This document shows, piece by piece, positions 1 through 64,000 of a stretch of DNA of 64,000 nucleotides (position 1 is its first letter; every line of letters starts with the position of its first letter). The translations under genes and the position numbers were made by a program. The notes under the pieces were generated by a model. The model did no database searches. It worked only from the letters and a program-made list of their open reading frames with translations, and was not told where the DNA came from. Origin of the DNA: Bradyrhizobium nitroreducens (lineage in GTDB: Bacteria > Pseudomonadota > Alphaproteobacteria > Rhizobiales > Xanthobacteraceae); contig NZ_LFJC01000003.1 in the NCBI RefSeq assembly GCF_002776695.1, forward strand, positions 4,698,896 through 4,762,895. Reading direction: 5' to 3'.

Positions 1-2
1 TC

Positions 3-2414
3 GAGCACACCGTGACGGAAGAGGTGCTCGGCCTCGATCTCGTCCGCGCCCAGCTCGCGGTCGCTGCGGGAGCTTCGCTGGCCTCGCTTGGCCTGGCGCA
101 GGGATCGATCCCGAAGCCGCGCGGCTATGCCATGCAGCTGCGCGTCAACATGGAGACGCTGGACGTGTCAGGCGCGACGCATCCGACCGGCGGTGTGCTC
201 GCGGTGTTCGAGCCGCCGTCGGGTCCCGGCGTCCGCGTCGATAGTTTCGGCTACGCCGGTTACAAGACCAGCGCGGCCTTCGACTCGCTGCTCGCAAAGG
301 TCATCGTGCACACGCCGGGCGAAGCCTGGCACGACGTGGTCGCGAAAGCCTCGCGCGCCTTGCGCGAATTCCGCATCGACGGCGTCGTCACCAACATCGC
401 CTTCCTCCAGGCGGTGCTGGCGCATCCCGATTTCAGGATCAACCGCATCGCGACCGACTTCATCGATCGCAACATCGCAAAGCTGGTCGAAGCCGCCGAT
501 GGTGCCGCCAAGCCTCTCTACTTCGCGGCGACGGAGCACAGTGGTGCTCACGGCACCGAGGCGCACGTCGCACAGATCGTGCCCGAGGGCACGGTGATGG
601 TTGCGGCGCCCTTGCAAGGCACCATCGTCACCATCCAGGTCAGGGAGGGCGAGATCGTGCGCCCGGGCCAGCAGCTTGCCGTGATCGAGTCCATGAAGAT
701 GGAGCATCTGGTGATGGCCGAGCAGGGCGGCCGCGTCATGAAGCTCGTGGCTGGCGATGGCGTCACGCTGCTGCATGGCGAGCCGATCATGTATCTCGAG
801 CCGCTCGACGTCGCGGCCGACAGCACGGCGGCGGAAGCCGATGTCGATCTCGACCATATTCGCCCCGATCTTGCCGAGCTGATCGCGCGCCAGGCCAACA
901 CGCTGGATGCGAACCGCCCGGCCTCGGTCGAACGCCGCCGCAACACCAACCAGCGCACCGCGCGCGAGAACGTCGCCCAGCTCGTCGACGACGGCTCGTT
1001 CATGGAGTACGGCAGCCTTGCGATCGCGGCGCAGCGTCGCCGCCGCAAGCTCGATGACCTCATCAAGAACACGCCGGCCGACGGCCTCGTCATGGGCGTC
1101 GCCACCGTGAACGGCGAGAAGTTCGGGCCCGAGGGCGCGCGCTGCATCGTCGTGGCCTACGACTACACCGTGCTCGCGGGCACGCAGGGCCACATGAACC
1201 ACAAGAAGATCGACCGCATGCTGACCTTGGCGGAAGACTGGCGCGTGCCGCTGGTGTTCTACGCCGAGGGCGGCGGCGGCCGGCCCGGCGACACCGATAG
1301 GCTCGGCATGACCGGCCTCGACGGCCCGTCCTTCGTGCAGTTCGCACGGCTCTCCGGCCTCGTGCCGGTCATCGGCGTTGTCTCCGGCTATTGCTTCGCC
1401 GGCAACGCCGCGATGCTCGGCTGCTGCGACGTCATCATCGCCACCAAGAACGCCTCGATCGGCATGGGCGGCCCCGCCATGATCGAAGGCGGCGGGCTCG
1501 GCGTCTATCACCCCGCCGAGGTCGGCCCTGTTTCGTTCCAGTCGCCGAACGGCGTCATCGACATCCTGGTCGAGGACGAAGAAGAGGCGACATCCGTCGC
1601 GCAAAAATACCTGTCCTATTTCCAGGGCACGGTGACGGAGTGGCAGGCCGCCGATCAGCGCCTGCTGCGCCGGGCCATCCCCGAGAACCGGCTGCGCGTC
1701 TACGATATCCGCAGCGTGATCGATCTCGTCGCCGACAAGGACAGCGTGCTCGAGCTGCGCCGCGACTACGGTGTCGGCATGATCACCGCGCTGATCCGCA
1801 TCGAGGGCAAGCCGTTCGGCCTGATTGCCAACAACCCGCGCCATCTCGGCGGCGCCATCGACGCCGATGCCGGCGACAAGGCCGCGCGCTTCCTGCAGCT
1901 GTGCGATGCCTTCGATCTGCCCGTGGTCTCGCTCTGCGACACGCCCGGCTTCATGGTCGGCCCCGAAGCCGAAAAGACCGCGATCGTGCGCCACGTCTCG
2001 CGCATGTTCGTCACCGGCGCCAGCCTCACCGTGCCGCTGTTCGGCATCGTGCTGCGCAAGGGCTATGGCTTAGGGGCGCAGTCGATGATCGGCGGCGGCT
2101 TCCACGCCTCCTTCTTCACCGCGGCCTGGCCGACCGGCGAGTTCGGCGGCATGGGCCTGGAAGGCTATGTCCGGCTCGGTTTCCGCAAGGAGATGGAGGC
2201 GATCGCCGACCCCGAGGAGCGCGAGACCTATTACCGCAACAAGGTCGCCGAGCTCTACGCCAACGGCAAGGCCGTCTCGATCGCCTCGGTGTTCGAGATC
2301 GACAACGTCATCGACCCCGCCGAGACCCGGCGCTGGATCATGGCGGGCCTGCGGTCCGTGCCTAAGCCTGAGCCGAGGACGGGGAAGAAGCGGCCGTGCA
2401 TCGATACATGGTGA
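3..2414 (+). CDS. Fused biotin carboxylase / biotinyl / carboxyltransferase protein (5' end outside window)
   Basis: Multidomain biotin-dependent acyl-CoA carboxylase, cut at its 5' end by the window; the first readable codon is at base 3 and reads into the biotin-carboxylase motif EHTVTEEVLGLDLV. About 160 residues of the biotin-carboxylase C-terminal region come first. A biotinyl domain follows with ESMKMEH, whose biotin-accepting lysine is codon 696-698. From about base 850 to the stop is a complete carboxyltransferase domain with acyl-CoA and carboxybiotin pocket glycines (GGGGRPGD, GGGLGVYHPAEVG). The reaction is carboxylation of an acyl-CoA such as acetyl-, propionyl- or a related CoA; substrate cannot be read from sequence. 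Having all three activities on one chain differs from the usual separate alpha and beta subunits. It converges with the chemoreceptor gene. Confidence 0.9.
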   Translation, partial: EHTVTEEVLGLDLVRAQLAVAAGASLASLGLAQGSIPKPRGYAMQLRVNMETLDVSGATHPTGGVLAVFEPPSGPGVRVDSFGYAGYKTSAAFDSLLAKVIVHTPGEAWHDVVAKASRALREFRIDGVVTNIAFLQAVLAHPDFRINRIATDFIDRNIAKLVEAADGAAKPLYFAATEHSGAHGTEAHVAQIVPEGTVMVAAPLQGTIVTIQVREGEIVRPGQQLAVIESMKMEHLVMAEQGGRVMKLVAGDGVTLLHGEPIMYLEPLDVAADSTAAEADVDLDHIRPDLAELIARQANTLDANRPASVERRRNTNQRTARENVAQLVDDGSFMEYGSLAIAAQRRRRKLDDLIKNTPADGLVMGVATVNGEKFGPEGARCIVVAYDYTVLAGTQGHMNHKKIDRMLTLAEDWRVPLVFYAEGGGGRPGDTDRLGMTGLDGPSFVQFARLSGLVPVIGVVSGYCFAGNAAMLGCCDVIIATKNASIGMGGPAMIEGGGLGVYHPAEVGPVSFQSPNGVIDILVEDEEEATSVAQKYLSYFQGTVTEWQAADQRLLRRAIPENRLRVYDIRSVIDLVADKDSVLELRRDYGVGMITALIRIEGKPFGLIANNPRHLGGAIDADAGDKAARFLQLCDAFDLPVVSLCDTPGFMVGPEAEKTAIVRHVSRMFVTGASLTVPLFGIVLRKGYGLGAQSMIGGGFHASFFTAAWPTGEFGGMGLEGYVRLGFRKEMEAIADPEERETYYRNKVAELYANGKAVSIASVFEIDNVIDPAETRRWIMAGLRSVPKPEPRTGKKRPCIDTW

Positions 2415-2430
2415 GGAGTCGCGGCGCTGC

Positions 2431-2454
2431 CCCCTGGGCGTGCACGGCCAGGGG
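2431..2454. terminator. Hairpin between convergent genes
   Basis: A 7-bp perfect stem (CCCCTGG pairing with CCAGGGG) lies in the 78-bp gap between the carboxylase stop and the chemoreceptor stop. Its position between convergent genes suits a bidirectional terminator. No T-run follows, so it is tentative. Confidence 0.4.
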
Positions 2455-2492
2455 CCCATCGGGCGCGTTGCGCGTTGCCAAATAGGCCGCGA

Positions 2493-4199
2493 TCAGGCCG
2501 CTCTTACGGAGCCGAGGAATCTGCTGACCTCGTCCTTGAGGCGTGTGCTGTCACGCGACAGCATCTGGGCTGAGGACAAGACCTGAACGGACGCAGAGCC
2601 GGTTTCGGCGGCATTGCGCTGTACGCTGGTAATACCGGAGCTGACCTCCTCGGCGCCCTTGGCCGCGTGCTGAATGTTGCGCGAGATCTCCTGGGTGGCG
2701 GCGCCCTGTTCCTCCACGGCGGAAGCGATCGCGGAGGCGATTTCCGACATACGTGTAATGGTGTCACCTATGCCCTGGATCGCAGCCACGGAGTTGTCGG
2801 TTGCCGATTGCATGCCCGAGACGTGGCGGCTGATTTCCTCGGTAGCCTTCGCGGTCTGCTCGGCGAGCGCCTTCACTTCAGATGCGACGACCGCGAAGCC
2901 GCGTCCGGCTTCTCCGGCGCGTGCGGCCTCGATTGTTGCGTTCAGCGCAAGTAGGTTGGTCTGAGCGGCGATGTTATTGATCAGCTCGATGACATCCCCG
3001 ATGCGCCCTGCGGCTTCGGCGAGACGGGCGATGTCTCCGTTCGTCCTGGTCGCCTGCTGAACGGCCTCACTGGCGATGCGCGAGGACTCCTGCACTTGAC
3101 GGCCGATTTCGTTGACCGACGAGCTCAGCTCCTCACTTGCCGAGGCGACAGATTGCACATTTGTTGAGGCCTCTTCGGACGCCGCCGCCACCGCCGCACT
3201 GATGGTTTGCGTCTGTTCCGCCGTGGTCGTGAGGGTACCTGCGGATGCTTCCAGCTCCGTCGAGGCTGAAGAGACCGTGTGAACGATCTCGCCGACCGTT
3301 CCCTCGAATTCACCGGCGAGGCGGTGCATCTCCTGACGCCGCAGTTCGGCCTGGAGACGGTCCTGTTCGGCTTTCGTAGCGGCTTCCTGGCGTGCCTTCT
3401 CCGCGAGCATCAACTTGATTTCCTCGACCGCGCGGGCGGTCTGGCCGATCTCGTCCCTGCGTTCGGTACCGATCATGTCCACGATATCGCCCTTGGCCAT
3501 CCTTTGCAGCAATCCGACGAGGCTTCGCATCGGTTTGGCGATGCCGAACTGACCGATGACGAAGCCGAGCAGCAGGCCGGAAATGATGCCAAATCCTGCG
3601 AGGCCGACCATGAGGCGCGACTTCGACTGGTATTCGTCGCTTGCGGCCTTGGCGAATTCCTCGACGCGGTCGTTCAGGCGGTCGGCGACCACCTTGATCG
3701 AAGCCTGAAGCTTCTCCGAAGCAGACCAGCTCTTCATCACGGCGGCCGTCAGTTCGTCGCCCTGAGCGCTCTTCTTCTCTTCCTTTGCCTGCGCCAGCAG
3801 TGCGCGCGTCTGACCGAGCTGGACCTTGTAGTCCGCGTAGGATTGGCGAACGTTGGCGAGCAGCTGCTGGGCCCTCTCGTCGCGCGTCTTGCCGACCTCG
3901 TCGAGTCGCTCATCAAACTGCTTGAGCTGGTCGTCGATCATCTTCAGGACCGCTTGACGGCTCGCTTCGCTGGTGTCGAGCGCGCCACGCAGCTCCGCGC
4001 GGTTGAAGTCACGAGCATTCTGGTTGGCGCGCGCGGCGAGAAGCGACCGGCGTGCGGCTTTTGCCATGTTGTCGGCGCCCTCGTTGAGCTGGGCCAGTGA
4101 GCTGGCGCCGAACCAGGCGAGCATTGCCGCGATCGTCGACAGCATCGTGATCACGGCCAGAATTTTGGTGAGCACGCGAAAGCGGGAAAGAGCGTTCAT
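2493..4199 (-). CDS. Methyl-accepting chemotaxis protein
   Basis: Transmembrane chemoreceptor of 568 residues. An N-terminal membrane segment (about residues 11-33), a helical periplasmic domain of roughly 150 residues, a second membrane segment (about 195-218), a HAMP linker and a long cytoplasmic signalling domain are visible. The signalling hairpin tip is unmistakable ([20 protein letters not shown], then [20 protein letters not shown]), which contacts CheA and CheW. The ligand domain looks like a four-helix bundle and its ligand is unknown. There is no C-terminal NWETF-type pentapeptide, so methylation enzymes probably do not tether here. Start ATG is preceded by GGAGGA. No che genes are adjacent; the flagellar genes lie 40 kb away. 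Confidence 0.93.
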
Positions 4200-4506
4200 G
4201 TGTCCTCCGGTTGCCGAACAGCGTCTGCAGTGGGCTTCGGTGTTGCGCGGGCCTCCTTCTGAATTTCAGATTGACCGGCGCCCACATAGTTTCTAATTGC
4301 CGCGGTTAAGCCGGGCTGAATATCGCGTCCGTACTTCACCGAGGATGGGGCGACCCCGTGGGAGCGATCTTCCGTAGGACCACGGAGACCAGCGAAACGG
4401 CCGCGCCTGTCCCCGGAGTGGACAAGGAGAAGGGCTCTGCTTCGACACCTGGTAAGTGCGGTGCAGCAATTCCGCGTCCGGCCGTCGAAGCGAGCTGTGT
4501 CCACAT

Positions 4507-4629
4507 CGTCATGCCCGGGCTTGTCCCGGGCATCCACGTTCTTTCGCACGCGCGGCAATGCGTGGATGGCCGGGACATAGGCGAGCGGACGCGACGCCGT
4601 CCTTCGGCCGGCTATGCTCGGCGATGACG
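4507..4629. repeat. Dispersed palindromic repeat, family B copy 1
   Basis: The 531-bp gap between the divergent chemoreceptor and AcoR-like genes contains no convincing gene. It holds a palindromic element beginning CGTCATGCCCGGGCTTGTCC with the core inverted repeat GCCCGGGCTTGTCCCGGGC, followed by CATCCACG and, 50 bases on, its partner CGTGGATGGCCGGGAC, and ending near GCGATGACG. A second, diverged copy lies at 50121-50200. This is a known style of non-coding repeat in Bradyrhizobium and relatives. Confidence 0.7.
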
Positions 4630-4730
4630 ACACTGAGACAGTGTGCCATCTGCCTGCGACCGGTTCCCGATTGACATCCCCGCCTGTGGTGCCAGACTTT
4701 GCACAATAATACAGGGTGGAGACGTCCGCG

Positions 4731-6578
<1,848 letters not shown>

Positions 6579-6633
6579 TGTCGATGGCATGCGGCAAGAG
6601 AGGTTAGAAGTCTCTGCCGCGACCGCTGATATC

Positions 6634-6723
6634 GTAGGGTGGGCAGAGCGAAACGTGCCCACGCGTTTTTTGCCATCGCGAGAGATCGTGGGCGCGGCGC
6701 AACTGCGCCTTTGCCCACCCTGC
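6634..6723. repeat. Dispersed palindromic repeat, family A copy 1
   Basis: The element opens with GTAGGGTGGGC and closes with its inverse GCCCACCCTGC, with internal matching stretches (CGTGCCCACGCG, GATCGTGGGCGCGGCGCAA). It fills most of the 158-bp gap between the convergent AcoR-like and flavin-reductase genes and may act as a terminator. A second copy is at 18107-18199. Confidence 0.75.
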
Positions 6724-6736
6724 AAAGTCGCCGCCT

Positions 6737-7306
6737 TTACGAAAAATCGCTCCAGCTCAGATGCCGCGAGTCGAGATCGCCAACCGTGACGGTGCCGCGC
6801 ATCTCGCGCGGCGTGTGGAAGCTGCTGCGGAGATAGATCAGCGGGGTCGATTCCGCGCCGTGCGAGACGCTGCGCACCTCGCCGACGAAGATCGAATGCG
6901 TCGTCGTCTCGAACTCCTGCGCCAGAACGCAGTCGAACGCGGCGACCGCATCGGTCAGCACCGGTGCGCCCGTTATGCCGCGCGTCCACTGTCCGAACGC
7001 AAAGCGGTCGTCGCCGTTGACGCCTTTCTGGCCGCTGAAGGTCAGCGCCAGCATTGCGTGATCCTCGTGCAGGAAGTTGATCGCGAACGCGCCTTCCTCG
7101 CGGATGCGCGCATGAGCGCTGGCATTGCGGTTGACACAGACGATCAGCGAGGGCGGCTTGTCCGACAGCGAGCAGGCCGAGGTCACCGTCAATCCGGTGC
7201 GCTTGCCGTGCTCGGCCCCGACCGTCACCAGTGCCACGGCGCCGGCGCACTGCCGCATCGCCTGCTTGAAATCCTTTGCGTCCAGAGGACTGCCGTCGAC
7301 CGTCAC
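6737..7306 (-). CDS. Flavin reductase domain protein
   Basis: Flavin:NAD(P)H reductase of the DIM6/NTAB family, 189 residues, the usual length for the reductase partner of two-component monooxygenases. Family features are the N-terminal FKQAMRQCAGAVALVTV strand, the FMN-binding GLTVTSACSLSDKPPSLIVCVN segment, and the C-terminal core ending LIYLRSSFHTP. Its likely job is to supply reduced flavin to the monooxygenase encoded 57 bp upstream on the same strand. The start is GTG with GGAG about eight bases before it. Confidence 0.88.
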   Translation of the reverse strand: MTVDGSPLDAKDFKQAMRQCAGAVALVTVGAEHGKRTGLTVTSACSLSDKPPSLIVCVNRNASAHARIREEGAFAINFLHEDHAMLALTFSGQKGVNGDDRFAFGQWTRGITGAPVLTDAVAAFDCVLAQEFETTTHSIFVGEVRSVSHGAESTPLIYLRSSFHTPREMRGTVTVGDLDSRHLSWSDFS

Positions 7307-7363
7307 GCGGAAATCTCCGAGATAGAAGCGGGTGCGGCAGATTCGCGCCGCACCCGCGATGCG

Positions 7364-8461
7364 TCAAGCCGCCTTCTTCGCGGAGCCGAGATGCGCAACG
7401 CGCGGCATCACCTCGTTCTTGAGCAGCGAGAGCGAGTGGTGCCAGGCTTCCGGCTTGTGCTTGTAGTCGAAGCCGAACACGCAGAGCACGCCGAAGCCGC
7501 CGACCTCGTCGTAGATCTTCTCGATCTTCTCGGCGACCGTCGCCGGCGAGCCGACGATCCAGTTCCGCTTGGCGCAATATTCGACGGTGACATCGCTGTC
7601 GGGCACGTCGGGCGCGTGCTTCAGATAGTCCTTGAAGCCGAAATGGCCGAGCAGCGGCAGGAAGTACTCGCTCATCATCCGGCCCATCATGTCGCCGGTC
7701 GAGAGCCTCCACGCCTCCTCGTCGGTGTCGGCGACGAACACCTCGCGCACGAGGCGCCAGTCGGCACGGTTCGGCTTGCGCCCGGTCTTGGCGGCGCCGA
7801 TCTCGACCGAGTCCCAGTGGCTGCCGACATAGGCCGGGTTGAGGTTGAGGCTCATCGGAATGAAGCCGCGCTCGCCGGCAAGCTTCAGCGTGTCCGAGTT
7901 CTTCGAAAGCCCGGCGACTCCGATCGGCGGATGCGGCGCCTGCAGCGGCTTGATGTGGGGCTTGAGGAAGTCGAACATCGTGTCCGGCTTGGTCACCGTC
8001 CAGAACTTGCCCTTGTAGGTCCAGGGCGCGGGATCGCTCCACATCTTCAGGATGATCTCGAGCGCCTCACGGGTCATGTCGCGGTTCTGCCCGCTCATGC
8101 CGTCGACGTTGAACATTGCCCAGTCGCTCGGCAGGCCGCTCGCGGCGACGCCGAAATTGAGCCTTCCCTCGGAGAGATGGTCGAGCATCGCGACGCGGTT
8201 GGCGAGCTCGGCAGGGTGGTGATAGGGCAAAAGGAAGCCGCCCGGTCCGATGCGCAGCTTCTTGGTCTGCATCAAGGCCTGCGCGATCAAGAGGTCCGGC
8301 GTGGGATTGGGTTCCCAGGGCGCGGTGTGGTGCTCGCCGATCCAGGCCTCCTGATAGCCGAGCTCGTCGAGCCAGCGCAGGACCTGCAGGTCCCAATCAT
8401 GTCCTTCCTTCAGGCCGCACTCCGGCGGATGCGAAGGCATCGTGAAATAGCCGATCTCCAT
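7364..8461 (-). CDS. Luciferase-like (LLM class) flavin-dependent monooxygenase
   Basis: Bacterial luciferase-family oxygenase (TIM-barrel, reduced FMN or F420 as cosubstrate). Visible family segments are MEIGYFTMPSHPP at the N-terminus, EAWIGEHHTAPWEP (helix carrying the conserved EHH), GPGGFLLPYHHPAELANRVAMLDHLS, and the C-terminal GSPATVAEKIEKI. The substrate is unknown. ATG 8461 is preferred over ATG 8476 because GAGAGGAAA precedes it at a correct distance. With the reductase downstream it forms a plausible two-component monooxygenase; presence of a separate flavin reductase favours FMN over F420. Confidence 0.9.
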   Translation of the reverse strand: MEIGYFTMPSHPPECGLKEGHDWDLQVLRWLDELGYQEAWIGEHHTAPWEPNPTPDLLIAQALMQTKKLRIGPGGFLLPYHHPAELANRVAMLDHLSEGRLNFGVAASGLPSDWAMFNVDGMSGQNRDMTREALEIILKMWSDPAPWTYKGKFWTVTKPDTMFDFLKPHIKPLQAPHPPIGVAGLSKNSDTLKLAGERGFIPMSLNLNPAYVGSHWDSVEIGAAKTGRKPNRADWRLVREVFVADTDEEAWRLSTGDMMGRMMSEYFLPLLGHFGFKDYLKHAPDVPDSDVTVEYCAKRNWIVGSPATVAEKIEKIYDEVGGFGVLCVFGFDYKHKPEAWHHSLSLLKNEVMPRVAHLGSAKKAA

Positions 8462-8675
8462 GGGTTTCCTCTCCATAATTGACGCGTCTTGTCGCGCGGT
8501 TCACGGATGTGAGTGGGAGAGCTTCAGCAAGCGGTGTGCCAGCGCGAGACGTGTCCGAACTTGCGAGAAAGGGCTGGTTTGGAGCGGCAAGAGCCGATAT
8601 CCCGGGGCAGATGTCCGCGTCGTCGTCTCATTGTCGCGAGACGGCGTCTCGGCCGTGAGACGAGGACAGTTTCGC

Positions 8676-9602
8676 ATGACCGAACCCGCTTATGCCGCGG
8701 TGGACTGGGGCACCAGCAGCTTTCGCCTGTGGCTGGTCGATCGCGCCGGGGAGGTGCTGGCCCAGCGCCGCAGCGATGAGGGCATGCTGGCGGCGGCGAA
8801 GACCGGCTTTCCCGCCGTGCTGCGATCGCATCTTGCGGCAGTCGAAGCGCCGGATCATCTGCCGGTTCTCGTCTGCGGCATGGCTGGCGCCAGGACCGGC
8901 TGGGTCGAGGCCGGCTATGTCGACACGCCGGCGCCGCTCGCGGCCGTCCTGAAGCAGGCCGTGCGCGTGCCCGGCGAGGCGCGCGACATCCGCATCCTGC
9001 CCGGCATCGCGCAGCGCGATGCAGCCGCGCCGGATGTCATGCGCGGCGAGGAAACGCAGCTGCTCGGCGCGCTCGGCTTTGAAGTCGCGGGCGAGGCGCT
9101 GGTCTGCATGCCCGGCACGCATTCGAAATGGGTGCGCGCCAGGGGCGGCATCGTCGAGGGTTTCTCCACCTTCATGACCGGCGAGCTGTTCAGCGTGGTC
9201 TCGCGCGAGACCATTTTGTCGTTCGCGGTCGCCGGCGCCGACGAGGCCGAGGACGTCGCGAGCTTCAAGGCCGCCGTGAAAGCCGCCTATGCAGCGCCGG
9301 CCTTCGCCGCCAATCTCCTGTTCACGGCACGCTCGCGCCAGCTGCTGTTCGGCGGCACGCCGAGTGCCGCGCGCGAGACGTTGTCGGGCACGTTGATCGG
9401 CGTGGAGCTCGCGGCAGGGCTCTCCGGCGTCGTGCCGAGAGCGGGCGTCACCCTGATCGCATCGGGCCGGCTGGCCGCGCTGTACCGCCACGCTTTCGAC
9501 GCCTTGTCAGTCACCGTGCAGCCGGTCGATGCGGATGAAGCCGTCCGCCGCGGCTTGTCGATGGCGGCTGCCGCGATCTGGACGAAGTCAAGGGATCTTT
9601 GA
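8676..9602 (+). CDS. dgoK: 2-dehydro-3-deoxygalactonokinase
   Basis: Phosphorylates 2-dehydro-3-deoxy-D-galactonate in the De Ley-Doudoroff route. The N-terminus AAVDWGTSSFRLWLVD is the nucleotide-binding phosphate-1 motif of the ASKHA kinase fold, as in DgoK; MRGEETQLLG and CMPGTHSKWVRA are further family blocks. The length of 308 residues is normal. The frame is open upstream to 8460, but ATG 8676 with GAGGA before it fits the family start. The dgoA stop-start distance is one base, so the two genes are coupled. Confidence 0.93.
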   Translation: MTEPAYAAVDWGTSSFRLWLVDRAGEVLAQRRSDEGMLAAAKTGFPAVLRSHLAAVEAPDHLPVLVCGMAGARTGWVEAGYVDTPAPLAAVLKQAVRVPGEARDIRILPGIAQRDAAAPDVMRGEETQLLGALGFEVAGEALVCMPGTHSKWVRARGGIVEGFSTFMTGELFSVVSRETILSFAVAGADEAEDVASFKAAVKAAYAAPAFAANLLFTARSRQLLFGGTPSAARETLSGTLIGVELAAGLSGVVPRAGVTLIASGRLAALYRHAFDALSVTVQPVDADEAVRRGLSMAAAAIWTKSRDL

Positions 9603-9603
9603 G

Positions 9604-10236
9604 ATGAGCGTTGTCTTTCCGCCGATGAAGCGTCCGCTGGTTGCGATCCTGCGCGGCGTCAAGCCCGAGGAGACCGAAGCCATCGTCGGCGTCCTGATCG
9701 AGGCCGGCTTGACCGCGATCGAGATTCCCCTGAACTCGCCCGATCCGTTCCGCTCCATCGCAATGGCCGTGAAGCAGGCAGCTCCAGGCGTGCTGATCGG
9801 CGCCGGCACGGTGCTGACCACCGCGGATGTCGATCGTCTCAATGACGTCGGCGGCAGACTGATGGTCTCGCCGAACGTGGATACGCAGGTGCTCGCGCGT
9901 GCGCATCAATACGCCATGATCACGCTGCCCGGCGTGTTCTCGCCGACCGAGGCGCTGCTCGCCGCGCGCTCGGGCGCATCGGGCCTGAAATTCTTTCCGG
10001 CGAGCGTGCTCGGCGCCTCCGGCATCGCCGCGATCCGCGCCGTGCTGCCGGCTGGCGTGATGATCGCCGCGGTCGGCGGCGTCTCCGACCAGAACTTTGC
10101 CGAATACATCAAGGGCGGCGTCACCGCCTTCGGGCTTGGCTCCAGCCTCTACAAGCCCGGCATGAGCGCCGCCGACGTCGCATCGCGCGCGAAGGCGACG
10201 ATCACCGCCTATGATCGGGCAATTGCGAAAGACTGA
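9604..10236 (+). CDS. dgoA: 2-dehydro-3-deoxy-6-phosphogalactonate aldolase
   Basis: Class I aldolase of the KDPG/KDPGal family (210 residues) cleaving KDPGal to pyruvate and glyceraldehyde-3-phosphate. Family signatures are LVAILRGVKPEE near the start, GLTAIEIPLNSP, GAGTVLT, and SGLKFFPAS, where the lysine is the Schiff-base residue. The start ATG lies one base after the dgoK stop, which implies translational coupling. The dehydratase (dgoD) and transporter of the pathway are not in the window. Confidence 0.94.
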   Translation: MSVVFPPMKRPLVAILRGVKPEETEAIVGVLIEAGLTAIEIPLNSPDPFRSIAMAVKQAAPGVLIGAGTVLTTADVDRLNDVGGRLMVSPNVDTQVLARAHQYAMITLPGVFSPTEALLAARSGASGLKFFPASVLGASGIAAIRAVLPAGVMIAAVGGVSDQNFAEYIKGGVTAFGLGSSLYKPGMSAADVASRAKATITAYDRAIAKD

Positions 10237-10344
10237 TCCGTCAATAAACTAGCCGTGAACCTGTCATAGCCTATTGTGCCTCATATTGCCGCGATGCTGA
10301 TGTTGATACATCGCGCAGTGTGACCGGCGCATCAGGAGACCGAC

Positions 10345-12081
10345 ATGGCGATCAACAACGTGGCCGATCTGTTCGTGGAAACGCTCGAGCAGGCCGGCGT
10401 CAAGCGCATCTACGGCATCGTCGGCGACAGCCTGAACGCCCTGACCGAGGCGCTGCGCCGCCGCGGCACGATCGAATGGGTCCATGTCCGCCACGAGGAG
10501 GTCGCCGCCTTCGCCGCCGCCGGCGAAGCCGAGATGACCGGCAGCCTTGCGGTGTGCGCCGGCTCCTGCGGCCCCGGCAACCTGCATCTGATCAACGGGC
10601 TGTTCGACGCCCATCGCAGCCGCGTTCCCGTGCTGGCGATCGCCGCGCAGATCCCGACTGCCGAGATCGGCGGCGGCTATTTCCAGGAGACGCATCCGCA
10701 GAACCTGTTCCGCGAATGCAGCCATTATTGCGAGCTGGTCTCCGATCCGAGCCAGCTTCCTTTCGTGCTGGAGAACGCGATCCGCGCGGCGGTGGGCCTG
10801 CGCGGTGTCGCGGTCGTCGCCATGCCCGGGGACGTCGCCTTCCGCAGCCCGCCGAAGCGCGCGCTGTCGACGACGCGCGGCCTCAGCGTGGCCGCGCCGA
10901 AGGTGGTGCCGCATGCCGATGAGCTGCGGGCGCTGGCCGATCTCCTCAACAGCGCCGACCGCGTCACCCTGTTCTGCGGCCGCGGCTGCGCCGGCGCGCA
11001 TGCGCCGCTGATGCAGCTCGCCGAGACGCTGAAGAGCCCGATCGTGCATGCGCTCGGCGGCAAGGAGCATGTCGAATACGACAACCCCTACGACGTCGGC
11101 ATGACCGGCTTCATCGGCTTCTCCTCCGGCTATGCCGCCATGCATGCCTGCGACACGCTGGTGATGCTCGGCACCGACTTTCCCTACAAGCAGTTCTTCC
11201 CTGTTGACGCGAAGGTCGCACAGGTCGACATCCGCCCCGAAAGTCTCGGACGGCGCTGCAAGATCGATCTCGGCCTCGTCGGCGACGTCAAGCTGACCAT
11301 CGAGGCCCTGCTGCCGCTGCTGAAGGCGAAGGCGCAGCGCAAGCATCTCGACGATGCCGTTGCGCATTACAAGAAGGCGCGAGAGGGACTGGATTCACTG
11401 GCGAAGGGCACGCCTGGCAGCAAACCGATCCATCCGCAATATCTCGCGAAGGTGATCAGCGACCATGCCTCCGACGATGCGGTCTTCACCGCCGATGTCG
11501 GCACGCCGACGGTGTGGGCCGCACGCTATCTCGGCATGAACGGCCGTCGCCGGCTGATCGGCTCCTTCGTGCACGGCTCGATGGCCAATGCGATGCCGCA
11601 GGCGATCGGCGCGCAGGCCGCGCAGCCCGGCCGCCAGGTGATCTCGCTGTCGGGCGACGGCGGCTTCACCATGCTGATGGGCGATCTCATCACGCTGACG
11701 CAGGAGAAGCTGCCGGTGAAGGTGGTCGTCTTCAACAACGGCGTGCTCGGTTTCGTCGCGCTGGAGATGAAGGCCGCGGGCTTCGTCGACACCAATGTCG
11801 ACCTGCAGAACCCTGATTTCGCGGCGATGGCGCGCGCGATGGGCATCTTTGCAAGGCGTGTCGAGGATCCCGGCGAGCTCCCCGGTGCCGTCAAGGAGAT
11901 GCTGGCGCACGACGGGCCGGCGCTGCTCGACGTCGTCACCGCCAAGCAGGAGCTGTCGATGCCGCCGACCATCACGGCCGAGCAGGTCAAGGGCTTCAGC
12001 CTCTGGGTGCTGCGCGCGGTGATGAACGGCCGCGGCGACGAGGTGCTGGATCTTGCGAAGACGAACCTCTTGCCGCGTTAG
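10345..12081 (+). CDS. poxB: Pyruvate dehydrogenase (quinone)-like TPP enzyme
   Basis: Thiamine-diphosphate enzyme of 578 residues, close in length to PoxB, which decarboxylates pyruvate to acetate and passes electrons to quinone via FAD. The N-terminal [12 protein letters not shown] and [17 protein letters not shown] (activating glutamate) and [17 protein letters not shown] are PoxB-like. The C-terminal [15 protein letters not shown]...FNN is the Mg-TPP motif. The C-terminal tail ([16 protein letters not shown]) is not an obvious match to the membrane-binding peptide of the E. coli enzyme, so membrane activation is unproven. Pyruvate produced by the dgo pathway just upstream could be a substrate. 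Its stop overlaps the stop of the convergent membrane-protein gene. Confidence 0.87.
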
Positions 12082-12443
12082 CTGCGCTTCACCGACGGCG
12101 CGGGCAGCTGCTCGTGGCGGCGCTGGAAGCGCTGCCAGTGCAGCACGGCGCCGATCACCAGGGCCGGCAGGAAGCCGAGCACGATCAGGAAATGCGGCAG
12201 CTGCGTCGGTGAGACGAAGGCGATGGCGATGTCCGAGATCAGCCACAGCGCCGCGAAGATCACCGCGAAGTCGGTGCGCGGGCAGCGCAGGTAATAGAAC
12301 ACGGCGGTGATGACGATCGCGGGGCCGATTGCCACCGCGATCATGATCGCGGTCAGCTCCTTCGGCGTCAACGCGTCGAGCATCATCGAGGCCAGCAGCC
12401 ACAGCGCGGCGAACATGGCAACGATGTCGAGCGGATGCCGCAA
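12078..12443 (-). CDS. Small membrane protein with an internal duplication
   Basis: Unrecognised 121-residue protein with four predicted membrane helices. The two halves repeat each other: [20 protein letters not shown] then PAIVI, and later [20 protein letters not shown] then PALVI. Each unit is a helical hairpin of about 45 residues, followed by a basic tail ([11 protein letters not shown]). The start codon is TTG with GAGAGG seven bases upstream. Its last codons overlap the poxB stop (sequence TTAG at 12078-12081), so the two genes are convergent and share bases. Confidence 0.7.
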
Positions 12444-12510
12444 TCCAATACCTCTCGCGGAGACGTACTATCGTTGTGGCCGGAGCCGCGGCCGTCAAGT
12501 CAAAATGCGC

Positions 12511-13419
12511 TCATTCCTCGTCATGTCCCGGCGTCGGGCGCAGCATGAAATGACCGAAAGCGGTGGCGATCGGCTTGTCCGCATCGTCCTGCCAGGCGCG
12601 CGCCTCGAAGGCGACGATGCGGCGGCCCTGCTTCACGATCGAGACGTCGGCGAACGTGTCGAGCGCGCGGCCGGAGCGCAAATAGTTGACGGTGAGCCCA
12701 ATCGGCTTGGGCGGCGCGGCCGTGGCGAGCTCGCGCCCGACGCCGATGACGGCGGTGGTTTCGAGGAAGGCCCCGGTCATGCCGCCATGGATCGCGGGCA
12801 GGATCGGATTGCCGATGATCTTTGGTGAGAACGGCATCGTCAGCGTGCCATCGTCGTTGACGCGGATGCCGAGCCAGCGCGCAAAGGGGCTGCGTGCGAA
12901 CGGCCCAGCGGGATCCTCCGGCGCCTCCAGCGCCGGTATATCCAGCGCACTCATCCGGCGATCGGCGAGCATGTTGGTGCGGTTGGCGCCGACCATGAAG
13001 CAGGCGGTCGCGGTCGCCACCGGATCGTCCTCGGATTCCTGATAGGCGGTGGAGCGCACGAAAGCGATCGAGCGCGTGGTGCGGTAGCAGACCGAATGCG
13101 CCTTGATGTCGAGGCCGGGCGTCGCCGGCTTCTGGTAGTCGATGCGCAGGTCGAGCGTCGCGATCGCGCGGGTGCCGTCGAGCGCAAGCTGCACGGCCAT
13201 GCCGCAGCTCTCGTCCAGCATCGCGGTGACGACGCCGCCATGCAGCACGCCGGTCTCGGTGTCGCCGACGAAGACGGGACGATAGGGCAGGCTGGACCAG
13301 GCTTCGCTGGGCGCGAAGCGGTCGAGCTGGAGCCCGCTGATGTGGCCGTAGTCGGAGCGGCGGCCCTTGATCGCCTCCGCGAGTTCCTCGAAGGCAAGCG
13401 TGGTTGGTGTGGTGCTCAT
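12511..13419 (-). CDS. Double-hotdog PaaI-type acyl-CoA thioesterase
   Basis: 302 residues made of two tandem hotdog domains. Each half carries the helix motif of PaaI-type thioesterases: GVLHGGVVTAMLDESCG in the first and PAIHGGMTGAFLETTA in the second, each followed by the strand pattern (TLDLRIDYQKPA; GLTVNYLRSG). The protein probably hydrolyses an acyl-CoA in the cytoplasm; the two half-sites differ at the catalytic acidic position (Asp in the first, Glu in the second). It stands alone on the minus strand. Confidence 0.85.
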   Translation of the reverse strand: MSTTPTTLAFEELAEAIKGRRSDYGHISGLQLDRFAPSEAWSSLPYRPVFVGDTETGVLHGGVVTAMLDESCGMAVQLALDGTRAIATLDLRIDYQKPATPGLDIKAHSVCYRTTRSIAFVRSTAYQESEDDPVATATACFMVGANRTNMLADRRMSALDIPALEAPEDPAGPFARSPFARWLGIRVNDDGTLTMPFSPKIIGNPILPAIHGGMTGAFLETTAVIGVGRELATAAPPKPIGLTVNYLRSGRALDTFADVSIVKQGRRIVAFEARAWQDDADKPIATAFGHFMLRPTPGHDEE

Positions 13420-13553
13420 GGGGAGGTTCTAGACCAGTCGGGCGCCGCGCAAAACCCCGGATAGGTCCCGCGCGGGCCGGTTTGGCCTCGACAGGGCGGA
13501 CCGAAGCGCCGATGGTGGGCGCTTCGTTCGTCGACGAACTGCAAGGAGCGCCC

Positions 13554-13874
13554 ATGGCCGACCCCGAAACGCCCGCCGCCAATCAGGGGCCCGTCATCAT
13601 TTCGAGCTCCAGCTCGGAGCGGGCGCCGATCATCTATTTCGACGGCGCGTCGTGCTTCGGCCATCACAACGGCGCGATCCAGATCGAGCTCGCCGCCAAC
13701 CTGTTGATGCCGGTCGGTGCCGCCGTCAGGGTCGACGTGGTCCAGACCGCGCATCTGCGCTGCAGCGTCGCCGCCGCGCTGGCATTGCGCGAAGCCCTCG
13801 ACAAGGCGCTGGCGATGTACCAGCAGGGCCAGCAGCAACCGCCGGCGGAGGACATCCCGGCAGTGAAGAACTGA
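13554..13874 (+). CDS. Conserved hypothetical protein
   Basis: 106-residue soluble protein of unknown function. After a disordered Ser-rich start (PVIISSSSSERAP) there is a compact alpha/beta stretch IYFDGASCFGHHNGAIQIEL then VDVVQTAHLRCSVAAALALREALDKAL. The pattern, a short beta region followed by one amphipathic helix, is faintly like the DUF3467 fold, but I would not assign it. ATG 13554 is chosen over earlier in-frame starts because AAGGAG lies seven bases upstream. Confidence 0.6.
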   Translation: MADPETPAANQGPVIISSSSSERAPIIYFDGASCFGHHNGAIQIELAANLLMPVGAAVRVDVVQTAHLRCSVAAALALREALDKALAMYQQGQQQPPAEDIPAVKN

Positions 13875-14048
13875 GATCTCGCTTTTGGGAGATCGTGTTC
13901 GGCCCTCATGGTTCGAGACTTCCGCGAACCCGTCATCGGGCCACGGCACGCGACGGGACATCGAGAGCGTGCAGCATGGCAAGGCCACTACCGTTGCCTC
14001 CCGGCCTGCGCTAGTCTCGCGGCAAGACACGCGGACTGGAGAATTCTC

Positions 14049-14591
14049 ATGGCGGATGCGGAAGGCAGATCTGTCGCGCCAGCCTGGCTCACGTCTCCCT
14101 TGGTGCTGGCCGTGGTCGGCCTGATCGGAACGGGTACCGGCGCCGTCCTGCAAGGTTTCTGGAATACCAGGCTCGAGCGCGAGAAGTTCGAGTTTTCCCT
14201 GATCGCGAAGGCGTTGACAGCCCCCACCAAGGACGAGGCCGCACAAAATCTCAAATTCCTGGTCGAGGCAGGGCTGATCAACCAGTTCAACTCGGAGAAG
14301 ATCGCCAAGCTGGCGGCCAATCCGAAAACGCTCCCCAGCTTCCTCGGCGTGCCCGGGTTTGTACCGGTGCGGCAGGGCAAGACGATCTTGTCACGTATCG
14401 GCACCTATCAAGGTGCGATCGACGACGAGGCGAACGAAGCCTATTTCAAAGCGATCGTCGACTTTCAAACCGCGCAGAACCTGACGCCCGACGGAATGAT
14501 CGGGGCCCAGACATACGACCGGATGAAGAGCGAATACACGAAGGCGACCGGCACCTGGCCGCCGACCGAGAGTCCCAAGCCGAAGCCCTGA
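14049..14591 (+). CDS. Membrane-anchored protein with peptidoglycan-binding-like domain
   Basis: 180 residues. One membrane helix near the N-terminus (about residues 13-35, SPLVLAVVGLIGTGTGAVLQ) is followed by a helical region (FSLIAKALTAPTKDEAAQNL) and, at about 125-165, a segment resembling the PG_binding_1 repeat (AIVDFQTAQNLTPDGMIGAQT). It may tether to or sense the cell wall; the role is inferred from the domain only. ATG 14049 is chosen because the membrane helix then sits at the usual distance; the 174-bp gap before it shows no other gene. Confidence 0.6.
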   Translation: MADAEGRSVAPAWLTSPLVLAVVGLIGTGTGAVLQGFWNTRLEREKFEFSLIAKALTAPTKDEAAQNLKFLVEAGLINQFNSEKIAKLAANPKTLPSFLGVPGFVPVRQGKTILSRIGTYQGAIDDEANEAYFKAIVDFQTAQNLTPDGMIGAQTYDRMKSEYTKATGTWPPTESPKPKP

Positions 14592-14603
14592 TCGGGCCTC
14601 CGC

Positions 14604-16079
14604 TCACCCGTTCATCACATGCACCTTCGGCTTCTTGCCGCCGTTCCACTTGCCGTCGAGCGCGCGCTCGATCTGGGCGGCGAGTTGCAGCAAGAGGCCG
14701 TCATTGGCCTGCTTGGCGATGGCCTGGATGCCGAGCGGCAGGCCGTGGTCCTGGCTCGCCATCGGCATCGAGATTGCGGGCATGCCGCAGAGATTGGCGA
14801 GCGGGGTGAAGGCGAAGAAGCGCCAGAGATTGCCGAACCAGTCGAGCACATCGGGATTGTCGGAGATGGTGAGATATTCCCTGGTGCCGACCTTGGGCGT
14901 CGGCAGCGCGGTGATCGGCGTCAGGATCACGTCCCACTGCTCGAAGAAGGCGCCGAAGCCACGCGAGGTGGTGTTGAACACGCCCTGCATCTTCGCGCGC
15001 TCGGCGAATGTCGTGTGCCGGCCGGCTTCCCAGATCCGGATGTTCATCGGCTCGATCAGGTCTTCGGGCGGCTTTTCCAGCCCGCGCGCGGCGAGCATGT
15101 TGGAGATCACCACTGCGAAGTTCGAGATGTAGCACATCGTCTGTGCCTCGAACGCGGCGCGGAAATCCAGCTCCGGCAGCGCGTAGTCGACATGATGGCC
15201 GAGGCCTTCGAGGAAGCGGCCGGTCTTCTCCAGCTCGGCTGCGAGTTCAGGCGTCGCGGTGTAGTCGCCCCAGGTGTGAGACAACGCGATGCGCAGCTTG
15301 CCCGGATCGCGCTTGATCATCTCCGAATAAGGCTGCGCCGTGGTCCAGAACGGCATGAACTCGCCGGGCGCAGGGCCGCGGGCGTGATCGACGAAGGCGG
15401 CGGTGTCGCGCACGCTGCGCGACTGGCAGCCCTGGATCGAGACGAGGCCGGTAAGGTCGGACATGTGGGGCGCGAGCGAGAACACGCCGCGCGAGACCTT
15501 CAATCCGATATTGCCGTTGACGCCGGCGGGAATGCGGATCGAGCCGCCGCCATCGGTGGCATGCGCGATCGGCACCACGCCGGCGGCGACCATCGCCGCG
15601 CTGCCCGCCGACGAGCCGCAGGTGGTGTAGTCGGTATTCCAGGGATTGCGGGTGACGTACACGGCGGGATTGTCGGCCGAAGAGCACACGCCGAATTCCG
15701 GCGTCGTGGTGCGTCCGATCAGGTTGAGCCCCGCCTGGCGGAATTTACCGGTGAGGAAGGTATCGGCCGCGGCGCGGTTGCCGCGCATCAAGAGCGAGCC
15801 CATCTCCTGCAGCCGGCCTTTCATGGTCGGCCCGAGATCCTTCATCAGGAACGGCAGGCCGGCGAAGGGACCTGCGAGATTGGCGCCGTCCTTGGCGGGA
15901 TCGGCGATCACGTCCTCGAACAGCTCGACCACGCCCGACAGCGCCGGATTGACCTTGGCGACGCCGGCGGCGGCCTGCCGCGCCAGCTCCTTCGCCGTCA
16001 GCTCGCCCTTGCGGACCCGTCCCGCCAGCGCGACGCCATCGTGCTGCGCCCATTCCGTCCAGCTCATCGGCAAAGTCAT
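14604..16079 (-). CDS. Amidase signature family hydrolase
   Basis: 491-residue amidase of the Ser-cisSer-Lys class. The triad is readable: Lys80 in PFLMKDLGP, cis-Ser156 in the CGSSAGSAAM glycine/serine loop, and the nucleophile Ser180 in DGGGSIRIPAG. It hydrolyses an amide bond; the substrate is unknown. It lies 108 bp downstream of a ring-opening amidohydrolase on the same strand, a pairing reminiscent of the cyanuric acid hydrolase plus biuret/allophanate amidase module, so the product of ring opening is a reasonable guess. ATG 16079 has AAGGGA nine bases before it. Confidence 0.88.
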   Translation of the reverse strand: MTLPMSWTEWAQHDGVALAGRVRKGELTAKELARQAAAGVAKVNPALSGVVELFEDVIADPAKDGANLAGPFAGLPFLMKDLGPTMKGRLQEMGSLLMRGNRAAADTFLTGKFRQAGLNLIGRTTTPEFGVCSSADNPAVYVTRNPWNTDYTTCGSSAGSAAMVAAGVVPIAHATDGGGSIRIPAGVNGNIGLKVSRGVFSLAPHMSDLTGLVSIQGCQSRSVRDTAAFVDHARGPAPGEFMPFWTTAQPYSEMIKRDPGKLRIALSHTWGDYTATPELAAELEKTGRFLEGLGHHVDYALPELDFRAAFEAQTMCYISNFAVVISNMLAARGLEKPPEDLIEPMNIRIWEAGRHTTFAERAKMQGVFNTTSRGFGAFFEQWDVILTPITALPTPKVGTREYLTISDNPDVLDWFGNLWRFFAFTPLANLCGMPAISMPMASQDHGLPLGIQAIAKQANDGLLLQLAAQIERALDGKWNGGKKPKVHVMNG

Positions 16080-16187
16080 GAAGTCAAATCCCTTGAGGTG
16101 CGGCGTCAGCTTTTGAGCAAGGTCCCGCGTGAATCAACTGAGCCGGCACGAGGGGCAGGGTTGCGCCGGGCGGAGAGGTCGGCGTCA

Positions 16188-17294
16188 TTAGAACAGTCGC
16201 GCGATCGCCGCAACCGGGCCGCCGCCGGCCGGCCCCTGATGCTCGGCGCCGCCGGAGACATAGACCATTCCGGTGCCGGCAAGGCCCGCGATCAGGCCGC
16301 CGACCGCAGCGCGGGCATGACGTGTCGAGCTGATGTCGGTATCTTCCAGCATGGTGTGACGGAAGCCGCGCACGCTGCCATCGGGCGAAGCCTCGGCCTT
16401 GGCGAAGATGTTGACGAGCTCGCGGCCCGCTTTTGCCTGCGGCGCGACCTCGAGCCCGACGCTCTGCAATGCCGAGACCACCGCGGGCGCGTCGATCGCG
16501 TCGTTCATCACGGCATGCCCGATCTCGAACGCGCTGGCTGAAGTGTCCGAATTGCCGAGCACGATGACGACGTTATGCATCAGCTCGATTCCGGACGAGG
16601 TCGAGGCGACCTTCGAGAACAGATCATGGCGCCGCAGCACGTCCTCGTCGCGGATGTCGGATGTGACCTCGCCGAGCGCGACCGCAACCCCGAGCGCGGA
16701 GGCGCCGCGCGAATAGGCCATCGAGCTGTAAGAGCTGGTCGTCGCGGTCTTGTTGCCGCGCGCGGCCGCCGCCTCGACGCGCTCGCTGGTGAGCAGCGGG
16801 CACTTGATCTGCACGAAATGGACGTCGGCGGGATCGCTGATGCCGGCATCCGCCATCGCGGCCTTCACGGCCTTGGCGGTCTCGGCGATCTGCGCCGAGC
16901 GGCCAAGCTCTTCAGGTAGGAAATCCCGGGTCTGCGCCATGCCGATGCTCAGGCGCTTGCCTGAGATGCCGGGCGGACTACGGATCTCCGCGCGGGTAAA
17001 CACCGTGATGTGCGGGCTGAGCACGCCCTCGGTGCCGCCCGACATCACGAACGCAATGCGCTGCTCGACCTCATGTGGCGTCAGGCCGAGCTTCGGCGCG
17101 AGGGCAGTGCACAGCGCCGCAACGGCATATTCCCGCGTGAAGTCGTTGACGCCGCCATTGCCCTCGGTCTTGCCGAGGATCGCCAGGATTGCGGCTGGAT
17201 CGATCGCGCCTGAAACGATCAGGCTGATGAGGCCGGAGACGTCGCCAGGGCCCTTGGTGGCGACCTTGAAGACGCCGACCGATGTTGATCGCAT
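16188..17294 (-). CDS. Ring-opening amidohydrolase (cyanuric acid hydrolase / barbiturase family)
   Basis: 368 residues, the normal size of the AtzD/TrzD/barbiturase family, a fold of three related domains each carrying a Ser-Lys pair, which opens cyclic amides (cyanuric acid to carboxybiuret, or barbiturate to ureidomalonate). Matching segments are MSGGTEGVLSPHITVFTR, TSSYSSMAYSRGASALGVAVALGE, VIVLGNSDTSA and the C-terminal GMVYVSGGAEHQGPAGGGPVAAI. Which ring it opens cannot be decided by eye. ATG 17294 gives the family length; the open frame extends further upstream without family similarity. Operon partner is probably the amidase. Confidence 0.88.
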   Translation of the reverse strand: MRSTSVGVFKVATKGPGDVSGLISLIVSGAIDPAAILAILGKTEGNGGVNDFTREYAVAALCTALAPKLGLTPHEVEQRIAFVMSGGTEGVLSPHITVFTRAEIRSPPGISGKRLSIGMAQTRDFLPEELGRSAQIAETAKAVKAAMADAGISDPADVHFVQIKCPLLTSERVEAAAARGNKTATTSSYSSMAYSRGASALGVAVALGEVTSDIRDEDVLRRHDLFSKVASTSSGIELMHNVVIVLGNSDTSASAFEIGHAVMNDAIDAPAVVSALQSVGLEVAPQAKAGRELVNIFAKAEASPDGSVRGFRHTMLEDTDISSTRHARAAVGGLIAGLAGTGMVYVSGGAEHQGPAGGGPVAAIARLF

Positions 17295-17378
17295 AAGAGA
17301 GTCCCCGTGGAAGGTTCGGTGGTCCGGCAGGGCTACCAGCCGTGGAAGCGGAGTGGATGTCAAGACGCAACAGTCTAG

Positions 17379-17484
17379 GTCATTCCGGCGCGCGCGAAGC
17401 GCGAGCCCGAAATCCATCGAGCAGCGCGCTATGCGGTCAAATGGATTCGGGGCTCGCGCCGAGTGGCGTGCCCCGGAATGACGG
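17379..17484. repeat. Dispersed palindromic repeat, family C
   Basis: The element starts GTCATTCCGGCGCGCGCGAA and ends with the near-inverse CCCCGGAATGAC, with inner inverted pieces (GCGAGCCCGAAATCCAT against ATGGATTCGGGGCTCGC). It is non-coding and lies just upstream of the ring-opening amidohydrolase start. Only one copy was seen in the window; its form is that of the family repeats found between Bradyrhizobium genes. Confidence 0.65.
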
Positions 17485-18106
17485 CAAAGACGATGGTCGC
17501 CGACGTCCCTGTTTCGCGGGCCTGTCAATCGCGCCCACCAAAAATATTCCACTTTACCGAAATTCGGTTTCGGCGTATGTGTTGCCCATCCTGATCCGGC
17601 GAAAGGGGCGGTCGTACGTCGCAACGAGCCGCGGATCGGGGAGCGGTGGACGCTATCAGCGTCGTGCACGGGAGGCGGGAGCAGGGCGGGATGAACCCCG
17701 TGAGCTCAAGGCTTCGTGCGGACGAACGGCGCTGAAGCGTACGGCCAAATCGCGTGGTCCTGGCTGTCGTTGCTACAGCCAAGCCCTGCGGAGGTGCGCC
17801 GAGCCCGACCGGGCAAAGCGCGCCGTCAATTCGCGGGGTGACGGAGGCAAGCAGGAACTCGTCTCCGGGGAGAGCGCGCCATACGCCGTCAAACATCGCG
17901 CAGGGAAGGCCGGATGTTGCGGCTGCCCTGTGTCTCCCTCGTGCATTGCGTGTGCAATGTTTTCGCACGGGGGTCTTGCGGGTGCCAGCCGGCGCCCGGC
18001 CTTCCCTGCGCCCTTTCTGTTAGAGGGCGCGAAGAGGAGAGCAAAACTCGGGCGGAAGCGCCGCGAGAAGGTGAAGGCATATCTGCGAGTCACAACCTCC
18101 GACTTC
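17485..18106. other. Long intergenic stretch without a credible gene
   Basis: Together with the flanking repeats this makes a 1,157-bp gap. Open frames exist on both strands but have no ribosome site, no family features and the residue mix of translated repeat DNA. The part from about 17,750 to 18,060 (GCCATACGCCGTCAAACATC through CGCCCTTTCTG) resembles a repeat type often mis-annotated as small proteins in this genus. An inverted pair GCAGGGAAGGCCGG / CCGGCCTTCCCTGC near 17,900 and 17,996 supports a repeat origin. Confidence 0.55.
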
Positions 18107-18199
18107 GTAGGATGGACAAAGCGCAGCGTGCCCACGCACCTGTTGCTCATGGAGGGAGATCGTGGGCACGGCGCAAGCGCGCCTCGCCCACCCTCCGGC
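18107..18199. repeat. Dispersed palindromic repeat, family A copy 2
   Basis: GTAGGATGGACAAAGCG at the left and CGCCCACCCTCCGGC at the right match the ends of the copy at 6634-6723, and the middle shares CGTGCCCACGC and GATCGTGGGCRCGGCGCAA. The two copies are clearly homologous though diverged. Confidence 0.75.
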
Positions 18200-18451
18200 A
18201 CCGTGTCCGCCGCAAACATTCGGTCATTGCGCGTTTGACGCGGGCGATCCAGCCATCCGGGACATCGTGGTAGCATCATGTCGACGGCGATCATTCCATC
18301 AAGCCCGACAAACGGGCGGGCGTGCAAACGGCACCGGCGGGCATGACGTCTGCGCAGGCTGCGAGAAGCCTTTCGATCTTGCGCGCCCTCTCGGCCTGTC
18401 CTACGCAGTCTCCGAATATAGACGCATCGCCAGATCCCTGAGGGAGCCGAC

Positions 18452-20113
18452 ATGACCATCCGCAACACCCGCACCGGGGGCCAGATCCTGATCGATCAGC
18501 TCGTCGCCCAAGGCGTCGAGCGCGTCACCTGCGTGCCGGGCGAGAGCTATCTGGCGGCGCTCGATGCGCTGCATGACAGCCCGATCGACGTCGTGATCTG
18601 CCGTGCCGAAGGCGGTGCTGCCATGATGGCGGAAGCCTATGGCAAGCTCACGGGACGGCCCGGTGTCTGCTTCGTCACCCGCGGCCCCGGCGCCACCAAT
18701 GCCAGCCATGGCGTCCACATCGCGATGCAGGATTCGACGCCGATGATCCTGTTCGTCGGCCAGGTCGACACCGGCATGCGCGAGCGCGAGGCGTTCCAGG
18801 AGCTCGACTACAAGGCTGTGTTCGGCTCCATGGCGAAATGGGCGGTCGAGATCGATCGTCCCGACCGCATCCCTGAGCTGGTGGCGCGCGCCTTCCGCGT
18901 CGCCATGCAGGGCCGTCCCGGTCCCGTCGTGATCGCGCTGCCGGAGAACATGCTGACCGAGACCGCCGCCGTTGCCGACGCTATGCGCATCGAGCCGGCG
19001 GTGAGCTGGCCCGCGCCTTCCGATATCGAGAAGCTCGGCACCATGCTCGCGGGCGCCAAGGCGCCGCTCGTCATCCTCGGCGGCTCGCGCTGGACCGATG
19101 AGGCGACCAAGAGCATCGCGCGCTTTGCCGAGCGCTTCGACCTGCCGGTCGCGACGTCGTTCCGCCGGGCCTCGCTGATCGACGCCGACCATTCGCACTA
19201 TGCCGGCGATCTCGGCATCGGGCCGAGCCCGGGCCTGAAGGCGCGCATCGACAATGCCGATGTCATCCTGCTGATCGGCGGCCGCATGTCGGAGATGCCG
19301 TCCTCGTCCTATACGCTGCTCGACATCCCCAATCCGAAGCAGAAGCTCGTTCACGTTCACCCCGGCTCCGAAGAGCTCGGCCGCATCTATCAGCCCGATC
19401 TGGCGATCCAGGCGACGCCCGCCGCGTTCGCCGCCGCCGTCGAGACGTTGAAGCCTTCCGGCGCCGTTGCCTGGAAGGGTGAGGCCGCCAAGGCCCATGC
19501 CGATTATCTCGCCTGGACCGACAAGGCGCGCGAGCTGCCGGGCACGTTCCAGTACGGCCAGGTCATGACCTGGCTGCGCGACCGGCTGCCGAAGGACGCG
19601 ATCGTCTGCAACGGTGCCGGCAATTATGCCGGCTGGATCCATCGCCATCACCGCTTCCACAGTTTCGCGGCGCAGCTCGCGCCGACCTCGGGCTCAATGG
19701 GTTACGGCGTGCCTGCGGGCGTGCTGGCCAAGCGGCAATATCCGGATCGCGTCGTCGTCGCCTTCGCCGGCGACGGCTGCTTCCTGATGAACGGCCAGGA
19801 GTTCGCGACCGCCGTGCAATACGACGCGCCGCTGGTCGTCATCGTCGTCGACAATTCGCAATACGGCACCATCCGCATGCATCAGGAGCGTGATTATCCC
19901 GGCCGCGTCGTCGGCACCCAGCTCAAGAACCCGGACTTTGCGATGTACGCCAAGGCGTTCGGCGGTCATGGCGAGCGCGTCGAACGCACCGAAGAGTTCG
20001 CACCCGCTTTCGAGCGCGCGCTGGCCTCGGGCAAGCCGGCGATCCTCCATTGCATCATCGACCCGCGCGCGATCTCTGTCGGCAAGGATTTCACGCCCGC
20101 GGTGAAGGCGTAG
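18452..20113 (+). CDS. Acetolactate synthase-like thiamine pyrophosphate enzyme
   Basis: 553-residue TPP enzyme of the acetohydroxyacid-synthase superfamily. The activating glutamate is in VICRAEGGAAMMAEAYGK, the loop GPGATNASHGVHIAMQDSTP follows, and the Mg-TPP motif is GDGCFLMNGQEFATAV...VVDNSQYGTIR. No regulatory small subunit follows, and the neighbours are catabolic, so a biosynthetic role in branched amino acids is unlikely; related enzymes decarboxylate or carboligate 2-oxoacids. It starts a four-gene operon with a 4-bp gap to the next gene. AGGGAGCC precedes the start. Confidence 0.85.
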   Translation: MTIRNTRTGGQILIDQLVAQGVERVTCVPGESYLAALDALHDSPIDVVICRAEGGAAMMAEAYGKLTGRPGVCFVTRGPGATNASHGVHIAMQDSTPMILFVGQVDTGMREREAFQELDYKAVFGSMAKWAVEIDRPDRIPELVARAFRVAMQGRPGPVVIALPENMLTETAAVADAMRIEPAVSWPAPSDIEKLGTMLAGAKAPLVILGGSRWTDEATKSIARFAERFDLPVATSFRRASLIDADHSHYAGDLGIGPSPGLKARIDNADVILLIGGRMSEMPSSSYTLLDIPNPKQKLVHVHPGSEELGRIYQPDLAIQATPAAFAAAVETLKPSGAVAWKGEAAKAHADYLAWTDKARELPGTFQYGQVMTWLRDRLPKDAIVCNGAGNYAGWIHRHHRFHSFAAQLAPTSGSMGYGVPAGVLAKRQYPDRVVVAFAGDGCFLMNGQEFATAVQYDAPLVVIVVDNSQYGTIRMHQERDYPGRVVGTQLKNPDFAMYAKAFGGHGERVERTEEFAPAFERALASGKPAILHCIIDPRAISVGKDFTPAVKA

Positions 20114-20117
20114 GGCG

Positions 20118-21383
20118 ATGGCGACCGGCCGCCACGTTGCGATCATCGGAGCCGGCGCGGTCGGGGTCATCAGCGCCATCGAGGCGCTGCGCGAGGGTCA
20201 TCGCGTCACGCTGATCGATCCCGGCGAGCCCGGCGGCGAACAGGCGGCGAGCTACGGCAATGCCGGCTGGCTCTCCTCGCATTCGGTGATTCCTCCGGCC
20301 GAGCCGGGCATCTGGAAGAAGGTGCCGGGTTATCTGATGGACCCGCTCGGTCCGCTCGCGATCCGCTGGTCTTATCTGCCGAAGGCGCTGCCCTGGCTGA
20401 TCAGGTACCTGCTCTCGGGCTGGACCCCCGCGCGCGTCGAGAAGACAGCGTTTGCGCTGCGCGATCTCCTGAAGGACGCGCCGCTGCTGCATCGGAAGCT
20501 CGCGGAAGAGGCTGGCGTCCCCGAATTGATCGAGCGCAACGGTGTGATGCACGTGTTTCCCTCGCGCGGCAATTTCGACAACGATCTCGGCTGGCGCCTG
20601 CGCAAGAAGGTCGGCGTCGAATGGCTGGAGCTCAACGCCGACGAGATGCGCCAGCGTGAGCCGGACCTGCATCCGCGCTACACCTTTGGCGTCGTGGTGG
20701 AGGAGGCCGGGCGCTGTCGCGATCCCGGCGCCTATGTCGCGGCGCTCGCCAATCATGCCATTGCCAGTGGCGTCACACATGTGCGGGCCAAGGCGACCGG
20801 CTTGAGGCTGAGCGGCGACAAGCTCGTCGCCGTCGTCACCGAGACCGGCGAGATCGCCTGCGATGCCGCCGTGGTTGCCGCCGGTGCCCGCTCGAAGCAG
20901 CTCACGGCATCGGTCGGCGATCCCCTGCCGCTGGAGACCGAGCGCGGCTATCACGTCATGATCGAGAATCCGGAAGTCGGCCCGCGCAGCTCGATGATGG
21001 CCTCCGACGCCAAGATGGTGGTGAACTGGACCAACAAGGGCCTGCGCGCGGCCGGCACGGTCGAGATCGCGGGTCTCGAGGCGGCACCGAACTGGAAACG
21101 CGCCGAGATCCTGCGTGACCATCTCATCGGCATGTTTCCGAAACTGCCGAAGGACATTCCCGCCTCGCGCATAAAAGCCTGGTTCGGGCATCGGCCGAGC
21201 ATGCCGGACGGACGTCCCTGCATCGGCTATGCGCGCGCCTCGCGCGATATCGTCTATGCTTTCGGCCACGGCCATGTCGGCCTGGTCGGCTCGGCCCGTA
21301 CCGGCCGGCTCGTCGCGCAGCTCCTCAGCGGCAAGCAGCCCGAGATTCCGCTTCTGCCCTTCGCGCCCGAACGTTTCCTCTGA
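20118..21383 (+). CDS. DadA-like FAD-dependent amino acid oxidoreductase
   Basis: 421 residues with an N-terminal dinucleotide fold (HVAIIGAGAVGVISAIEALREGHRVTLID) and the DAO-family body (GNAGWLSSHSVIPPAEPG; AYVAALANHAIASGVTHVRA; the C-terminal GHGHVGLVGSARTGRLVAQL). This is the layout of D-amino-acid dehydrogenase and sarcosine-type oxidases that oxidise amines to imines. Membership of an operon with a racemase makes a D- or cyclic amino acid a sensible substrate class, by inference. Four bases separate it from the preceding stop. Confidence 0.85.
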   Translation: MATGRHVAIIGAGAVGVISAIEALREGHRVTLIDPGEPGGEQAASYGNAGWLSSHSVIPPAEPGIWKKVPGYLMDPLGPLAIRWSYLPKALPWLIRYLLSGWTPARVEKTAFALRDLLKDAPLLHRKLAEEAGVPELIERNGVMHVFPSRGNFDNDLGWRLRKKVGVEWLELNADEMRQREPDLHPRYTFGVVVEEAGRCRDPGAYVAALANHAIASGVTHVRAKATGLRLSGDKLVAVVTETGEIACDAAVVAAGARSKQLTASVGDPLPLETERGYHVMIENPEVGPRSSMMASDAKMVVNWTNKGLRAAGTVEIAGLEAAPNWKRAEILRDHLIGMFPKLPKDIPASRIKAWFGHRPSMPDGRPCIGYARASRDIVYAFGHGHVGLVGSARTGRLVAQLLSGKQPEIPLLPFAPERFL

Positions 21384-21392
21384 GATCGCAGC

Positions 21393-22136
21393 ATGACCAG
21401 CTCAGCCCATTCGCCCTCCCGCATCGCCCGTGGCGGCAAGGCCATCTATGGTGCGCCGCTCGGCATTTTGATGCTGGAAGCGCGCTTCCCCCGCATTCCC
21501 GGTGACATGGGCAACGGCACGACCTGGCCGTTCCCCGTGCTCTATCGCGTGGTGAGCGGCGCCTCGCCCGAGAAGGTGGTGCTGAAGGGCGCGGCGGGAC
21601 TGCTGCCTGATTTCATCGATGCGGCCAAGGATCTGGTGCGGCTCGGCGCCGAGGCCATCACCACCAATTGCGGCTTCCTCTCGCTGTTCCAGAAGGAGAT
21701 CGCAGCGGCCGTCGGCGTGCCCGTCGCGACCTCGTCGCTGATGCAGGTGCCATGGGTGCAGGCAACTCTGCCGCCGGGCAAGCGCGTCGGCCTCGTCACG
21801 GTGTCGGGCTCGACCTTGACGCCGGCCCATCTGGAAGGTGCCGGCGTGCCGCTCGACACGCCGCTGGTCGGCACCGAGAACGGCAAGGAGTTTTTCCGCG
21901 TCCTGATCAAGGCCGAGAAGGACGACATGGACATCGCGCAGGCCGAGCGTGACGTGGTCGAGGCCGGCAAGCAGCTCGTCGCCAAGAATCCCGACGTCGG
22001 CGCGATCGTGCTTGAATGCACCAACATGCCGCCCTACGCGGCCGCGCTCCAGGCCGAGGTGGGGCTGCCGGTTTACGACATCTATTCCATGATCACCTGG
22101 TTTCATGCCGGACTGCGCCCGCGCGTGTTTGCGTGA
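21393..22136 (+). CDS. Asp/Glu/hydantoin racemase family protein
   Basis: 247 residues with the two cysteine motifs of cofactor-independent racemases: AEAITTNCGFLSLFQ and VLECTNMPPYA. The two cysteines act as acid and base for proton exchange at an alpha-carbon. The first part (GILMLEARFPRIPGDMGNGTTWPF) is the family N-terminal block. Substrate may be a hydantoin, an amino acid or a malonate-like acid. The spacing of nine bases to the upstream oxidase gene indicates co-transcription. Confidence 0.83.
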   Translation: MTSSAHSPSRIARGGKAIYGAPLGILMLEARFPRIPGDMGNGTTWPFPVLYRVVSGASPEKVVLKGAAGLLPDFIDAAKDLVRLGAEAITTNCGFLSLFQKEIAAAVGVPVATSSLMQVPWVQATLPPGKRVGLVTVSGSTLTPAHLEGAGVPLDTPLVGTENGKEFFRVLIKAEKDDMDIAQAERDVVEAGKQLVAKNPDVGAIVLECTNMPPYAAALQAEVGLPVYDIYSMITWFHAGLRPRVFA

Positions 22137-22175
22137 ACGCGTCCATGAGATCGTCACAAGTCCTGGAGCGAACCC

Positions 22176-22955
22176 ATGAAACTATCCGGTAAGGTTGCCG
22201 CCATCACCGGCGCGGCACGCGGCATCGGCAAGGCCTGCGCGAAGAGATTGCTCGATGACGGCGTCAAGGTCGTGATCTCGGACGTCGATGCCGAGGGCCT
22301 CGCCGCGACGGCCGCCGAGCTCGGGCGTCCCGATGCCTTGCGCACCGTCGTCGGCAATGTCGCCAAGCGTGCTGATGTCGATGAGCTCGTTGCCACCGCC
22401 GTGAAGGAGTTCGGCCGGCTCGACATCATGGTCAACAATGCCGGCGTCGCCCGCAACCGGGACATCCTGGACATCACCGAAGAGGAATTCGACGAGATCA
22501 TCGGCATCAATCTGAAAGGCGCGTTCTTCGGTGTGCAGGCCGCCGCCAGGCAGATGATCGCGCAAGGCGGCGGCGGGGTCATCATCAACATGTCCTCGGT
22601 GAACGCGCTGCTGGCGATTCCGGCGCTGGCGACCTATGCGATGTCCAAGGGCGGCATGAAGCAGCTCACATCAGTGGCCGCCGTCGCGCTCGCCCCCCAC
22701 AACATCCGCGTCGTCGCGGTCGGGCCGGGCACGATCCTGACCGATATGGTGGCGTCGTCCATCTACACCTCCGAGGATGCCCGCAGGACCGTGATGTCGC
22801 GTACGCCGGCCGGCCGCGGCGGCGAGCCGAGCGAGGTGGCGTCGGTCGTCGCTTTCCTCGCCAGCGACGATGCGTCCTACATCACGGGGCAGACGATCTA
22901 TCCGGATGGCGGCCGGCTGATCCTGAACTACACGGTGCCGGTGAAGGAGAAGTAG
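22176..22955 (+). CDS. Short-chain dehydrogenase/reductase
   Basis: 259-residue classical SDR. Cofactor motif TGAARGIG, the NNAG motif (VNNAGVARN), and catalytic Ser-Tyr-Lys (MSSVNA ... YAMSK) are all present, with the C-terminal ITGQTIYPDGGR typical of NAD(P)-dependent alcohol or 3-oxoacyl reductases. The substrate is unknown. GGAGCG precedes the start; it ends the operon and converges with the IclR gene with five bases between stops. Confidence 0.9.
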   Translation: MKLSGKVAAITGAARGIGKACAKRLLDDGVKVVISDVDAEGLAATAAELGRPDALRTVVGNVAKRADVDELVATAVKEFGRLDIMVNNAGVARNRDILDITEEEFDEIIGINLKGAFFGVQAAARQMIAQGGGGVIINMSSVNALLAIPALATYAMSKGGMKQLTSVAAVALAPHNIRVVAVGPGTILTDMVASSIYTSEDARRTVMSRTPAGRGGEPSEVASVVAFLASDDASYITGQTIYPDGGRLILNYTVPVKEK

Positions 22956-22960
22956 GGCGC

Positions 22961-23755
22961 TCACTCCGCCGCGACCGTCATCCCGTGACCCAGCCGCTTC
23001 GAGATCCCGCCGGCGCAGTCCCGCAAGGCGTGCGCGATCGGGCTGTCCCAGCGCGCGTCGAACGTGCCTTCGGGCCCCATCGCAGTGATGACCAGCGCGA
23101 CATGGCCGGAATGGTCGAACACCGGGGCCGAGAACGCGTTGACGCCGGGCAGGGGATCGCCGAGCGCGCGGGCGAGGCCGTGCTTGCGGGCCTCGTCGAG
23201 CATCTCGGCGAGCTTGGCGCCCTTCACGGTGCGCCTCGGATTGTAGCCGACGCCGTGACGGTCGAGGCCGCCCTCGAGCGCGGCGTTGATCGTCTTTTCC
23301 GGCAGGAAGGCCGCAAAGGCCCGGCCCGTCGCGGTCTCCAGCAGCGCCATCACCGAGCCGGCGCGCATGACGATGTGGACGGGTTGAGCCGGCTCTTCGA
23401 GTTGCACCACGGTCGGGCCGTGCGTGCCCCAGACCGCGAGAGACACTGCATGTCCGATCTGGCTCGCGAGCGCGGCGATCTTCGGCCTTGCGATGCGCAC
23501 GCCGGAGAGCCGGCGCAGGCTGATGAGGCCGAGCTCCAGCGCCAGCGCGCCGATCTCGTAGCGGCCGGTGGTCTCGTCCTGCTCGATCAGCCCGATGCGC
23601 GAGAAGCTGGCGAGATAGGGGTGCGCCTTGGCCGGCGTCATGCCGGCCTCGCGCGCGAGATCGCGCAGCATCATCGGCTCGCCGCACCTTGCAAGCGCGC
23701 GAAGCAGTTCTCCGCCGACCTCGATCGACTGGATGCCGCGGCTTTCCCTCTTCAT
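22961..23755 (-). CDS. IclR-family transcriptional regulator
   Basis: 264 residues: N-terminal winged helix (LLRALARCGEPMMLRDLAREAGMTPAKAHPYLASF) and C-terminal effector domain (ATGRAFAAFLPE, GVNAFSAPVFDHSGHVALVITAMG). It is the last gene of a leftward operon with an FAD-dehydrogenase and an ABC binding protein and probably controls that operon or the convergent TPP-enzyme operon. The start has GGAGG upstream. Confidence 0.9.
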   Translation of the reverse strand: MKRESRGIQSIEVGGELLRALARCGEPMMLRDLAREAGMTPAKAHPYLASFSRIGLIEQDETTGRYEIGALALELGLISLRRLSGVRIARPKIAALASQIGHAVSLAVWGTHGPTVVQLEEPAQPVHIVMRAGSVMALLETATGRAFAAFLPEKTINAALEGGLDRHGVGYNPRRTVKGAKLAEMLDEARKHGLARALGDPLPGVNAFSAPVFDHSGHVALVITAMGPEGTFDARWDSPIAHALRDCAGGISKRLGHGMTVAAE

Positions 23756-23770
23756 GCGCCTCCGATCGCG

Positions 23771-25504
23771 CTACGCCGCGTCGCGCTTGGCGGCGCTGTC
23801 GGCGAGATGACGGCCGGCAATGTAGCCGAAGGTCAGCGCCGGCCCAAGCGTGATGCCGGCGCCGGGGTAGTTGCCCCCCATGATGCTCGCCATGTCATTG
23901 CCGGCGGCATAGAGGCCGGGGATGACCCGGCCCTCGGCGTCCAGCGCCCGCGCATTCTCGTCGGTGACGATGCCGGCATAGGTGCCGAGATCGCCGATCA
24001 CCATCTTGATGGCGTAGAACGGCCCGTTCTCGATCGGCGCGATGCAGGGATTGGGGCCGTGCATGGCGTCGCCCTGATAGCGGTTATAGGCCTTCGAGCC
24101 CTTGCCGAAGGCGGCATCGTGTCCGAGCGGCGCCGTCGCATTGAACTGCCTGACGGTCTCGGCGAACGCTTTCGCATCGATGCCGGCCTTCGCTGCCAGC
24201 GCCTCCAGCGTGTCGCCGCGCATGAGATAGCCGGTATCGAGGTGGTGACCGAGCGGCATCGGAAACGGCGGCACGCAACCGAGGCCGTATTTGCGCAGCG
24301 TCTTGTGATCGCAGACGAGATAGGCCGCGATCTCCTCGCCAGGCTTGGAGGCCTTGACCATGGCCTGGACGAAGTCGTGGTAGGAATTGCCCTCATTGGC
24401 AAAGCGCTTGCCGTCACGCATCACCGCGATCACGCCGGGCTTGGCGCGGTCGATGAAGTGCGGCATCACGCCCTTCGAGCCGTCCTTGCGCGTCGTCAGC
24501 GACACCGGCACCCAGGCCGCCGCGTTGGGCAGGCGATCCTCAACGTGGCCGCCGGCGGATTCTGCGAGCCGCAGACCGTCGCCGGTGTTGCCGGTCGGAC
24601 CCGGTGAAAAATGCTCAACGCCGGTCGGCGCGTGCGGAAACATCCTTCGGCGCCGCTCGACGTCATGCGGAAAGCCGCCGCAGGCGAGCACGACGCCCTG
24701 GCGCGCCTTGACGCGGACGTCGCGTCCCTCGCGCGACACGATGGCGCCGGTGACGGTGCCGTTCTCGATCGTCAGCTCGCGCACCGGCGAAGACAGCCAC
24801 ATCGGAATCTTCAGGTCGAGCGCGGATTTGGCGAGGCGTCCGGCCAGCGCATTGCCGTTGGTCAGCGTCATGCCGCGGCCATGGCGCAGCACGTCCATGA
24901 GATGCCGCGACAGTCGCTTGGCGACGTAGACCGCCGACGTCAGCGACTTCGTCACCCGCATGAAATGGATGATCTCCTTGCCGGAGCCCAGCATCATGCC
25001 GAACACGGTGAGCTCGGGCAGGGGCATGCCGAGCGTCTTGACGAGGTCGCCGAGCTCGCGGCCGTCGAACGGGCGCGTCACCATGGAGCGGCCGCCCTGC
25101 GCGCCGCCGGGCGCTTCGGCATGATAGTCCGGGAATACCAGCGGCATGTCGAAGCGGAGCGCCGTCTTGGTGGTGAAGAAATCGACCGCCTCGGGGCCGG
25201 CGCTCAGGAACGCATCGACCCGCGCCGCGTCGTAATTGTTGCCGGCTTCGTGCCGCAGATACGTGCGGGCCTGGTCCGGCGTCTCCGCGATGCCGTAGGC
25301 CTTCGCCAGCGAAGTGCCGGGAATCCAGAGCCAGCCGCCGGAGCGCGCGGTGGTGCCGCCGAAGCGCGGCTCTTTCTCGACGATCAGCACGTCGAGGCCG
25401 CGATGGCGCGCGGTGATCGCGGCAGACATGCCGGAGCAACCCGATCCGGCCACGAGCACGTCGCACTCGTAAGTCTCAATTGCGCTATGCTCGTTGCCGG
25501 TCAT
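23771..25504 (-). CDS. FAD-binding dehydrogenase (fumarate reductase / 3-ketosteroid dehydrogenase type)
   Basis: 577 residues of the succinate dehydrogenase/KstD flavoprotein family. FAD-binding DVLVAGSGCSGMSAAITARHR and GGTTARSGGWLWIPG are at the N-terminus; GIVTDENARALDAEGRVIPG and GNDMASIMGGNYPGAGITLGPALTFGYIAGR are the C-terminal FAD motif. It likely oxidises or reduces an alpha,beta carbon pair. The spacing to the IclR gene is 15 bp and to the binding-protein gene 8 bp, so all three are one transcript. Confidence 0.87.
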   Translation of the reverse strand: MTGNEHSAIETYECDVLVAGSGCSGMSAAITARHRGLDVLIVEKEPRFGGTTARSGGWLWIPGTSLAKAYGIAETPDQARTYLRHEAGNNYDAARVDAFLSAGPEAVDFFTTKTALRFDMPLVFPDYHAEAPGGAQGGRSMVTRPFDGRELGDLVKTLGMPLPELTVFGMMLGSGKEIIHFMRVTKSLTSAVYVAKRLSRHLMDVLRHGRGMTLTNGNALAGRLAKSALDLKIPMWLSSPVRELTIENGTVTGAIVSREGRDVRVKARQGVVLACGGFPHDVERRRRMFPHAPTGVEHFSPGPTGNTGDGLRLAESAGGHVEDRLPNAAAWVPVSLTTRKDGSKGVMPHFIDRAKPGVIAVMRDGKRFANEGNSYHDFVQAMVKASKPGEEIAAYLVCDHKTLRKYGLGCVPPFPMPLGHHLDTGYLMRGDTLEALAAKAGIDAKAFAETVRQFNATAPLGHDAAFGKGSKAYNRYQGDAMHGPNPCIAPIENGPFYAIKMVIGDLGTYAGIVTDENARALDAEGRVIPGLYAAGNDMASIMGGNYPGAGITLGPALTFGYIAGRHLADSAAKRDAA

Positions 25505-25512
25505 CGTTCACC

Positions 25513-26727
25513 TCACTTCTTCAGGAGCGGGCATTTGGACTCGGAAACCGGACGGAAGGCGTCCTCGCCCTTCACCGTCTTGACGATATCCAGATAGTCC
25601 CACGCCTCCTTCGACTGCTCGGGCGACTTCACCTTGGCGAGATACATGTCGCGGATCACGCGGCCGTCCTCGCGCAGCTTGCCGCCGTGAACGAAGATAT
25701 CCTCAATCGGCAGCTCGCGCATCTTGGCCATCACCTTGGCCGGATCGTCGGTGCCGGCGGCCTTGATGCCCTTCAGATAATGCAGCACCGAGCCGTAGAC
25801 GCCGGTCTGGATCATGGTCGGCATCACCTTGGTGCGCTCGTAGAATTTTTTCGACCAGGCACGCGTCGCCTCGTCCATGTTCCAGTACGACGCCGTGGTC
25901 ATGTAGGTGCCCTGCGCGGCCTTGAGGCCGACCGCGTGCACGTCGGTGTCGAACATCAGCAGGCCGACCAGCTTCTGGCCGCCCTGGACCAGGCCGAACT
26001 CGCCGGACTGCTTGATCGCGTTGTCGGTGTCCTGGCCGGCATTGGCGAAGGCGACGACGTCGGATTTCGAGCTCTGCGCCTGCAGCGCGAAGGAGGAGAA
26101 GTCCGCGGTGTTGGTCGGATGCTTGACGCCGCCGAGCACCTTGCCGCCCATCTCGTTGATGAAGCGCGTCGCGTCCTTCTCGAGCTGCTGGCCGAAGGCG
26201 TAGTCCGCGGTGATGAAGTACCAGGACTTTCCGCCTTCCTTGATCACGGCGGAGGCCGTCACCTTCGACAGCGCGTAGGTGTCGTAGGTGAAATGCACGG
26301 TGTTCGGGCTGCACAGCTCGTCGGTCAGCGAGCTCGCGCCGGGGCCGGACAGCAGAGCGATCTTGTTGCGCTCGCGCACCATGTTGTGCACGGCGATCGC
26401 GATGCCGGAATTGGGGATGTCGACGACGGCGTCGACCTTGCCGTTGTCGAACCAGCCGCGCACGATCTGCACGCCGACGTCGGTCTTCATCTGGTGGTCG
26501 GCGCTGATGATCTCGATCGGCTTGCCGAGCACGGTCGGCCCGAATTCCTCCACCGCCATCTTGGCCGCTTCGACGGAGCCAGGCCCCGAGTTGTCGCGGC
26601 CCCAGCTCGACAGATCCGTCAGCACGCCGATCCGCACCGCATCGTCGGAGACTTGCGCGCTCGCGAGTGTGGTTATGGCAGCCGACGTCATGGCCGCGAG
26701 CATGGCGCAGGCCAGAAGCCCTCTCAT
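25513..26727 (-). CDS. ABC transporter substrate-binding protein (branched-chain amino acid type)
   Basis: 404-residue LivK-like periplasmic binding protein with an N-terminal signal peptide (about residues 1-24, ending near TLASAQV). VRIGVLTDLSSWG and PGSVEAAKMAVEEFG form the first lobe of the type I binding fold. Ligands of such proteins in this group often include aromatic or organic acids. No permease or ATPase genes are next to it. AGAGAGGAA lies before the ATG. Confidence 0.9.
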   Translation of the reverse strand: MRGLLACAMLAAMTSAAITTLASAQVSDDAVRIGVLTDLSSWGRDNSGPGSVEAAKMAVEEFGPTVLGKPIEIISADHQMKTDVGVQIVRGWFDNGKVDAVVDIPNSGIAIAVHNMVRERNKIALLSGPGASSLTDELCSPNTVHFTYDTYALSKVTASAVIKEGGKSWYFITADYAFGQQLEKDATRFINEMGGKVLGGVKHPTNTADFSSFALQAQSSKSDVVAFANAGQDTDNAIKQSGEFGLVQGGQKLVGLLMFDTDVHAVGLKAAQGTYMTTASYWNMDEATRAWSKKFYERTKVMPTMIQTGVYGSVLHYLKGIKAAGTDDPAKVMAKMRELPIEDIFVHGGKLREDGRVIRDMYLAKVKSPEQSKEAWDYLDIVKTVKGEDAFRPVSESKCPLLKK

Positions 26728-26782
26728 GGTTGTTTCCTCTCTGTTATTGGCCGCAAGGCGCGGCTGGTCACTCTGGAGGTAA

Positions 26783-26810
26783 ATTAGATATAGGCGAATT
26801 AGTTTGTCAA
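26783..26810 (-). promoter_or_regulatory. Candidate sigma-70 promoter for the leftward ABC-binding-protein operon
   Basis: Read on the minus strand, TTGACA (26810-26805) and TCTAAT (26788-26783) are separated by 16 bases, a good -35/-10 match. Two direct AATTAG repeats (26782-26787 and 26797-26802) overlap it and could be operator half-sites. The -10 lies about 55 bp upstream of the start codon. Confidence 0.6.
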
Positions 26811-26961
26811 TAACGAATGGCGGGGACGGCAGCGGTTGACTCCAACACGTGTCCCGCGCCTGCGAGCAGCCCTCAAAATTTTTCGAACCGGCCCCTTGAA
26901 AGCGTTTTTCGGTTTTCTAAGTCGTTTTACGCCGCGAGAGCGGTGTGCCGGACGCCAGATC

Positions 26962-27056
26962 GGGTCCGGTACGGGCGCCGGGCCGGTCTTCGGACCCTGT
27001 CTGATACCCAGTCCTGCGCTCCTTCGTATCCATCTTGCTCTCAGGAGGACTTGGTT
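26962..27056 (+). promoter_or_regulatory. ROSE-type RNA thermometer in the hsp20 leader
   Basis: The leader ends in the characteristic ROSE hairpin: CCATCTTGCTCTC pairs imperfectly with AGGAGGACTTGG (27030-27054), burying the Shine-Dalgarno AGGAGG opposite the conserved TTGCT. Upstream lies another hairpin, GGGTCCG (26962-26968) with CGGACCC (26991-26997). ROSE elements repress translation of small heat-shock genes at normal temperature and melt on heating; they were described in Bradyrhizobium japonicum. A TTGAAA at 26896 may be part of the promoter, but the -10 is unclear. Confidence 0.85.
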
Positions 27057-27518
27057 ATGAGGACCAGTTTCGACTTCGCGCCCCTGTGGCGCTCCACCAT
27101 CGGCTTCGATCATCTGGCCGACCTCGTCGACAGCACGCTGCGCCAGGCGACCGAGGACAATTATCCCCCCTACAACATCGAACGCTCCGGCGAGGACCAC
27201 TACCGGATCAGCCTTGCGGTGGCGGGCTTCGGCTCCAGCGACATCACGGTGACGGCCGAACAGAACGCGCTCACGATCGAGGGCAGGAAACCCGAGACCG
27301 CCGCGCGGGAATATCTGTACCAGGGCATCGCCGCCCGGCCGTTCCGGCGCGTGTTCAACCTCGCCGACTATGTCCAGGTGAAGCAGGCGTCGTTCCAGGA
27401 CGGTCTCCTGATCATCGACCTCGTCCGCGAGGTTCCGGAAGCGATGAAGCCGCGCAGGATCCCGATTGCGGGTGCCGCGCCTGCGGCGTCGCAGATCGAA
27501 CAGAAGAAAGCGGCTTGA
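27057..27518 (+). CDS. Small heat-shock protein Hsp20, class A type
   Basis: 153-residue alpha-crystallin-family chaperone. The N-terminal FDFAPLWRSTIGFDHLADL is the IbpA-like class A pattern of rhizobial sHSPs. The alpha-crystallin core runs from about residue 36 (YNIERSGEDHYRISLAVAGF) to 130, with FRRVFNLADYVQV and GLLIIDLVREVPE; the tail has the I-x-I-like anchor RRIPI. ATG 27057 is set by the ROSE hairpin sequestering its ribosome site. First gene of a heat-shock operon. Confidence 0.93.
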   Translation: MRTSFDFAPLWRSTIGFDHLADLVDSTLRQATEDNYPPYNIERSGEDHYRISLAVAGFGSSDITVTAEQNALTIEGRKPETAAREYLYQGIAARPFRRVFNLADYVQVKQASFQDGLLIIDLVREVPEAMKPRRIPIAGAAPAASQIEQKKAA

Positions 27519-27596
27519 GCTTTCGAGCAAGCGAGATAGTGGAGCGCGGCGCGCGATGCGCGGGCCGCGCTTCCCCGATGCATGGAGGAGAGAGCC

Positions 27597-28088
27597 ATGG
27601 GTTTTCGTGATCTCATTCCCTGGTCAGGGAAACAGGAGCTTGCGCCTGCGCGCGACAATTTCGATCCCTTCCTGACGCTTCATCGCGAGATGAACCGTCT
27701 GTTCGACGACGTCTTCCGCGGCTTCGGGCCGACCAGCCTGTCGCCGCTGATGGAGGGCCGCTTCGGCTGGCCGAAGGTGGAGCTCAGCGAAACCGACAAG
27801 ACGCTGACCGTCTCGGCCGAGCTTCCCGGCCTCAGCGAGAAGGACGTCCAGGTCGAGATCGCCAATGGCGTGCTGACACTCCGCGGCGAGAAGAAGGCCG
27901 AGCGCAACGGCGAGGGCAGATACTTCACCGAGCGCTACTACGGCGCGTTCGAGCGGCAGATTCCGCTGGAGGGCGTCGAGGAGGACAAGGCCGAGGCCTC
28001 GTTCAAGAACGGCGTTCTGACCGTGTCGCTGCCGAAATCCGAGAAAGCGCGTGAAGGCGTCAAGCGCATCGCGATCAACACGCACTGA
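27597..28088 (+). CDS. Small heat-shock protein Hsp20, class B type
   Basis: 163-residue alpha-crystallin-family chaperone with a different N-terminus (GFRDLIPWSGKQEL), the class B type found beside class A proteins in rhizobia. The core (WPKVELSETDKTLTVSAEL to GVLTVSLPKS) and the C-terminal KRIAI anchor are intact. GGAGGAGAG precedes ATG 27597. No ROSE hairpin precedes it, so it is probably co-transcribed from the upstream promoter (78-bp gap). Confidence 0.93.
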   Translation: MGFRDLIPWSGKQELAPARDNFDPFLTLHREMNRLFDDVFRGFGPTSLSPLMEGRFGWPKVELSETDKTLTVSAELPGLSEKDVQVEIANGVLTLRGEKKAERNGEGRYFTERYYGAFERQIPLEGVEEDKAEASFKNGVLTVSLPKSEKAREGVKRIAINTH

Positions 28089-28096
28089 CATCAAAA

Positions 28097-28125
28097 GGGA
28101 CGGCGGCGGTCGGAGTCGCCGTCCC
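28097..28125 (+). terminator. Hairpin after the second hsp20 gene
   Basis: GGGACGGCG and CGCCGTCCC form a 9-bp perfect stem with an 11-base loop eight bases past the stop. No T-run follows; it could attenuate transcription into the following genes or protect the transcript end. Confidence 0.5.
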
Positions 28126-28175
28126 ATCGTCAACAAGCCCGTCCCTTGGAAAGGAGCATGAGGGGAGGTCCAACA

Positions 28176-28511
28176 ATGACCAACGTCAATTCCAATAGCG
28201 GCACTCTCAACCCGCTGTTTCATCCCGCCGCCCATTACGACTCGCCCGTCGAGGTCCTGAACGCGACGGAGCTCTCTCCGCCGGAGAAGCGGATCATCCT
28301 GTCGTCCTGGGCGTCCGACATGTACGCGGTCGAATCCTGTCCCGGATTGCGTGAGATTCCCGGGATGAGCCACACGGTCCGGCTCGCCGACATCCTGGCC
28401 GCGCTGCGCAAGCTCGACGGCGACAACGACGATGACGATCCGCCGCGCGGCGGCGGCGTGCCGATGCGGCTGCGGCGGCCCTGGGCCGCCGCAGAGGGGC
28501 GAAGCCCATGA
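28176..28511 (+). CDS. Hypothetical protein of the heat-shock operon
   Basis: 111 residues, function unrecognised. It begins with a disordered region (NVNSNSGTLNPLFHPAAHY), has a helical centre (VEVLNATELSPPEKRIILSS) with a short Trp-Ala-Ser-Asp continuation, then a helix with ADILAALRKLD, and ends in an acidic run (DGDNDDDDPP) and a basic tail. ATG 28176 is chosen for GGGGAGG at its left. Its TGA overlaps the next ATG (ATGA at 28508-28511). Confidence 0.65.
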   Translation: MTNVNSNSGTLNPLFHPAAHYDSPVEVLNATELSPPEKRIILSSWASDMYAVESCPGLREIPGMSHTVRLADILAALRKLDGDNDDDDPPRGGGVPMRLRRPWAAAEGRSP

Positions 28512-28621
28512 TGCTCACGCAGACTGTTCTGGGACTCGTGCTGCTCGGTCAGGCCTCGGCGGTCTTCGCCGCTCCGTTCCTGGCCATGCAAGGCTGGATC
28601 GTCGCGTCACGCGGCGGTTGA
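28508..28621 (+). CDS. Micro-protein, single membrane helix, coupled to the preceding gene
   Basis: 37 codons reading MMLTQTVLGLVLLGQASAV then a short hydrophobic tail ending RGG. It is hydrophobic through most of its length, so a membrane peptide or a signal-peptide-like product is expected. The ATG overlaps the upstream TGA (ATGA), the classic arrangement for translational coupling, and there is no separate ribosome site. Function is unknown; location between sHSP and DegP-type genes suggests envelope stress. Confidence 0.5.
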   Translation: MMLTQTVLGLVLLGQASAVFAAPFLAMQGWIVASRGG

Positions 28622-28666
28622 AGCCACTCCGTTCTCCGATATCCCTTCAAAGCGGCAGGAAGAAAG

Positions 28667-29773
28667 ATGAATGCTGTGCGTCCGCTCTTGCTGGCGATGC
28701 TGGTACTGACGCTGACAGCGTCACAGCCTGCCGCCGGCCAAATCCCCGACATGAAGACCGGCGGCTCGGTGCCGACCCTGGCGCCTCTGGTGCGCCGGGT
28801 GACGCCCGCCGTGGTCAACATTTCCGTGCACGGCCGCGTGCGGGAGGACAACCCGCTCTATCGCGACCCGCTATTCCGCGAGTTCTTCGACGTTCCCCGG
28901 CAGATCGAAAAGGAGGTCAACGCGACCGGCTCCGGCGTGATCGTCGATGCCGAGCGCGGCTACGTGCTGACCAACAATCATGTGGTCGAAGGCACCTCCG
29001 TCGTTCAGATCACGACCAAGGACGGCCGGCAATTCTCCGCCAAGGTCATCGGGCGCGATCCGCCGACCGACGTTGCCGTGCTCCAGATCCAGAACCCGGC
29101 CGGCCTCAAGGCGCTCCCCTTCGGCGACAGCGATGCGCTCGATGTCGGCGATTTCGTGCTCGCGATCGGCAATCCCTTCGGCCTCGGCCAGACCGTGACG
29201 TCCGGCCTCGTCAGTGCGCTGGGCCGCACCGGCCTGGGCAAGCAGGGCTATGAGGATTTCATCCAGACCGATGCCGCGATCAATCCGGGCAATTCCGGCG
29301 GAGCGTTGGTGAGCCTGCGCGGCGAACTGGTCGGCATCAACTCGGCGATCATCTCGCCCGCCGGCGGCAATGTCGGCATCGGCTTCGCCATTCCGGTCAA
29401 CATGGCGCGCAAGGTGATGGAGCAGATCATCGCGAGCGGCCGCGTCGAGCGCGGCCGCATCGGCGTCTCGCTGAAGGACCTGCATCCGTCGGTCAACAAG
29501 GGACTTAACCAAGGCGCCGTCATCGCCGAGATCGCAGCAGACTCGCCCGCCGAAAGGGCGGGCCTGCGCAAGGGGGACGTCGTGACGGCAGCCGATGAGC
29601 GTCCGATCCGCACCGCCGCTCAGCTTCGCAACACGATCGGCCTTGCGCGCGTCGGCGAGGAGGTGAGGCTCACGCTGCTGCGCAACGGCGCGCCGCTCAC
29701 CGCGACCGTGCGCGTGGCGCCGGCGACCCAATCCAGCGGTGCGCTGGAAGCTCCTCAGCGCCTAGTTCGCTAG
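28667..29773 (+). CDS. DegP/HtrA-type periplasmic serine protease with one PDZ domain
   Basis: 368 residues: signal peptide (about 1-24), a trypsin-like domain, and a single PDZ domain (about 265-350, GRIGVSLKDLHP to LARVGEEVRLTLL). The triad is His105 (LTNNHVVEG), Asp135 (PPTDVAVL) and Ser210 (INPGNSGGAL). DegP has two PDZ domains and DegS one with a membrane anchor; this one has a cleavable signal and one PDZ, nearer to DegQ-like short forms. It would degrade misfolded envelope proteins, in keeping with the sHSP genes upstream, with which it may be co-transcribed. Confidence 0.92.
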   Translation: MNAVRPLLLAMLVLTLTASQPAAGQIPDMKTGGSVPTLAPLVRRVTPAVVNISVHGRVREDNPLYRDPLFREFFDVPRQIEKEVNATGSGVIVDAERGYVLTNNHVVEGTSVVQITTKDGRQFSAKVIGRDPPTDVAVLQIQNPAGLKALPFGDSDALDVGDFVLAIGNPFGLGQTVTSGLVSALGRTGLGKQGYEDFIQTDAAINPGNSGGALVSLRGELVGINSAIISPAGGNVGIGFAIPVNMARKVMEQIIASGRVERGRIGVSLKDLHPSVNKGLNQGAVIAEIAADSPAERAGLRKGDVVTAADERPIRTAAQLRNTIGLARVGEEVRLTLLRNGAPLTATVRVAPATQSSGALEAPQRLVR

Positions 29774-29847
29774 ATCGAATGCGGGGGCGGCTCGCGAACG
29801 GCGGTTCGCCCCTCGCAATGGTGATTGACTATAAGCTCGCTACCGGC

Positions 29848-30024
29848 TCAGGCGGCGCGGTGGTCCGCATAGCCCTGAAGGTCACGGATCAGCCGACGCT
29901 CGCGCTCGATGCGTTGCCGATAAAGCTCGCGCTCATGCTCGGTCTTCGCGCTTGCAAGCAGGAGCTCGTAGTGGCCGATCACCTTCTCGCTGCCGCGGAT
30001 GAGCAGTTCCCGTTGCCGGTTCAT
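29848..30024 (-). CDS. Small charged helical protein, coupled to the next upstream gene
   Basis: 58 residues starting MNRQRELLIRGSEKVIGHYE and dominated by Glu, Arg and Leu, so probably a helical hairpin. The start ATG overlaps the stop of the gene upstream (30021-30024 reads ATGA on the minus strand). I know no function; small proteins of this composition recur in Bradyrhizobium. Confidence 0.55.
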   Translation of the reverse strand: MNRQRELLIRGSEKVIGHYELLLASAKTEHERELYRQRIERERRLIRDLQGYADHRAA

Positions 30025-30239
30025 CGCGCCACCCCCATCGCCTCGGCCGGCACTCCGGAGACATGGAAGTCAAGGGGGAAGGTCGCCGCGGTCAGCGCAT
30101 CGAGCGCCGACTTCTCCTCCGCCAGGCGTCTCTCGATGAAATTGCGCTCCAGCTGCGACAGCCTTGTCTTCAGCAGGCGCCGGTAGCGGTGAATGTTGTT
30201 GCGGTGCGCACGTATGCGGGCCAGATTCTCATCGAGCAT
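30021..30239 (-). CDS. Small charged helical protein
   Basis: 72 residues with a strongly helical centre (ENLARIRAHRNNIHRYRR then SQLERNFIERRLAEEKSALD), similar in character to its coupled downstream partner; the pair may associate. Function is not recognised. The 209 bp upstream (to 30448) carries no other gene; a 40-codon GTG frame at 30292 was not accepted. Confidence 0.6.
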   Translation of the reverse strand: MLDENLARIRAHRNNIHRYRRLLKTRLSQLERNFIERRLAEEKSALDALTAATFPLDFHVSGVPAEAMGVAR

Positions 30240-30448
30240 CGTCGTCTCTCCAGACGGTCGCGTTGGATCCTTTGATTTCTAGGGGTGAGAAAGTGCTTCT
30301 CGACCGAAAAAATATTCAGCGCGAAACCGGTGTCAAGATCCTCGAAGCTCGCACCGTAGCCGTTTCTGTTGCTGGCACGCTGAAGATCGACTATCAGCCG
30401 GCTTGGCGCGCTTGACGCGGCCCAATGACAAGGAAGGGAGCCCATGAG

Positions 30449-31246
30449 ATGAAACGGACCTCACCGACGCGACGCGATCTGCTCGCAACCGCAGTGGCCG
30501 CCACCGCAGTTTCCATGGCCGAGGTCGCTCCGGCCGCGGCGCAGGCCGGACCCAAGCCGATCTTTCCGGTGCCGATGGTGACGATCCCGATCGTCGGCGA
30601 GACCCAGGTGTTCCAGGTCCGGCGCATCTACTGCATAGGCCGCAACTATGCGGCACATGCGATCGAGCGCGGCTCCGATCCGAACCGCGAGCCGCCGTTC
30701 TTCTTCCAGAAGCCGACGGACGCGATCCAGAACGTCGCGGTCGGCGAGGTCGCCGACCATCCCTATCCGTCACTGACCAAGAACTATCATCATGAGGTCG
30801 AACTGGTCGCGGCGCTGAAGTCCGGGGGCACCAACATCCCGGTCGATAAGGCGCTCGACCATGTCTATGGCTACGCGCTCGGCCTCGACATGACGCGGCG
30901 CGATCTCCAGAACGGCATGGCTGCGGAGAAGAAGCCCTGGGAGATCGGCAAGAGCTTTGACCATGCCGCGGTGCTCGGTCCGATTCATCCGGCGAGCAAG
31001 ACCGGCCATTTCGAGAAGGGCGCGATCTCGCTGGCGGTCAACGGCACGGTGAAGCAGAACTCGGATCTCAGCAAGATGATCTGGAGCGTGGCCGAGCAGA
31101 TCGCAAAGCTGTCGGAAGCGTTCGAATTGAAGGCCGGCGACATCATCTATTCCGGCACGCCTGAGAATGTCGGCCCCGTCGTGAAGGGCGACGTGCTGCT
31201 GTGCAAGCTCGAGGGCCTGCCGGACATGTCGATCAAGATCGTGTAG
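30449..31246 (+). CDS. Fumarylacetoacetate hydrolase family protein with twin-arginine signal
   Basis: 265 residues. The body is a complete FAH C-terminal domain: IYCIGRNYAAHAIERG, PFFFQKPTDAI, metal-ligand segment HHEVELVAALKSG, LGLDMTRRDLQ, and GDIIYSGTPENVGPVVKGD. Such proteins hydrolyse or decarboxylate 1,3-diketone-like acids in the cytoplasm. Unusually the N-terminus (SPTRRDLLATAVAATAVSM, then AAAQA) is a Tat signal, which predicts export of a folded metalloenzyme. ATG 30449 is preferred over 30425 because AAGGAAGGGAG sits eight bases before it. Confidence 0.85.
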   Translation: MKRTSPTRRDLLATAVAATAVSMAEVAPAAAQAGPKPIFPVPMVTIPIVGETQVFQVRRIYCIGRNYAAHAIERGSDPNREPPFFFQKPTDAIQNVAVGEVADHPYPSLTKNYHHEVELVAALKSGGTNIPVDKALDHVYGYALGLDMTRRDLQNGMAAEKKPWEIGKSFDHAAVLGPIHPASKTGHFEKGAISLAVNGTVKQNSDLSKMIWSVAEQIAKLSEAFELKAGDIIYSGTPENVGPVVKGDVLLCKLEGLPDMSIKIV

Positions 31247-31307
31247 CTCTTTGCCTCTCCCCGCTCGCGGGGAAGCAATCGCATATGCGAGTGATCTCGC
31301 CCGTCGC

Positions 31308-31440
31308 CATCCTTCGAGACGCCCCCCCGCTGGCGGGCCCTCAGGATGAGGTCCGGCTGCGCGGCACTCGTTTCAACGAGCGCGGACGCCGCTTAGCCTC
31401 ATGCTGAGGGGCCGCGAAGCGGTCGTCTCGAAGGACGAGG
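31308..31440. repeat. Dispersed palindromic repeat, family D
   Basis: CATCCTTCGAGACGCCC at the left is mirrored by GGTCGTCTCGAAGGACGAGG at the right, with a second inner pair around CCTCAGGATGAGG / CCTCATGCTGAGGG. It is non-coding, fills the middle of the 360-bp gap between the FAH and glycine-zipper genes, and has the look of a Bradyrhizobium intergenic repeat. The remainder of the gap shows nothing. Confidence 0.7.
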
Positions 31441-31606
31441 CGTGCGGCAAGGCGCCGCCGCAAAGCATGTGCGGTAACCCACACGGGAAGCGGGTTGCCA
31501 TCGTCGCTTCTGGGTTCCACCTGCCGATTGCCATTTGTTGGCCGGCAAGCGAACCTCCTGTGGCCATATTTGAGCACGAGTGATTTCCCGTGAGGGAGGC
31601 GCTCCG

Positions 31607-31987
31607 ATGACCAAAGCTCTGATCACTGCTGTCGCAATGCTGGCCTGTGTGCCCGTGAGCGCGCTCGCGCAGGAGCGCGCAGGCGATGCGGCGCTTGGCG
31701 CGGTATCCGGTGCGGTCGTGCTGGGACCGGTCGGTGCGGTCGCCGGCGCCTTGATCGGCTACACCGCCGGGCCTTCGATCGCCCGGTCCTGGGGCGTGCG
31801 AGGTTCGCGGTCGGCAGGACACCGGCAGCCGCGGCGCGCGGCCGCGACCGGCGGCCCAGCGCGCACGCGGCAGGCCATGAATGCCAACGGTCCGATGAGA
31901 GCTGCCGGCACTCAGGCTCCGCCGGTTCAAGCTGCGCCTGCCGCCACGGCGCAAGCCCCGACACCGCCGGTTCAGGGCTTCGACTGA
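31607..31987 (+). CDS. Exported glycine-zipper-type small protein
   Basis: 126 residues. A signal peptide (about residues 1-21, cut near SALAQ) precedes a Gly/Ala-rich zipper segment (GAVSGAVVLGPVGAVAGALI) that could form a membrane-inserting helical pair, then a basic and Pro/Ala-rich tail that is probably disordered. Function is unknown; glycine-zipper proteins are often envelope-associated. GGGAGGC precedes the start. It is convergent with the IclR gene. Confidence 0.65.
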   Translation: MTKALITAVAMLACVPVSALAQERAGDAALGAVSGAVVLGPVGAVAGALIGYTAGPSIARSWGVRGSRSAGHRQPRRAAATGGPARTRQAMNANGPMRAAGTQAPPVQAAPAATAQAPTPPVQGFD

Positions 31988-31997
31988 GACCGCAGCC

Positions 31998-32738
31998 TCA
32001 AGCCGACGCCTTAGGCCGCAGCCGATCGACCGTGCGGGCGATCAGCGCGGCGACCTCGCCGACCTTGGGGCCGATGCGGAATTCCGGGCCGGCGACGACG
32101 ACCGAGAGGCGGCGGTCGCCGATCGGCAAGGGGATCGCGGCGCCGGCGAGGTCGCGGCTGTAATCGCCAAAACTCTGGCAATAGCCGCGCGCGATCGAAT
32201 TGCGCAGCTCGGTCTCGACCGCCTCGATGCTGATCGGCGTCGACGGGCCGTATTGCTTGAACTCGATCTTGCGATAGACGGAATCGCGCTCTTCCTGCGA
32301 ATATTGCAGCAGCAGCGCGCGGCCGCTGGCCGTCGCATGGATCGGCACGCGGTGGCCGATGGTGGCGAAATAGCGGATCGCGGCCGCGGATTCGACGACG
32401 TCGATGAACACGGCCATCACGCCGGCCGGCGCCACGATCGAGGCGGTCTCGCCGGTCTCGGCCGAGAGATCGGAGATCAGCTGGTGCGTCCATGGCGGCA
32501 GCGGCTCGACCTCGGAGATCATCCGCGCCATCGCAAGCCAGCGCGGCGTCGGATAGAAGCCGGCGCGCGGCCGCGGCTCATAGAGATAGCCCTTCTCCGA
32601 CAGCGTCGCGAGCAGGTTGAAGGTCGAGGAGCGCGGCCAGCCGAAATGATCGGCGATCTCCGCAAGCGTCGCCGGCTTCCTCGATTGCGCGAAGAATTCC
32701 ATGATCTCCAGGACGTTTGCGGCTTGGCGAACGATCAT
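31998..32738 (-). CDS. IclR-family regulator of the C5-acid locus
   Basis: 246 residues with an N-terminal winged helix (EFFAQSRKPATLAEIADHFGWPRSSTFNLLATLSE) and IclR effector domain (HATASGRALLLQYS, GDYSRDLAGAAIPLP). It is the last gene of the leftward operon, 19 bp after the CitE-like gene, and is the obvious candidate regulator of both divergent operons. The start has only a weak ribosome site. Confidence 0.9.
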   Translation of the reverse strand: MIVRQAANVLEIMEFFAQSRKPATLAEIADHFGWPRSSTFNLLATLSEKGYLYEPRPRAGFYPTPRWLAMARMISEVEPLPPWTHQLISDLSAETGETASIVAPAGVMAVFIDVVESAAAIRYFATIGHRVPIHATASGRALLLQYSQEERDSVYRKIEFKQYGPSTPISIEAVETELRNSIARGYCQSFGDYSRDLAGAAIPLPIGDRRLSVVVAGPEFRIGPKVGEVAALIARTVDRLRPKASA

Positions 32739-32757
32739 GGCGGGCTTTGCGTCCTTC

Positions 32758-33609
32758 CTAGGGCTGGCCGAGGATCTTCTTCGCGGCGCGAAGATGCGGC
32801 TTGTCGATCATCTGGCCGTCAAGCCGCAGCGTGCCGGAATTGGGATTGCTCGCGAACGCCGCGATCACCTTCTCCGCCCAGCTCCGTTCGGCGTCGGTCG
32901 GCGCGAACGCCGCATTGACGATGTCGACGTGCTTGGGATGGATCAGTGCCTTGGCGGAAAAGCCGTCGCGGCGCGCCGCGCGCGTCTCCTGCTCGAGGCC
33001 GGCGAGATTGTCGATGTCGGTATAGACCGTGTCGATCGGCGCAACCTCGGCCGCGGCCGCCGCCATCAGGCAGAGATCGCGCGCGAGGCGATAGGGGCTG
33101 TGGAACACGCCGCCTGAGGCCTTTTCGGTGGCGCCGAGCGAGGCCGAGAGGTCTTCCGCACCCCACATCAATCCGGCGAGCCGGGGAGAGCAGCCCTTGT
33201 AGCTGCCGAGGCCGAAGATCGAGCCTGCGGTTTCCGTCGCCACGCAGACGATACGGGTCGTGCCGACCGCGATGCCGGCCGCAGCTTCCAAGGCTTCGAG
33301 CCAGGTCGCGACCTGGCGCACGTCGTCGCCGCCTTGCGATTTAGGCAGCACGATCCCGTCGGGCTTGCCGGGCAGCACCGCGGCGAGGTCGGCCAGCGTC
33401 ATGCCGGTGTCGAGCGCGTTGACGCGGACATAGAGCTGGTGCGGACCGGGGCGGCTCTTCAGCATCGAGAGCGTGAGCCCGCGCGCCTCCGCCTTCTTCT
33501 CGGTGACGACGGAGTCCTCGAGATCGATGATCAGCGCGTCGGCCTTGCCTTCGCTCGCCTTCTCGAATTTGCGCGGGGAATCACCCGGCACGAACAGCAT
33601 CGAACGCAT
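32758..33609 (-). CDS. HpcH/HpaI-CitE family CoA-ester lyase
   Basis: 283-residue TIM-barrel lyase of the citrate lyase beta/malyl-CoA lyase group. Features are RSMLFVPGDSPRKFEKA, DALIIDLEDSVVTEKKAEAR (acidic Mg ligand), LYVRVNALDTGM, GIVLPKSQGG and the C-terminal KALIHPKHVDIVNAAFAPT. Such enzymes split 3-hydroxyacyl-CoAs, for example citramalyl-CoA to pyruvate and acetyl-CoA. ATG 33609 is used because it overlaps the upstream TGA (TGATG), which couples it to the MaoC gene. CoA transferase, hydratase and lyase in order fit one pathway. Confidence 0.9.
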   Translation of the reverse strand: MRSMLFVPGDSPRKFEKASEGKADALIIDLEDSVVTEKKAEARGLTLSMLKSRPGPHQLYVRVNALDTGMTLADLAAVLPGKPDGIVLPKSQGGDDVRQVATWLEALEAAAGIAVGTTRIVCVATETAGSIFGLGSYKGCSPRLAGLMWGAEDLSASLGATEKASGGVFHSPYRLARDLCLMAAAAAEVAPIDTVYTDIDNLAGLEQETRAARRDGFSAKALIHPKHVDIVNAAFAPTDAERSWAEKVIAAFASNPNSGTLRLDGQMIDKPHLRAAKKILGQP

Positions 33610-34061
33610 CAGACCGGCCTCTTGTGCATCATCGCCATGCGGCGGCATTTTCCGACGATCTCGTCGTTCTGGTTCAGGGCGTGGTGCTCGAACTCGACGA
33701 TGCCAGCCCTCGGGCGCGATTTGGAGTCCCTCAACGAAAGCACCTTCGTCGTCGCCCGCAAGGTGTCGCCATGGAAGACCGGTTTTGGAAACGTGACGTC
33801 GGTCATGCCGAGATTGGCAACGGTGGTGCCCATGGTCGTATCATAGACCGTCATGCCGATCATGATGCCGAGGGTGTAAAGGCTGTTGAAAATGCGCTGG
33901 CCGAACTCGGTCTTTTCGGCGAAATGCGCGTCGATGTGCAGCGGCTGCGGATTGAGCGTCAGCAGGCTGAACATGGTGTTGTCCATTTCCGTGACGGTCC
34001 GGGTCAGCGGATGCCTGAACTCCTGGCCCACGGAAAAGTCTTCGAAATAAAGTCCGGCCAT
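33609..34061 (-). CDS. MaoC-like acyl-CoA hydratase/dehydratase
   Basis: 150-residue single hotdog hydratase. The hydratase-2 style motif is LTLNPQPLHIDAHFAEKTEFG, though the usual Asp before NP is replaced by Leu. Further family text is TVANLGMTDVTFPKPVFHGDTLRATTKV. Family members hydrate mesaconyl-, itaconyl- or crotonyl-type CoAs. Here the product would be substrate for the CitE-like lyase whose start overlaps this stop. Gap to the CoA transferase is 46 bp. Confidence 0.85.
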   Translation of the reverse strand: MAGLYFEDFSVGQEFRHPLTRTVTEMDNTMFSLLTLNPQPLHIDAHFAEKTEFGQRIFNSLYTLGIMIGMTVYDTTMGTTVANLGMTDVTFPKPVFHGDTLRATTKVLSLRDSKSRPRAGIVEFEHHALNQNDEIVGKCRRMAMMHKRPV

Positions 34062-34107
34062 CGCGGTTTCCTCCCTTTGTCTCGTGCGATTTGGCTTGCG
34101 CCCGCGC

Positions 34108-35310
34108 TCAAGGCGGCGCGGCCAGGTGAACTGCTTTCTGCTCTGCGAGCCGGTCGATTTCTGCGGTCGAGAAGCCGGCCTCGTGCAGGATGTCGCGGCC
34201 GTGCTGGCCGAGCGTCGGCGCGGGGCCGGCGGCTTCCGGCTGCGTCACGCTCCAGGTCGAGGGCACGCGCATCTGGCGGATACGGCCTTCGACGGGGTGG
34301 TCGACCGTCTTGAAGAAGCCGACCGCATCCAGATGCGGATCGTCCAGGATCGTCTCCAGCGTATGCATCGGCATCACCGGAATGTCGGCGCGCTCCAAGA
34401 GCTCGCGCCATTCCGCGGTGCTGCGTGTGAGGAAGATGTGGCCGATCTCCTCGTAGATCTCGTCGATATGCCTCGTGCGTGACGCGTGGTTGGCAAAGCG
34501 CGGCTGGTCGAGGAATTCCGATTGCCCGATCGCCTCGAAGAAGCTGCGCCAGTGCTTGTCGTTGTAGATGAGGACGCAGAGATAGCCGTCGCTGGTCTTG
34601 TAGGGTTTTCGATAGCGCGACAGCAGGCGGGCGTAGCCGCCATGGTCGAGCGGCGGATCATAGGTGAGTCCGCCCAGATGATCGACCAGCACGAACTCCG
34701 TCATCGATTCGAACATGGGTACGTCGATGCGCTGGCCGATACCGGTACGCTGCTGGTGCATCAGCCCGCCCAGAATCGCGTTGACCATCATCAGCCCGAC
34801 GATGCGGTCGGCGATGGTGACCGGGACGTAGCGCGGCGTGCCGTCGCCGGCGGCGGCGAGCAACGTCGGAATGGTGGCGGCGCCCTGGATCAGATCGTCA
34901 TAGGCGGGCTTTGCGGCGTAGGGACCGGACTGGCCGTAGCCGAAGGCGCCGACATAGACGAGCGATGGGTTGATCGCGGCCAGCGTCTCGTAGTCGAGGC
35001 CGAGCCGCGCCATCGCTTGCGGGCGCACATTGTAGACCAGCGCGTTGGCGCGCTTCGCCAGCCGCAGCAGCGCCTCGCGGCCTTCCGGCTTCTTGAGGTC
35101 GAGCACGATGCTGCGCTTGCCGCGATTGGCATTGAGGAACATCCCGCCCATGCCCGGCGCGCGGCCGGGACCGATCTGGCGGACGATGTCACCCTCGGGG
35201 CTTTCGACCTTGATGACATCAGCGCCCATGTCGGCCAGCACCTGCGTGCCGTAGGGGCCCATCAGCACCGAGGTCAGGTCGAGAATGGTGAAGCCGGCGA
35301 GCGGTCCCAT
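34108..35310 (-). CDS. CaiB/BaiF family CoA transferase (class III)
   Basis: 400 residues. The N-terminus FTILDLTSVLMGPYGTQVLADMGADVIKVESPEGD is the family signature, and the catalytic Asp corresponds to the conserved region MMVNAILGGLMHQQ or its preceding loop; ERLGLDYETLAAINPSLVY-like text follows. It would activate a dicarboxylic acid with CoA from succinyl-CoA or another donor. First gene of the leftward operon, with a good promoter upstream. Position next to MaoC, CitE, TRAP and acyl-CoA dehydrogenase genes resembles the Pseudomonas aeruginosa itaconate set (ict, ich, ccl). Confidence 0.88.
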   Translation of the reverse strand: MGPLAGFTILDLTSVLMGPYGTQVLADMGADVIKVESPEGDIVRQIGPGRAPGMGGMFLNANRGKRSIVLDLKKPEGREALLRLAKRANALVYNVRPQAMARLGLDYETLAAINPSLVYVGAFGYGQSGPYAAKPAYDDLIQGAATIPTLLAAAGDGTPRYVPVTIADRIVGLMMVNAILGGLMHQQRTGIGQRIDVPMFESMTEFVLVDHLGGLTYDPPLDHGGYARLLSRYRKPYKTSDGYLCVLIYNDKHWRSFFEAIGQSEFLDQPRFANHASRTRHIDEIYEEIGHIFLTRSTAEWRELLERADIPVMPMHTLETILDDPHLDAVGFFKTVDHPVEGRIRQMRVPSTWSVTQPEAAGPAPTLGQHGRDILHEAGFSTAEIDRLAEQKAVHLAAPP

Positions 35311-35342
35311 GAGGCCTCGTGGGATGAATTCATATGGGTGGA

Positions 35343-35370
35343 GTTAGAGTTCACAAATTGAAGGTGTCAA
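35343..35370 (-). promoter_or_regulatory. Candidate sigma-70 promoter of the CoA-transferase operon
   Basis: On the minus strand TTGACA (35370-35365) and TCTAAC (35348-35343) are 16 bases apart. The -10 is about 33 bp before the CoA transferase start. Confidence 0.55.
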
Positions 35371-35392
35371 TTCGTCGGCAGAGGTCTTCGAC

Positions 35393-35406
35393 GCATGGCT
35401 CCATGC
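35393..35406. promoter_or_regulatory. 14-bp perfect palindrome, candidate IclR operator
   Basis: GCATGGCTCCATGC, 6-bp arms around a 2-bp centre, sits between the two back-to-back -35 elements of the divergent operons. Its length and place suit a dimeric regulator such as the locus IclR protein. Binding is inferred. Confidence 0.45.
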
Positions 35407-35419
35407 ATAGTTCATATAC

Positions 35420-35449
35420 TTGACAGATAAATTCACATATATGTACATC
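35420..35449 (+). promoter_or_regulatory. Candidate promoter of the TRAP operon
   Basis: TTGACA at 35420-35425 is a perfect -35. The -10 is weaker: TACATC at 35444-35449 with 18-base spacing is the best option. A 10-bp palindrome ACATATATGT (35435-35444) overlaps the spacer and could also be a protein site. Confidence 0.4.
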
Positions 35450-35532
35450 TTCCTCAAGCAAGAAGTAACGCCGGACCGGCTGCAGCGATTGGCGGCCGCT
35501 TCGGCGTGAGGGCGCGTCAGGGAGAAAAGCAA

Positions 35533-36561
35533 ATGAAGAGAAATTGGGTCTGGGCCGCCGCGGCGTTCGCGTTCTCGCTGCCGGTCTCGACATTGTCGGC
35601 GCAGGCGCTCGAGCTGAAAGTCGCCGACAGCTTCCCCGCCGACCATTATCTCGTCCGTTTGATGCTGAAGCCCTGGATGGACGATGTCGCCAAGCGCACC
35701 AACGGCGCCGTGACCTTCACACATTATCCCAACCAGCAGATCGGCAAGGCCACCGACATGCTGCGGCTCACCCAGTCCGGCGTGGTCGACATCGGCTACA
35801 TCGGGCCGTCCTACGTCTCGGACAAGATGCCGCTTTCCGAGGTCGCGCAATTGCCGGGCGCGTTCGCAACCAGCTGCCAGGGCACGCTCGCTTATTGGAA
35901 GGCAGCGCGGGAAGGCATCCTCGCCAAACAAGAATATGCGCCCAACAAGATCAAGCTGCTGATGGCCGTGGTGCTGCCGCCCTATCAGGTGTGGACCGCC
36001 AAGGCGAAGGTCGAGACCATCAAGGACATGCAGGGCCTGAAACTGCGCACCACCGGCGGTGCGCAGGATCTGACCGTGCGCACGCTCGGCGCGGTGCCGG
36101 TGCGCATGGCCGCGCCCGACGCCTATGAATCGCTGTCGCGCGGCACCATGGACGGGCTGCTCTTCCCCATGGACAGCGTCGCCGCCTATGGTCTGGACAA
36201 GCTCGTCAAATACGCCACCGAAGGCGTCAGCTTCGGCAGCTTCATCGTTGCCTACTCGATCAATCAATCGGTCTGGGACAAATTGCCCGACGACGTGAAG
36301 AAGGCGATGGACGCGGCGTCCGAAGCGATCACGCCGAGGGCCTGCGCCGACGTCGACAAGGAGCAGGACGCGACGCAGCAGAAGATGAAGGACCAGGGCA
36401 TCAGTTTCACCGCGCTGCCCGAGGCGACGCGTGCGGAAATGAAGGAAAAGCTCAAGGGCGTCGCGCAGGAATGGGCGACCGCGCTGGACGGCCGCGGCAA
36501 GCAGGCCTCTGCCGCCCTTAAGGAGTTCGAAGGTCTGCTCGCTGCGGGCGGCGCGAAGTAG
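35533..36561 (+). CDS. dctP: TRAP transporter solute-binding protein
   Basis: 342-residue extracytoplasmic binding protein of the TRAP family with a signal peptide (about residues 1-26, ending STLSAQA). The family segments GKATDMLRLTQSGVVDIGYI, GLKLRTTGGAQDLTVRTLGAVPVRM and SLSRGTMDGLLFPMDS are clear; the arginine of KLRTTGG normally holds the ligand carboxylate. It captures an organic acid in the periplasm for DctQM. ATG 35533 has GGAGAAAAG upstream. First gene of the rightward operon. Confidence 0.92.
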   Translation: MKRNWVWAAAAFAFSLPVSTLSAQALELKVADSFPADHYLVRLMLKPWMDDVAKRTNGAVTFTHYPNQQIGKATDMLRLTQSGVVDIGYIGPSYVSDKMPLSEVAQLPGAFATSCQGTLAYWKAAREGILAKQEYAPNKIKLLMAVVLPPYQVWTAKAKVETIKDMQGLKLRTTGGAQDLTVRTLGAVPVRMAAPDAYESLSRGTMDGLLFPMDSVAAYGLDKLVKYATEGVSFGSFIVAYSINQSVWDKLPDDVKKAMDAASEAITPRACADVDKEQDATQQKMKDQGISFTALPEATRAEMKEKLKGVAQEWATALDGRGKQASAALKEFEGLLAAGGAK

Positions 36562-36597
36562 CGCGGCACGGTCGCAGCGGATGAGGGGAGGCCAGGG

Positions 36598-37152
36598 ATG
36601 ATCAAGCGGGCAACGGACGTGCTCGGCGTGCTGGAGCGCGCGCTGACGGTGATCGCTGCGATCGCGCTCTTCGCGATCATGGCGCTGGTCGTGGCCGACG
36701 TGTTCATGCGTTACGTCCTGAACAGCCCGTTCTCCTTCACCTACGACCTGATCGGGCTCTATCTTCTGGCCGCCGTCTTCTTCCTGACCTTGTCCGATAC
36801 CTTGCGGGTTCACGCGCATGTCGGCGTGGACATCCTGCTCTCGCGCTTTCCACCAGTAGGCCGCCGGCTGTCGGAGATCGTCACCGCGCTCACCGGCCTG
36901 TTTGTGTTCGTCCTGATCTGCAAGGTCGGGTTCGAGCGGGCGCTGGACAATTACGAGCAGCACGACGTGCTCGCCGGCGCCATTCCCTGGCCGACCTGGA
37001 TGTCCGCTGTGCTGGTGCCGTTCGGTTGCGGCGTGCTGGTGCTGCGGCTTTCGCTGCAGCTCGTCGGCAACGTCCTCAGCCTCGTCTCGGGGCGAGACCT
37101 GTTTCCTTTGCCGCCTGTCAATGAGACCGGCGAAGCCCACTCCTTCGAATAA
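36598..37152 (+). CDS. dctQ: TRAP transporter small permease subunit
   Basis: 184 residues with four membrane helices (roughly 18-40, 48-70, 88-112, 132-155). DVFMRYVLNSPFSFTYDLIG is the typical first-loop motif of DctQ. It couples the binding protein to the large permease. GAGGGGAGG precedes the start. Confidence 0.9.
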   Translation: MIKRATDVLGVLERALTVIAAIALFAIMALVVADVFMRYVLNSPFSFTYDLIGLYLLAAVFFLTLSDTLRVHAHVGVDILLSRFPPVGRRLSEIVTALTGLFVFVLICKVGFERALDNYEQHDVLAGAIPWPTWMSAVLVPFGCGVLVLRLSLQLVGNVLSLVSGRDLFPLPPVNETGEAHSFE

Positions 37153-37163
37153 CGGCGGCGGCG

Positions 37164-38453
37164 ATGACAGTCCTCCTCGTGCTTGCACTGCTTTTCGTCC
37201 TGCTGGCGATCGGCACGCCTGTCGGTTTCGCCATGGGATTCGCCGGCTCGGTCGGCCTCCTCATGGTCGGCGGCACCGGCACCCTGTTCGGCATTCTGCA
37301 GACGGCGCCGCTCTCGACGGTGTCGGCCTATGAGCTGATCACCATTCCGATGTTCCTCCTGATGGCGGACCTCGTGCTGTTGTCCGGCGTCGCCGACGAC
37401 ATGTTCAAGACGGCCTCCGCCTGGGTCGGCCGCATCCCGGGCGGGCTCGGCATGGCGACGGCGCTCGCCGGCGCCGGCTTCGGCGCGATCTGCGGCACCT
37501 CGACGGCCTCGGCCGCGACGCTGTCTTCGACCAGCCTTCCGGCCATGATCCGCCAGGGCTACGAGCCCAAGATGGCGGCCGGCGTCGTCGCGATCTCGGG
37601 CACGCTGGCGATGCTGATCCCGCCGAGCGTGGCGCTGGTGATCTTCGGCCTGCTCGCCGAGGTCAATATCGGCCAGCTCCTGATCGGCGGCATCATTCCG
37701 GCGGCCCTCGTCACCGCCACCATCATGGCGACGATCTATTTCCTGGTCTGGCAGGATCCGTCGCGTGCTCCCCGCATCGAGCCGGTGTCCTGGCGCGAGC
37801 GGTTCTCGTTGCTGTGGCAGGTCGGCCCGATGGCGCTGCTGTTCTCGCTCGTCACCGGCACGATCTATCTCGGTGTTGCGACGCCGACCGAAGCTTCGGC
37901 GCTTGGCGCCGCGGGTGCTCTGCTGCTTGCCATCGCCAAGGGCCGGGTGACGCCGGGCTCGCTGTACAAGGCCTTGCTCAGCGCCTGCCACGGCACCTGC
38001 ATGATCGTGACCATCCTCGTCGGTGCCTCGATCTTCGGCTATTTCTTCACGCTCACCCATGTGACGCAGGATCTCGTCGCCTGGATCGGGTCTTTGCAGA
38101 CCTCGCGCTGGGTGATCATCACGCTGATCCTGTTCGGCTATATCGTGCTCGGCTCGTTCATGGACCAGATCGCGATCCTGGTGCTGACCGTGCCGATCGT
38201 GCTGCCGCTGATCAAGACGCTCGGCTTCGATCCGATCTGGTTCGGCGTCATCAAGATCGTCACCGCCGAGGTCGGCATGATCACCCCGCCGGTCGGCCTC
38301 AACTGCTTCATCGTCGCCCGCTACGCCAAGCGGCCGGTGGCGGAAGTGTTTCACGGCACTTTCCCGCACTTCATCGCGCACCTGATCGCGATCGCGATTT
38401 TGGTGGCGTTTCCGTCTATCATCCTCTGGCTGCCCTCGCAGATGGGGCGCTAG
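37164..38453 (+). CDS. dctM: TRAP transporter large permease subunit
   Basis: 429-residue membrane transport subunit with about twelve helices. GTSTASAATLSSTSLPAM and PPSVALVIFGLLAEVNIGQL, and near the end GMITPPVGLNCFIV, are TRAP large-subunit hallmarks. It is the Na+-driven channel for the organic acid. The gene follows dctQ by 11 bp. Confidence 0.93.
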   Translation: MTVLLVLALLFVLLAIGTPVGFAMGFAGSVGLLMVGGTGTLFGILQTAPLSTVSAYELITIPMFLLMADLVLLSGVADDMFKTASAWVGRIPGGLGMATALAGAGFGAICGTSTASAATLSSTSLPAMIRQGYEPKMAAGVVAISGTLAMLIPPSVALVIFGLLAEVNIGQLLIGGIIPAALVTATIMATIYFLVWQDPSRAPRIEPVSWRERFSLLWQVGPMALLFSLVTGTIYLGVATPTEASALGAAGALLLAIAKGRVTPGSLYKALLSACHGTCMIVTILVGASIFGYFFTLTHVTQDLVAWIGSLQTSRWVIITLILFGYIVLGSFMDQIAILVLTVPIVLPLIKTLGFDPIWFGVIKIVTAEVGMITPPVGLNCFIVARYAKRPVAEVFHGTFPHFIAHLIAIAILVAFPSIILWLPSQMGR

Positions 38454-38489
38454 GATCGGAGCCCGGCTCCCAAGAAGGAGAACAAGAAC

Positions 38490-39656
38490 ATGGATTTCGC
38501 GCTCACCGACCAGCAGGAAGCCATTCGCGACGCCATCGCAAAGATCTGCGAAGGCTTTCCGGATGCCTATTGGCTGAAGAAGGACCACGACGGCGGCTTC
38601 CCGCATGATTTTCACAAGGCACTTGCCGACGCCGGCTGGCTCGGCATCTGCGTGCCGGAGGAGTATGGCGGCTCGGGTCTCGGCATCACCGAAGCTGCGA
38701 TCATGATGCGCACCATCGCGGAATCCGGCGCCGGCATGTCGGGCGCCTCCGCGGTCCACATCAACGTGTTCGGCCTCAACCCCGTCGTCGTGTTCGGCAC
38801 CGAGGAGCAGCGCAAGCGCATGCTGCCACCGATGGTCGAGGGCCGCGAGAAGGCGTGCTTCGCCGTCACCGAGCCGAACACCGGCCTCAACACCACGCAA
38901 CTGAAGACCCGCGCGGTCGCCAAGAACGACCGCTACATCGTCAACGGCCAGAAGGTGTGGATCTCGACCGCGCAGGTCGCGCACAAGATCCTGCTGCTGG
39001 CGCGCACGACGCCGCTGGAGGAGGTGCGCTCGCCGACCCACGGGCTCAGCCTGTTCTACACCGACTTCGACCGCAACAGGATCAAGGTCCACGAGATCGA
39101 GAAGATGGGCCGCAAGATCGTCGATTCCAACGAGCTGTTCTTCGAGGATTTCGAGATCCCGATGGAGGACCGCATCGGCGAAGAGGGCAAGGGCTTTCAG
39201 TACATCCTCGAAGGCATGAACCCGGAGCGAATTCTCATCGCGGCCGAGGCGGTTGGTTTGGGAAAACTCGCGCTGTCGCGCGCGACCGAATATGCCAAGA
39301 CGCGTGTTGTCTTCAACCGGCCGATCGGCAAGAATCAAGGCATCCAGCATCCGCTCGCGGTGAACTGGGTCGAGCTCGAAGCGGCTTGGTTGATGGTGAT
39401 GCAGGCGGCCTGGCAATACGACAAGGGCTTACCTTGCGGGGCCGGTGCGAATGCTGCGAAATATTTCGCGGGCGAAGCCGGCTACCATGCCTGCGAGCAG
39501 GCGGTGATGACGCATGGCGGCTTCGGCTACGCCAAGGAATTCCACGTCGAGCGTTACCTGCGCGAAGTGCTGATCCCGCGCATCGCACCGGTCAGCCCGC
39601 AACTCGCGCTCAGCTTCATCGCGGAAAAGGTGCTGGGTCTCGCCAAGTCGTATTGA
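38490..39656 (+). CDS. Acyl-CoA dehydrogenase
   Basis: 388-residue flavin enzyme of the acyl-CoA dehydrogenase family. Segments are LGICVPEEYGGSGLG, CFAVTEPNTGLNTTQLKTRA, KVWISTAQVAHKILLL, the helical ILIAAEAVGLGKLALSRATEYAKTR, and MTHGGFGYAKEFHVERYLRE. It introduces a 2,3 double bond in an acyl-CoA. Within this operon it would act on a CoA ester imported through the TRAP system. GAAGGAGAAC lies before the start. Confidence 0.93.
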   Translation: MDFALTDQQEAIRDAIAKICEGFPDAYWLKKDHDGGFPHDFHKALADAGWLGICVPEEYGGSGLGITEAAIMMRTIAESGAGMSGASAVHINVFGLNPVVVFGTEEQRKRMLPPMVEGREKACFAVTEPNTGLNTTQLKTRAVAKNDRYIVNGQKVWISTAQVAHKILLLARTTPLEEVRSPTHGLSLFYTDFDRNRIKVHEIEKMGRKIVDSNELFFEDFEIPMEDRIGEEGKGFQYILEGMNPERILIAAEAVGLGKLALSRATEYAKTRVVFNRPIGKNQGIQHPLAVNWVELEAAWLMVMQAAWQYDKGLPCGAGANAAKYFAGEAGYHACEQAVMTHGGFGYAKEFHVERYLREVLIPRIAPVSPQLALSFIAEKVLGLAKSY

Positions 39657-39669
39657 GCTCACGCCCGCA

Positions 39670-40914
39670 ATGTCCGCGGACTCGTCGCCGATCGATTTCT
39701 CCGGCCTGATCCGGGAAGCCGATCTCGTGGTGTGCGGGCAGGCGACGGCCGAGCCCGTCACCCTGACCGAAGCACTGATGGCGCAGGCTGCGCAGCTTCC
39801 GCCGTTTCGTATGATGATCGGGCCGGTATTTTCCGACACGTTCTCCGCCGCGTGCGCTCCCAGCGTGACGTTCCAGAGCTACGGCGTGATCGGCAACGCG
39901 CGACGGCTTGCGAAGGCCGGGCGGCTCGATGTGATCCCGAGCAATTACAGCGCCTTTTGCGCCGACTTCGCCACACGCCGCCACGGGGCCGATGTCGTTC
40001 TGGTGCAGCTTGCAGAGGACGGTGACGGGCGCTTGAGCGCCAGCCTCTCGAACGACTACGTCATCGAGGCCGCGCGAGGCGCGCGTCTCGTTATCGCCGA
40101 GATCAATCCGGATGCGCCGTTCACGTTTGGCGCCGAATGGCCCGGCGAGGTGCCGATCCATATGCGCGTGGCCGCGCGCCGGCTACCCGTCGAGCTGGCC
40201 TCGACGCCACCCGATGACATCTCAAAGCGCATTGCCGCCCATGCGGCGAGCCTGATCGCCGACGGCAGCACGCTTCAGTTCGGGGTGGGGCGGATTCCGG
40301 ACGCGATCCTCTCGTCGCTGTCCCACCTGCGCAATCTCGGCGTCCATTCCGGCCTGATCAACGATGCCGTCGTCGATCTGATCGCGTGCGGCGCGGTGAC
40401 GAATGCGGAGAAGGGGATCGATGCCGGAATCACGGTCACCAATCAGGTGATCGGCACGCAGCGAATCTACCGCTTCGTGCACGAGAACAAGACGGTCGCG
40501 GTGCGGTCGACGTCTTACACGCACGGCCAGAACGTGCTGGCGCGGATCAACCGCCTGGTCGCGATCAATTCGGCACTCCAGGTCGGGCTCGACGGCAGCG
40601 TCAATTCCGAGACGCTGAACGGCGTCGCGGTCGGCGCGATCGGCGGCCAGCTCGACTTCGTGCGCGGGGCCAATGCCTCGCCAGGCGGAAGAGCGATCAT
40701 CGCGCTGCCGGCGACGGCGTCCGATGGGAGCAGCCGGATCGTCGCCCATGTCGAGACCGTGACGACGCCGCGCGCGGATGTGGACGCCATCGTCACCGAA
40801 TGGGGCATCGCGGAGTTGCGCGGCTGCGGTCTTGCCGAGCGGGCGCGCCGCATGATCGCGATCGCCGCGCCCGAGCACCGCGATGCGCTGTCGGCGCGGC
40901 TTCGCGCGCGCTAG
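39670..40914 (+). CDS. Class I CoA transferase / acetyl-CoA hydrolase-like protein lacking the usual catalytic Glu
   Basis: 414 residues, the family of 4-hydroxybutyrate and acetate CoA-transferases and acetyl-CoA hydrolases (C-terminal AcetylCoA_hyd_C domain, GGQLDFVRGANASPGGRAI and VTEWGIAELRG). In this family a glutamate in the motif HSEM or HTEM forms the glutamyl-CoA intermediate; here the motif reads LGVHSGLINDAVVDL, with Gly at that point. It may be a hydrolase, a bind-only protein or use another residue. It is 13 bp after the acyl-CoA dehydrogenase gene and ends the operon; the next gene is convergent with one intervening base. Confidence 0.8.
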   Translation: MSADSSPIDFSGLIREADLVVCGQATAEPVTLTEALMAQAAQLPPFRMMIGPVFSDTFSAACAPSVTFQSYGVIGNARRLAKAGRLDVIPSNYSAFCADFATRRHGADVVLVQLAEDGDGRLSASLSNDYVIEAARGARLVIAEINPDAPFTFGAEWPGEVPIHMRVAARRLPVELASTPPDDISKRIAAHAASLIADGSTLQFGVGRIPDAILSSLSHLRNLGVHSGLINDAVVDLIACGAVTNAEKGIDAGITVTNQVIGTQRIYRFVHENKTVAVRSTSYTHGQNVLARINRLVAINSALQVGLDGSVNSETLNGVAVGAIGGQLDFVRGANASPGGRAIIALPATASDGSSRIVAHVETVTTPRADVDAIVTEWGIAELRGCGLAERARRMIAIAAPEHRDALSARLRAR

Positions 40915-40915
40915 C

Positions 40916-41452
40916 TCAGTTCATCATCGCGGCCGTCGGACGCTGGCTCTCGCTGGAGCCGATGATTCCCGGAAGGTCGGTCGCTTCGCCGGCGATCATG
41001 TGCGACATGCCCCAGAACAGGTGGGCGAGGCGGGAGAACACCATCCGCTCGCGCTCGGCGGGCAAGGTGCCATCGGGGATCGTCACCGTCTCGAGGCCGA
41101 CCACCTTCTTGAAGTCGGGCCAGATCGTCATCGACTGCGCGATCACGGAGTAGCAGCGGGGATCGTCGTCGCTCTCGTCGGGCGCCGGCGGCAAGCCCGG
41201 ATATTGCGTCGGCGTGGCGTAGAATTTGTACGCGCCATAGCCGAGCTTGAGCAGGAATTTCTCGGGCACGGCGACGTTGGCGGCGAAGGATACCAACCGC
41301 GCCTCGCTCAGCACGTCTGGCTCGATCGCGCTGAGGTCCGATGCGCGAAGCGCCGAGCAGAAGGCCAGATCGCGATTGTGCTCGCGGAGCAGATTGGCCA
41401 GCGGCTGCTGCTGTTGCACGGTGTCGGTGAGCAGGATGATGGTCTTGAGCAT
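40916..41452 (-). CDS. Formyltransferase-fold-like protein with altered active site
   Basis: 178 residues of uncertain function. SEARLVSFAANVAVPEKFLL then GYGAYKFYATPTQYPGLPP resembles the N-terminal formyltransferase fold (as in PurN, Fmt and sugar-amine formylases), where the corresponding text is typically an Asn-Phe-His-Pro block. Here Asn and His are replaced by Lys and Tyr, so formyl transfer is doubtful. Last gene of the leftward trio ahead of the flagellar genes. The gap to the glycosyltransferase-like gene is 13 bp. Confidence 0.6.
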   Translation of the reverse strand: MLKTIILLTDTVQQQQPLANLLREHNRDLAFCSALRASDLSAIEPDVLSEARLVSFAANVAVPEKFLLKLGYGAYKFYATPTQYPGLPPAPDESDDDPRCYSVIAQSMTIWPDFKKVVGLETVTIPDGTLPAERERMVFSRLAHLFWGMSHMIAGEATDLPGIIGSSESQRPTAAMMN

Positions 41453-41465
41453 CTTGAGGGGTCCC

Positions 41466-42845
41466 TCAGGGGAAGAGCTGGCGGGCGGTCATGGCCGCAT
41501 CGTCGCAGGCGTGGCTGGCGAAGAAATCGTTGGCGATACGCTGTCCCGGGGCGATCTCCAGGATGCGGTAGCGCGCGAGGCTCGCTGCTTCTCGCGCGGC
41601 ACCGACATCGTCCTGCCAGGCACAGAGCGACAGTTCGAGCCGGCCGTATCCGCCGCAATCGGCGGCATAGGCGCCGGTCACGGCCTCGACGGTCGCCGCC
41701 ACCGCACCCGCGTCGCTGGCCGAGACGTCGCGCAGGATCACGGCGATGCCGCTTCCGGTCGCGGCCTTCGAGGTCATCACCATGAAGGCGTCGCGGGCGC
41801 CGGTGCGACCGGCGCGGCGCGCCGTGCGCACGATGCTTGCGAAGCCGGGATCGGGACCGAGCTCCAGCGTCGTCGTCTGCTGGTCGTGCAGGATCGTCGC
41901 GCGCGAGGCGCCGAGGTCGCCCTTCAGCGCGTGATAGGAGCGCGGCAGCCAGACCGTATCGAGCGGCACCTGCGACGACGTCAGGCTCCAGGCCTGGTCC
42001 AGCAGATAGCCTTCCCAGACCGCGGGATAGGCGGCGGCCAGCTGTTGCCAGGCGCGAAGCAGCCGTTCCGCATGTGCGGAGCGACCGAGATAGAGCGTGC
42101 GCGCCGACATCTCCCAGCGGTTCCATTTGTGCAGGGCGACGTCGCAACCGAGGAAGGAGGACAGCAGGGGCGCCTCGCGTAAGACAGCGCCGGCCTCGAT
42201 GAATAGCAGCGGCTCGCGATATTTGTTCCACATCCGCACCATGAACTCCGCCTTCTCGAAGCAGAGCAGGCGGTCGTCGAGCTGGGTGTCGATCGCTTCG
42301 ATATGGCAATCGAGCTGCAGGCGTTCGAGCGAATGGCGGAGGCGGAGGGACGCGGCCGCGTCGGCGCCGCGCGGACGACAGGAGACGATCCGCGGCCGGA
42401 GGGCGGAGGCGTCCGCGGCGGCGAGGAATCTCGACCAGCCGATGCCGCCCCACCACATCTCGTGCGGGCCGTCCGCGCCGCAGGGGCCGACGGTGCCGAA
42501 TTCGGTCAGCTTGGATTTGAGGAAGTCGAAGCCGGGGTTTTCGCTTCGGGGAATGACGACGGCGCAGGCGGGATTGAGCGAACGGTAGAACAGCTCGGCC
42601 GCTGCGCCGCTCGGCGGTTCCTTCAGAATGATGACGCCGCCGTGCCGCCCGTCCGGGACGCCATCGAGCGTTGGCGCGCCGTATTGGCCGACCAGCCAGC
42701 CCAGCCGGTCGTGCTGGGCCCGGCCGAGCCGGACGCCGCCGGACTGCAGCAACTGATCAAGATTCGTCTGCGTCGCGTCCCGCAATTCCGTGCCCCCGGT
42801 TAAGCCCTTGGACTTCAACGGCCGGGGCGGCGCGATCAGGCGCAC
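41466..42845 (-). CDS. Glycosyltransferase-like protein of unknown specificity
   Basis: 459 residues. The middle (EPLLFIEAGAVLREAPLLSS then LGCDVALHKWNRWEM) resembles a nucleotide-diphospho-sugar transferase core, in which a DxD motif holds the metal; here it reads EAG, so activity is unproven. Near residue 360 a second segment (GIAVILRDVSASDAGAV) looks like a GT2-type N-terminus. The start is GTG and shares a base with the stop of the HAD-type gene (TAGTG), so the two are coupled. Assignment is tentative. Confidence 0.55.
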   Translation of the reverse strand: MRLIAPPRPLKSKGLTGGTELRDATQTNLDQLLQSGGVRLGRAQHDRLGWLVGQYGAPTLDGVPDGRHGGVIILKEPPSGAAAELFYRSLNPACAVVIPRSENPGFDFLKSKLTEFGTVGPCGADGPHEMWWGGIGWSRFLAAADASALRPRIVSCRPRGADAAASLRLRHSLERLQLDCHIEAIDTQLDDRLLCFEKAEFMVRMWNKYREPLLFIEAGAVLREAPLLSSFLGCDVALHKWNRWEMSARTLYLGRSAHAERLLRAWQQLAAAYPAVWEGYLLDQAWSLTSSQVPLDTVWLPRSYHALKGDLGASRATILHDQQTTTLELGPDPGFASIVRTARRAGRTGARDAFMVMTSKAATGSGIAVILRDVSASDAGAVAATVEAVTGAYAADCGGYGRLELSLCAWQDDVGAAREAASLARYRILEIAPGQRIANDFFASHACDDAAMTARQLFP

Positions 42846-45259
42846 TATTTGGGGTCGGCTTCGAGCGGGGTGATCGCGACGGAATAGACCGCGATTTCCT
42901 GCGTCATCGGGGCGACGGGGATCAGCAGGCAGCCGTCTTCAGCTTCGATGCGATAGTGGTCGCCATTCCGCTGCACGCCGGCAAAGATCAGCCCGTCGGT
43001 CGCGATCGCGGTCACGTTCTGGCTTTCGGCGGCGTCACGAAGGTCGTCGCCCCGCTGCATGGTCACGCCGTGAAGCAGTCCCTCGGGAGCGAATTTCGCC
43101 AGCGGCAGCGCGATCATGGTGATCGCCATGCGACGCGACAGGGGGACGCGCAGACGCAGCTCGCGGAGGCCGGTGCGATGGACGGTCACCGTCTCCAGCG
43201 TTGCATCGCCGCCGGTGCGGAATAGTCCGACCTGAGCTTGGCCGGCGGCCCGCTCCTCAAAGACGTCAGCGGGCAGGCGGTTGGCGCCGAACAGCACGTA
43301 GAGATAATTGTAGGATGGCGACAGGCCGGCGAAGCTGCCGGCGAGCCACATCGGCGGCGCGGCGGCCGTGCAGGCTGCCGAGAGGCCGCGGGCGGTGATC
43401 TGGTTGCGCACGAACTGCCGATCGAGCAATGGCGCGAGCGCGTGGGTGCCGAGATTGACGTCGTGCTTCAACGTGCCGAGCAGCGCCAGCTCGTCATCGT
43501 CGGGCAGCAGCAGAAGCCGGGCCAGCGTCGCCGCGCACCAGCGCGCGGCGACATCGGGCGCGGCATAGGGGGCGAGGTCATAGTCGCGCGCGACGCCGTC
43601 CGCGCTGCCTGCGAAAGCCAGCGCGCCGGCCTGGATCTCCGCGGCAAGCGCCACCTGCTCCGGCGGACGCGGATTGACTTCACGCAGCACCGCACCGCCG
43701 TCGTAATCGCGCACCGAGCCGTCGGCGGAGCAGCAGGCCTGCTCCAGGAGCGCGACGTTACGGATCAGCATGCGCTTGACGTGCGGCGTGACCACGAGGT
43801 CGGAGATGAAGCCTGCCGCGCTGTCCTCCCCGGCAACATCGTCGAAGGCGTCATCGAGCGACATCAGATAGGCGCCGTGGAGGCGGATCTTGATGCCTTC
43901 GAGGTCGAAGATGCGACGCAGCGCCTTCTGCACGCTGCCGGAATAGCCGAGATCGGCGATGACGAGGTCGGTGCAGTCGTCGAAGCCGGGGATTGCGTGA
44001 CGGAGATAGGCGAGCAGCCGGGCGCGCAGGCCCGCGGCGAGCGCGACGATTTCGGCCGGATCAATCAGTCCGGGAAGCGCCTCGGCGAGCTCCTCGCCGG
44101 AGGCGACGCCGCCGGGAAAAGCGGCAAAGAACGCCGTGACCTTTGGCGGCATGATCTTCACCATGTCGTGGAAGGTCGGCGCGTCGATCTTGAACACCTT
44201 TGCGAGCAGGTCGACCAGCGGCTGCATCGTGTCGGCCGAGGCGATCAGGCTGACGCGACGGTTGATCTCGAGATAGGCGGATGTCGGGCCGTGCAGCTCC
44301 TCCCGGATCCGGTGCGACAGAAACCCGTCACGGCCAAGAAAGCCGAGCGCGACCTGCCGGCCGGCACCTGCGATCTCCTGGCAACGCCGCGTCACGAAGG
44401 CGTCGAACGCGGCCATGACAGGGCCGAGCACGGTCAGCCCGAGGTGGAAGGCGTGAGATCTCTCGGCGCTGCGCGCGGCGACCATGCGCCGCAGGGTTCG
44501 CGCTCCATGATCGAGCCGCGATGGCGCGCCGGTGCACAGTAGCTCGAACATCGCCGTCTCACGCTGAAACTTCGAAGCCAGCTGCGCCGTCGCCTGCGGA
44601 TAATAGCGGGGATGAATGCCGTGGCGCTTTGCTCCCCTGATATCGGCCTTCTCATTGTCGCCGACGTGAAACGAGGCGGCGGCGTCAATTCCCTGCTCTG
44701 AGAGATAGGTGGCGAACAGGGCTTCGCTCTTGCCGGTGCCATGGTCGCAGGACGCATAGAGGAAGTCCCAGACCAGCCCGGGACGGCAAGCGCGCAGCAG
44801 CCGCGCCAGCCGGCCGCCGTCCCAATAGGTGTCCGAGATGAATCCGACACGATGGCCGGCGCGCTTCATGTCCAGATATTGCCCGAGCATGTCCGGGTTG
44901 GCGCGGCAGAGCTTGATCTCGGCGGTGAACTCGGCTTCGACCAGATCGTTCAGGTCCGCTCGCGAAAGGCCGAACAGCCTGAACGGAAAGCAGGAATAGA
45001 TCTCGCCGATGTGCACTTCGCTCGCGCCGCGTTTCTCCTTCGCGGTCCGGCGTGCACGCGATTCGGCCTGGATGCGATGTTGAACGAAACTCGCGGAAAC
45101 ATTCGGACAAGATCGTGAAATGCCCGATAGCTCGTAAGTCCTTTCAAATACGCCATCTGCCGTCGCGCATGCGCGCAGCAGAAACGTATCGAAAACATCG
45201 AACGACCAAGCAGAAACAATTTGCGCGCGGCGCTCCGCGCCGGCGGTAGCCGACTTCAT
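42845..45259 (-). CDS. Large HAD-superfamily protein (COG5610-like)
   Basis: 804 residues. The N-terminal third is a HAD hydrolase: motif I SFDVFDTFLL, motif II FISDTYW, a conserved lysine (GTGKSEALF), motif IV HVGDNEKADIRGA. The middle has GFLGRDGFLSHR and ADLGYSGSVQKALRRIF, blocks of the predicted-hydrolase group COG5610 often found in surface-polysaccharide clusters. The C-terminal 250 residues are beta-rich and unassigned. Likely a phosphatase or phosphotransferase in glycan or protein modification. It begins the leftward trio, diverging from the sigma-factor and flagellin genes. Confidence 0.75.
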   Translation of the reverse strand: MKSATAGAERRAQIVSAWSFDVFDTFLLRACATADGVFERTYELSGISRSCPNVSASFVQHRIQAESRARRTAKEKRGASEVHIGEIYSCFPFRLFGLSRADLNDLVEAEFTAEIKLCRANPDMLGQYLDMKRAGHRVGFISDTYWDGGRLARLLRACRPGLVWDFLYASCDHGTGKSEALFATYLSEQGIDAAASFHVGDNEKADIRGAKRHGIHPRYYPQATAQLASKFQRETAMFELLCTGAPSRLDHGARTLRRMVAARSAERSHAFHLGLTVLGPVMAAFDAFVTRRCQEIAGAGRQVALGFLGRDGFLSHRIREELHGPTSAYLEINRRVSLIASADTMQPLVDLLAKVFKIDAPTFHDMVKIMPPKVTAFFAAFPGGVASGEELAEALPGLIDPAEIVALAAGLRARLLAYLRHAIPGFDDCTDLVIADLGYSGSVQKALRRIFDLEGIKIRLHGAYLMSLDDAFDDVAGEDSAAGFISDLVVTPHVKRMLIRNVALLEQACCSADGSVRDYDGGAVLREVNPRPPEQVALAAEIQAGALAFAGSADGVARDYDLAPYAAPDVAARWCAATLARLLLLPDDDELALLGTLKHDVNLGTHALAPLLDRQFVRNQITARGLSAACTAAAPPMWLAGSFAGLSPSYNYLYVLFGANRLPADVFEERAAGQAQVGLFRTGGDATLETVTVHRTGLRELRLRVPLSRRMAITMIALPLAKFAPEGLLHGVTMQRGDDLRDAAESQNVTAIATDGLIFAGVQRNGDHYRIEAEDGCLLIPVAPMTQEIAVYSVAITPLEADPK

Positions 45260-45321
45260 GCTGCAATTCCCCGTCCACCAAGACGATTAACGCGCGCATG
45301 CGTCGAGTCAGGCGCCACAAA

Positions 45322-45338
45322 CGCGAAAAAAATTCGCG
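45322..45338. promoter_or_regulatory. CGCGAA-N5-TTCGCG palindrome upstream of the HAD gene
   Basis: The inverted half-sites CGCGAA (45322-45327) and TTCGCG (45333-45338) surround five A residues, about 65 bp before the HAD-type start. The same half-sites recur at 46487-46502 ahead of fliC. It may be a binding site for one regulator; this is inference. Confidence 0.4.
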
Positions 45339-45772
45339 CGTGATTCAAAAACGTGTTCGCCGCGACTGACAGATTCAAAAAAATCGCTAGGTTCGAAAAA
45401 GGTGATTCGGAAAAAATTGCCGAGTGCGAAAGCCGTCTCGCGTTCATTCACACTCGGAAACAATCGCTTCCTGATGCGCTGCGCGCGCGTCGCGTTTGAT
45501 CGCCTAGTGCCGCGTAATGTCAGCGTTTTCTCCCGCATGCATCTCTTCAGGATGGATGATCCGCCATGGCGCGAGACGATGTGATGATTGCAGACTTGAT
45601 GCGCGAGATGATCGCGCGGTCGGCAATTATTGCCCGATGCTCGGCAAAAGATACCGGCTAACTTCTTGAAAAATAACAAAAATTATCCGCCTGGATTGTT
45701 TGGCCCCTGCGTTCAACGCCTGGAAGCCGTGTGGCATGTGCGCGACCGGCATTGCAGGTTGGAGGTTGCGGG
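45326..45772. other. A-tract-rich 513-bp intergenic region before the sigma-factor gene
   Basis: Five A-runs lie at 45326-45332, 45347-45351, 45377-45383, 45396-45400 and 45411-45416; the first three are spaced close to two and three helical turns, so the DNA is probably curved. This is striking in so GC-rich a genome. No gene with a ribosome site is visible from 45,260 to 45,772. The last 130 bp includes CTTCTTGAAAAATAACAAAAATTATCC, AT-rich, which may be the sigma-factor promoter; no certain -35/-10 was set. Confidence 0.6.
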
Positions 45773-46471
45773 ATGAGTTACGCTGCTGATGTCTGGGCTC
45801 CCGCCGAGGCCGAGATGACGGCCATCGCGCCGGTCGATGCGATCGTGCCGGTGACGCCCTCGGTGCCGCTCGCGCCGGACAGCACGCCTGAGATGGCCGA
45901 CGTCGTCTACGACGAGGACAGCGAGCTTCTCGACAAGCTCGCGACCGGAGACGAAGCCGCCTTCCGCACATTGGTCGAGCGTCACATCGATCGCGCCTAT
46001 GCGATCGCGCTGCGCATCGTCGGCAACGCGGCGGACGCCGAGGACGTGGTTCAGGACACCATGCTCAAGATCTGGAGTCATCGCGGGCGCTGGCAGCACG
46101 GCCGCGCCAAGTTCTCCACCTGGCTCTACCGCGTCATCTCCAACCGTTGCATCGATCTGCGCCGCAAGCCGCGCAACGAGAATGTCGAGACGGTGCCTGA
46201 GGTCGCCGACAGTCAGCCCGGCGCCGTCGAGATCATCGAGCGCAACGAGCTGAACGGCATGCTGGAGCTCGCGATGCAGCGCCTGCCCGAGCAGCAGCGC
46301 ATCGCGGTGATCTTCTCGTATCATGAGAACATGAGCAACGGCGAGATCGCCCAGGTGATGGACACCACGGTGGCCGCCGTCGAGTCGCTGCTCAAGCGCG
46401 GACGCCAGCAGCTCCGTCAATTGCTGCGCAAGCACGAACGCGACATCCGCACCGCGTTTACCGATTGCTAA
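45773..46471 (+). CDS. ECF-type RNA polymerase sigma factor
   Basis: 232 residues. After a Pro/Val-rich leader of about 45 residues comes region 2 (VVQDTMLKIWSHRGRW, FSTWLYRVISNRCIDLRR) and region 4 (RLPEQQRIAVIFSYHENMSN then GEIAQVMDTTVAAVESLLKRG), the two domains of extracytoplasmic-function sigma factors. It probably directs expression of nearby genes. ATG 45773 has GGAGG seven bases upstream. It lies 143 bp before fliC, and the leftward HAD operon shares the upstream region. Confidence 0.9.
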   Translation: MSYAADVWAPAEAEMTAIAPVDAIVPVTPSVPLAPDSTPEMADVVYDEDSELLDKLATGDEAAFRTLVERHIDRAYAIALRIVGNAADAEDVVQDTMLKIWSHRGRWQHGRAKFSTWLYRVISNRCIDLRRKPRNENVETVPEVADSQPGAVEIIERNELNGMLELAMQRLPEQQRIAVIFSYHENMSNGEIAQVMDTTVAAVESLLKRGRQQLRQLLRKHERDIRTAFTDC

Positions 46472-46486
46472 CCATAAAATTTGCTC

Positions 46487-46502
46487 CGCGAAAATTTTCG
46501 CG
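46487..46502. promoter_or_regulatory. 16-bp perfect palindrome between sigma factor and flagellin genes
   Basis: CGCGAAAATTTTCGCG, 15 bp after the sigma-factor stop. It shares the half-sites CGCGAA and TTCGCG with the site at 45322-45338. No T-run follows, so an operator is more likely than an intrinsic terminator. Confidence 0.45.
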
Positions 46503-46614
46503 CCTGATCTGCTTGCGCTCCGCCGTTTGAGCGAACGGACGGGGCTGCGGTCCGCGTCGTCGTAAGTCGATCTTCACGATGCGGCACGCCTGCCCATCAG
46601 CACAGGAGCTACCA

Positions 46615-47439
46615 ATGCCCGCAATCAACACCAACACCGCCGCCAATGCCGCGGTCCGCTACCTCAACGTCAACTCGGCGCAGGAGAGCAGCTCGCTCTC
46701 GAAGCTGTCGAGCGGCTCGCGCATCACCTCGGCATCCGACGACGCCGCGGGTCTTGCGATCTCCACGCGCATCTCCTCGGACGTGACCACGCTGCAGCAG
46801 GCTGCGACCAACGCTTCGCAGGCCACCGCGATCCTCCAGACCGCCGACGGCGGCGCCTCGAACATCTCCGACATTCTCGCGCGCATGAAATCGCTGGCCT
46901 CCGAGTCCGCCTCGGGCACCACGACCGATTCCAGCCGCGCCTACATCCAGTCGGAATTCTCCCAGCTCAATTCCGAAATCGACTCGATCGCGACCGGCAC
47001 CCGCTACTCCAGCCAGAGCCTGCTCGACGGATCCAGCGTGTTCTCGTCCGGCGTGTCCGTGCTGGTCGGCTCGGACGGCTCCGACACCATCAACATCACG
47101 CTGACCAGCCTCACGGCGTCCTCGCTCGCCGTCACCTCGCTCGACGTCAGCACCCAGTCCGGGGCAACGTCTGCGCTCGACGCCCTCGATACCGCGATCG
47201 ACACGGTCTCCGCCGCGCGCGCCTCGATCGGCGCCCAGGAATCGCGCTTCAACTTCTCGTCCGATTCGATTTCGACCCAGACGCAGAACCTCCAGTCGGC
47301 AAACTCCGCGATCAAGGACGTGGATATCGCGGCCGAGCAGTCCAAGCTGTCTTCAGCCGAGGTGAAGACCCAGGCGGCCGTGTCGGCGCTCGCTGCCGCC
47401 AATCAGATGCCGCAGTACCTCCTCAAGCTGCTGAGCTGA
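46615..47439 (+). CDS. fliC: Flagellin
   Basis: 274 residues, a short flagellin. Conserved N-terminal D0/D1 (INTNTAANAAVRYLNVNSAQ, LSKLSSGSRITSASDDAAGLAIS) and C-terminal helices (AIKDVDIAAEQSKLSSAEVKTQAAVSALAAANQMPQYLLKLL) flank a small Ser/Thr-rich centre. The product is secreted by the flagellar export system and polymerised into the filament; its Ser/Thr wealth would suit O-linked modification. ATG 46615 has AGGAG upstream. A strong hairpin follows. Confidence 0.94.
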   Translation: MPAINTNTAANAAVRYLNVNSAQESSSLSKLSSGSRITSASDDAAGLAISTRISSDVTTLQQAATNASQATAILQTADGGASNISDILARMKSLASESASGTTTDSSRAYIQSEFSQLNSEIDSIATGTRYSSQSLLDGSSVFSSGVSVLVGSDGSDTINITLTSLTASSLAVTSLDVSTQSGATSALDALDTAIDTVSAARASIGAQESRFNFSSDSISTQTQNLQSANSAIKDVDIAAEQSKLSSAEVKTQAAVSALAAANQMPQYLLKLLS

Positions 47440-47448
47440 TGATCAACT

Positions 47449-47477
47449 GATCGGGCCGGCATGATGCCGGCCCGATC
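47449..47477 (+). terminator. Strong hairpin after the flagellin gene
   Basis: GATCGGGCCGGCAT and ATGCCGGCCCGATC make a 12-14 bp perfect stem with a loop of about five bases, followed by pyrimidine-rich CTCTCTGTC. It would end or reduce transcription before fliD, which fits a far higher need for flagellin than for the cap. Confidence 0.75.
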
Positions 47478-47498
47478 CTCTCTGTCGGGGACAAGCAA

Positions 47499-49190
47499 GT
47501 GGCCAGCGTCAGTTCGAGCACCAGCAGCACAAGCACGACTTCCTCGGGCGTGTCGGTCACGACGAGCGGAACCACCAATTCGAGCAGCATCGATTGGACG
47601 GCGCTGATCCAATCCGCCGTCGACGCGAAGACCGCGCAGGCGGACACGATCTCGACCACGATTACGAACAACGAGGCCAAGATCTCGGCCTATCAAACGC
47701 TCCAGACCGATCTGAAGACGTTATCGTCGGGGCTGGCCTCGCTATCGACCGCCGTAGTCAACTCTCTGTCCACCAGTGCCTTTGCGGCGCGCGCGGCGAG
47801 CATCAGTTCCACCGGCGACGTGAGCGCCTCGTCGGCGCTCTCCATGACGCTCAAGAGCGCGGCCGCGACCGGCGACCACACGCTCACGATCAGTCAGCTG
47901 GCCGCCGCTCAAAAGGTTTCCGGCGCCTCGCAATCCAGTCAGACCGACGAACTCGGATATTCGGGCACGTTTTCCATCGGTCTGGAGGGCGGTGCTACGT
48001 CCGATATCACCATCACCAGCACAATGTCGCTTCAGGACGTCGTCGATGCCATCAATGCCCAGACCTCGACCACCAACGTCCAGGCCTCGATCGTCCAGGT
48101 CTCCAGCACGTCGTTCCAGATGGTGCTGACGGGTACGGAGGATGCCGCCGACATCACTTATTCGAGCACGTCCGGCGACGACATCCTGAACAAGCTCGGC
48201 GTGACCGACAGTTCGGGGAGCTTCACCGACGTGCTTCAGGAGGCGCAGGCCGCCGAGTTCACGCTCGACGGCATCGCGATGACCCGCGACACCAACGACA
48301 TCTCGGACGTCCTGAGCGGGGTTACCTTCAGCCTGCTCCAGAGCACGCCGGACGGAACGACGCTGAATATCAGCATCGAGACCGATACCAGCCAGATCCA
48401 ATCGACGCTGGAGACGTTCGTCACCAACTACAACGCATTTCGCGACGAGGTGATTGGCCAGCAGGCGACCTCGACAGACGGTACCGCGGATTCGAGCGCG
48501 GTGCTGTTCGGCGATGGCACCATGCGCAACATCATGGATGCGCTGCAGAACGCATTGAACTCGACCGTGGGCGGCCTGACCATGGCCGATCTCGGCCTGT
48601 CCTTCAACGAGAGCAATGAACTCGAACTGGACACCAGCACGCTGTCGGACATCCTGAGTACGAACCTGAGTGGCGTGACCAAGCTGTTGTCTGCACAGAC
48701 CACGACGTCGTCGAGCCAACTCAGTGTCGTCAATACCGGAACGTCGCCGCAATCCTTCACTCTGGATCTGGCCGTCGATTCCGACGGCAACCTCACCTCG
48801 GCGTCGGTCGGCGGGGACTCGTCGCTGTTCACGGTCAGCGGCACCACGATCATCGGCGCTTCCGGCTCGATCTATGCCGGCATGGCCTTCACCTATAGCG
48901 GCTCGACCTCGCAGTCGATCTCGGTGACGTCGACCTCGGGCATCGCGACGCAGCTCTATCGGCTTGCAAAGGACTACTCATCCTCGACCGGCGTGCTGCA
49001 AACGCAGATTACCAGCCTGACGACCCGCGACGATGAGCTTCAACAGAAGGTTGACGACATCAACAGCGCAGCGTCGACCCTGCAGTCGCAGCTCGAGACG
49101 CAATACGCGAAGTACCAGGCGGCGATCGAGAGCGCCAACAGCACGCTCAACTATCTCAAGGCCCTGCTCAATTCCAGCTCGAGTAACTGA
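47499..49190 (+). CDS. fliD: Flagellar filament cap protein
   Basis: 563 residues with an extremely Ser/Thr-rich leader (SVSSSTSSTSTTSSGVSVTT), the hydrophobic DW-type contact helix (SSIDWTALIQSAVDAKTAQAD), FliD N and C domains (FTLDGIAMTRDTNDISDVL, MADLGLSFNESNELELDTS) and a C-terminal coiled coil (QQKVDDINSAASTLQSQLE). It caps the growing filament and helps fold flagellin. Start codon is GTG; no clean ribosome site was seen. Two bases separate it from fliS. Confidence 0.92.
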   Translation: MASVSSSTSSTSTTSSGVSVTTSGTTNSSSIDWTALIQSAVDAKTAQADTISTTITNNEAKISAYQTLQTDLKTLSSGLASLSTAVVNSLSTSAFAARAASISSTGDVSASSALSMTLKSAAATGDHTLTISQLAAAQKVSGASQSSQTDELGYSGTFSIGLEGGATSDITITSTMSLQDVVDAINAQTSTTNVQASIVQVSSTSFQMVLTGTEDAADITYSSTSGDDILNKLGVTDSSGSFTDVLQEAQAAEFTLDGIAMTRDTNDISDVLSGVTFSLLQSTPDGTTLNISIETDTSQIQSTLETFVTNYNAFRDEVIGQQATSTDGTADSSAVLFGDGTMRNIMDALQNALNSTVGGLTMADLGLSFNESNELELDTSTLSDILSTNLSGVTKLLSAQTTTSSSQLSVVNTGTSPQSFTLDLAVDSDGNLTSASVGGDSSLFTVSGTTIIGASGSIYAGMAFTYSGSTSQSISVTSTSGIATQLYRLAKDYSSSTGVLQTQITSLTTRDDELQQKVDDINSAASTLQSQLETQYAKYQAAIESANSTLNYLKALLNSSSSN

Positions 49191-49192
49191 CG

Positions 49193-49618
49193 ATGAACAA
49201 TCCGATGGCGTACATGGCCAATCAGGCCTATCGGGGAGCGGCAACCAGCGTGCCGCCGCTCAAGGCGGTGTCGATGCTGCTGGGTGGCGCGATTACCTTC
49301 CTCCAGAAGTCGTTGAATGCCCAGGAGGGGCGGCGCTTCGAGGAGGGACACGAGCACCTGATGAAGGCGACCGCGATCCTGCGCGGGCTGAGCCACAATC
49401 TCGATTTTACCAGAGGCGGGGCTGTGGCGGAACGGATGTTCCAGACCTACAACGCCCTGATCCTGGCGAGCCTCAAGGCTTACGGCCGGCCGCATGCCCG
49501 GGAGAGTTTTCGGCGGATCATCGCCGGACTGACCGAACTGCGGGAGGCCTGGGAGTCCGTCGATGCGACGTTGCGGAGCAGCAAGGCCGGCGCGGCCGAT
49601 TCGGCCCGCTCGGGCTGA
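49193..49618 (+). CDS. fliS: Flagellin export chaperone
   Basis: 141-residue all-helical chaperone. MAYMANQAYRGAATSVPPL and MLLGGAITFLQKSLNAQEG and the later HLMKATAILRGLSHNLDF are FliS traits. It binds the flagellin C-terminus and prevents early polymerisation. It follows fliD by two bases, presumably coupled. The C-terminal extension is short and Ala/Ser-rich. Confidence 0.88.
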   Translation: MNNPMAYMANQAYRGAATSVPPLKAVSMLLGGAITFLQKSLNAQEGRRFEEGHEHLMKATAILRGLSHNLDFTRGGAVAERMFQTYNALILASLKAYGRPHARESFRRIIAGLTELREAWESVDATLRSSKAGAADSARSG

Positions 49619-49622
49619 AGAG

Positions 49623-49643
49623 GTCCCTTCTTTCGCATTGAAG
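49623..49643 (+). terminator. Hairpin after fliS
   Basis: CCCTTC and GAAGGG pair over a nine-base loop, directly after the fliS stop. A weak candidate; no T-run follows. Confidence 0.35.
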
Positions 49644-49777
49644 GGAAGGGCAGCCTGCCGTTTCGACTGCTTTCCGTAGTGCTGCGGGCGCTTTTGGTGC
49701 CCAAAGCCGCCGAAATCCGGTTTCCGCCTCGTTCGCAATGCTTTATGACGGCCTTAACAAGGCGGGACCGGCGGGCG

Positions 49778-50050
49778 ATGGACGTCACCGAGTTTGAGGA
49801 ACTGATCGACCGGCTGGGCGAGGATCTGTCCCTCTGGCCCGACGATCGCCGCTTGCCCGCCGAAGAGCTGCTGGCGCACTCGTCCGCTGCGCAAGCCCTG
49901 TTGGAAGAGGCGCGCGCCTTGCGCCTCGCGCTTGCAGCTCCACCGGTCCGTGCCCCCAAAGGGCTAGCCGACCGCATCGTTGCTGCCGCTGCGAGAATGA
50001 AGGGCGACACTGCCGAGCCGCGCACCGAGGGCGAGACGGCGGAGAGCTGA
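49778..50050 (+). CDS. Small hypothetical protein with LWP motif
   Basis: 90 residues: DVTEFEELIDRLGEDLSLWP then a helix with ALLEEARALRLALAAPPVRA and ADRIVAAAARM. Small proteins of this composition occur next to ECF sigma factors in alphaproteobacteria and are thought to be sigma-associated; here the nearest sigma gene is 3.3 kb upstream, beyond fliCDS. Function is not known. ATG 49778 is preferred to the earlier in-frame ATG 49745 because it begins the conserved part. Confidence 0.6.
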   Translation: MDVTEFEELIDRLGEDLSLWPDDRRLPAEELLAHSSAAQALLEEARALRLALAAPPVRAPKGLADRIVAAAARMKGDTAEPRTEGETAES

Positions 50051-50120
50051 ACGGCGCCATCCGCAGCCTCCTGTCTTCGCCTCTCTGCAGTTGCGACAGC
50101 TGCTGCAGATCGCGAGAGGT

Positions 50121-50200
50121 CGTCATGCCCGGACCTGTCCCAGGCATCCACGTAACCCACTCAGAAAGTCGTGGATGGCCGGGTCAAGCCCGGCCGCGGC
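50121..50200. repeat. Dispersed palindromic repeat, family B copy 2
   Basis: CGTCATGCCCGGACCTGTCC, CATCCACG and GTGGATGGCCGGGTCAAGCC match the copy at 4507-4629 in order and sequence with some changes. It sits in the 421-bp gap between the LWP protein and flgD; the rest of that gap shows no gene. Confidence 0.72.
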
Positions 50201-50471
50201 GTTGCGGAAACGTCGGCGTCCCGGACATCATCTCGCATGCGATTGCTTTGTCGCGAGCGCAGAGAGCGGGGCAGCTTCCTGGCAACAGATTAGCCTGACA
50301 TCGCTCTTCTGACGCGCACGCACACGGCAGATTTTGCCGTGTCGAATGCCGCTTTCGCGCGCGTGAATCCCCGCCTGAATCCGCGCGCCCACCCGTTTCA
50401 TCAGCACACAGATTTCAAGCGCCGCCGACCAACACCTGGTCGCAGGCAGCGCGGGAAAGCCGGAGTTTCTG

Positions 50472-51137
50472 ATGACCGTTTCCGCAACGAGCTCTGCGAC
50501 GACTGCGACCACGACGACGTCGTCGTCGAGCACGTCGTCCAATTCGACGCTGACGTCCAGCGATTTCCTGAGCCTGCTCGTCAGCGAGCTCCAGAACCAG
50601 AATCCGCTGGATGCGACCTCGACCACCGACCTCGTCAATCAGCTCACCTCCTACGCGAATTTCACCTCCCAGCAGTCGATCAACTCCAACCTTACTTCGC
50701 TCGCGAGCTCGTTCTCCAGCCTCGTGACGCTGAATTCGGTGAACTACATCGGCCACACCGTCGAGGCGAAGACGGATACCTCGACGCTGAGCAACGGCTC
50801 GGCGACGTTCGGCTACTCGCTGTCCTCGACAGCGTCCGACGTCTCGATCAGCATCTCGGATTCCTCCGGCAACGTCGTCTACACGGGGACCGGGACCGGC
50901 AATTCCGGCTCCAACAGTTTCACCTGGGACGGCAAGGACTCCAGCGGCAACCAGCTCTCCGACGGCGGTCAGTACACGATCTCGGTGACCGCGACGAATT
51001 CCTCCGGCAATTCGGTCCTCAACTACACGACCGTCACCGGCACGGTGACCGGCATCGACACCTCGACCTCGACACCCTCGCTGACCGTGAACGGCGTCTC
51101 CGTCAGCGCCGCCAACATCATCGGCGTCACATCCTGA
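50472..51137 (+). CDS. flgD: Flagellar hook assembly scaffold protein
   Basis: 221 residues. After a Ser/Thr-rich leader the hook-capping domain is clear: SDFLSLLVSELQNQNPLDAT and DLVNQLTSYANFTSQQSIN, then a Tudor/Fn3-like domain (FTWDGKDSSGNQLSDGGQYTI). It caps the hook while FlgE polymerises. Ribosome site CCGGAG. The leader is more Ser/Thr-rich than usual for FlgD. Confidence 0.93.
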   Translation: MTVSATSSATTATTTTSSSSTSSNSTLTSSDFLSLLVSELQNQNPLDATSTTDLVNQLTSYANFTSQQSINSNLTSLASSFSSLVTLNSVNYIGHTVEAKTDTSTLSNGSATFGYSLSSTASDVSISISDSSGNVVYTGTGTGNSGSNSFTWDGKDSSGNQLSDGGQYTISVTATNSSGNSVLNYTTVTGTVTGIDTSTSTPSLTVNGVSVSAANIIGVTS

Positions 51138-51156
51138 TTTCTTCCGGAGTTTTATC

Positions 51157-52422
51157 ATGAGTCTCAGCGGCGCATTATCCTCGGCGATCTCGGCGCTCAG
51201 TGCGCAGAGCCAGTCCCTGTCGATGATCAGCGACAACATCGCCAATTCCGACACGACCGCCTACAAGACGACGTCCGGGATGTTTGACGCGCTCGTGACG
51301 GCGTCGAGCAACACGACCTCTTACGCCTCGGGCGGCGTCACCGTCTCGGGCCGCGCCAACATCACCCAGCAGGGCCTGCTGGCTGCGACTTCCAACGCCA
51401 CCGACGTCGCGATCCAGGGCTCCGGGTTTTTCGTGGTGACCAATGCCATGTCGGGCGGCACCGTCGCCTACACCCGCAACGGTGCCTTCACCACCGACAA
51501 TGCCGGCTATCTCCAGAACAACGGCTATTATCTCGAGGGATGGCGCACCGACGCCGACGGCAATGTCGTCGGCAGCGAGTCGGCGAGCAATCTCGAACCG
51601 ATCAATACCCAGGTCGCCTCGACCAGCGGCAGTGCCACGACCAAGACCACGATTGCGGCCAACTTGCCGTCGGATGCGGCCACCGGCGATACCTATACCA
51701 GTTCGATGACGGTCTACGATTCGCTCGGCGCCGCGAACTCGATGCAGATCACCTGGTCCAAGACCGGCACCAACAGCTGGAGTGCGAGCTTCGCCAACCC
51801 GACCTCAACCTCGGATACCACCACCGCGACGGGCACGGCTTCCGGCACGATCGACATCACTTTCAACAGCGACGGCTCGCTCGCCAGTACCAGCCCGGAC
51901 CCGGCGACCGTCTCGATCACAGGCTGGACCGATGGCGCGGCCAACAGCACGATCACCATGGATCTCGGTACCGCCGGCAAGACCGATGGCCTCACGCAAT
52001 ATGCCTCCGGCGAGACCACGCCGTCCGTCAACGTCACCAGCATCGACTCCGACGGCCTGTCCTACGGCAAGCTGTCCAGCATCGCGATCGGCGATAACGG
52101 CGTGGTCAACGCCACCTATTCCAACGGTCAGACCATCGCGATCTACAAGATCGCGGTGGCGACCTTCGCCGCTCCCAACGGGCTCGCCGCTTCCAGCGAC
52201 GGGATCTATTCGGCGACCGTGACGTCGGGCAATGCCGCGTTGCAGGCCTCCGGCGAGAACGGCGCGGGCACCATCTTCGGCAGCGAACTGGAGTCCTCGA
52301 CCACCGACACCAGCAGCCAGTTCTCCAGCATGATCTCGGCGCAGCAGGCCTATTCGGCGGCGTCCCAGGTCATCTCGACCGTCAACAAGATGTACGACAC
52401 CCTGATCTCGGCGATGAGGTGA
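51157..52422 (+). CDS. flgE: Flagellar hook protein
   Basis: 421 residues. The N-terminal rod motif (MSLSGALSSAISALSAQSQS, then SDNIANSDTTAYKTTSGMF) and C-terminal (ISAQQAYSAASQVISTVNKM) pair, with GSGFFVV and a large Ser/Thr-rich outer domain, identify the hook subunit. It polymerises into the hook after export. CCGGAG is upstream. Nineteen bases after flgD. Confidence 0.93.
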   Translation: MSLSGALSSAISALSAQSQSLSMISDNIANSDTTAYKTTSGMFDALVTASSNTTSYASGGVTVSGRANITQQGLLAATSNATDVAIQGSGFFVVTNAMSGGTVAYTRNGAFTTDNAGYLQNNGYYLEGWRTDADGNVVGSESASNLEPINTQVASTSGSATTKTTIAANLPSDAATGDTYTSSMTVYDSLGAANSMQITWSKTGTNSWSASFANPTSTSDTTTATGTASGTIDITFNSDGSLASTSPDPATVSITGWTDGAANSTITMDLGTAGKTDGLTQYASGETTPSVNVTSIDSDGLSYGKLSSIAIGDNGVVNATYSNGQTIAIYKIAVATFAAPNGLAASSDGIYSATVTSGNAALQASGENGAGTIFGSELESSTTDTSSQFSSMISAQQAYSAASQVISTVNKMYDTLISAMR

Positions 52423-52686
52423 GTGGTGCGCAGTGAGGAATCCAGGGATGCCGGAGAGGGGTTGCTGCGTCGGCTGCAACGGCTGGTGGCGCGGGCCACG
52501 ACCGTCAGGGGCCGCGACCGCAGGCAACTGCTAGCACTGATCGACGAGGTCGAGACGGCCCGCCGCGGCCTGTTGCGGGAGTGCGCGGAGATCGAGAGCG
52601 AGATGAGGCAAGCGACCGTCAGGAAGAGCGCGATCGGGGCTTACCTGCGTAACGCGCAGGTAAGCCGCGGCAGACGGACTAACTAG
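52423..52686 (+). CDS. Small basic helical protein between flgE and flgN-like gene
   Basis: 87 residues; GTG start immediately abuts the flgE stop, so it is translated by coupling. It is strongly helical and charged (LLRRLQRLVARATTV, RQLLALIDEVETARRGLLR, IESEMRQATVRKSAIGAYLRN). The size and position would suit a flagellar export chaperone or FliT/FlgN-like helper; sequence similarity is not strong enough to name it. Confidence 0.55.
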   Translation: MVRSEESRDAGEGLLRRLQRLVARATTVRGRDRRQLLALIDEVETARRGLLRECAEIESEMRQATVRKSAIGAYLRNAQVSRGRRTN

Positions 52687-52695
52687 AAGAAGGCG

Positions 52696-53157
52696 ATGAC
52701 CATGACTGTAGCCAAAGCCACGAGAACGAGCGCTGCACACGGCGACACGCGGATCAAGTCGCTGATCGCGCTCATCGACGTTCTGACCGCGCTGGTCGCC
52801 GAGGAGAATGTGGAGCTCGCCAAGGGCCTGCCGGCCTCGCGCCTGAAGCAGGTCGACGAGAAGAACCGCCTGGCGGAGATGTTCGAACGGACCGTTGCCG
52901 AGTGCGCGGCGGGTACGACCAGCCTGAACGTCCCGGACCGGATCCTGCGCGAGCAGCTGATGGAGCGGATCCTGAAGCTGCGCGCGGCGATGGACGAGAA
53001 CCTGGTGCGCCTGCGCGCGGCGATCGAGGCCAGCAACCGCCGGATCGAGGCCGTCATGCAGGCGATCCGCGAGCAGATCGCGGCGGTGTCGCCCTATGGC
53101 GCCTCCGGCCGGGTCGCGGCGCGCCCCGTCTCCAGCGGCACCAGCCGCAGCGCCTGA
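52696..53157 (+). CDS. FlgN-like flagellar export chaperone
   Basis: 153 residues, helical. IKSLIALIDVLTALVAEENVEL is close to the N-terminal helix of FlgN, with a later long helix pair (LMERILKLRAAMDENLVRLR, AAIEASNRRIEAVMQAIREQ). FlgN holds FlgK and FlgL before export; both genes follow. ATG 52696 and ATG 52702 are both possible; the second has AGAAGG at a better distance. Confidence 0.7.
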   Translation: MTMTVAKATRTSAAHGDTRIKSLIALIDVLTALVAEENVELAKGLPASRLKQVDEKNRLAEMFERTVAECAAGTTSLNVPDRILREQLMERILKLRAAMDENLVRLRAAIEASNRRIEAVMQAIREQIAAVSPYGASGRVAARPVSSGTSRSA

Positions 53158-53175
53158 CGAGTCGAGGATCCCGCC

Positions 53176-54951
53176 GTGTCACTCAATATCGCACGATCGA
53201 TCGCCTTCAGCGGGCTGTCGGCCACGTCGGTGCAGATCAGCGTGACGTCGTCGAACATCTCGAACGCCGACACGACGGGCTACACCGCGAAGACCGCCAG
53301 CCAGTCGAGCAGCGTCACCAACGGTGTCGGCACCGGCGTCACCGTGACCGGCATCACCTCGACGGTCGACAAGCTGCTGTTGAAGTCGCTGGTCGGGGCA
53401 ACCTCCGACCTCGGATCGGCCGATACGACCAACACCTATCTGACCTCGCTCGAAAAGCTCTACGGCTCGACCAGCAGCAGTGGCGACAGCTCCACGGGAA
53501 CCTCGCTCGCGAACAGCATCGCCTCGCTGGAATCGGCGCTATCGTCGTTGGCGAGCACGCCGAGCAGCGCCTCGCTGCAATCCAACGTCATCAGCGCGCT
53601 CGACGACGTCGCGAGCCAGTTGCGGGAGACATCGAGCGGCATCCAGAAGCTGCGCTCCGACGCCGACCAGGACATCTCGTCCTCGATCGACGAAGTGAAT
53701 GGGGATCTGGAGCAGATCGCGGATCTCAACGCTGCGATCAAGCAGACGGCGGCGGCCGGCCAGTCGACCGCGGACCTGGAGGACCAGCGCAACACCGCGC
53801 TCCAGGACGTCGCCTCCAAGATGAACATCAGCTATTTCACGGCGTCGAACGGCGATCTCCAGATCTATACCACGTCCGGCCAGGCGCTGGTCGACAGTTC
53901 GGCGCACGCGATTAGCTATACCGCCGCGGCCAACGTGACGGCGTCGACGACTTACACCGCCGGCTCGTCGTCGAGCGGCTTCAGCGCGATCACGGTGAAC
54001 GGCGTCGATATCACCTCCCAGATATCGGGCGGCGACATCGGCGCGCTCGTCACGCTCCGCGACAAGACCCTGCCGGCGGCGCAGTCCCAGCTCGACCAGC
54101 TCGCACAGCAGCTCGCCTCGGCCATGAACAGCGTCTCGAACGGCGCCTCTTCGGTGCCGGCGCCCACCAGCCTGACCGGTACGACTGCCGTCACCAGTAG
54201 CACGGCGCTCTCCGCCACCGGCACGGTGCGCATCGCCGCCACCGACCAGAGCGGCAATCTGGTCTCCTACGGTGATCTCGACCTGTCGTCCTATGCCACG
54301 GTCGGCGATCTCGTCACCGCGATCAACGGCATCTCCGGACTCTCCGCGTCGGTCGATTCGGACGGTCATCTCTCGATCACGGCGACCGGCTCCGGCAATG
54401 GCGTCGCCATCAACGAGATGACGAGCTCGGTGGGAAGCTCCGGCGAAGGGTTTTCGGAGTATTTCGGTCTCAACGACTTGGTAACTGGAACGAGCGCTTC
54501 GGATATCGCGGTCAACAGCAAAATCCTGTCCGGGACCAACGAGCTTCAGCTCGCGACACTGGACTCCTCCTCGAGCCTGACGGTCGGCGGTTCGGTGCTG
54601 TCGTCGGGGTCTGCCACCGTCGTCAATGCCTTCTACGATGCCTTGACGGAGTCCCGGACATTTTCCTCCACCGGCGGGCTCGCCGCCACCACCGGCTCCC
54701 TCGCCGATTACGCCTCGGCCGTCGTCTCCGACGTCGCGAGCAAGTCGTCGCAGGCCTCCACCAACTACACCGCCAAGGAGACCGCGCAGTCGACCTATGC
54801 GAACTCGCTGTCGTCGCAGTCGGGCGTCAACCTGGACGAGGAGTCGGCGAAGCTCAGCACGCTCCAGAACAAATATTCGGCAGCTTCCGCGCTGATCCAG
54901 GCCATCAACTCGATGTATTCGTCGCTGCTCTCCGCCGTGCAGTCGACATAG
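53176..54951 (+). CDS. flgK: Flagellar hook-associated protein 1
   Basis: 591 residues. N-terminal SLNIARSIAFSGLSATSVQI then SSNISNADTTGYTAKTA and C-terminal SGVNLDEESAKLSTLQNKYSA with AALIQAINSMYSSLLSAV-type helix are standard FlgK. The centre is highly Ser/Thr-rich. It forms the hook-filament junction. GTG start; GAGGATC lies upstream. Confidence 0.94.
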   Translation: MSLNIARSIAFSGLSATSVQISVTSSNISNADTTGYTAKTASQSSSVTNGVGTGVTVTGITSTVDKLLLKSLVGATSDLGSADTTNTYLTSLEKLYGSTSSSGDSSTGTSLANSIASLESALSSLASTPSSASLQSNVISALDDVASQLRETSSGIQKLRSDADQDISSSIDEVNGDLEQIADLNAAIKQTAAAGQSTADLEDQRNTALQDVASKMNISYFTASNGDLQIYTTSGQALVDSSAHAISYTAAANVTASTTYTAGSSSSGFSAITVNGVDITSQISGGDIGALVTLRDKTLPAAQSQLDQLAQQLASAMNSVSNGASSVPAPTSLTGTTAVTSSTALSATGTVRIAATDQSGNLVSYGDLDLSSYATVGDLVTAINGISGLSASVDSDGHLSITATGSGNGVAINEMTSSVGSSGEGFSEYFGLNDLVTGTSASDIAVNSKILSGTNELQLATLDSSSSLTVGGSVLSSGSATVVNAFYDALTESRTFSSTGGLAATTGSLADYASAVVSDVASKSSQASTNYTAKETAQSTYANSLSSQSGVNLDEESAKLSTLQNKYSAASALIQAINSMYSSLLSAVQST

Positions 54952-54964
54952 GAGGCAGTGGGAC

Positions 54965-55876
54965 ATGGTGGCGATGCGGGTCGCGACCTTCGCGCAGTCG
55001 AGCAAGATGATCTCCGACGCACTGCGCGTGCAGGCGGTGATGGCCGAGAAGCAGGTCCAGGAATCGTCGGGCATCATCTCGAGCGATCTCGGCGGCTACG
55101 GCTCGGACGCCCAGCACGTCGTCAACCTCCAGGTCTCGGTGACGCGCGCGCAGTCCTATATCGACGCCGCGACGCTCGCCGACAGCAAGGTGCAGGTGAT
55201 GTATTCGGCGGTCGGCTCCATGACCGACATCATCACTCAACTTCGCTCCCAGCTCAGCGCCGCCTCGACCGGAAGCTCGACCGAGACGACCTCGGTGATC
55301 AGCTCCGCCCAGCAGATGCTGGAGGAGATGGGGTCGATCATGAACACCCAATATGACGGCCAATATGTCTTTGCCGGCGGCAAGACGGACACGGCCCCGG
55401 TCGATCTCACGAGCTTTTCGTCGGGGACGGGGTCCCTCACCACGGCGGACAGCAGCTACTACGCTGGCGACGACGAGATCGCCTCGGTGCGTGTCGGTGC
55501 CGGTGAAACCGTCTCCTATGGTGTCACCGCCGACAATTCGGCGTTCGAGGAGGTGATGCGTGTGCTGAAATTCGTGGCCAACAGCACCTCGCTCTCATCC
55601 GCGGACATCTCCAGCGCGCTCGATCTTGCCGGCACTGCGCTCGACGACACGGCAGCCGTGCAGGCGAAGCTTTCCAGCGCGGCGTCCTCGATCGAGACGG
55701 CCAGCGCCCGCCAGAGCGACTACAAGAGCTATGCCGAGACGTTGTCGAGCGACCTCACCAGCGTCGACGTCGCCGCCATCACGGCGGAGCTCTCGACCTA
55801 CGAGTCGCAACTGACTGCGTCCTATTCGGCGCTTGGCAAGATCCTGAGTCTGAACCTTGCGAGCTATCTGAAATAG
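54965..55876 (+). CDS. flgL: Flagellar hook-associated protein 3
   Basis: 303 residues with flagellin-like ends: MRVATFAQSSKMISDALRVQ then QVQESSGIISSDLGGYG, and a C-terminal helix (AAITAELSTYESQLTASYSA). It joins FlgK to filament. AGGAGGCAG lies upstream, 13 bp after flgK. Last gene of the flagellar run; converges with the acyl-CoA synthetase. Confidence 0.93.
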   Translation: MVAMRVATFAQSSKMISDALRVQAVMAEKQVQESSGIISSDLGGYGSDAQHVVNLQVSVTRAQSYIDAATLADSKVQVMYSAVGSMTDIITQLRSQLSAASTGSSTETTSVISSAQQMLEEMGSIMNTQYDGQYVFAGGKTDTAPVDLTSFSSGTGSLTTADSSYYAGDDEIASVRVGAGETVSYGVTADNSAFEEVMRVLKFVANSTSLSSADISSALDLAGTALDDTAAVQAKLSSAASSIETASARQSDYKSYAETLSSDLTSVDVAAITAELSTYESQLTASYSALGKILSLNLASYLK

Positions 55877-55882
55877 GACGGG

Positions 55883-57457
55883 CTATTCGGCCGCGATGCG
55901 CTCCATTGCCATGGCGCGCAGCCTGGCGCGCTGGATCTTCACGCCGTTGGCGCTGTCGGTGACGGGAAAGGCGTCCACGAGATAGATCCGGGCCGGCACC
56001 TTGTAGCCGGCGAGCCGCTCCCGCAAATGCGAGACCAGCGTCTCCTGGTTCGGCGGCTCCGCTGTCGGGATGACGAAGGCGACACAGCGCGCCTGGCCCT
56101 TCAAATCGACTGCAACCACCTGGGCGTCAGCCACGCCGCCATGTGATTTGAGCTCGTCCTCGATCTCGCCGGGCCCGACGAGGAAGCCGCCGAGCCGCAT
56201 CGCATCGCCTGCTCGGGTCTCGTAGACGAAGGAGCCGTCGCCGCGCAGACGACCGAGGTCGCCGGTGCGGAAGAACCCGTCCGCGGTGATCGCATCGCGC
56301 GTCGCATCCGGATTGTTGAAATAGCCGAGGAAGCGCGACGGCGCACTGATCTCGATCTCGCCGGAGACGCCGGGAGCCGCGAGCTCGCCGGTCTCGGTGT
56401 CGCGTACGCGCACGCTAGCGTCGGGCGACATCGGCCAGCCGCCGCCTTCGATGCGATCGGAAAAGGCGTCACTGGCGCGAGCGATCGCGAACAGGGCCTG
56501 GACCTCGCTCGAGCCGTAGAGGCCGAACAGCGGCAGGCCGCGCGCTTCGGCCTCCACGGCCAGCTCGCGCCATCCGGGCTGAAACGCTGCGTAGCCGCAG
56601 AGTTCGAGATGCGGAAACGGCCGGGGCGCATCGGTGAGGGCGAGGATGCGGCGGAACATCTCGTCCGAGCCGAACGAGTGCGTGATCCTGTGCTGGTCGA
56701 GGATCTTCAGCGCCGCTGCCGCCTCGAAGGCGTCGAGCACGTGGATGGCTGCACCGGCTGCCACGAAGCCGAGCAGGCTCGTCATGCCAAACGTGCCGCA
56801 GAACGGCAGCATGGCCAGCAGCGAATGACGCTGCGGATCGAGCCGAAGCGCCTTGGCGACGGAGGCGGCGTGGCTCGCCAGCGTCCGCTGCGAATGCGCG
56901 ACGAGCTTCGGCCCCTTGGTGGTGCCCGATGTGGTGTAGAGCAGCACCGGTTGGTCGATGTCGTCCTGGGCCGGGCGAGTGGGTGGATACGACCTGTCGA
57001 AGGCATCGAAGCCCACGCAGGGCCATTGCGCCGGAATCGCTTCGGCTCCGACCACTGCCAGCTTCTGCAGCGCGGGGACTTCGTCCTTGGCGAGGTCGGC
57101 GAGGATCGCGGCAAAATCGATGGAGCGGAACGCGGCCTCGACTACCATCAGCTTGGCGCCCGACAGCTGAAGCAGATGCGCGACTTCCGCACTGCGATAG
57201 CGCGTATTGACGGCCGCCACGATCGCGCCACGCCTTGCGGCGGCGAACAGCAGCGCAAGCCACTCGATCCGGTTGATCAGCCAGACGGCGACCACGTCGC
57301 CCTTGCCGATGCCCTGCGCCGCCAGCCAGGCCGCGGTCTGCTCTATCTTGGCTGCGAATTCCGCGCGTGACACCGGCGTGCCGTCGAATACGAAGGCGGG
57401 ATCGGTGGCGGGATCTGACCGGATCAGCGATTGCAGTGAAAACGCGTTGGCATTCAT
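55883..57457 (-). CDS. AMP-dependent acyl-CoA synthetase/ligase
   Basis: 524 residues of the ANL superfamily. The AMP-binding loop is LYTTSGTTKGPKLV; LFGLYGSSEVQ and the C-terminal GDLGRLRGDGSFVYETR, hinge RAGDAMRLGGFLV and KVPARIYLVDAFPVTDSANGVKI follow. The final catalytic lysine is present in the NGVK motif. It makes an acyl-AMP and then acyl-CoA; the acid is unknown (fatty or aromatic). Six bases separate its stop from the flgL stop. Confidence 0.9.
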   Translation of the reverse strand: MNANAFSLQSLIRSDPATDPAFVFDGTPVSRAEFAAKIEQTAAWLAAQGIGKGDVVAVWLINRIEWLALLFAAARRGAIVAAVNTRYRSAEVAHLLQLSGAKLMVVEAAFRSIDFAAILADLAKDEVPALQKLAVVGAEAIPAQWPCVGFDAFDRSYPPTRPAQDDIDQPVLLYTTSGTTKGPKLVAHSQRTLASHAASVAKALRLDPQRHSLLAMLPFCGTFGMTSLLGFVAAGAAIHVLDAFEAAAALKILDQHRITHSFGSDEMFRRILALTDAPRPFPHLELCGYAAFQPGWRELAVEAEARGLPLFGLYGSSEVQALFAIARASDAFSDRIEGGGWPMSPDASVRVRDTETGELAAPGVSGEIEISAPSRFLGYFNNPDATRDAITADGFFRTGDLGRLRGDGSFVYETRAGDAMRLGGFLVGPGEIEDELKSHGGVADAQVVAVDLKGQARCVAFVIPTAEPPNQETLVSHLRERLAGYKVPARIYLVDAFPVTDSANGVKIQRARLRAMAMERIAAE

Positions 57458-57490
57458 GGCAACCGAACTAACCCGATCGTGCGGACCTGT

Positions 57491-58126
57491 CTACTTGGTG
57501 CCGAACATCCGGTCGCCGGCATCGCCCAGGCCTGGCACGATGTAGCCGTGGTCGTTCAGTCGCTCGTCGATCGCGGCGGTCCAGATCGGCACGTCGGGGT
57601 GCTCGCTCTGGAACTGCGCAATGCCCTCGGGCGCGGCCAGAAGGCACACGAAGCGGATGTCGCGGGCGCCGCGAGCCTTGAGCAGGGAGGCGCCGGCGCA
57701 GGCCGAGTTGCCGGTCGCCAGCATCGGGTCCATCAGGATCACGGTGCGGTCGGACAGGTCCTGCGGCGCCTTGAAGTAATATTCCACGGCCTGCAATGTC
57801 TCGGGGTCGCGGTAGAGCCCGATATGGGCGATGCGCGCCGAAGGCATCAAAGCGAGCATGCCGTCGAGGAAGCCGACGCCGGCGCGCAGGATCGGCGCCA
57901 GCGTGAGCTTCTTGCCGGCGATCTTGGGCGCCTGCATCGCCGCGATCGGCGTCTCGATCTCGACCAGCTCCAGCGGCAGGTCGCGCGTCACCTCGTAGCC
58001 CAGCAGCATCCCGATCTCGTTCAGGATTTCGCGAAAGCTCTTGGTCGAGCGGTCCTTCTCCCGCATCAGCGAGAGCTTGTGCTGGACCAGGGGGTGGGCG
58101 ACGACGTTGACGTGGCTGGTGCTCAT
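57491..58126 (-). CDS. upp: Uracil phosphoribosyltransferase
   Basis: 211-residue type I PRTase converting uracil and PRPP to UMP in pyrimidine salvage. Family markers are [32 protein letters not shown], the PRPP loop [13 protein letters not shown] (usual text has ATGGS, so one Gly to Asn change), and the C-terminal [16 protein letters not shown]. Length is standard. Confidence 0.96.
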
Positions 58127-58222
58127 GAAACCGCTCTACACGGTTCCGCGAAATTGCGCCAGATCGGCCAGGTTCTTCGCCCAAAGCTTTTCGCTCAAGC
58201 CTTTTCCGCGAGACGGATGGCC

Positions 58223-58963
58223 TCAACCGGGCATCGCCACCGCGCTGCGGGCCCGGTTGCTCGCCGCGTAGGCAGCCATGGTCAATTCACGGTCGATCGC
58301 CCTGCGCATCGCATCCATCGCGGGCTGACGCAGGCGTTGCTTCGCGGTTGCATGTGATGGCTTGTGGATGGCGCGTAGCGCGGCGATGGTCTCCGCAAGG
58401 GCGCCCTCGATGGCTTCCGGTGCAACCACGCGATCGAGGAAGCCGGCGGTCAGCGCCTCCTCGGGCTCGTACATTTCACCGAGCGTGGCGGTGCGGCTGA
58501 GCCAGGCCGGATGCAGGCGGCTGCGCGCGAGCTCGATGGCAAAGCTCGGCGGCGCGATGCCGATCGCGACCTCGTTCAGCCCCATGCGATGCGGCCCGCG
58601 CGCGCCCAGCCTGACGTCGCAGGCGAGCAGCAGGAACGTTCCCATCGGAAAGGCGTGGCCCTCCATCACGCCGATCGTCGGATGCGGAAACGCCATCAGC
58701 CGCAGCGCGAGCTCGGCGCCGGCCCGGACCATTTCGAGGCTGTTGGCGGCATCGCCCGACGCGAATACCTTCAGGTCGAAGCCGGCAGAGAAGATGCCGG
58801 GCCGCGCCGAGCGCAGCACCACGATCTCTGCTTCCGTCTCGGCGCGACCGAAGGCGGCGCCGATCGCCGCCAGCATCTCGGTTGACATCACATTGACCTT
58901 GCCGTCGTCGAGCCCGATCTGGGCGACGCCGTCTTTCAGCTGGTAGCTCACTCCCTTGGTCAT
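58223..58963 (-). CDS. Enoyl-CoA hydratase/isomerase family protein
   Basis: 246-residue crotonase-fold protein. The oxyanion-hole glycine segment lies in FSAGFDLKVFASGDA, and MGLNEVAIGIAPP carries the first catalytic acid. Whether the second Glu of true hydratases is present is uncertain, so isomerase or hydrolase activity is possible. ATG 58963 is taken, with GGGAGCGG upstream; the longer frame lacks a site. Divergent from a TetR gene across about 85 bp. Confidence 0.85.
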   Translation of the reverse strand: MTKGVSYQLKDGVAQIGLDDGKVNVMSTEMLAAIGAAFGRAETEAEIVVLRSARPGIFSAGFDLKVFASGDAANSLEMVRAGAELALRLMAFPHPTIGVMEGHAFPMGTFLLLACDVRLGARGPHRMGLNEVAIGIAPPSFAIELARSRLHPAWLSRTATLGEMYEPEEALTAGFLDRVVAPEAIEGALAETIAALRAIHKPSHATAKQRLRQPAMDAMRRAIDRELTMAAYAASNRARSAVAMPG

Positions 58964-59048
58964 CTGCCGCTCCCTGTCATTGTTACGGCTTGACTGTCGA
59001 AGGCTGATGTAGACCAATCAATATAATTTTTTGCGACGGGAGAGCGCC

Positions 59049-59630
59049 ATGCCGGCCGTGCCGAAACACCGCCAGCCCATCATCAATGCCGCGGTGACGC
59101 TGTTCCGCCGCCAGGGTTTTGCCCGGACCGGGCTGAACGACATCGTCGACGTCAGCGGGGCGCCCAAGGGCTCGCTCTACCATTACTTTCCGGATGGGAA
59201 GTCCTCGATCGCGGTGGCGGCGGTGGAGGAGGCGGGCCGCCGCGTCGCGGCGACGGTCGCCAAGCTCGCGGAGGAGTGCGGCACGACCGCCGACCTGTTG
59301 CGAGCGCACGCCAGATTGCTGGCAGGCTGGATGCAGGGCTCCGGCTTTCGCAATGGTTGCCCGATCACGACCGTGCTGCTCGAGCTTGCGCCGCGCGAGC
59401 GAGCCGTGTCCGATGCCGGTCGCAAGGCCTATGCGGCGCGATTATCGATCCTGCGCGACAAGCTGCTCGCGGACGGCTTTGCCAGACCTCGCGCCGAAGC
59501 GCTGGCCGTGCTCTGCACCTCGGCGCTCCAGGGCGCGTTGATCCAGGCCCGCGTCGAGCGCAGCGGCCGGCCGATCGAGGTCACGGCGGTGGAATTGGCG
59601 CGGCTGATCGAGGCGGAGCGGAGGAGCTAG
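59049..59630 (+). CDS. TetR/AcrR-family transcriptional regulator
   Basis: 193 residues. N-terminal DNA-binding helices (IINAAVTLFRRQGFARTGLN, then DVSGAPKGSLYHYFPDGKSS) are typical, followed by a helical ligand domain (RAHARLLAGWMQGSGFRNGC). It probably represses the divergent enoyl-CoA hydratase gene or itself in response to an acyl-CoA or small molecule. ATG 59049 has GGGAGAG upstream. Its stop overlaps the end of a micro-ORF on the other strand. Confidence 0.9.
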   Translation: MPAVPKHRQPIINAAVTLFRRQGFARTGLNDIVDVSGAPKGSLYHYFPDGKSSIAVAAVEEAGRRVAATVAKLAEECGTTADLLRAHARLLAGWMQGSGFRNGCPITTVLLELAPRERAVSDAGRKAYAARLSILRDKLLADGFARPRAEALAVLCTSALQGALIQARVERSGRPIEVTAVELARLIEAERRS

Positions 59631-59755
59631 ACGCCGAGCCCACGCGCGACAAGCGTGATCACGAGGGTCAGGATCGCGCCCCAGATCAGGCTCAGCGTCA
59701 TGGTCAGGATGGTCACCGTGACCGCCTGCTCCAGATTTCCCTTGATGAGCGGCAT
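59627..59755 (-). CDS. Micro-protein with one membrane helix
   Basis: 42 codons: a short polar start (MPLIKGNLEQAVTVTILTMT) and a hydrophobic helix continuing through LIWGAILTLVITLV. A single-pass membrane peptide is expected. The ATG lies one base after the stop of the upstream micro-ORF. Its end overlaps the TetR stop. Function unknown. Confidence 0.45.
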   Translation of the reverse strand: MPLIKGNLEQAVTVTILTMTLSLIWGAILTLVITLVARGLGV

Positions 59756-59756
59756 G

Positions 59757-59849
59757 CTAGCCGTCCGAGGCTGGGCTCGCGGTGACGTGCATGCCCAGCA
59801 GCAATGCGCCCATCAACGCGACCAGGATGACGATCTTGAACTCGATCAT
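59757..59849 (-). CDS. Micro-protein with one membrane helix
   Basis: 30 codons beginning MIEFKIVILVALMGALLLGM, hydrophobic almost throughout, with GGGAGGTAA a few bases upstream, a good ribosome site. It starts four bases after the stop of the neighbouring 125-residue gene, so the two are probably in one transcript. Function unknown. Confidence 0.5.
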   Translation of the reverse strand: MIEFKIVILVALMGALLLGMHVTASPASDG

Positions 59850-59853
59850 GTCG

Positions 59854-60231
59854 TTACCTCCCAAGCCGGGCCAGATGTCGCTTCACCCCGTCCAGCCATC
59901 GTGCCGCCAGCGCGACCAGCGGATTTCCCTGGTTGTCGATGTCGAGTTCGAAGGTCCCGGCAGGAAACACCAATGCGCATCGTACCGGCGCGCTCCAGCG
60001 GTTGGCGAATTCCATCGCCGAGCTCTTGAACAGGAAGAGGCCGCCGGCACGTCCGTTTGCCTCGCGGGCAACCCAGAGGCCCGCATGGTTATGCCCGATG
60101 AAGAAGGCGGGAATGGCGGCACTGACGACATCGGGATCGAGCGGCTTGAGCGCCGTTCCAGCGCCAATGTCGGGCGCCGTCGTTCGTGTCTCCGGCAGGT
60201 GGCGTACGGCTTGGAGAGCGATCGCGGCCAT
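59854..60231 (-). CDS. Small protein, paralogue of the one at 61946-62200
   Basis: 125 residues, function unknown. The segment FIGHNHAGLWVAREANGRAG then GLFLFKSSAMEFAN aligns well with the paralogue (FIGRNHSGQWVAQEQNGLYG, GLFVSRAQAIKYAL), and FELDI with IELDM. ATG 60231 is selected for GAGGAGG upstream; earlier in-frame starts lack a site. Part of the leftward small-protein train. Confidence 0.65.
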   Translation of the reverse strand: MAAIALQAVRHLPETRTTAPDIGAGTALKPLDPDVVSAAIPAFFIGHNHAGLWVAREANGRAGGLFLFKSSAMEFANRWSAPVRCALVFPAGTFELDIDNQGNPLVALAARWLDGVKRHLARLGR

Positions 60232-60279
60232 GGCGGCCTCCTCACACATCTGCAAGGTCATGATATCTGCCGCGCCGGG

Positions 60280-60471
60280 TCAGGCGGGCAGACGCCAGAC
60301 ATAGATTGCGGTCCTCAGTGCGATGAGCGCGGTGAGCACGCTGCCCATCGAGAGCAGGGTCAGCGCGCCGAGCGCCAGGCGCTTGAGCTGCGCCTTGCGC
60401 GCCGTCAGGATTCGCATCGGGCGCTCCGCCCAGGCGACAGGCTGCTCGAGGCCATGGGTCAGCATCGACAT
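60280..60471 (-). CDS. Small membrane protein
   Basis: 63 residues with a basic lead (RPMRILTARKAQLKRLALGA) and one membrane helix (LTLLSMGSVLTALIALRTA). A member of the leftward train. Function unknown. GAGGA lies upstream at a slightly long distance. Confidence 0.5.
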   Translation of the reverse strand: MSMLTHGLEQPVAWAERPMRILTARKAQLKRLALGALTLLSMGSVLTALIALRTAIYVWRLPA

Positions 60472-60582
60472 TTTCGGAAGTCCTCGTCTTTGGTGCGGCG
60501 AGAGCCGCGCCGATCTGTCCCGTATGATGATGTTCGTGGCGTAGGATTGCGAGATGAGCGTCGGGGCCGCCGTATAGGAATG

Positions 60583-61020
60583 TCATAAGGAAACCGGACG
60601 TCGTGACGGCAAGCCTTTGAAGAGGTCGGCGCGCTGCTTCGATCGAACCTCGGACGGCGCTGGGGCCGAATGCGTGATGCCGATGGCTGCGGCGAAAGCG
60701 AGCCGCAGCCGTGGTTCTTCGATCTGGTTGCAGAAATCGTCCAGCGTCGCTTCCGCGTTCCGTTGCTGCCCGTTGATCGCCGCGCTGAGTTTTGAGGTGG
60801 TCCGCCGGAAGAAATGCGGGGCATCGTCAAGCTCGCGCCGGCCGCCGAGACGATCGAGCTCCGCGGCAAGCGCCGCAACGTTGAGCCTGTCGGATTCGTC
60901 CAGCGTCACTGCAAAGCGCAGCATGGCCAGTTGCCAGGCCCGAAGCAGCCTGCGAGGTCCGTCGGCTGATGGCGCCATGCGACAACCGAATGGCTGCGCC
61001 GCGTCAGGCGCCGACGCCAT
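60583..61020 (-). CDS. Hypothetical helical protein overlapping the DapA-like gene
   Basis: 145 residues, helical and charged (RFAVTLDESDRLNVAALAAE, TTSKLSAAINGQQRNAEATL), not recognised. GAGGAA seven bases before ATG 61020 lies inside the 3' end of the DapA-like gene, so the two overlap by 17 bp and are probably coupled. Confidence 0.55.
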   Translation of the reverse strand: MASAPDAAQPFGCRMAPSADGPRRLLRAWQLAMLRFAVTLDESDRLNVAALAAELDRLGGRRELDDAPHFFRRTTSKLSAAINGQQRNAEATLDDFCNQIEEPRLRLAFAAAIGITHSAPAPSEVRSKQRADLFKGLPSRRPVSL

Positions 61021-61921
61021 CGATCAGTTCCTCGTCGGCGATCGCGGCGAAGGCTCGCACCATCTCCCGCTGCGCGGCAGCGTCCAGCGGCACGATCGGC
61101 AATCTTGTGGCCGGCGACATCAGACCCAGCACGCTCAGGGCGTTCTTGAGCGCCGCCGGGCTGTCCTTGACGAGACAGGCGATGAGCGGAATGAGGCGTT
61201 TGTGCAGGTAACGTGCCGATTGCAGCCGTCCCTGCCTGATCTGCGAGAAGATCGTGCGGCACAGGTCGGGGGCGATGTTGGAGATTTCCGAGATCGCGCC
61301 GTCGCCGCCATCGGCGATGTAGCCGAAGGCGGTGACGTCGTCGCCGGAAAGAAAGCGGAAGCCGGCTGGCAGCAGCCGGCCCATGCGCATCGGGCGGGTG
61401 ATGTCGCAGCTTGCATCGCGCAGGCCCACGAACTGGCGGGACTCGACGAGACGCAGAAGCGTCTCGTCGGCGAGCGGGCGCAACGTGCGGGAGGGAATGT
61501 CGTGCAGGATCACGGGCAAGCCTGTCGCGCCGGCGATCGCGCGGAAGTGCGCCAGCATCCCCTCCTGCATCGGCTTGTTGTAGGCGGGCACCACCGTCAT
61601 GACGGCGTCGGCCGCGGCTGCTTCGGCCCGCCGCGCGAGTTCGATGGCATGGCTGGTCGCATTCGACATCGCGCCGGCGATGATCCGTACACGCCCGCGG
61701 GCGACATCGACCGCGGTACGAATGACGAGCTCCTGTTCGGCCGGCGAGAGCGTCGGCGCCTCGCCAGCGGTCTCGCAGACCACCAGCGCAGGAACGCCGG
61801 CCGCGATCTGGCGCTCGCAAAGAGCTGCGAACGCCTTGAGGTCGATCGTACCCGCCGCTTCGAACGGAGTAGGCATGTCCGGGATGAAGCCGGTGAACCA
61901 CGCTGAGGGGGGAGTGAACAT
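61004..61921 (-). CDS. DapA-family protein lacking the Schiff-base lysine
   Basis: 305 residues of the dihydrodipicolinate synthase / N-acetylneuraminate lyase fold. The family text is present: FIPDMPTPFEAAGTIDL, CETAGEAPTLSPAEQ, VVPAYNKPMQEGM, HDIPSRTLRP. But the lysine that forms the imine with pyruvate (usually in GIKEA) is Arg168 here (VGLRDASCD; codon 61420-61418 reads CGC), the Tyr of the proton relay is His140, and the second Thr of the GTTGE motif is Ala. It is not a canonical DHDPS; a different reaction or a binding role is likely. Starts in a train of small genes near kdp. Confidence 0.85.
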   Translation of the reverse strand: MFTPPSAWFTGFIPDMPTPFEAAGTIDLKAFAALCERQIAAGVPALVVCETAGEAPTLSPAEQELVIRTAVDVARGRVRIIAGAMSNATSHAIELARRAEAAAADAVMTVVPAYNKPMQEGMLAHFRAIAGATGLPVILHDIPSRTLRPLADETLLRLVESRQFVGLRDASCDITRPMRMGRLLPAGFRFLSGDDVTAFGYIADGGDGAISEISNIAPDLCRTIFSQIRQGRLQSARYLHKRLIPLIACLVKDSPAALKNALSVLGLMSPATRLPIVPLDAAAQREMVRAFAAIADEELIDGVGA

Positions 61922-61945
61922 GGCTTTTCGCTTGTCTGCGCCCGC

Positions 61946-62200
61946 TCAGGCGGCGCGGCGTGCGTTGTTGCTGCGTGGGCTCTTGCCCATGTCGAGCTCG
62001 ATCTCGCGCGGCAGCTCGACGATGGTTTCGGGATGCTGGCCGTTCTCGAACAGTGCGTATTTGATGGCCTGGGCGCGGCTGACGAACAGGCCGCCATAGA
62101 GCCCGTTCTGTTCCTGCGCGACCCACTGTCCGCTATGATTGCGGCCGATGAAGACGATGGTCGAGGGCGAGCTGCACGAGGGAGGTTCAACGAGTTTCAC
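61946..62200 (-). CDS. Small protein, paralogue of the one at 59854-60231
   Basis: 84 residues, function unknown. It has IVFIGRNHSGQWVAQEQNGL then YGGLFVSRAQAIKYALFENG and an acidic strand IELDM, with a basic tail. The start is GTG with GGAAGGA upstream. It precedes the DapA-like gene by 24 bp. Confidence 0.65.
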   Translation of the reverse strand: MKLVEPPSCSSPSTIVFIGRNHSGQWVAQEQNGLYGGLFVSRAQAIKYALFENGQHPETIVELPREIELDMGKSPRSNNARRAA

Positions 62201-62331
62201 GGATGTGTTCCTTCCGATTGACGGAGGTAGCGGGCATGTCCCGCAACCGTCCGATCAATATCGTTTCAAGCTGATATGATTTCGAGTGAGGCTGCGCGGC
62301 GATCTCATAAGCGCGCCATAAAGGCCAGCGA

Positions 62332-62610
62332 TCAGCTCATCCCATCGACCACATGAACCAGCGCGAACAGCGCGCCGAACGAAGCGCATTCGTCCCAATG
62401 GTTGAGGGCGGCCCCGAACGGCGGCTCGCGCCGCAGAAGGGCGACAGCCGCACACAGGATGATGGACATCCAGAGCAGGGCTTTGAGGCTCCGTCCGAAG
62501 CCGATGCTGCCGAACGCGGCAAACCCGGAGAGGAGTACGACGCGGACGGCAAAGCGCGCGATCACCCGTGACGGGCTCAGGGCCGGCGATATGTCCGAAG
62601 ATCGCGGCAA
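62332..62610 (-). CDS. Small membrane protein
   Basis: 92 residues, two or three hydrophobic helices (RFAVRVVLLSGFAAFGSIGF, LKALLWMSIILCAAVALL, ASFGALFALVHVV). The start is TTG with GGGAGG eight bases before. Unrecognised; lies in the same leftward train, 20 bp after the preceding gene. Confidence 0.5.
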   Translation of the reverse strand: MPRSSDISPALSPSRVIARFAVRVVLLSGFAAFGSIGFGRSLKALLWMSIILCAAVALLRREPPFGAALNHWDECASFGALFALVHVVDGMS

Positions 62611-62630
62611 AGCGCGAACCTCCCGCTGGC

Positions 62631-63098
62631 TCAGCTGAAATTTTCGCAGCCGACGGGCTCGTAGAACGGGTCCGGAGCAGGCCGCACGGTGGGAACGCTT
62701 GGCCGCGCCGTCTCAACGGCCAATGCCTGGACCTCGAGGAAGGCCGACAGCAGCGCGAGCGCCAGGTCGGCGTGCCGAGCCTCCACCGCAGCGTCGAGCC
62801 AATCCGGCAACTCGCGCTCGCGCGAGAGTGCGCAATGCCACTCACCCTCGTCATAGGCGATGCGACGGACCTGCCACAGCGGCAGTTCGAGCTCCATCAG
62901 CGCCAGCGCGGCGTCGGCCCAGGCCTCCACATCGACCAGGCGCATCACACGCGCGGTGCGCTCGCTCTGTCCGAGTGAGGGGAAGCGCCGGCACACCGTG
63001 TTGATGATTTCGAGCATCAGCGGTCGCGACATCGTATGCGCATCGCGCAGACGTTCGCTGAGTGATGACGGATCATAGCGTCGGAGAGCGGCGGTCAT
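62631..63098 (-). CDS. Hypothetical soluble protein
   Basis: 155 residues. Helix-rich (SSLSERLRDAHTMSRPLMLE, EAWADAALALMELELPLWQV), with a central aromatic block (DEGEWHCALSRE) and a Pro-rich tail. I do not recognise it. ATG 63098 is used for GGGAGGC upstream; the longer frame has no site. First gene of the leftward train, divergent from kdp. Confidence 0.6.
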   Translation of the reverse strand: MTAALRRYDPSSLSERLRDAHTMSRPLMLEIINTVCRRFPSLGQSERTARVMRLVDVEAWADAALALMELELPLWQVRRIAYDEGEWHCALSRERELPDWLDAAVEARHADLALALLSAFLEVQALAVETARPSVPTVRPAPDPFYEPVGCENFS

Positions 63099-63192
63099 GT
63101 CAGGCCTCCCGGAATTGGTGTCGGTCAGTCGGCCGGCCTCCCCAAAATGGCTGAAAGGGCATTTGAAAACGAGATGAGAAAGGGATGGAAAG

Positions 63193-63306
63193 TATAGGGA
63201 TTTCATAAGTGTGGGGATGGGGCGGGGAGGGGGCGCGATGGACCGCCTCGCGTCGCGCGCGGCCTTCGGCCGGCGCCACCAGCCCCGCCTTTATGAGATT
63301 CCTATA
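63193..63306. promoter_or_regulatory. Inverted pair of 16-bp motifs between divergent operons
   Basis: TTATGAGATTCCTATA (63291-63306) and, on the opposite strand, TTATGAAATCCCTATA (63208-63193) agree at 14 of 16 bases and face each other across 82 bp. They lie in the 371-bp gap between the leftward train and kdp. Such duplicated boxes suggest a shared regulator (KdpE is one candidate), or a promoter element read both ways. Confidence 0.5.
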
Positions 63307-63432
63307 ACTTCGCCATAGCCCTCATCTCGAAAACCTATGTCCGCGGTGGCACTTGAACGCGGTGAAAGTTCCGGCCAGGAGCCGCGTTGCGCATGATCCA
63401 TCGCAAGCGGACTGCTGGAAAACAAAGACACA

Positions 63433-63456
63433 GTTGCCTCCTTGGCGGAGTGCAAC
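63433..63456 (+). promoter_or_regulatory. Hairpin just upstream of the kdp ribosome site
   Basis: GTTGC pairs with GCAAC and TCC with GGA across a short internal mismatch. The hairpin ends directly before GAGGAG, the ribosome site of the first micro-ORF. It may influence translation; this is not a riboswitch I recognise. Confidence 0.35.
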
Positions 63457-63469
63457 GAGGAGTATCCCC

Positions 63470-63553
63470 ATGATGGACATTCTGATGCTGGCGCTGGGCT
63501 TCGCGTTCTTCGCCCTTGCGATCGGCTACACCTATGCCTGCGAACGGCTGTGA
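63470..63553 (+). CDS. Micro-protein ahead of kdpF
   Basis: 27 codons: MMDILMLALGFAFFALAIGY then a short tail ending ERL. A single-pass membrane peptide that resembles the unnamed micro-ORF often seen before kdpF. GAGGAG lies seven bases before ATG 63470. It is 11 bp ahead of kdpF. Confidence 0.6.
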   Translation: MMDILMLALGFAFFALAIGYTYACERL

Positions 63554-63564
63554 CGGAGCGGATC

Positions 63565-63654
63565 ATGATCTTCGATTATTTGCTCGCCGGTGCCGTGTCG
63601 CTTGGCCTCCTGATCTACCTCACTTATGCGCTGCTGCGGCCCGAGCGGTTCTGA
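63565..63654 (+). CDS. kdpF: K+-transporting ATPase subunit F
   Basis: 29 residues: MIFDYLLAGAVSLGLLIYLT then ending YALLRPERF, the typical single-helix KdpF that stabilises the Kdp complex. The C-terminal Tyr-Ala-Leu-x-x-x-Glu-x-Phe pattern is the family mark. Ribosome site GGAGCGG. Confidence 0.85.
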   Translation: MIFDYLLAGAVSLGLLIYLTYALLRPERF

Positions 63655-63657
63655 CCC

Positions 63658-63762
63658 GTGCTGCTGATTGTCGAACTGCTGCTGGCCGACGCTGCGCTCG
63701 TCGCCTGCCTGCTTGCGTTGTTCCTGCCGCTTCTACGGCGGACACAAAGTCTGAAGGGTTAA
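63658..63762 (+). CDS. Possible micro-protein between kdpF and kdpA
   Basis: 34 codons from [23 protein letters not shown] then a basic tail ([11 protein letters not shown]). Hydrophobic with positive-inside end, so a membrane peptide is plausible. The ribosome site is weak and the start codon is GTG; it might be a leader with no product role. Confidence 0.35.
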
Positions 63763-63766
63763 TGCC

Positions 63767-64000
63767 ATGACTGTGATCGGTTGGCTCCAGATCATTCTTT
63801 TCTGCGTCATCATCGTCGCACTGACCAAGCCGCTCGGCTGGTACATGACGCGCGTGTTCAACGGCGAGCGCACGTTCCTGTCGCCGGTGCTGCGGCCGAT
63901 CGAGGCCGGCATCTACTGGATTTCCGGCGTCGACGAGAAGCGCGAGCAACACTGGGTGACCTACACGGTCGCCATGCTGCTGTTTCACGTCGGCGGCTTC
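63767..64000 (+). CDS. kdpA: K+-transporting ATPase subunit A, 5' part (3' end outside window)
   Basis: 78 codons in the window, continuing past the end. [20 protein letters not shown] then [20 protein letters not shown] and [21 protein letters not shown] match the KdpA N-terminus (first helix, the KPLG turn and the periplasmic loop). KdpA binds and translocates K+ in the high-affinity Kdp-ATPase. It should be followed by kdpB and kdpC beyond the window. Confidence 0.93.

Follow-up and report, generated by a model that had tools for sequence, protein, structure and literature searches.

Three leftward genes next to an ECF sigma factor gene and fliC in Bradyrhizobium nitroreducens are proposed to form a modification cassette of an RpoE6-type regulon, in which the 804-residue product of the first gene would attach ribofuranose to a glycan carried by flagellin or by axial proteins (probability about 0.6). 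The 804-residue protein is a relative of the two-domain, PRPP-dependent ribofuranosyltransferases. The proposal draws on the family and fold of this protein, its retained key residues, genomic linkage, promoter-like motifs and selection.

The gene cluster

The window (the whole stretch of DNA analysed, 64,000 nucleotides) contains the leftward genes for the 804-residue protein (here the HAD gene), a glycosyltransferase-like protein (GT) and a formyltransferase-like protein of 178 residues (P178). As the earlier note had described, all three reading frames are open beside the sigma factor and fliC, and the sigma and flagellar proteins match their families (Table 1). None of the three leftward proteins matches a Pfam or NCBIfam family above its cut-off.

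Table 1. Features of the cluster, in window coordinates
Feature	Position	Strand	Basis or remark
Degenerate formyltransferase-like protein, 178 aa (P178)	40916..41452	-	motif N, H, D lost
Glycosyltransferase-like protein (GT), 459 aa from GTG 42845	41466..42845	-	putative GT-A-like core, residues about 149-315
Promoter-like site directly behind HAD stop, before GT	42817..42842	-	motif match
Predicted bifunctional ribofuranosyltransferase, 804 aa	42845..45259	-	HAD phosphoribose phosphatase + glycan phosphoribosyltransferase + extra C-terminal domain
C-terminal domain, residues about 610-804	42848..43432	-	about 190 residues; low model confidence at 599-668
Phosphoribosyltransferase domain, residues about 290-606	43442..44392	-	R310, D311, R334, D436
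HAD phosphatase domain, residues about 12-228	44576..45226	-	nucleophile D21; K177, D201 invariant
Promoter-like site before HAD gene	45289..45314	-	motif match
Promoter-like site before sigma gene	45688..45713	+	motif match
ECF sigma factor, RpoE6 type	45731..46471	+	NF009190, 423.5 bits (cut-off 303)
Promoter-like site before fliC	46501..46527	+	motif match
fliC, small flagellin	46579..47439	+	PF00669, PF00700
fliD	47499..49190	+	PF07195, PF02465
fliS	49193..49618	+	PF02561
Promoter-like site before flgD	50372..50397	+	motif match
flgD	50472..51137	+	NF005176, E 1e-34, below its cut-off
flgE	51157..52422	+	NF004242, 642 bits
flgN-like	52696..53157	+	PF05130, E 3e-4, below cut-off
flgK	53176..54951	+	TIGR02492, 347 bits
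flgL-like	54965..55876	+	NF006489 (named flagellin), 412.7 bits; TIGR02550 (FlgL) below its cut-off

The exported flagellar proteins are rich in serine and threonine, as had also been claimed; these residues make up 26-43% of FliC, FliD, FlgD, FlgE, FlgK and FlgL versus 8-14% of ten other measured proteins of the window. Across loci (rows L002-L008, for other flagellins, left out), the Ser/Thr content of FliC was 30% with both HAD and GT genes (33 loci), 29% with GT only (8 loci) and 24% with neither (8 loci), a comparison confounded by kinship.

The 804-residue protein

Searched against solved structures, the profile of this family (A1) finds the ribofuranosyl transferase of Thermobacillus composti (PDB 7shg, E 9.9e-40) and the H. 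influenzae type b polymerase Bcs3 (E 1e-34). The match to 7shg spans HAD positions 11-235 and phosphoribosyltransferase positions 290-606; the latter domain aligns with residues 302-631 of 7shg, and with Bcs3 only up to profile position 424. The same two structures head a Foldseek search with the predicted model (Bcs3 E 4e-14, 7shg E 6e-11). In a VIA fold ranking, with the C-terminal domain outside the comparison, they score Z 21.9 (Bcs3) and 22.5 (7shg), and the next entry 11.5. The model has a modest pLDDT of 65, and the fold alignment shows only about 15% identity with the solved enzymes.

Three features that mark membership of this group are present, namely a HAD nucleophile Asp, an acidic residue with two PRPP-binding Arg, and the overall PRP-gPRT fold. 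HAD motif I reads FDVFDT and contains D21; there is no Asp two positions further, so that only the first Asp is retained. In the alignment D21 corresponds to D386 of the CrpP domain of Bcs3, and D311, R310 and R334 to D680, R679 and R708 of its CriT domain (the PDB chain is numbered 3 ahead of the paper). R310, R334 and D436 are invariant in alignment A1 and D311 nearly so, along with many further invariant columns. At the position of D311, 7shg has Glu. D436 pairs with an Asp of 7shg, and a single-fragment search gave no direct alignment of it with E818, the second acidic CriT residue of Bcs3. The gene has a dN/dS of 0.21 (24 sequences).

The earlier description of a COG5610-like HAD protein is corrected here: profile and fold matches to 7shg and Bcs3 point to a phosphoribosyltransferase domain behind the HAD domain. 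A plain surface-glycan HAD phosphatase was rejected because the second domain, too, matches the PRP-gPRT enzymes. Since the protein is related to both phosphatase and phosphoribosyltransferase, the predicted sugar is ribofuranose derived from PRPP. The C-terminal domain is present in the 17 long copies from the genomes searched, and each of these copies stands in a genome with an RpoE6-type sigma factor.

The GT and P178 proteins

The model of the GT (pLDDT 57, low confidence) resembles a PBCV-1 glycosyltransferase (Z 12.7, rmsd 3.5 over 159 residues), and a metal-independent glycosyltransferase is among its fold matches. The family profile (A3, built without the GT of G169, which has a stop within the coordinates used) gave nothing believable against solved structures, the best E being 0.9. 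The window GT lacks the DxD metal site and has EAG instead. This substitution, previously taken for an altered catalytic motif, is real, but it is not a special change because DxD occurs in just 4 of 25 family members.

The one-base overlap of the HAD stop and the GT start is literally present (TAGTG). Coupling through it is doubtful, however, because the GT gene has a promoter-like site of its own, and coupling was dropped as unlikely. The true GT start is probably near TTG 42785 and not GTG 42845, given the promoter-like match at 42817-42842 and the distance of 27-65 bases that separates the HAD stop from the script-chosen GT start in 19 of 25 named loci.

The P178 family profile (A2) matches ArnA (E 2e-6). 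The window protein has no Pfam match, PF00551 included; all three of the longer relatives examined match PF00551. Asn, His and Asp are the catalytic residues of formyltransferases. In P178 YKFY replaces YNFH and WPDFKKVV replaces RVDxGPIV, and an active formyltransferase was rejected on account of the loss of all three residues. The altered motif had earlier suggested new chemistry. The change itself is confirmed, but since the residues were lost in this lineage while relatives with an intact motif exist (motif table), P178 looks from its sequence like a non-catalytic remnant or partner. It is under purifying selection (omega 0.17, 24 sequences). The dN/dS sets comprised 24 HAD, 21 GT, 24 P178, 24 sigma and 23 fliC sequences, with L135, L136 and reading frames short owing to start choice left out.

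Genomic linkage

Whether the trio stands mostly away from flagellar genes in relatives has a different answer for each gene. Full-length HAD copies number 15 in 198 genomes of the family, and 11 of them diverge from sigma-fliC, with four elsewhere. The GT adjoins the sigma gene in 19 of the 21 genomes with a GT match. P178 is indeed mostly found away from flagellar genes (15 of 24 genomes with a match) and is linked to them in nine. All 15 full-length HAD copies occur in genomes with a sigma factor above the cut-off, and such a sigma factor is present in 26 of the 198. In the named loci 26 of 28 HAD genes diverge from the sigma gene; that of L140, a Magnetospirillum MAG, lies behind flgL, and L139 ends at a contig edge. 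Five of 17 long HAD copies in the searched genomes are away from filament genes (G237; G009, G053, G096 and G100). Most loci are from Bradyrhizobium or its family, so these counts are not independent.

The divergent slot beside the sigma gene is occupied by a family-2 glycosyltransferase gene in G096 and by a pyruvate-oxidoreductase gene in two g10 genomes scanned. Because of the latter, the slot cannot be taken as a modification site in every genus.

Promoter-like sites

The motif CGCCTG-N15-17-CGTT has five matches in the window, all within the cluster, before the HAD gene, GT, sigma, fliC and flgD. The fliC2 promoter of A. brasilense, mapped by 5'RACE, reads CGCCAG-N16-CGTGAG (PMC12826043). 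Across loci other than the window, an RpoE6-type motif precedes the HAD gene in 38 of 40 (35 of 37 distinct, as L074/L112, L075/L124 and L076/L135 each stand for one contig entered twice). The two lacking it are L089, with a 96-residue HAD remnant, and L209. The motif is found before fliC in 48 of 56 loci (including one far-upstream match, L212 at -347) and before sigma in 34 of 55 (including L106 and L107, other ECF sigmas, and a far-upstream match in L081 at -427). Its background frequency is 9 of 563 other genes.

The count of 38 of 40 depends on gene starts placed by alignment, because the upstream-most starts of the ORF caller give 9 of 25. Two HAD genes that stand away from filament genes still have the motif, at -53 in G096 and, in the CGCCAG form, at -48 in G237; at the distance usual for fliC, that of G237 shows no match. 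In three g10 genomes the HAD gene is preceded only by CGCCCG, as is their own fliC, and these lend weak support because this looser form also occurs upstream of unrelated genes (37 of 563 in all, with at most two others in one locus). In seven loci with a GT but no HAD gene, the motif precedes none of the GT genes (0/7). A search of the bacterium's own genome for CGCCTGN{16,17}CGTTNA was not informative (19 matches versus 11 in the reversed control). The site upstream of the HAD gene has the form of an RpoE6-type promoter, and the cassette probably lies within the RpoE6-type regulon.

Proposed mechanism and alternatives

Enzyme activity, acceptor, the roles of GT and P178, sigma control and flagellin as target are all inferred from these data. 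The ECF sigma factor would co-activate fliC, its own gene, flgD and the ribosyltransferase and GT genes; modification would therefore be timed with filament assembly. The GT would most likely lay down or extend the acceptor sugar, to which the 804-residue protein would transfer ribofuranose from PRPP in a reaction expected to include dephosphorylation. P178 probably no longer transfers formyl and would serve as a binding or scaffold partner. In a variant considered rather improbable, the 804-residue protein would place PRPP-derived ribose or phosphoribose directly on Ser/Thr of the flagellar axial proteins, with its C-terminal domain as a protein-recognition module; the GT would then lengthen the ribose, and the inactive formyltransferase relative would be a docking subunit.

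The cassette might instead make a surface polysaccharide containing ribofuranose, such as a side chain of LPS or capsule, with no tie to the filament beyond being switched on at the same time. The relatives characterised in the literature searched act on polysaccharides, and one HAD homologue, in L208, adjoins cytidylyltransferase- and TylF-type genes. Yet no flippase, polymerase or exporter is among the three genes, and the 804-residue type has filament genes as neighbours in three arrangements, seen in Xanthobacteraceae, L209 and Magnetospirillum L140. In two f14 genomes a homologue without a match to the C-terminal domain stands next to fliC and motAB, and a polysaccharide role is considered possible but doubtful. 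Inheritance of a neighbourhood without any functional tie is a very improbable account: it could draw on the narrow kinship of the loci, but the tie holds across the three gene orders and two genomes strictly keep the promoter motif although the HAD gene stands elsewhere.

The 804-residue protein might also have changed its substrate: it would then transfer a different group or help to assemble the filament, and the genes linked to it would have ceased to function in glycosylation. Its low identity to the solved enzymes, the added C-terminal domain and a partner (P178) stripped of its motif residues agree with this; both sets of key residues are nevertheless kept, with many invariant columns and the dN/dS given above, and such a change is thought unlikely. 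Because of the likeness to ribose-adding enzymes and of control signals matching those of the flagellin genes, the cassette may attach to the filament a sugar for which the literature searched gives no precedent there. A search by title and abstract opening found no report of ribose or ribofuranose on flagellin; subscription literature falls mostly outside such a search, and earlier mention of flagellar copies of these enzymes is possible.

PRPP-using ribofuranosyltransferases have only recently been defined. With a copy tied to flagellin by linkage and promoter motif, their range would widen to filament proteins, and a definite sugar, donor and mass could be sought in a symbiont genus. The role of Bradyrhizobium flagellin and sigma of this type has not as yet been described, according to PMC12826043. 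If the proposal is true, an ECF sigma factor and the supply of PRPP would both be linked to flagellin decoration, which could perhaps bear on plant perception of rhizobial flagellin. P178, an altered formyltransferase kept by selection, lends itself to studying how an enzyme becomes a partner protein.

Comparison with known systems

Loci for flagellin glycosylation of the pseudaminic or legionaminic acid type also have sugar enzymes adjoining flagellin; here, in contrast, the predicted sugar is a pentose from PRPP. The PRP-gPRT enzymes such as 7shg share with the window protein a HAD phosphatase followed by a phosphoribosyltransferase on one chain, and differ in that the window protein has the extra domain of about 190 residues and the linkage to flagellin. 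Bcs3 has its CrpP and CriT domains in the same order, with equivalents of D386, D680 and R708 kept in the window protein. CrpP too is described as keeping only the first motif-I Asp, but Bcs3 also has CroT and SH3b domains (neither matched in the window protein) and makes capsule. The characterised PRPP-dependent ribofuranosyltransferases act, in the literature consulted, on capsules and O antigens (PMC10299916, PMC11127046, PMC12096443).

Ribose on the glycan of a surface protein is known from the S-layer of C. difficile SLCT-11, where the O-glycan has a ribose branch and an orf4 mutant is without ribose (PMC6254364). That system differs in being a Gram-positive S-layer with alpha-ribose on a long repeating glycan (PMC6254364). 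A term search of another paper (PMC6406911) gave no occurrence of fliD, fliS, glycosyl, third or sigma.

In the p3 record of A. brasilense, neither a HAD nor a GT relative lies within 12 kb of the flagellin gene; this counts against the proposal but is a weak test, because the stretch yielded no sigma, fliD or fliS gene either. The gene-order section of PMC12826043 gives flagellar, sigma and hypothetical genes only, and a term search of the paper found no HAD or formyltransferase. The RpoE6-FliC2 cluster of A. brasilense is described by its authors as syntenic with Bradyrhizobium, and its FliC2 runs at 28 and 35 kDa, the 35-kDa form being glycan-stained (PMC12826043). The two clusters have in common the sigma type, the filament gene set and the promoter form.

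The predicted ribofuranosyltransferase

No curated family in Pfam or NCBIfam fits the 804-residue HAD protein. A profile built from 17 relatives hits the Thermobacillus composti ribofuranosyl transferase (PDB 7shg) with E 9.9e-40, the match spanning the second part as well as the HAD part, and Bcs3, the H. influenzae type b capsule polymerase, with E 1e-34. These two proteins also top both structural searches with the predicted model (pLDDT 65): E 4e-14 for Bcs3 and 6e-11 for 7shg in Foldseek, and Z 21.9 (rmsd 7.8, 556 aligned) and Z 22.5 (rmsd 16.7, 481 aligned), respectively, in VIA, where the third-ranked entry reaches only Z 11.5. CrpP, the HAD domain of Bcs3, retains just the first Asp of motif I (D386); CriT relies on D680 and E818, and its R679 and R708 surround PRPP (PMC10299916). 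Residue numbers in the PDB chain are 3 higher than in the paper. D21, D311, R310 and R334 of the 804-residue protein align with D386, D680, R679 and R708. D436, invariant among relatives and opposite an Asp of 7shg, is inferred to be equivalent to CriT E818. Profile matches, fold and key-residue equivalents together make ribofuranosyl transfer the best functional reading of this protein.

Features of the window discussed in the text
Position	Strand	Feature
38490-40914		presumably acyl-CoA dehydrogenase-like and CoA-transferase-like genes
40916-41452	-	178-residue formyltransferase-like protein (P178)
41466-42845	-	glycosyltransferase-like protein (GT), overlap start
42785	-	TTG, preferred GT start
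42817-42842		promoter match before GT
42845-45259	-	predicted ribofuranosyltransferase (HAD)
45731-46471	+	ECF sigma factor, RpoE6 type (NF009190)
46579-47439	+	fliC
46579-55876	+	hook-filament set: fliC, fliD, fliS, flgD, flgE, flgN-like, flgK, flgL
49679-50050		small ORF between fliS and flgD

Linkage to flagellar genes

The three leftward ORFs (40916-45259) lie on the opposite strand from the sigma gene and the hook-filament set. The nearest named records (B. frederickii, B. huanghuaihaiense and others) belong to Bradyrhizobium, where full-length matches to the 804-residue protein are 66-90% identical. Among 198 family genomes, one of them the source of the window, 19 have a match to this protein and 15 a full-length one. 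Eleven of these 15 copies are divergent from sigma-fliC and four are elsewhere (genomes G009, G053, G096, G100); of the remaining four matching genomes, G043 and G067 hold shorter homologues in other places, G005 keeps a remnant in the locus, and the match in G177 is weak. The remnant, 96 residues between GT and sigma (locus L089, 8397-8687), marks an apparent loss of the gene. The NF009190 sigma factor is above cut-off in 26 genomes, including all 15 with full-length HAD; 11 have sigma and no full-length copy. In G096 the divergent slot by sigma-fliC is taken by a family-2 glycosyltransferase gene (L203, 10776-11945).

Of 28 HAD loci in the named collection, 27 have sigma and fliC and 26 a divergent HAD gene; in Magnetospirillum HAD lies behind flgL (L140), and locus L139 ends at a contig end. 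Class-wide, 31 of 385 genomes match at E <= 0.001, and five further genomes have a single match spanning >600 profile positions. G240 has the order HAD-sigma-fliC-fliC-fliC-fliD-fliS. HAD adjoins fliC, motA, motB and hook-type genes in G342 and G441, where a sigma of NF009190 type is absent. No filament gene was recognised in the 20 kb read around HAD in G237 and G531, or around the partial matches of G219 and G474; G237 carries sigma-fliC-fliD-fliS-flgD-flgE-flgK-flgL on another contig. The sigma factors of G237 (268 bits) and G240 (273 bits) fall below the cut-off of 303. Because these genera are not independent samples, plain counts are given with no probability attached. In family f14 (L211, L212) a homologue whose match ends before the C-terminal domain adjoins a Methyltransf_24 gene, fliC and motAB, possibly a separate recruitment to flagella.

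The two flhA genes of the genome are at 4.40 and 6.77 Mb, with the window at 4.70-4.76 Mb. The hook-filament set thus has no adjoining export-gate gene, and its filament may borrow a base from elsewhere. The small ORF has no Pfam match; ORFs of one cluster occupy its position in 16 fetched loci (15 genomes), and by position it could be a putative anti-sigma factor like Asf6. The genes at 38490-40914 also adjoin many named Bradyrhizobium loci; they are probably chance neighbours.

A shared promoter-like motif

In A. brasilense, 5'RACE and deletion place fliC2 under RpoE6 through CGCCAG-N16-CGTGAG (PMC12826043). CGCCTG-N15-17-CGTT occurs five times in the window against 1.05 expected (at least five in 1 of 100 shuffles), and all five sites lie in this cluster, before HAD, GT, sigma, fliC and flgD. 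When fetched loci were scanned up to 450 bases upstream, CGCC[TA]G-N15-17-CGT was found before HAD in 38 of 40 (-54 to -79), fliC in 48 of 56 and sigma in 34 of 55. Upstream of other predicted genes there, within 250 bases, it occurs in 9 of 563 (37 for the looser CGCCNG form); counted likewise, from the ORF caller's most upstream starts, it precedes HAD in 9 of 25, fliC in 19 of 33 and GT in 10 of 21. Two HAD genes located elsewhere have it, at -53 in G096 and, as CGCCAG, at -48 in G237; the fliC of the latter lacks a match at the distance usual for the motif. Three genomes of genus g10 have CGCCCG alone before HAD, and their own fliC shows CGCCCG too. The motif is absent before HAD in L209, and before GT in all seven GT-first loci. 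The predicted sites suggest that HAD, GT, sigma, fliC and flgD share an RpoE6-like promoter motif.

The two smaller proteins

GT has matches in 21 of the 198 genomes, 19 of them adjoining sigma; the others are in G042 (weak, E 7e-4) and G079 (E 2e-19, partial, in a protein that also has a methyltransferase part). No family matches GT itself, and a distant relative (L113) has a sub-threshold Nucleotid_trans match (E 9e-4). In its model (pLDDT 57) residues 149-315 resemble GT-A enzymes, with Z 12.7, rmsd 3.5 and 159 aligned for a PBCV-1 enzyme, and a metal-independent bacterial glycosyltransferase also ranks high. The earlier note read EAG in place of DxD as altered; EAG is present, but a complete DxD occurs in just 4 of 25 GT sequences, with Asp or Glu first in 23. 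The one-base overlap with HAD that it described (TAGTG) is likewise real, but it is probably not where GT truly starts. The promoter match would fall inside the first codons of a GT read from there, and 19 of 25 named loci have a script-chosen start 27-65 bases past the HAD stop; the TTG, after a G-rich stretch, is probably a better fit.

P178 is a member of a formyltransferase-like family (profile against ArnA, E 2e-6; 3 of 3 relatives tested exceed the PF00551 cut-off). The motif change described in the earlier note is confirmed: YNFHPG and VDxG, retained in relatives from G114, G095, G127 and G080, are lost with the tail in the window, two close relatives, G170 and G043. Some copies elsewhere (L066, L067, L069) vary at these motifs too. 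Within Bradyrhizobium, P178 has a median dN/dS of 0.17, so the altered protein is still kept; values are 0.21 for HAD and GT, 0.15 for sigma and 0.11 for fliC. P178 matches occur in 24 of the 198 genomes, nine in the locus and 15 elsewhere. Of the three genes proposed as a flagellar cassette, it is thus P178 that is commonly found away from flagellar genes, and HAD and GT that are not. In genus g26 its relatives have a conserved non-flagellar setting (L094-L098, L100-L103, L105), with genes that in L095 encode a KaiC-like ATPase and response regulator (9 of 10 loci) and a POR/DUF6537 protein (10 of 10).

Proposed role and known systems

The most likely reading is a sigma-timed modification of axial proteins by GT and the predicted ribofuranosyltransferase. 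The active sigma factor would have filament genes, ribosyltransferase and GT made together; GT would put on or extend a sugar on axial proteins, which the large protein would then cap or branch with ribofuranose in the cytoplasm, ahead of export. Among the titles and abstract starts searched, none reports a bacterial flagellin carrying ribofuranose or deals with these three genes. The components are individually of known kinds; their combination, with the promoter tie, would be new.

The A. brasilense report describes an RpoE6 promoter like the window motif in form, and a FliC2 that is 56% identical to a B. japonicum protein and runs at 28 and 35 kDa, the larger form positive for glycan stain (PMC12826043). 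By analogy, this lends support to glycosylation in flagellins of this type. Unlike the window, the p3 record shows no HAD or GT relative within 12 kb of fliC2 (sigma, fliD and fliS were likewise not found there), so its enzymes differ or are located elsewhere. The 804-residue protein has counterparts of Bcs3 D386, D680, R679 and R708 and matches 7shg in both parts, with Glu in 7shg at the place of D311. Protein-bound ribose is already known from the C. difficile S-layer (PMC6254364); here the predicted targets are flagellar axial proteins.
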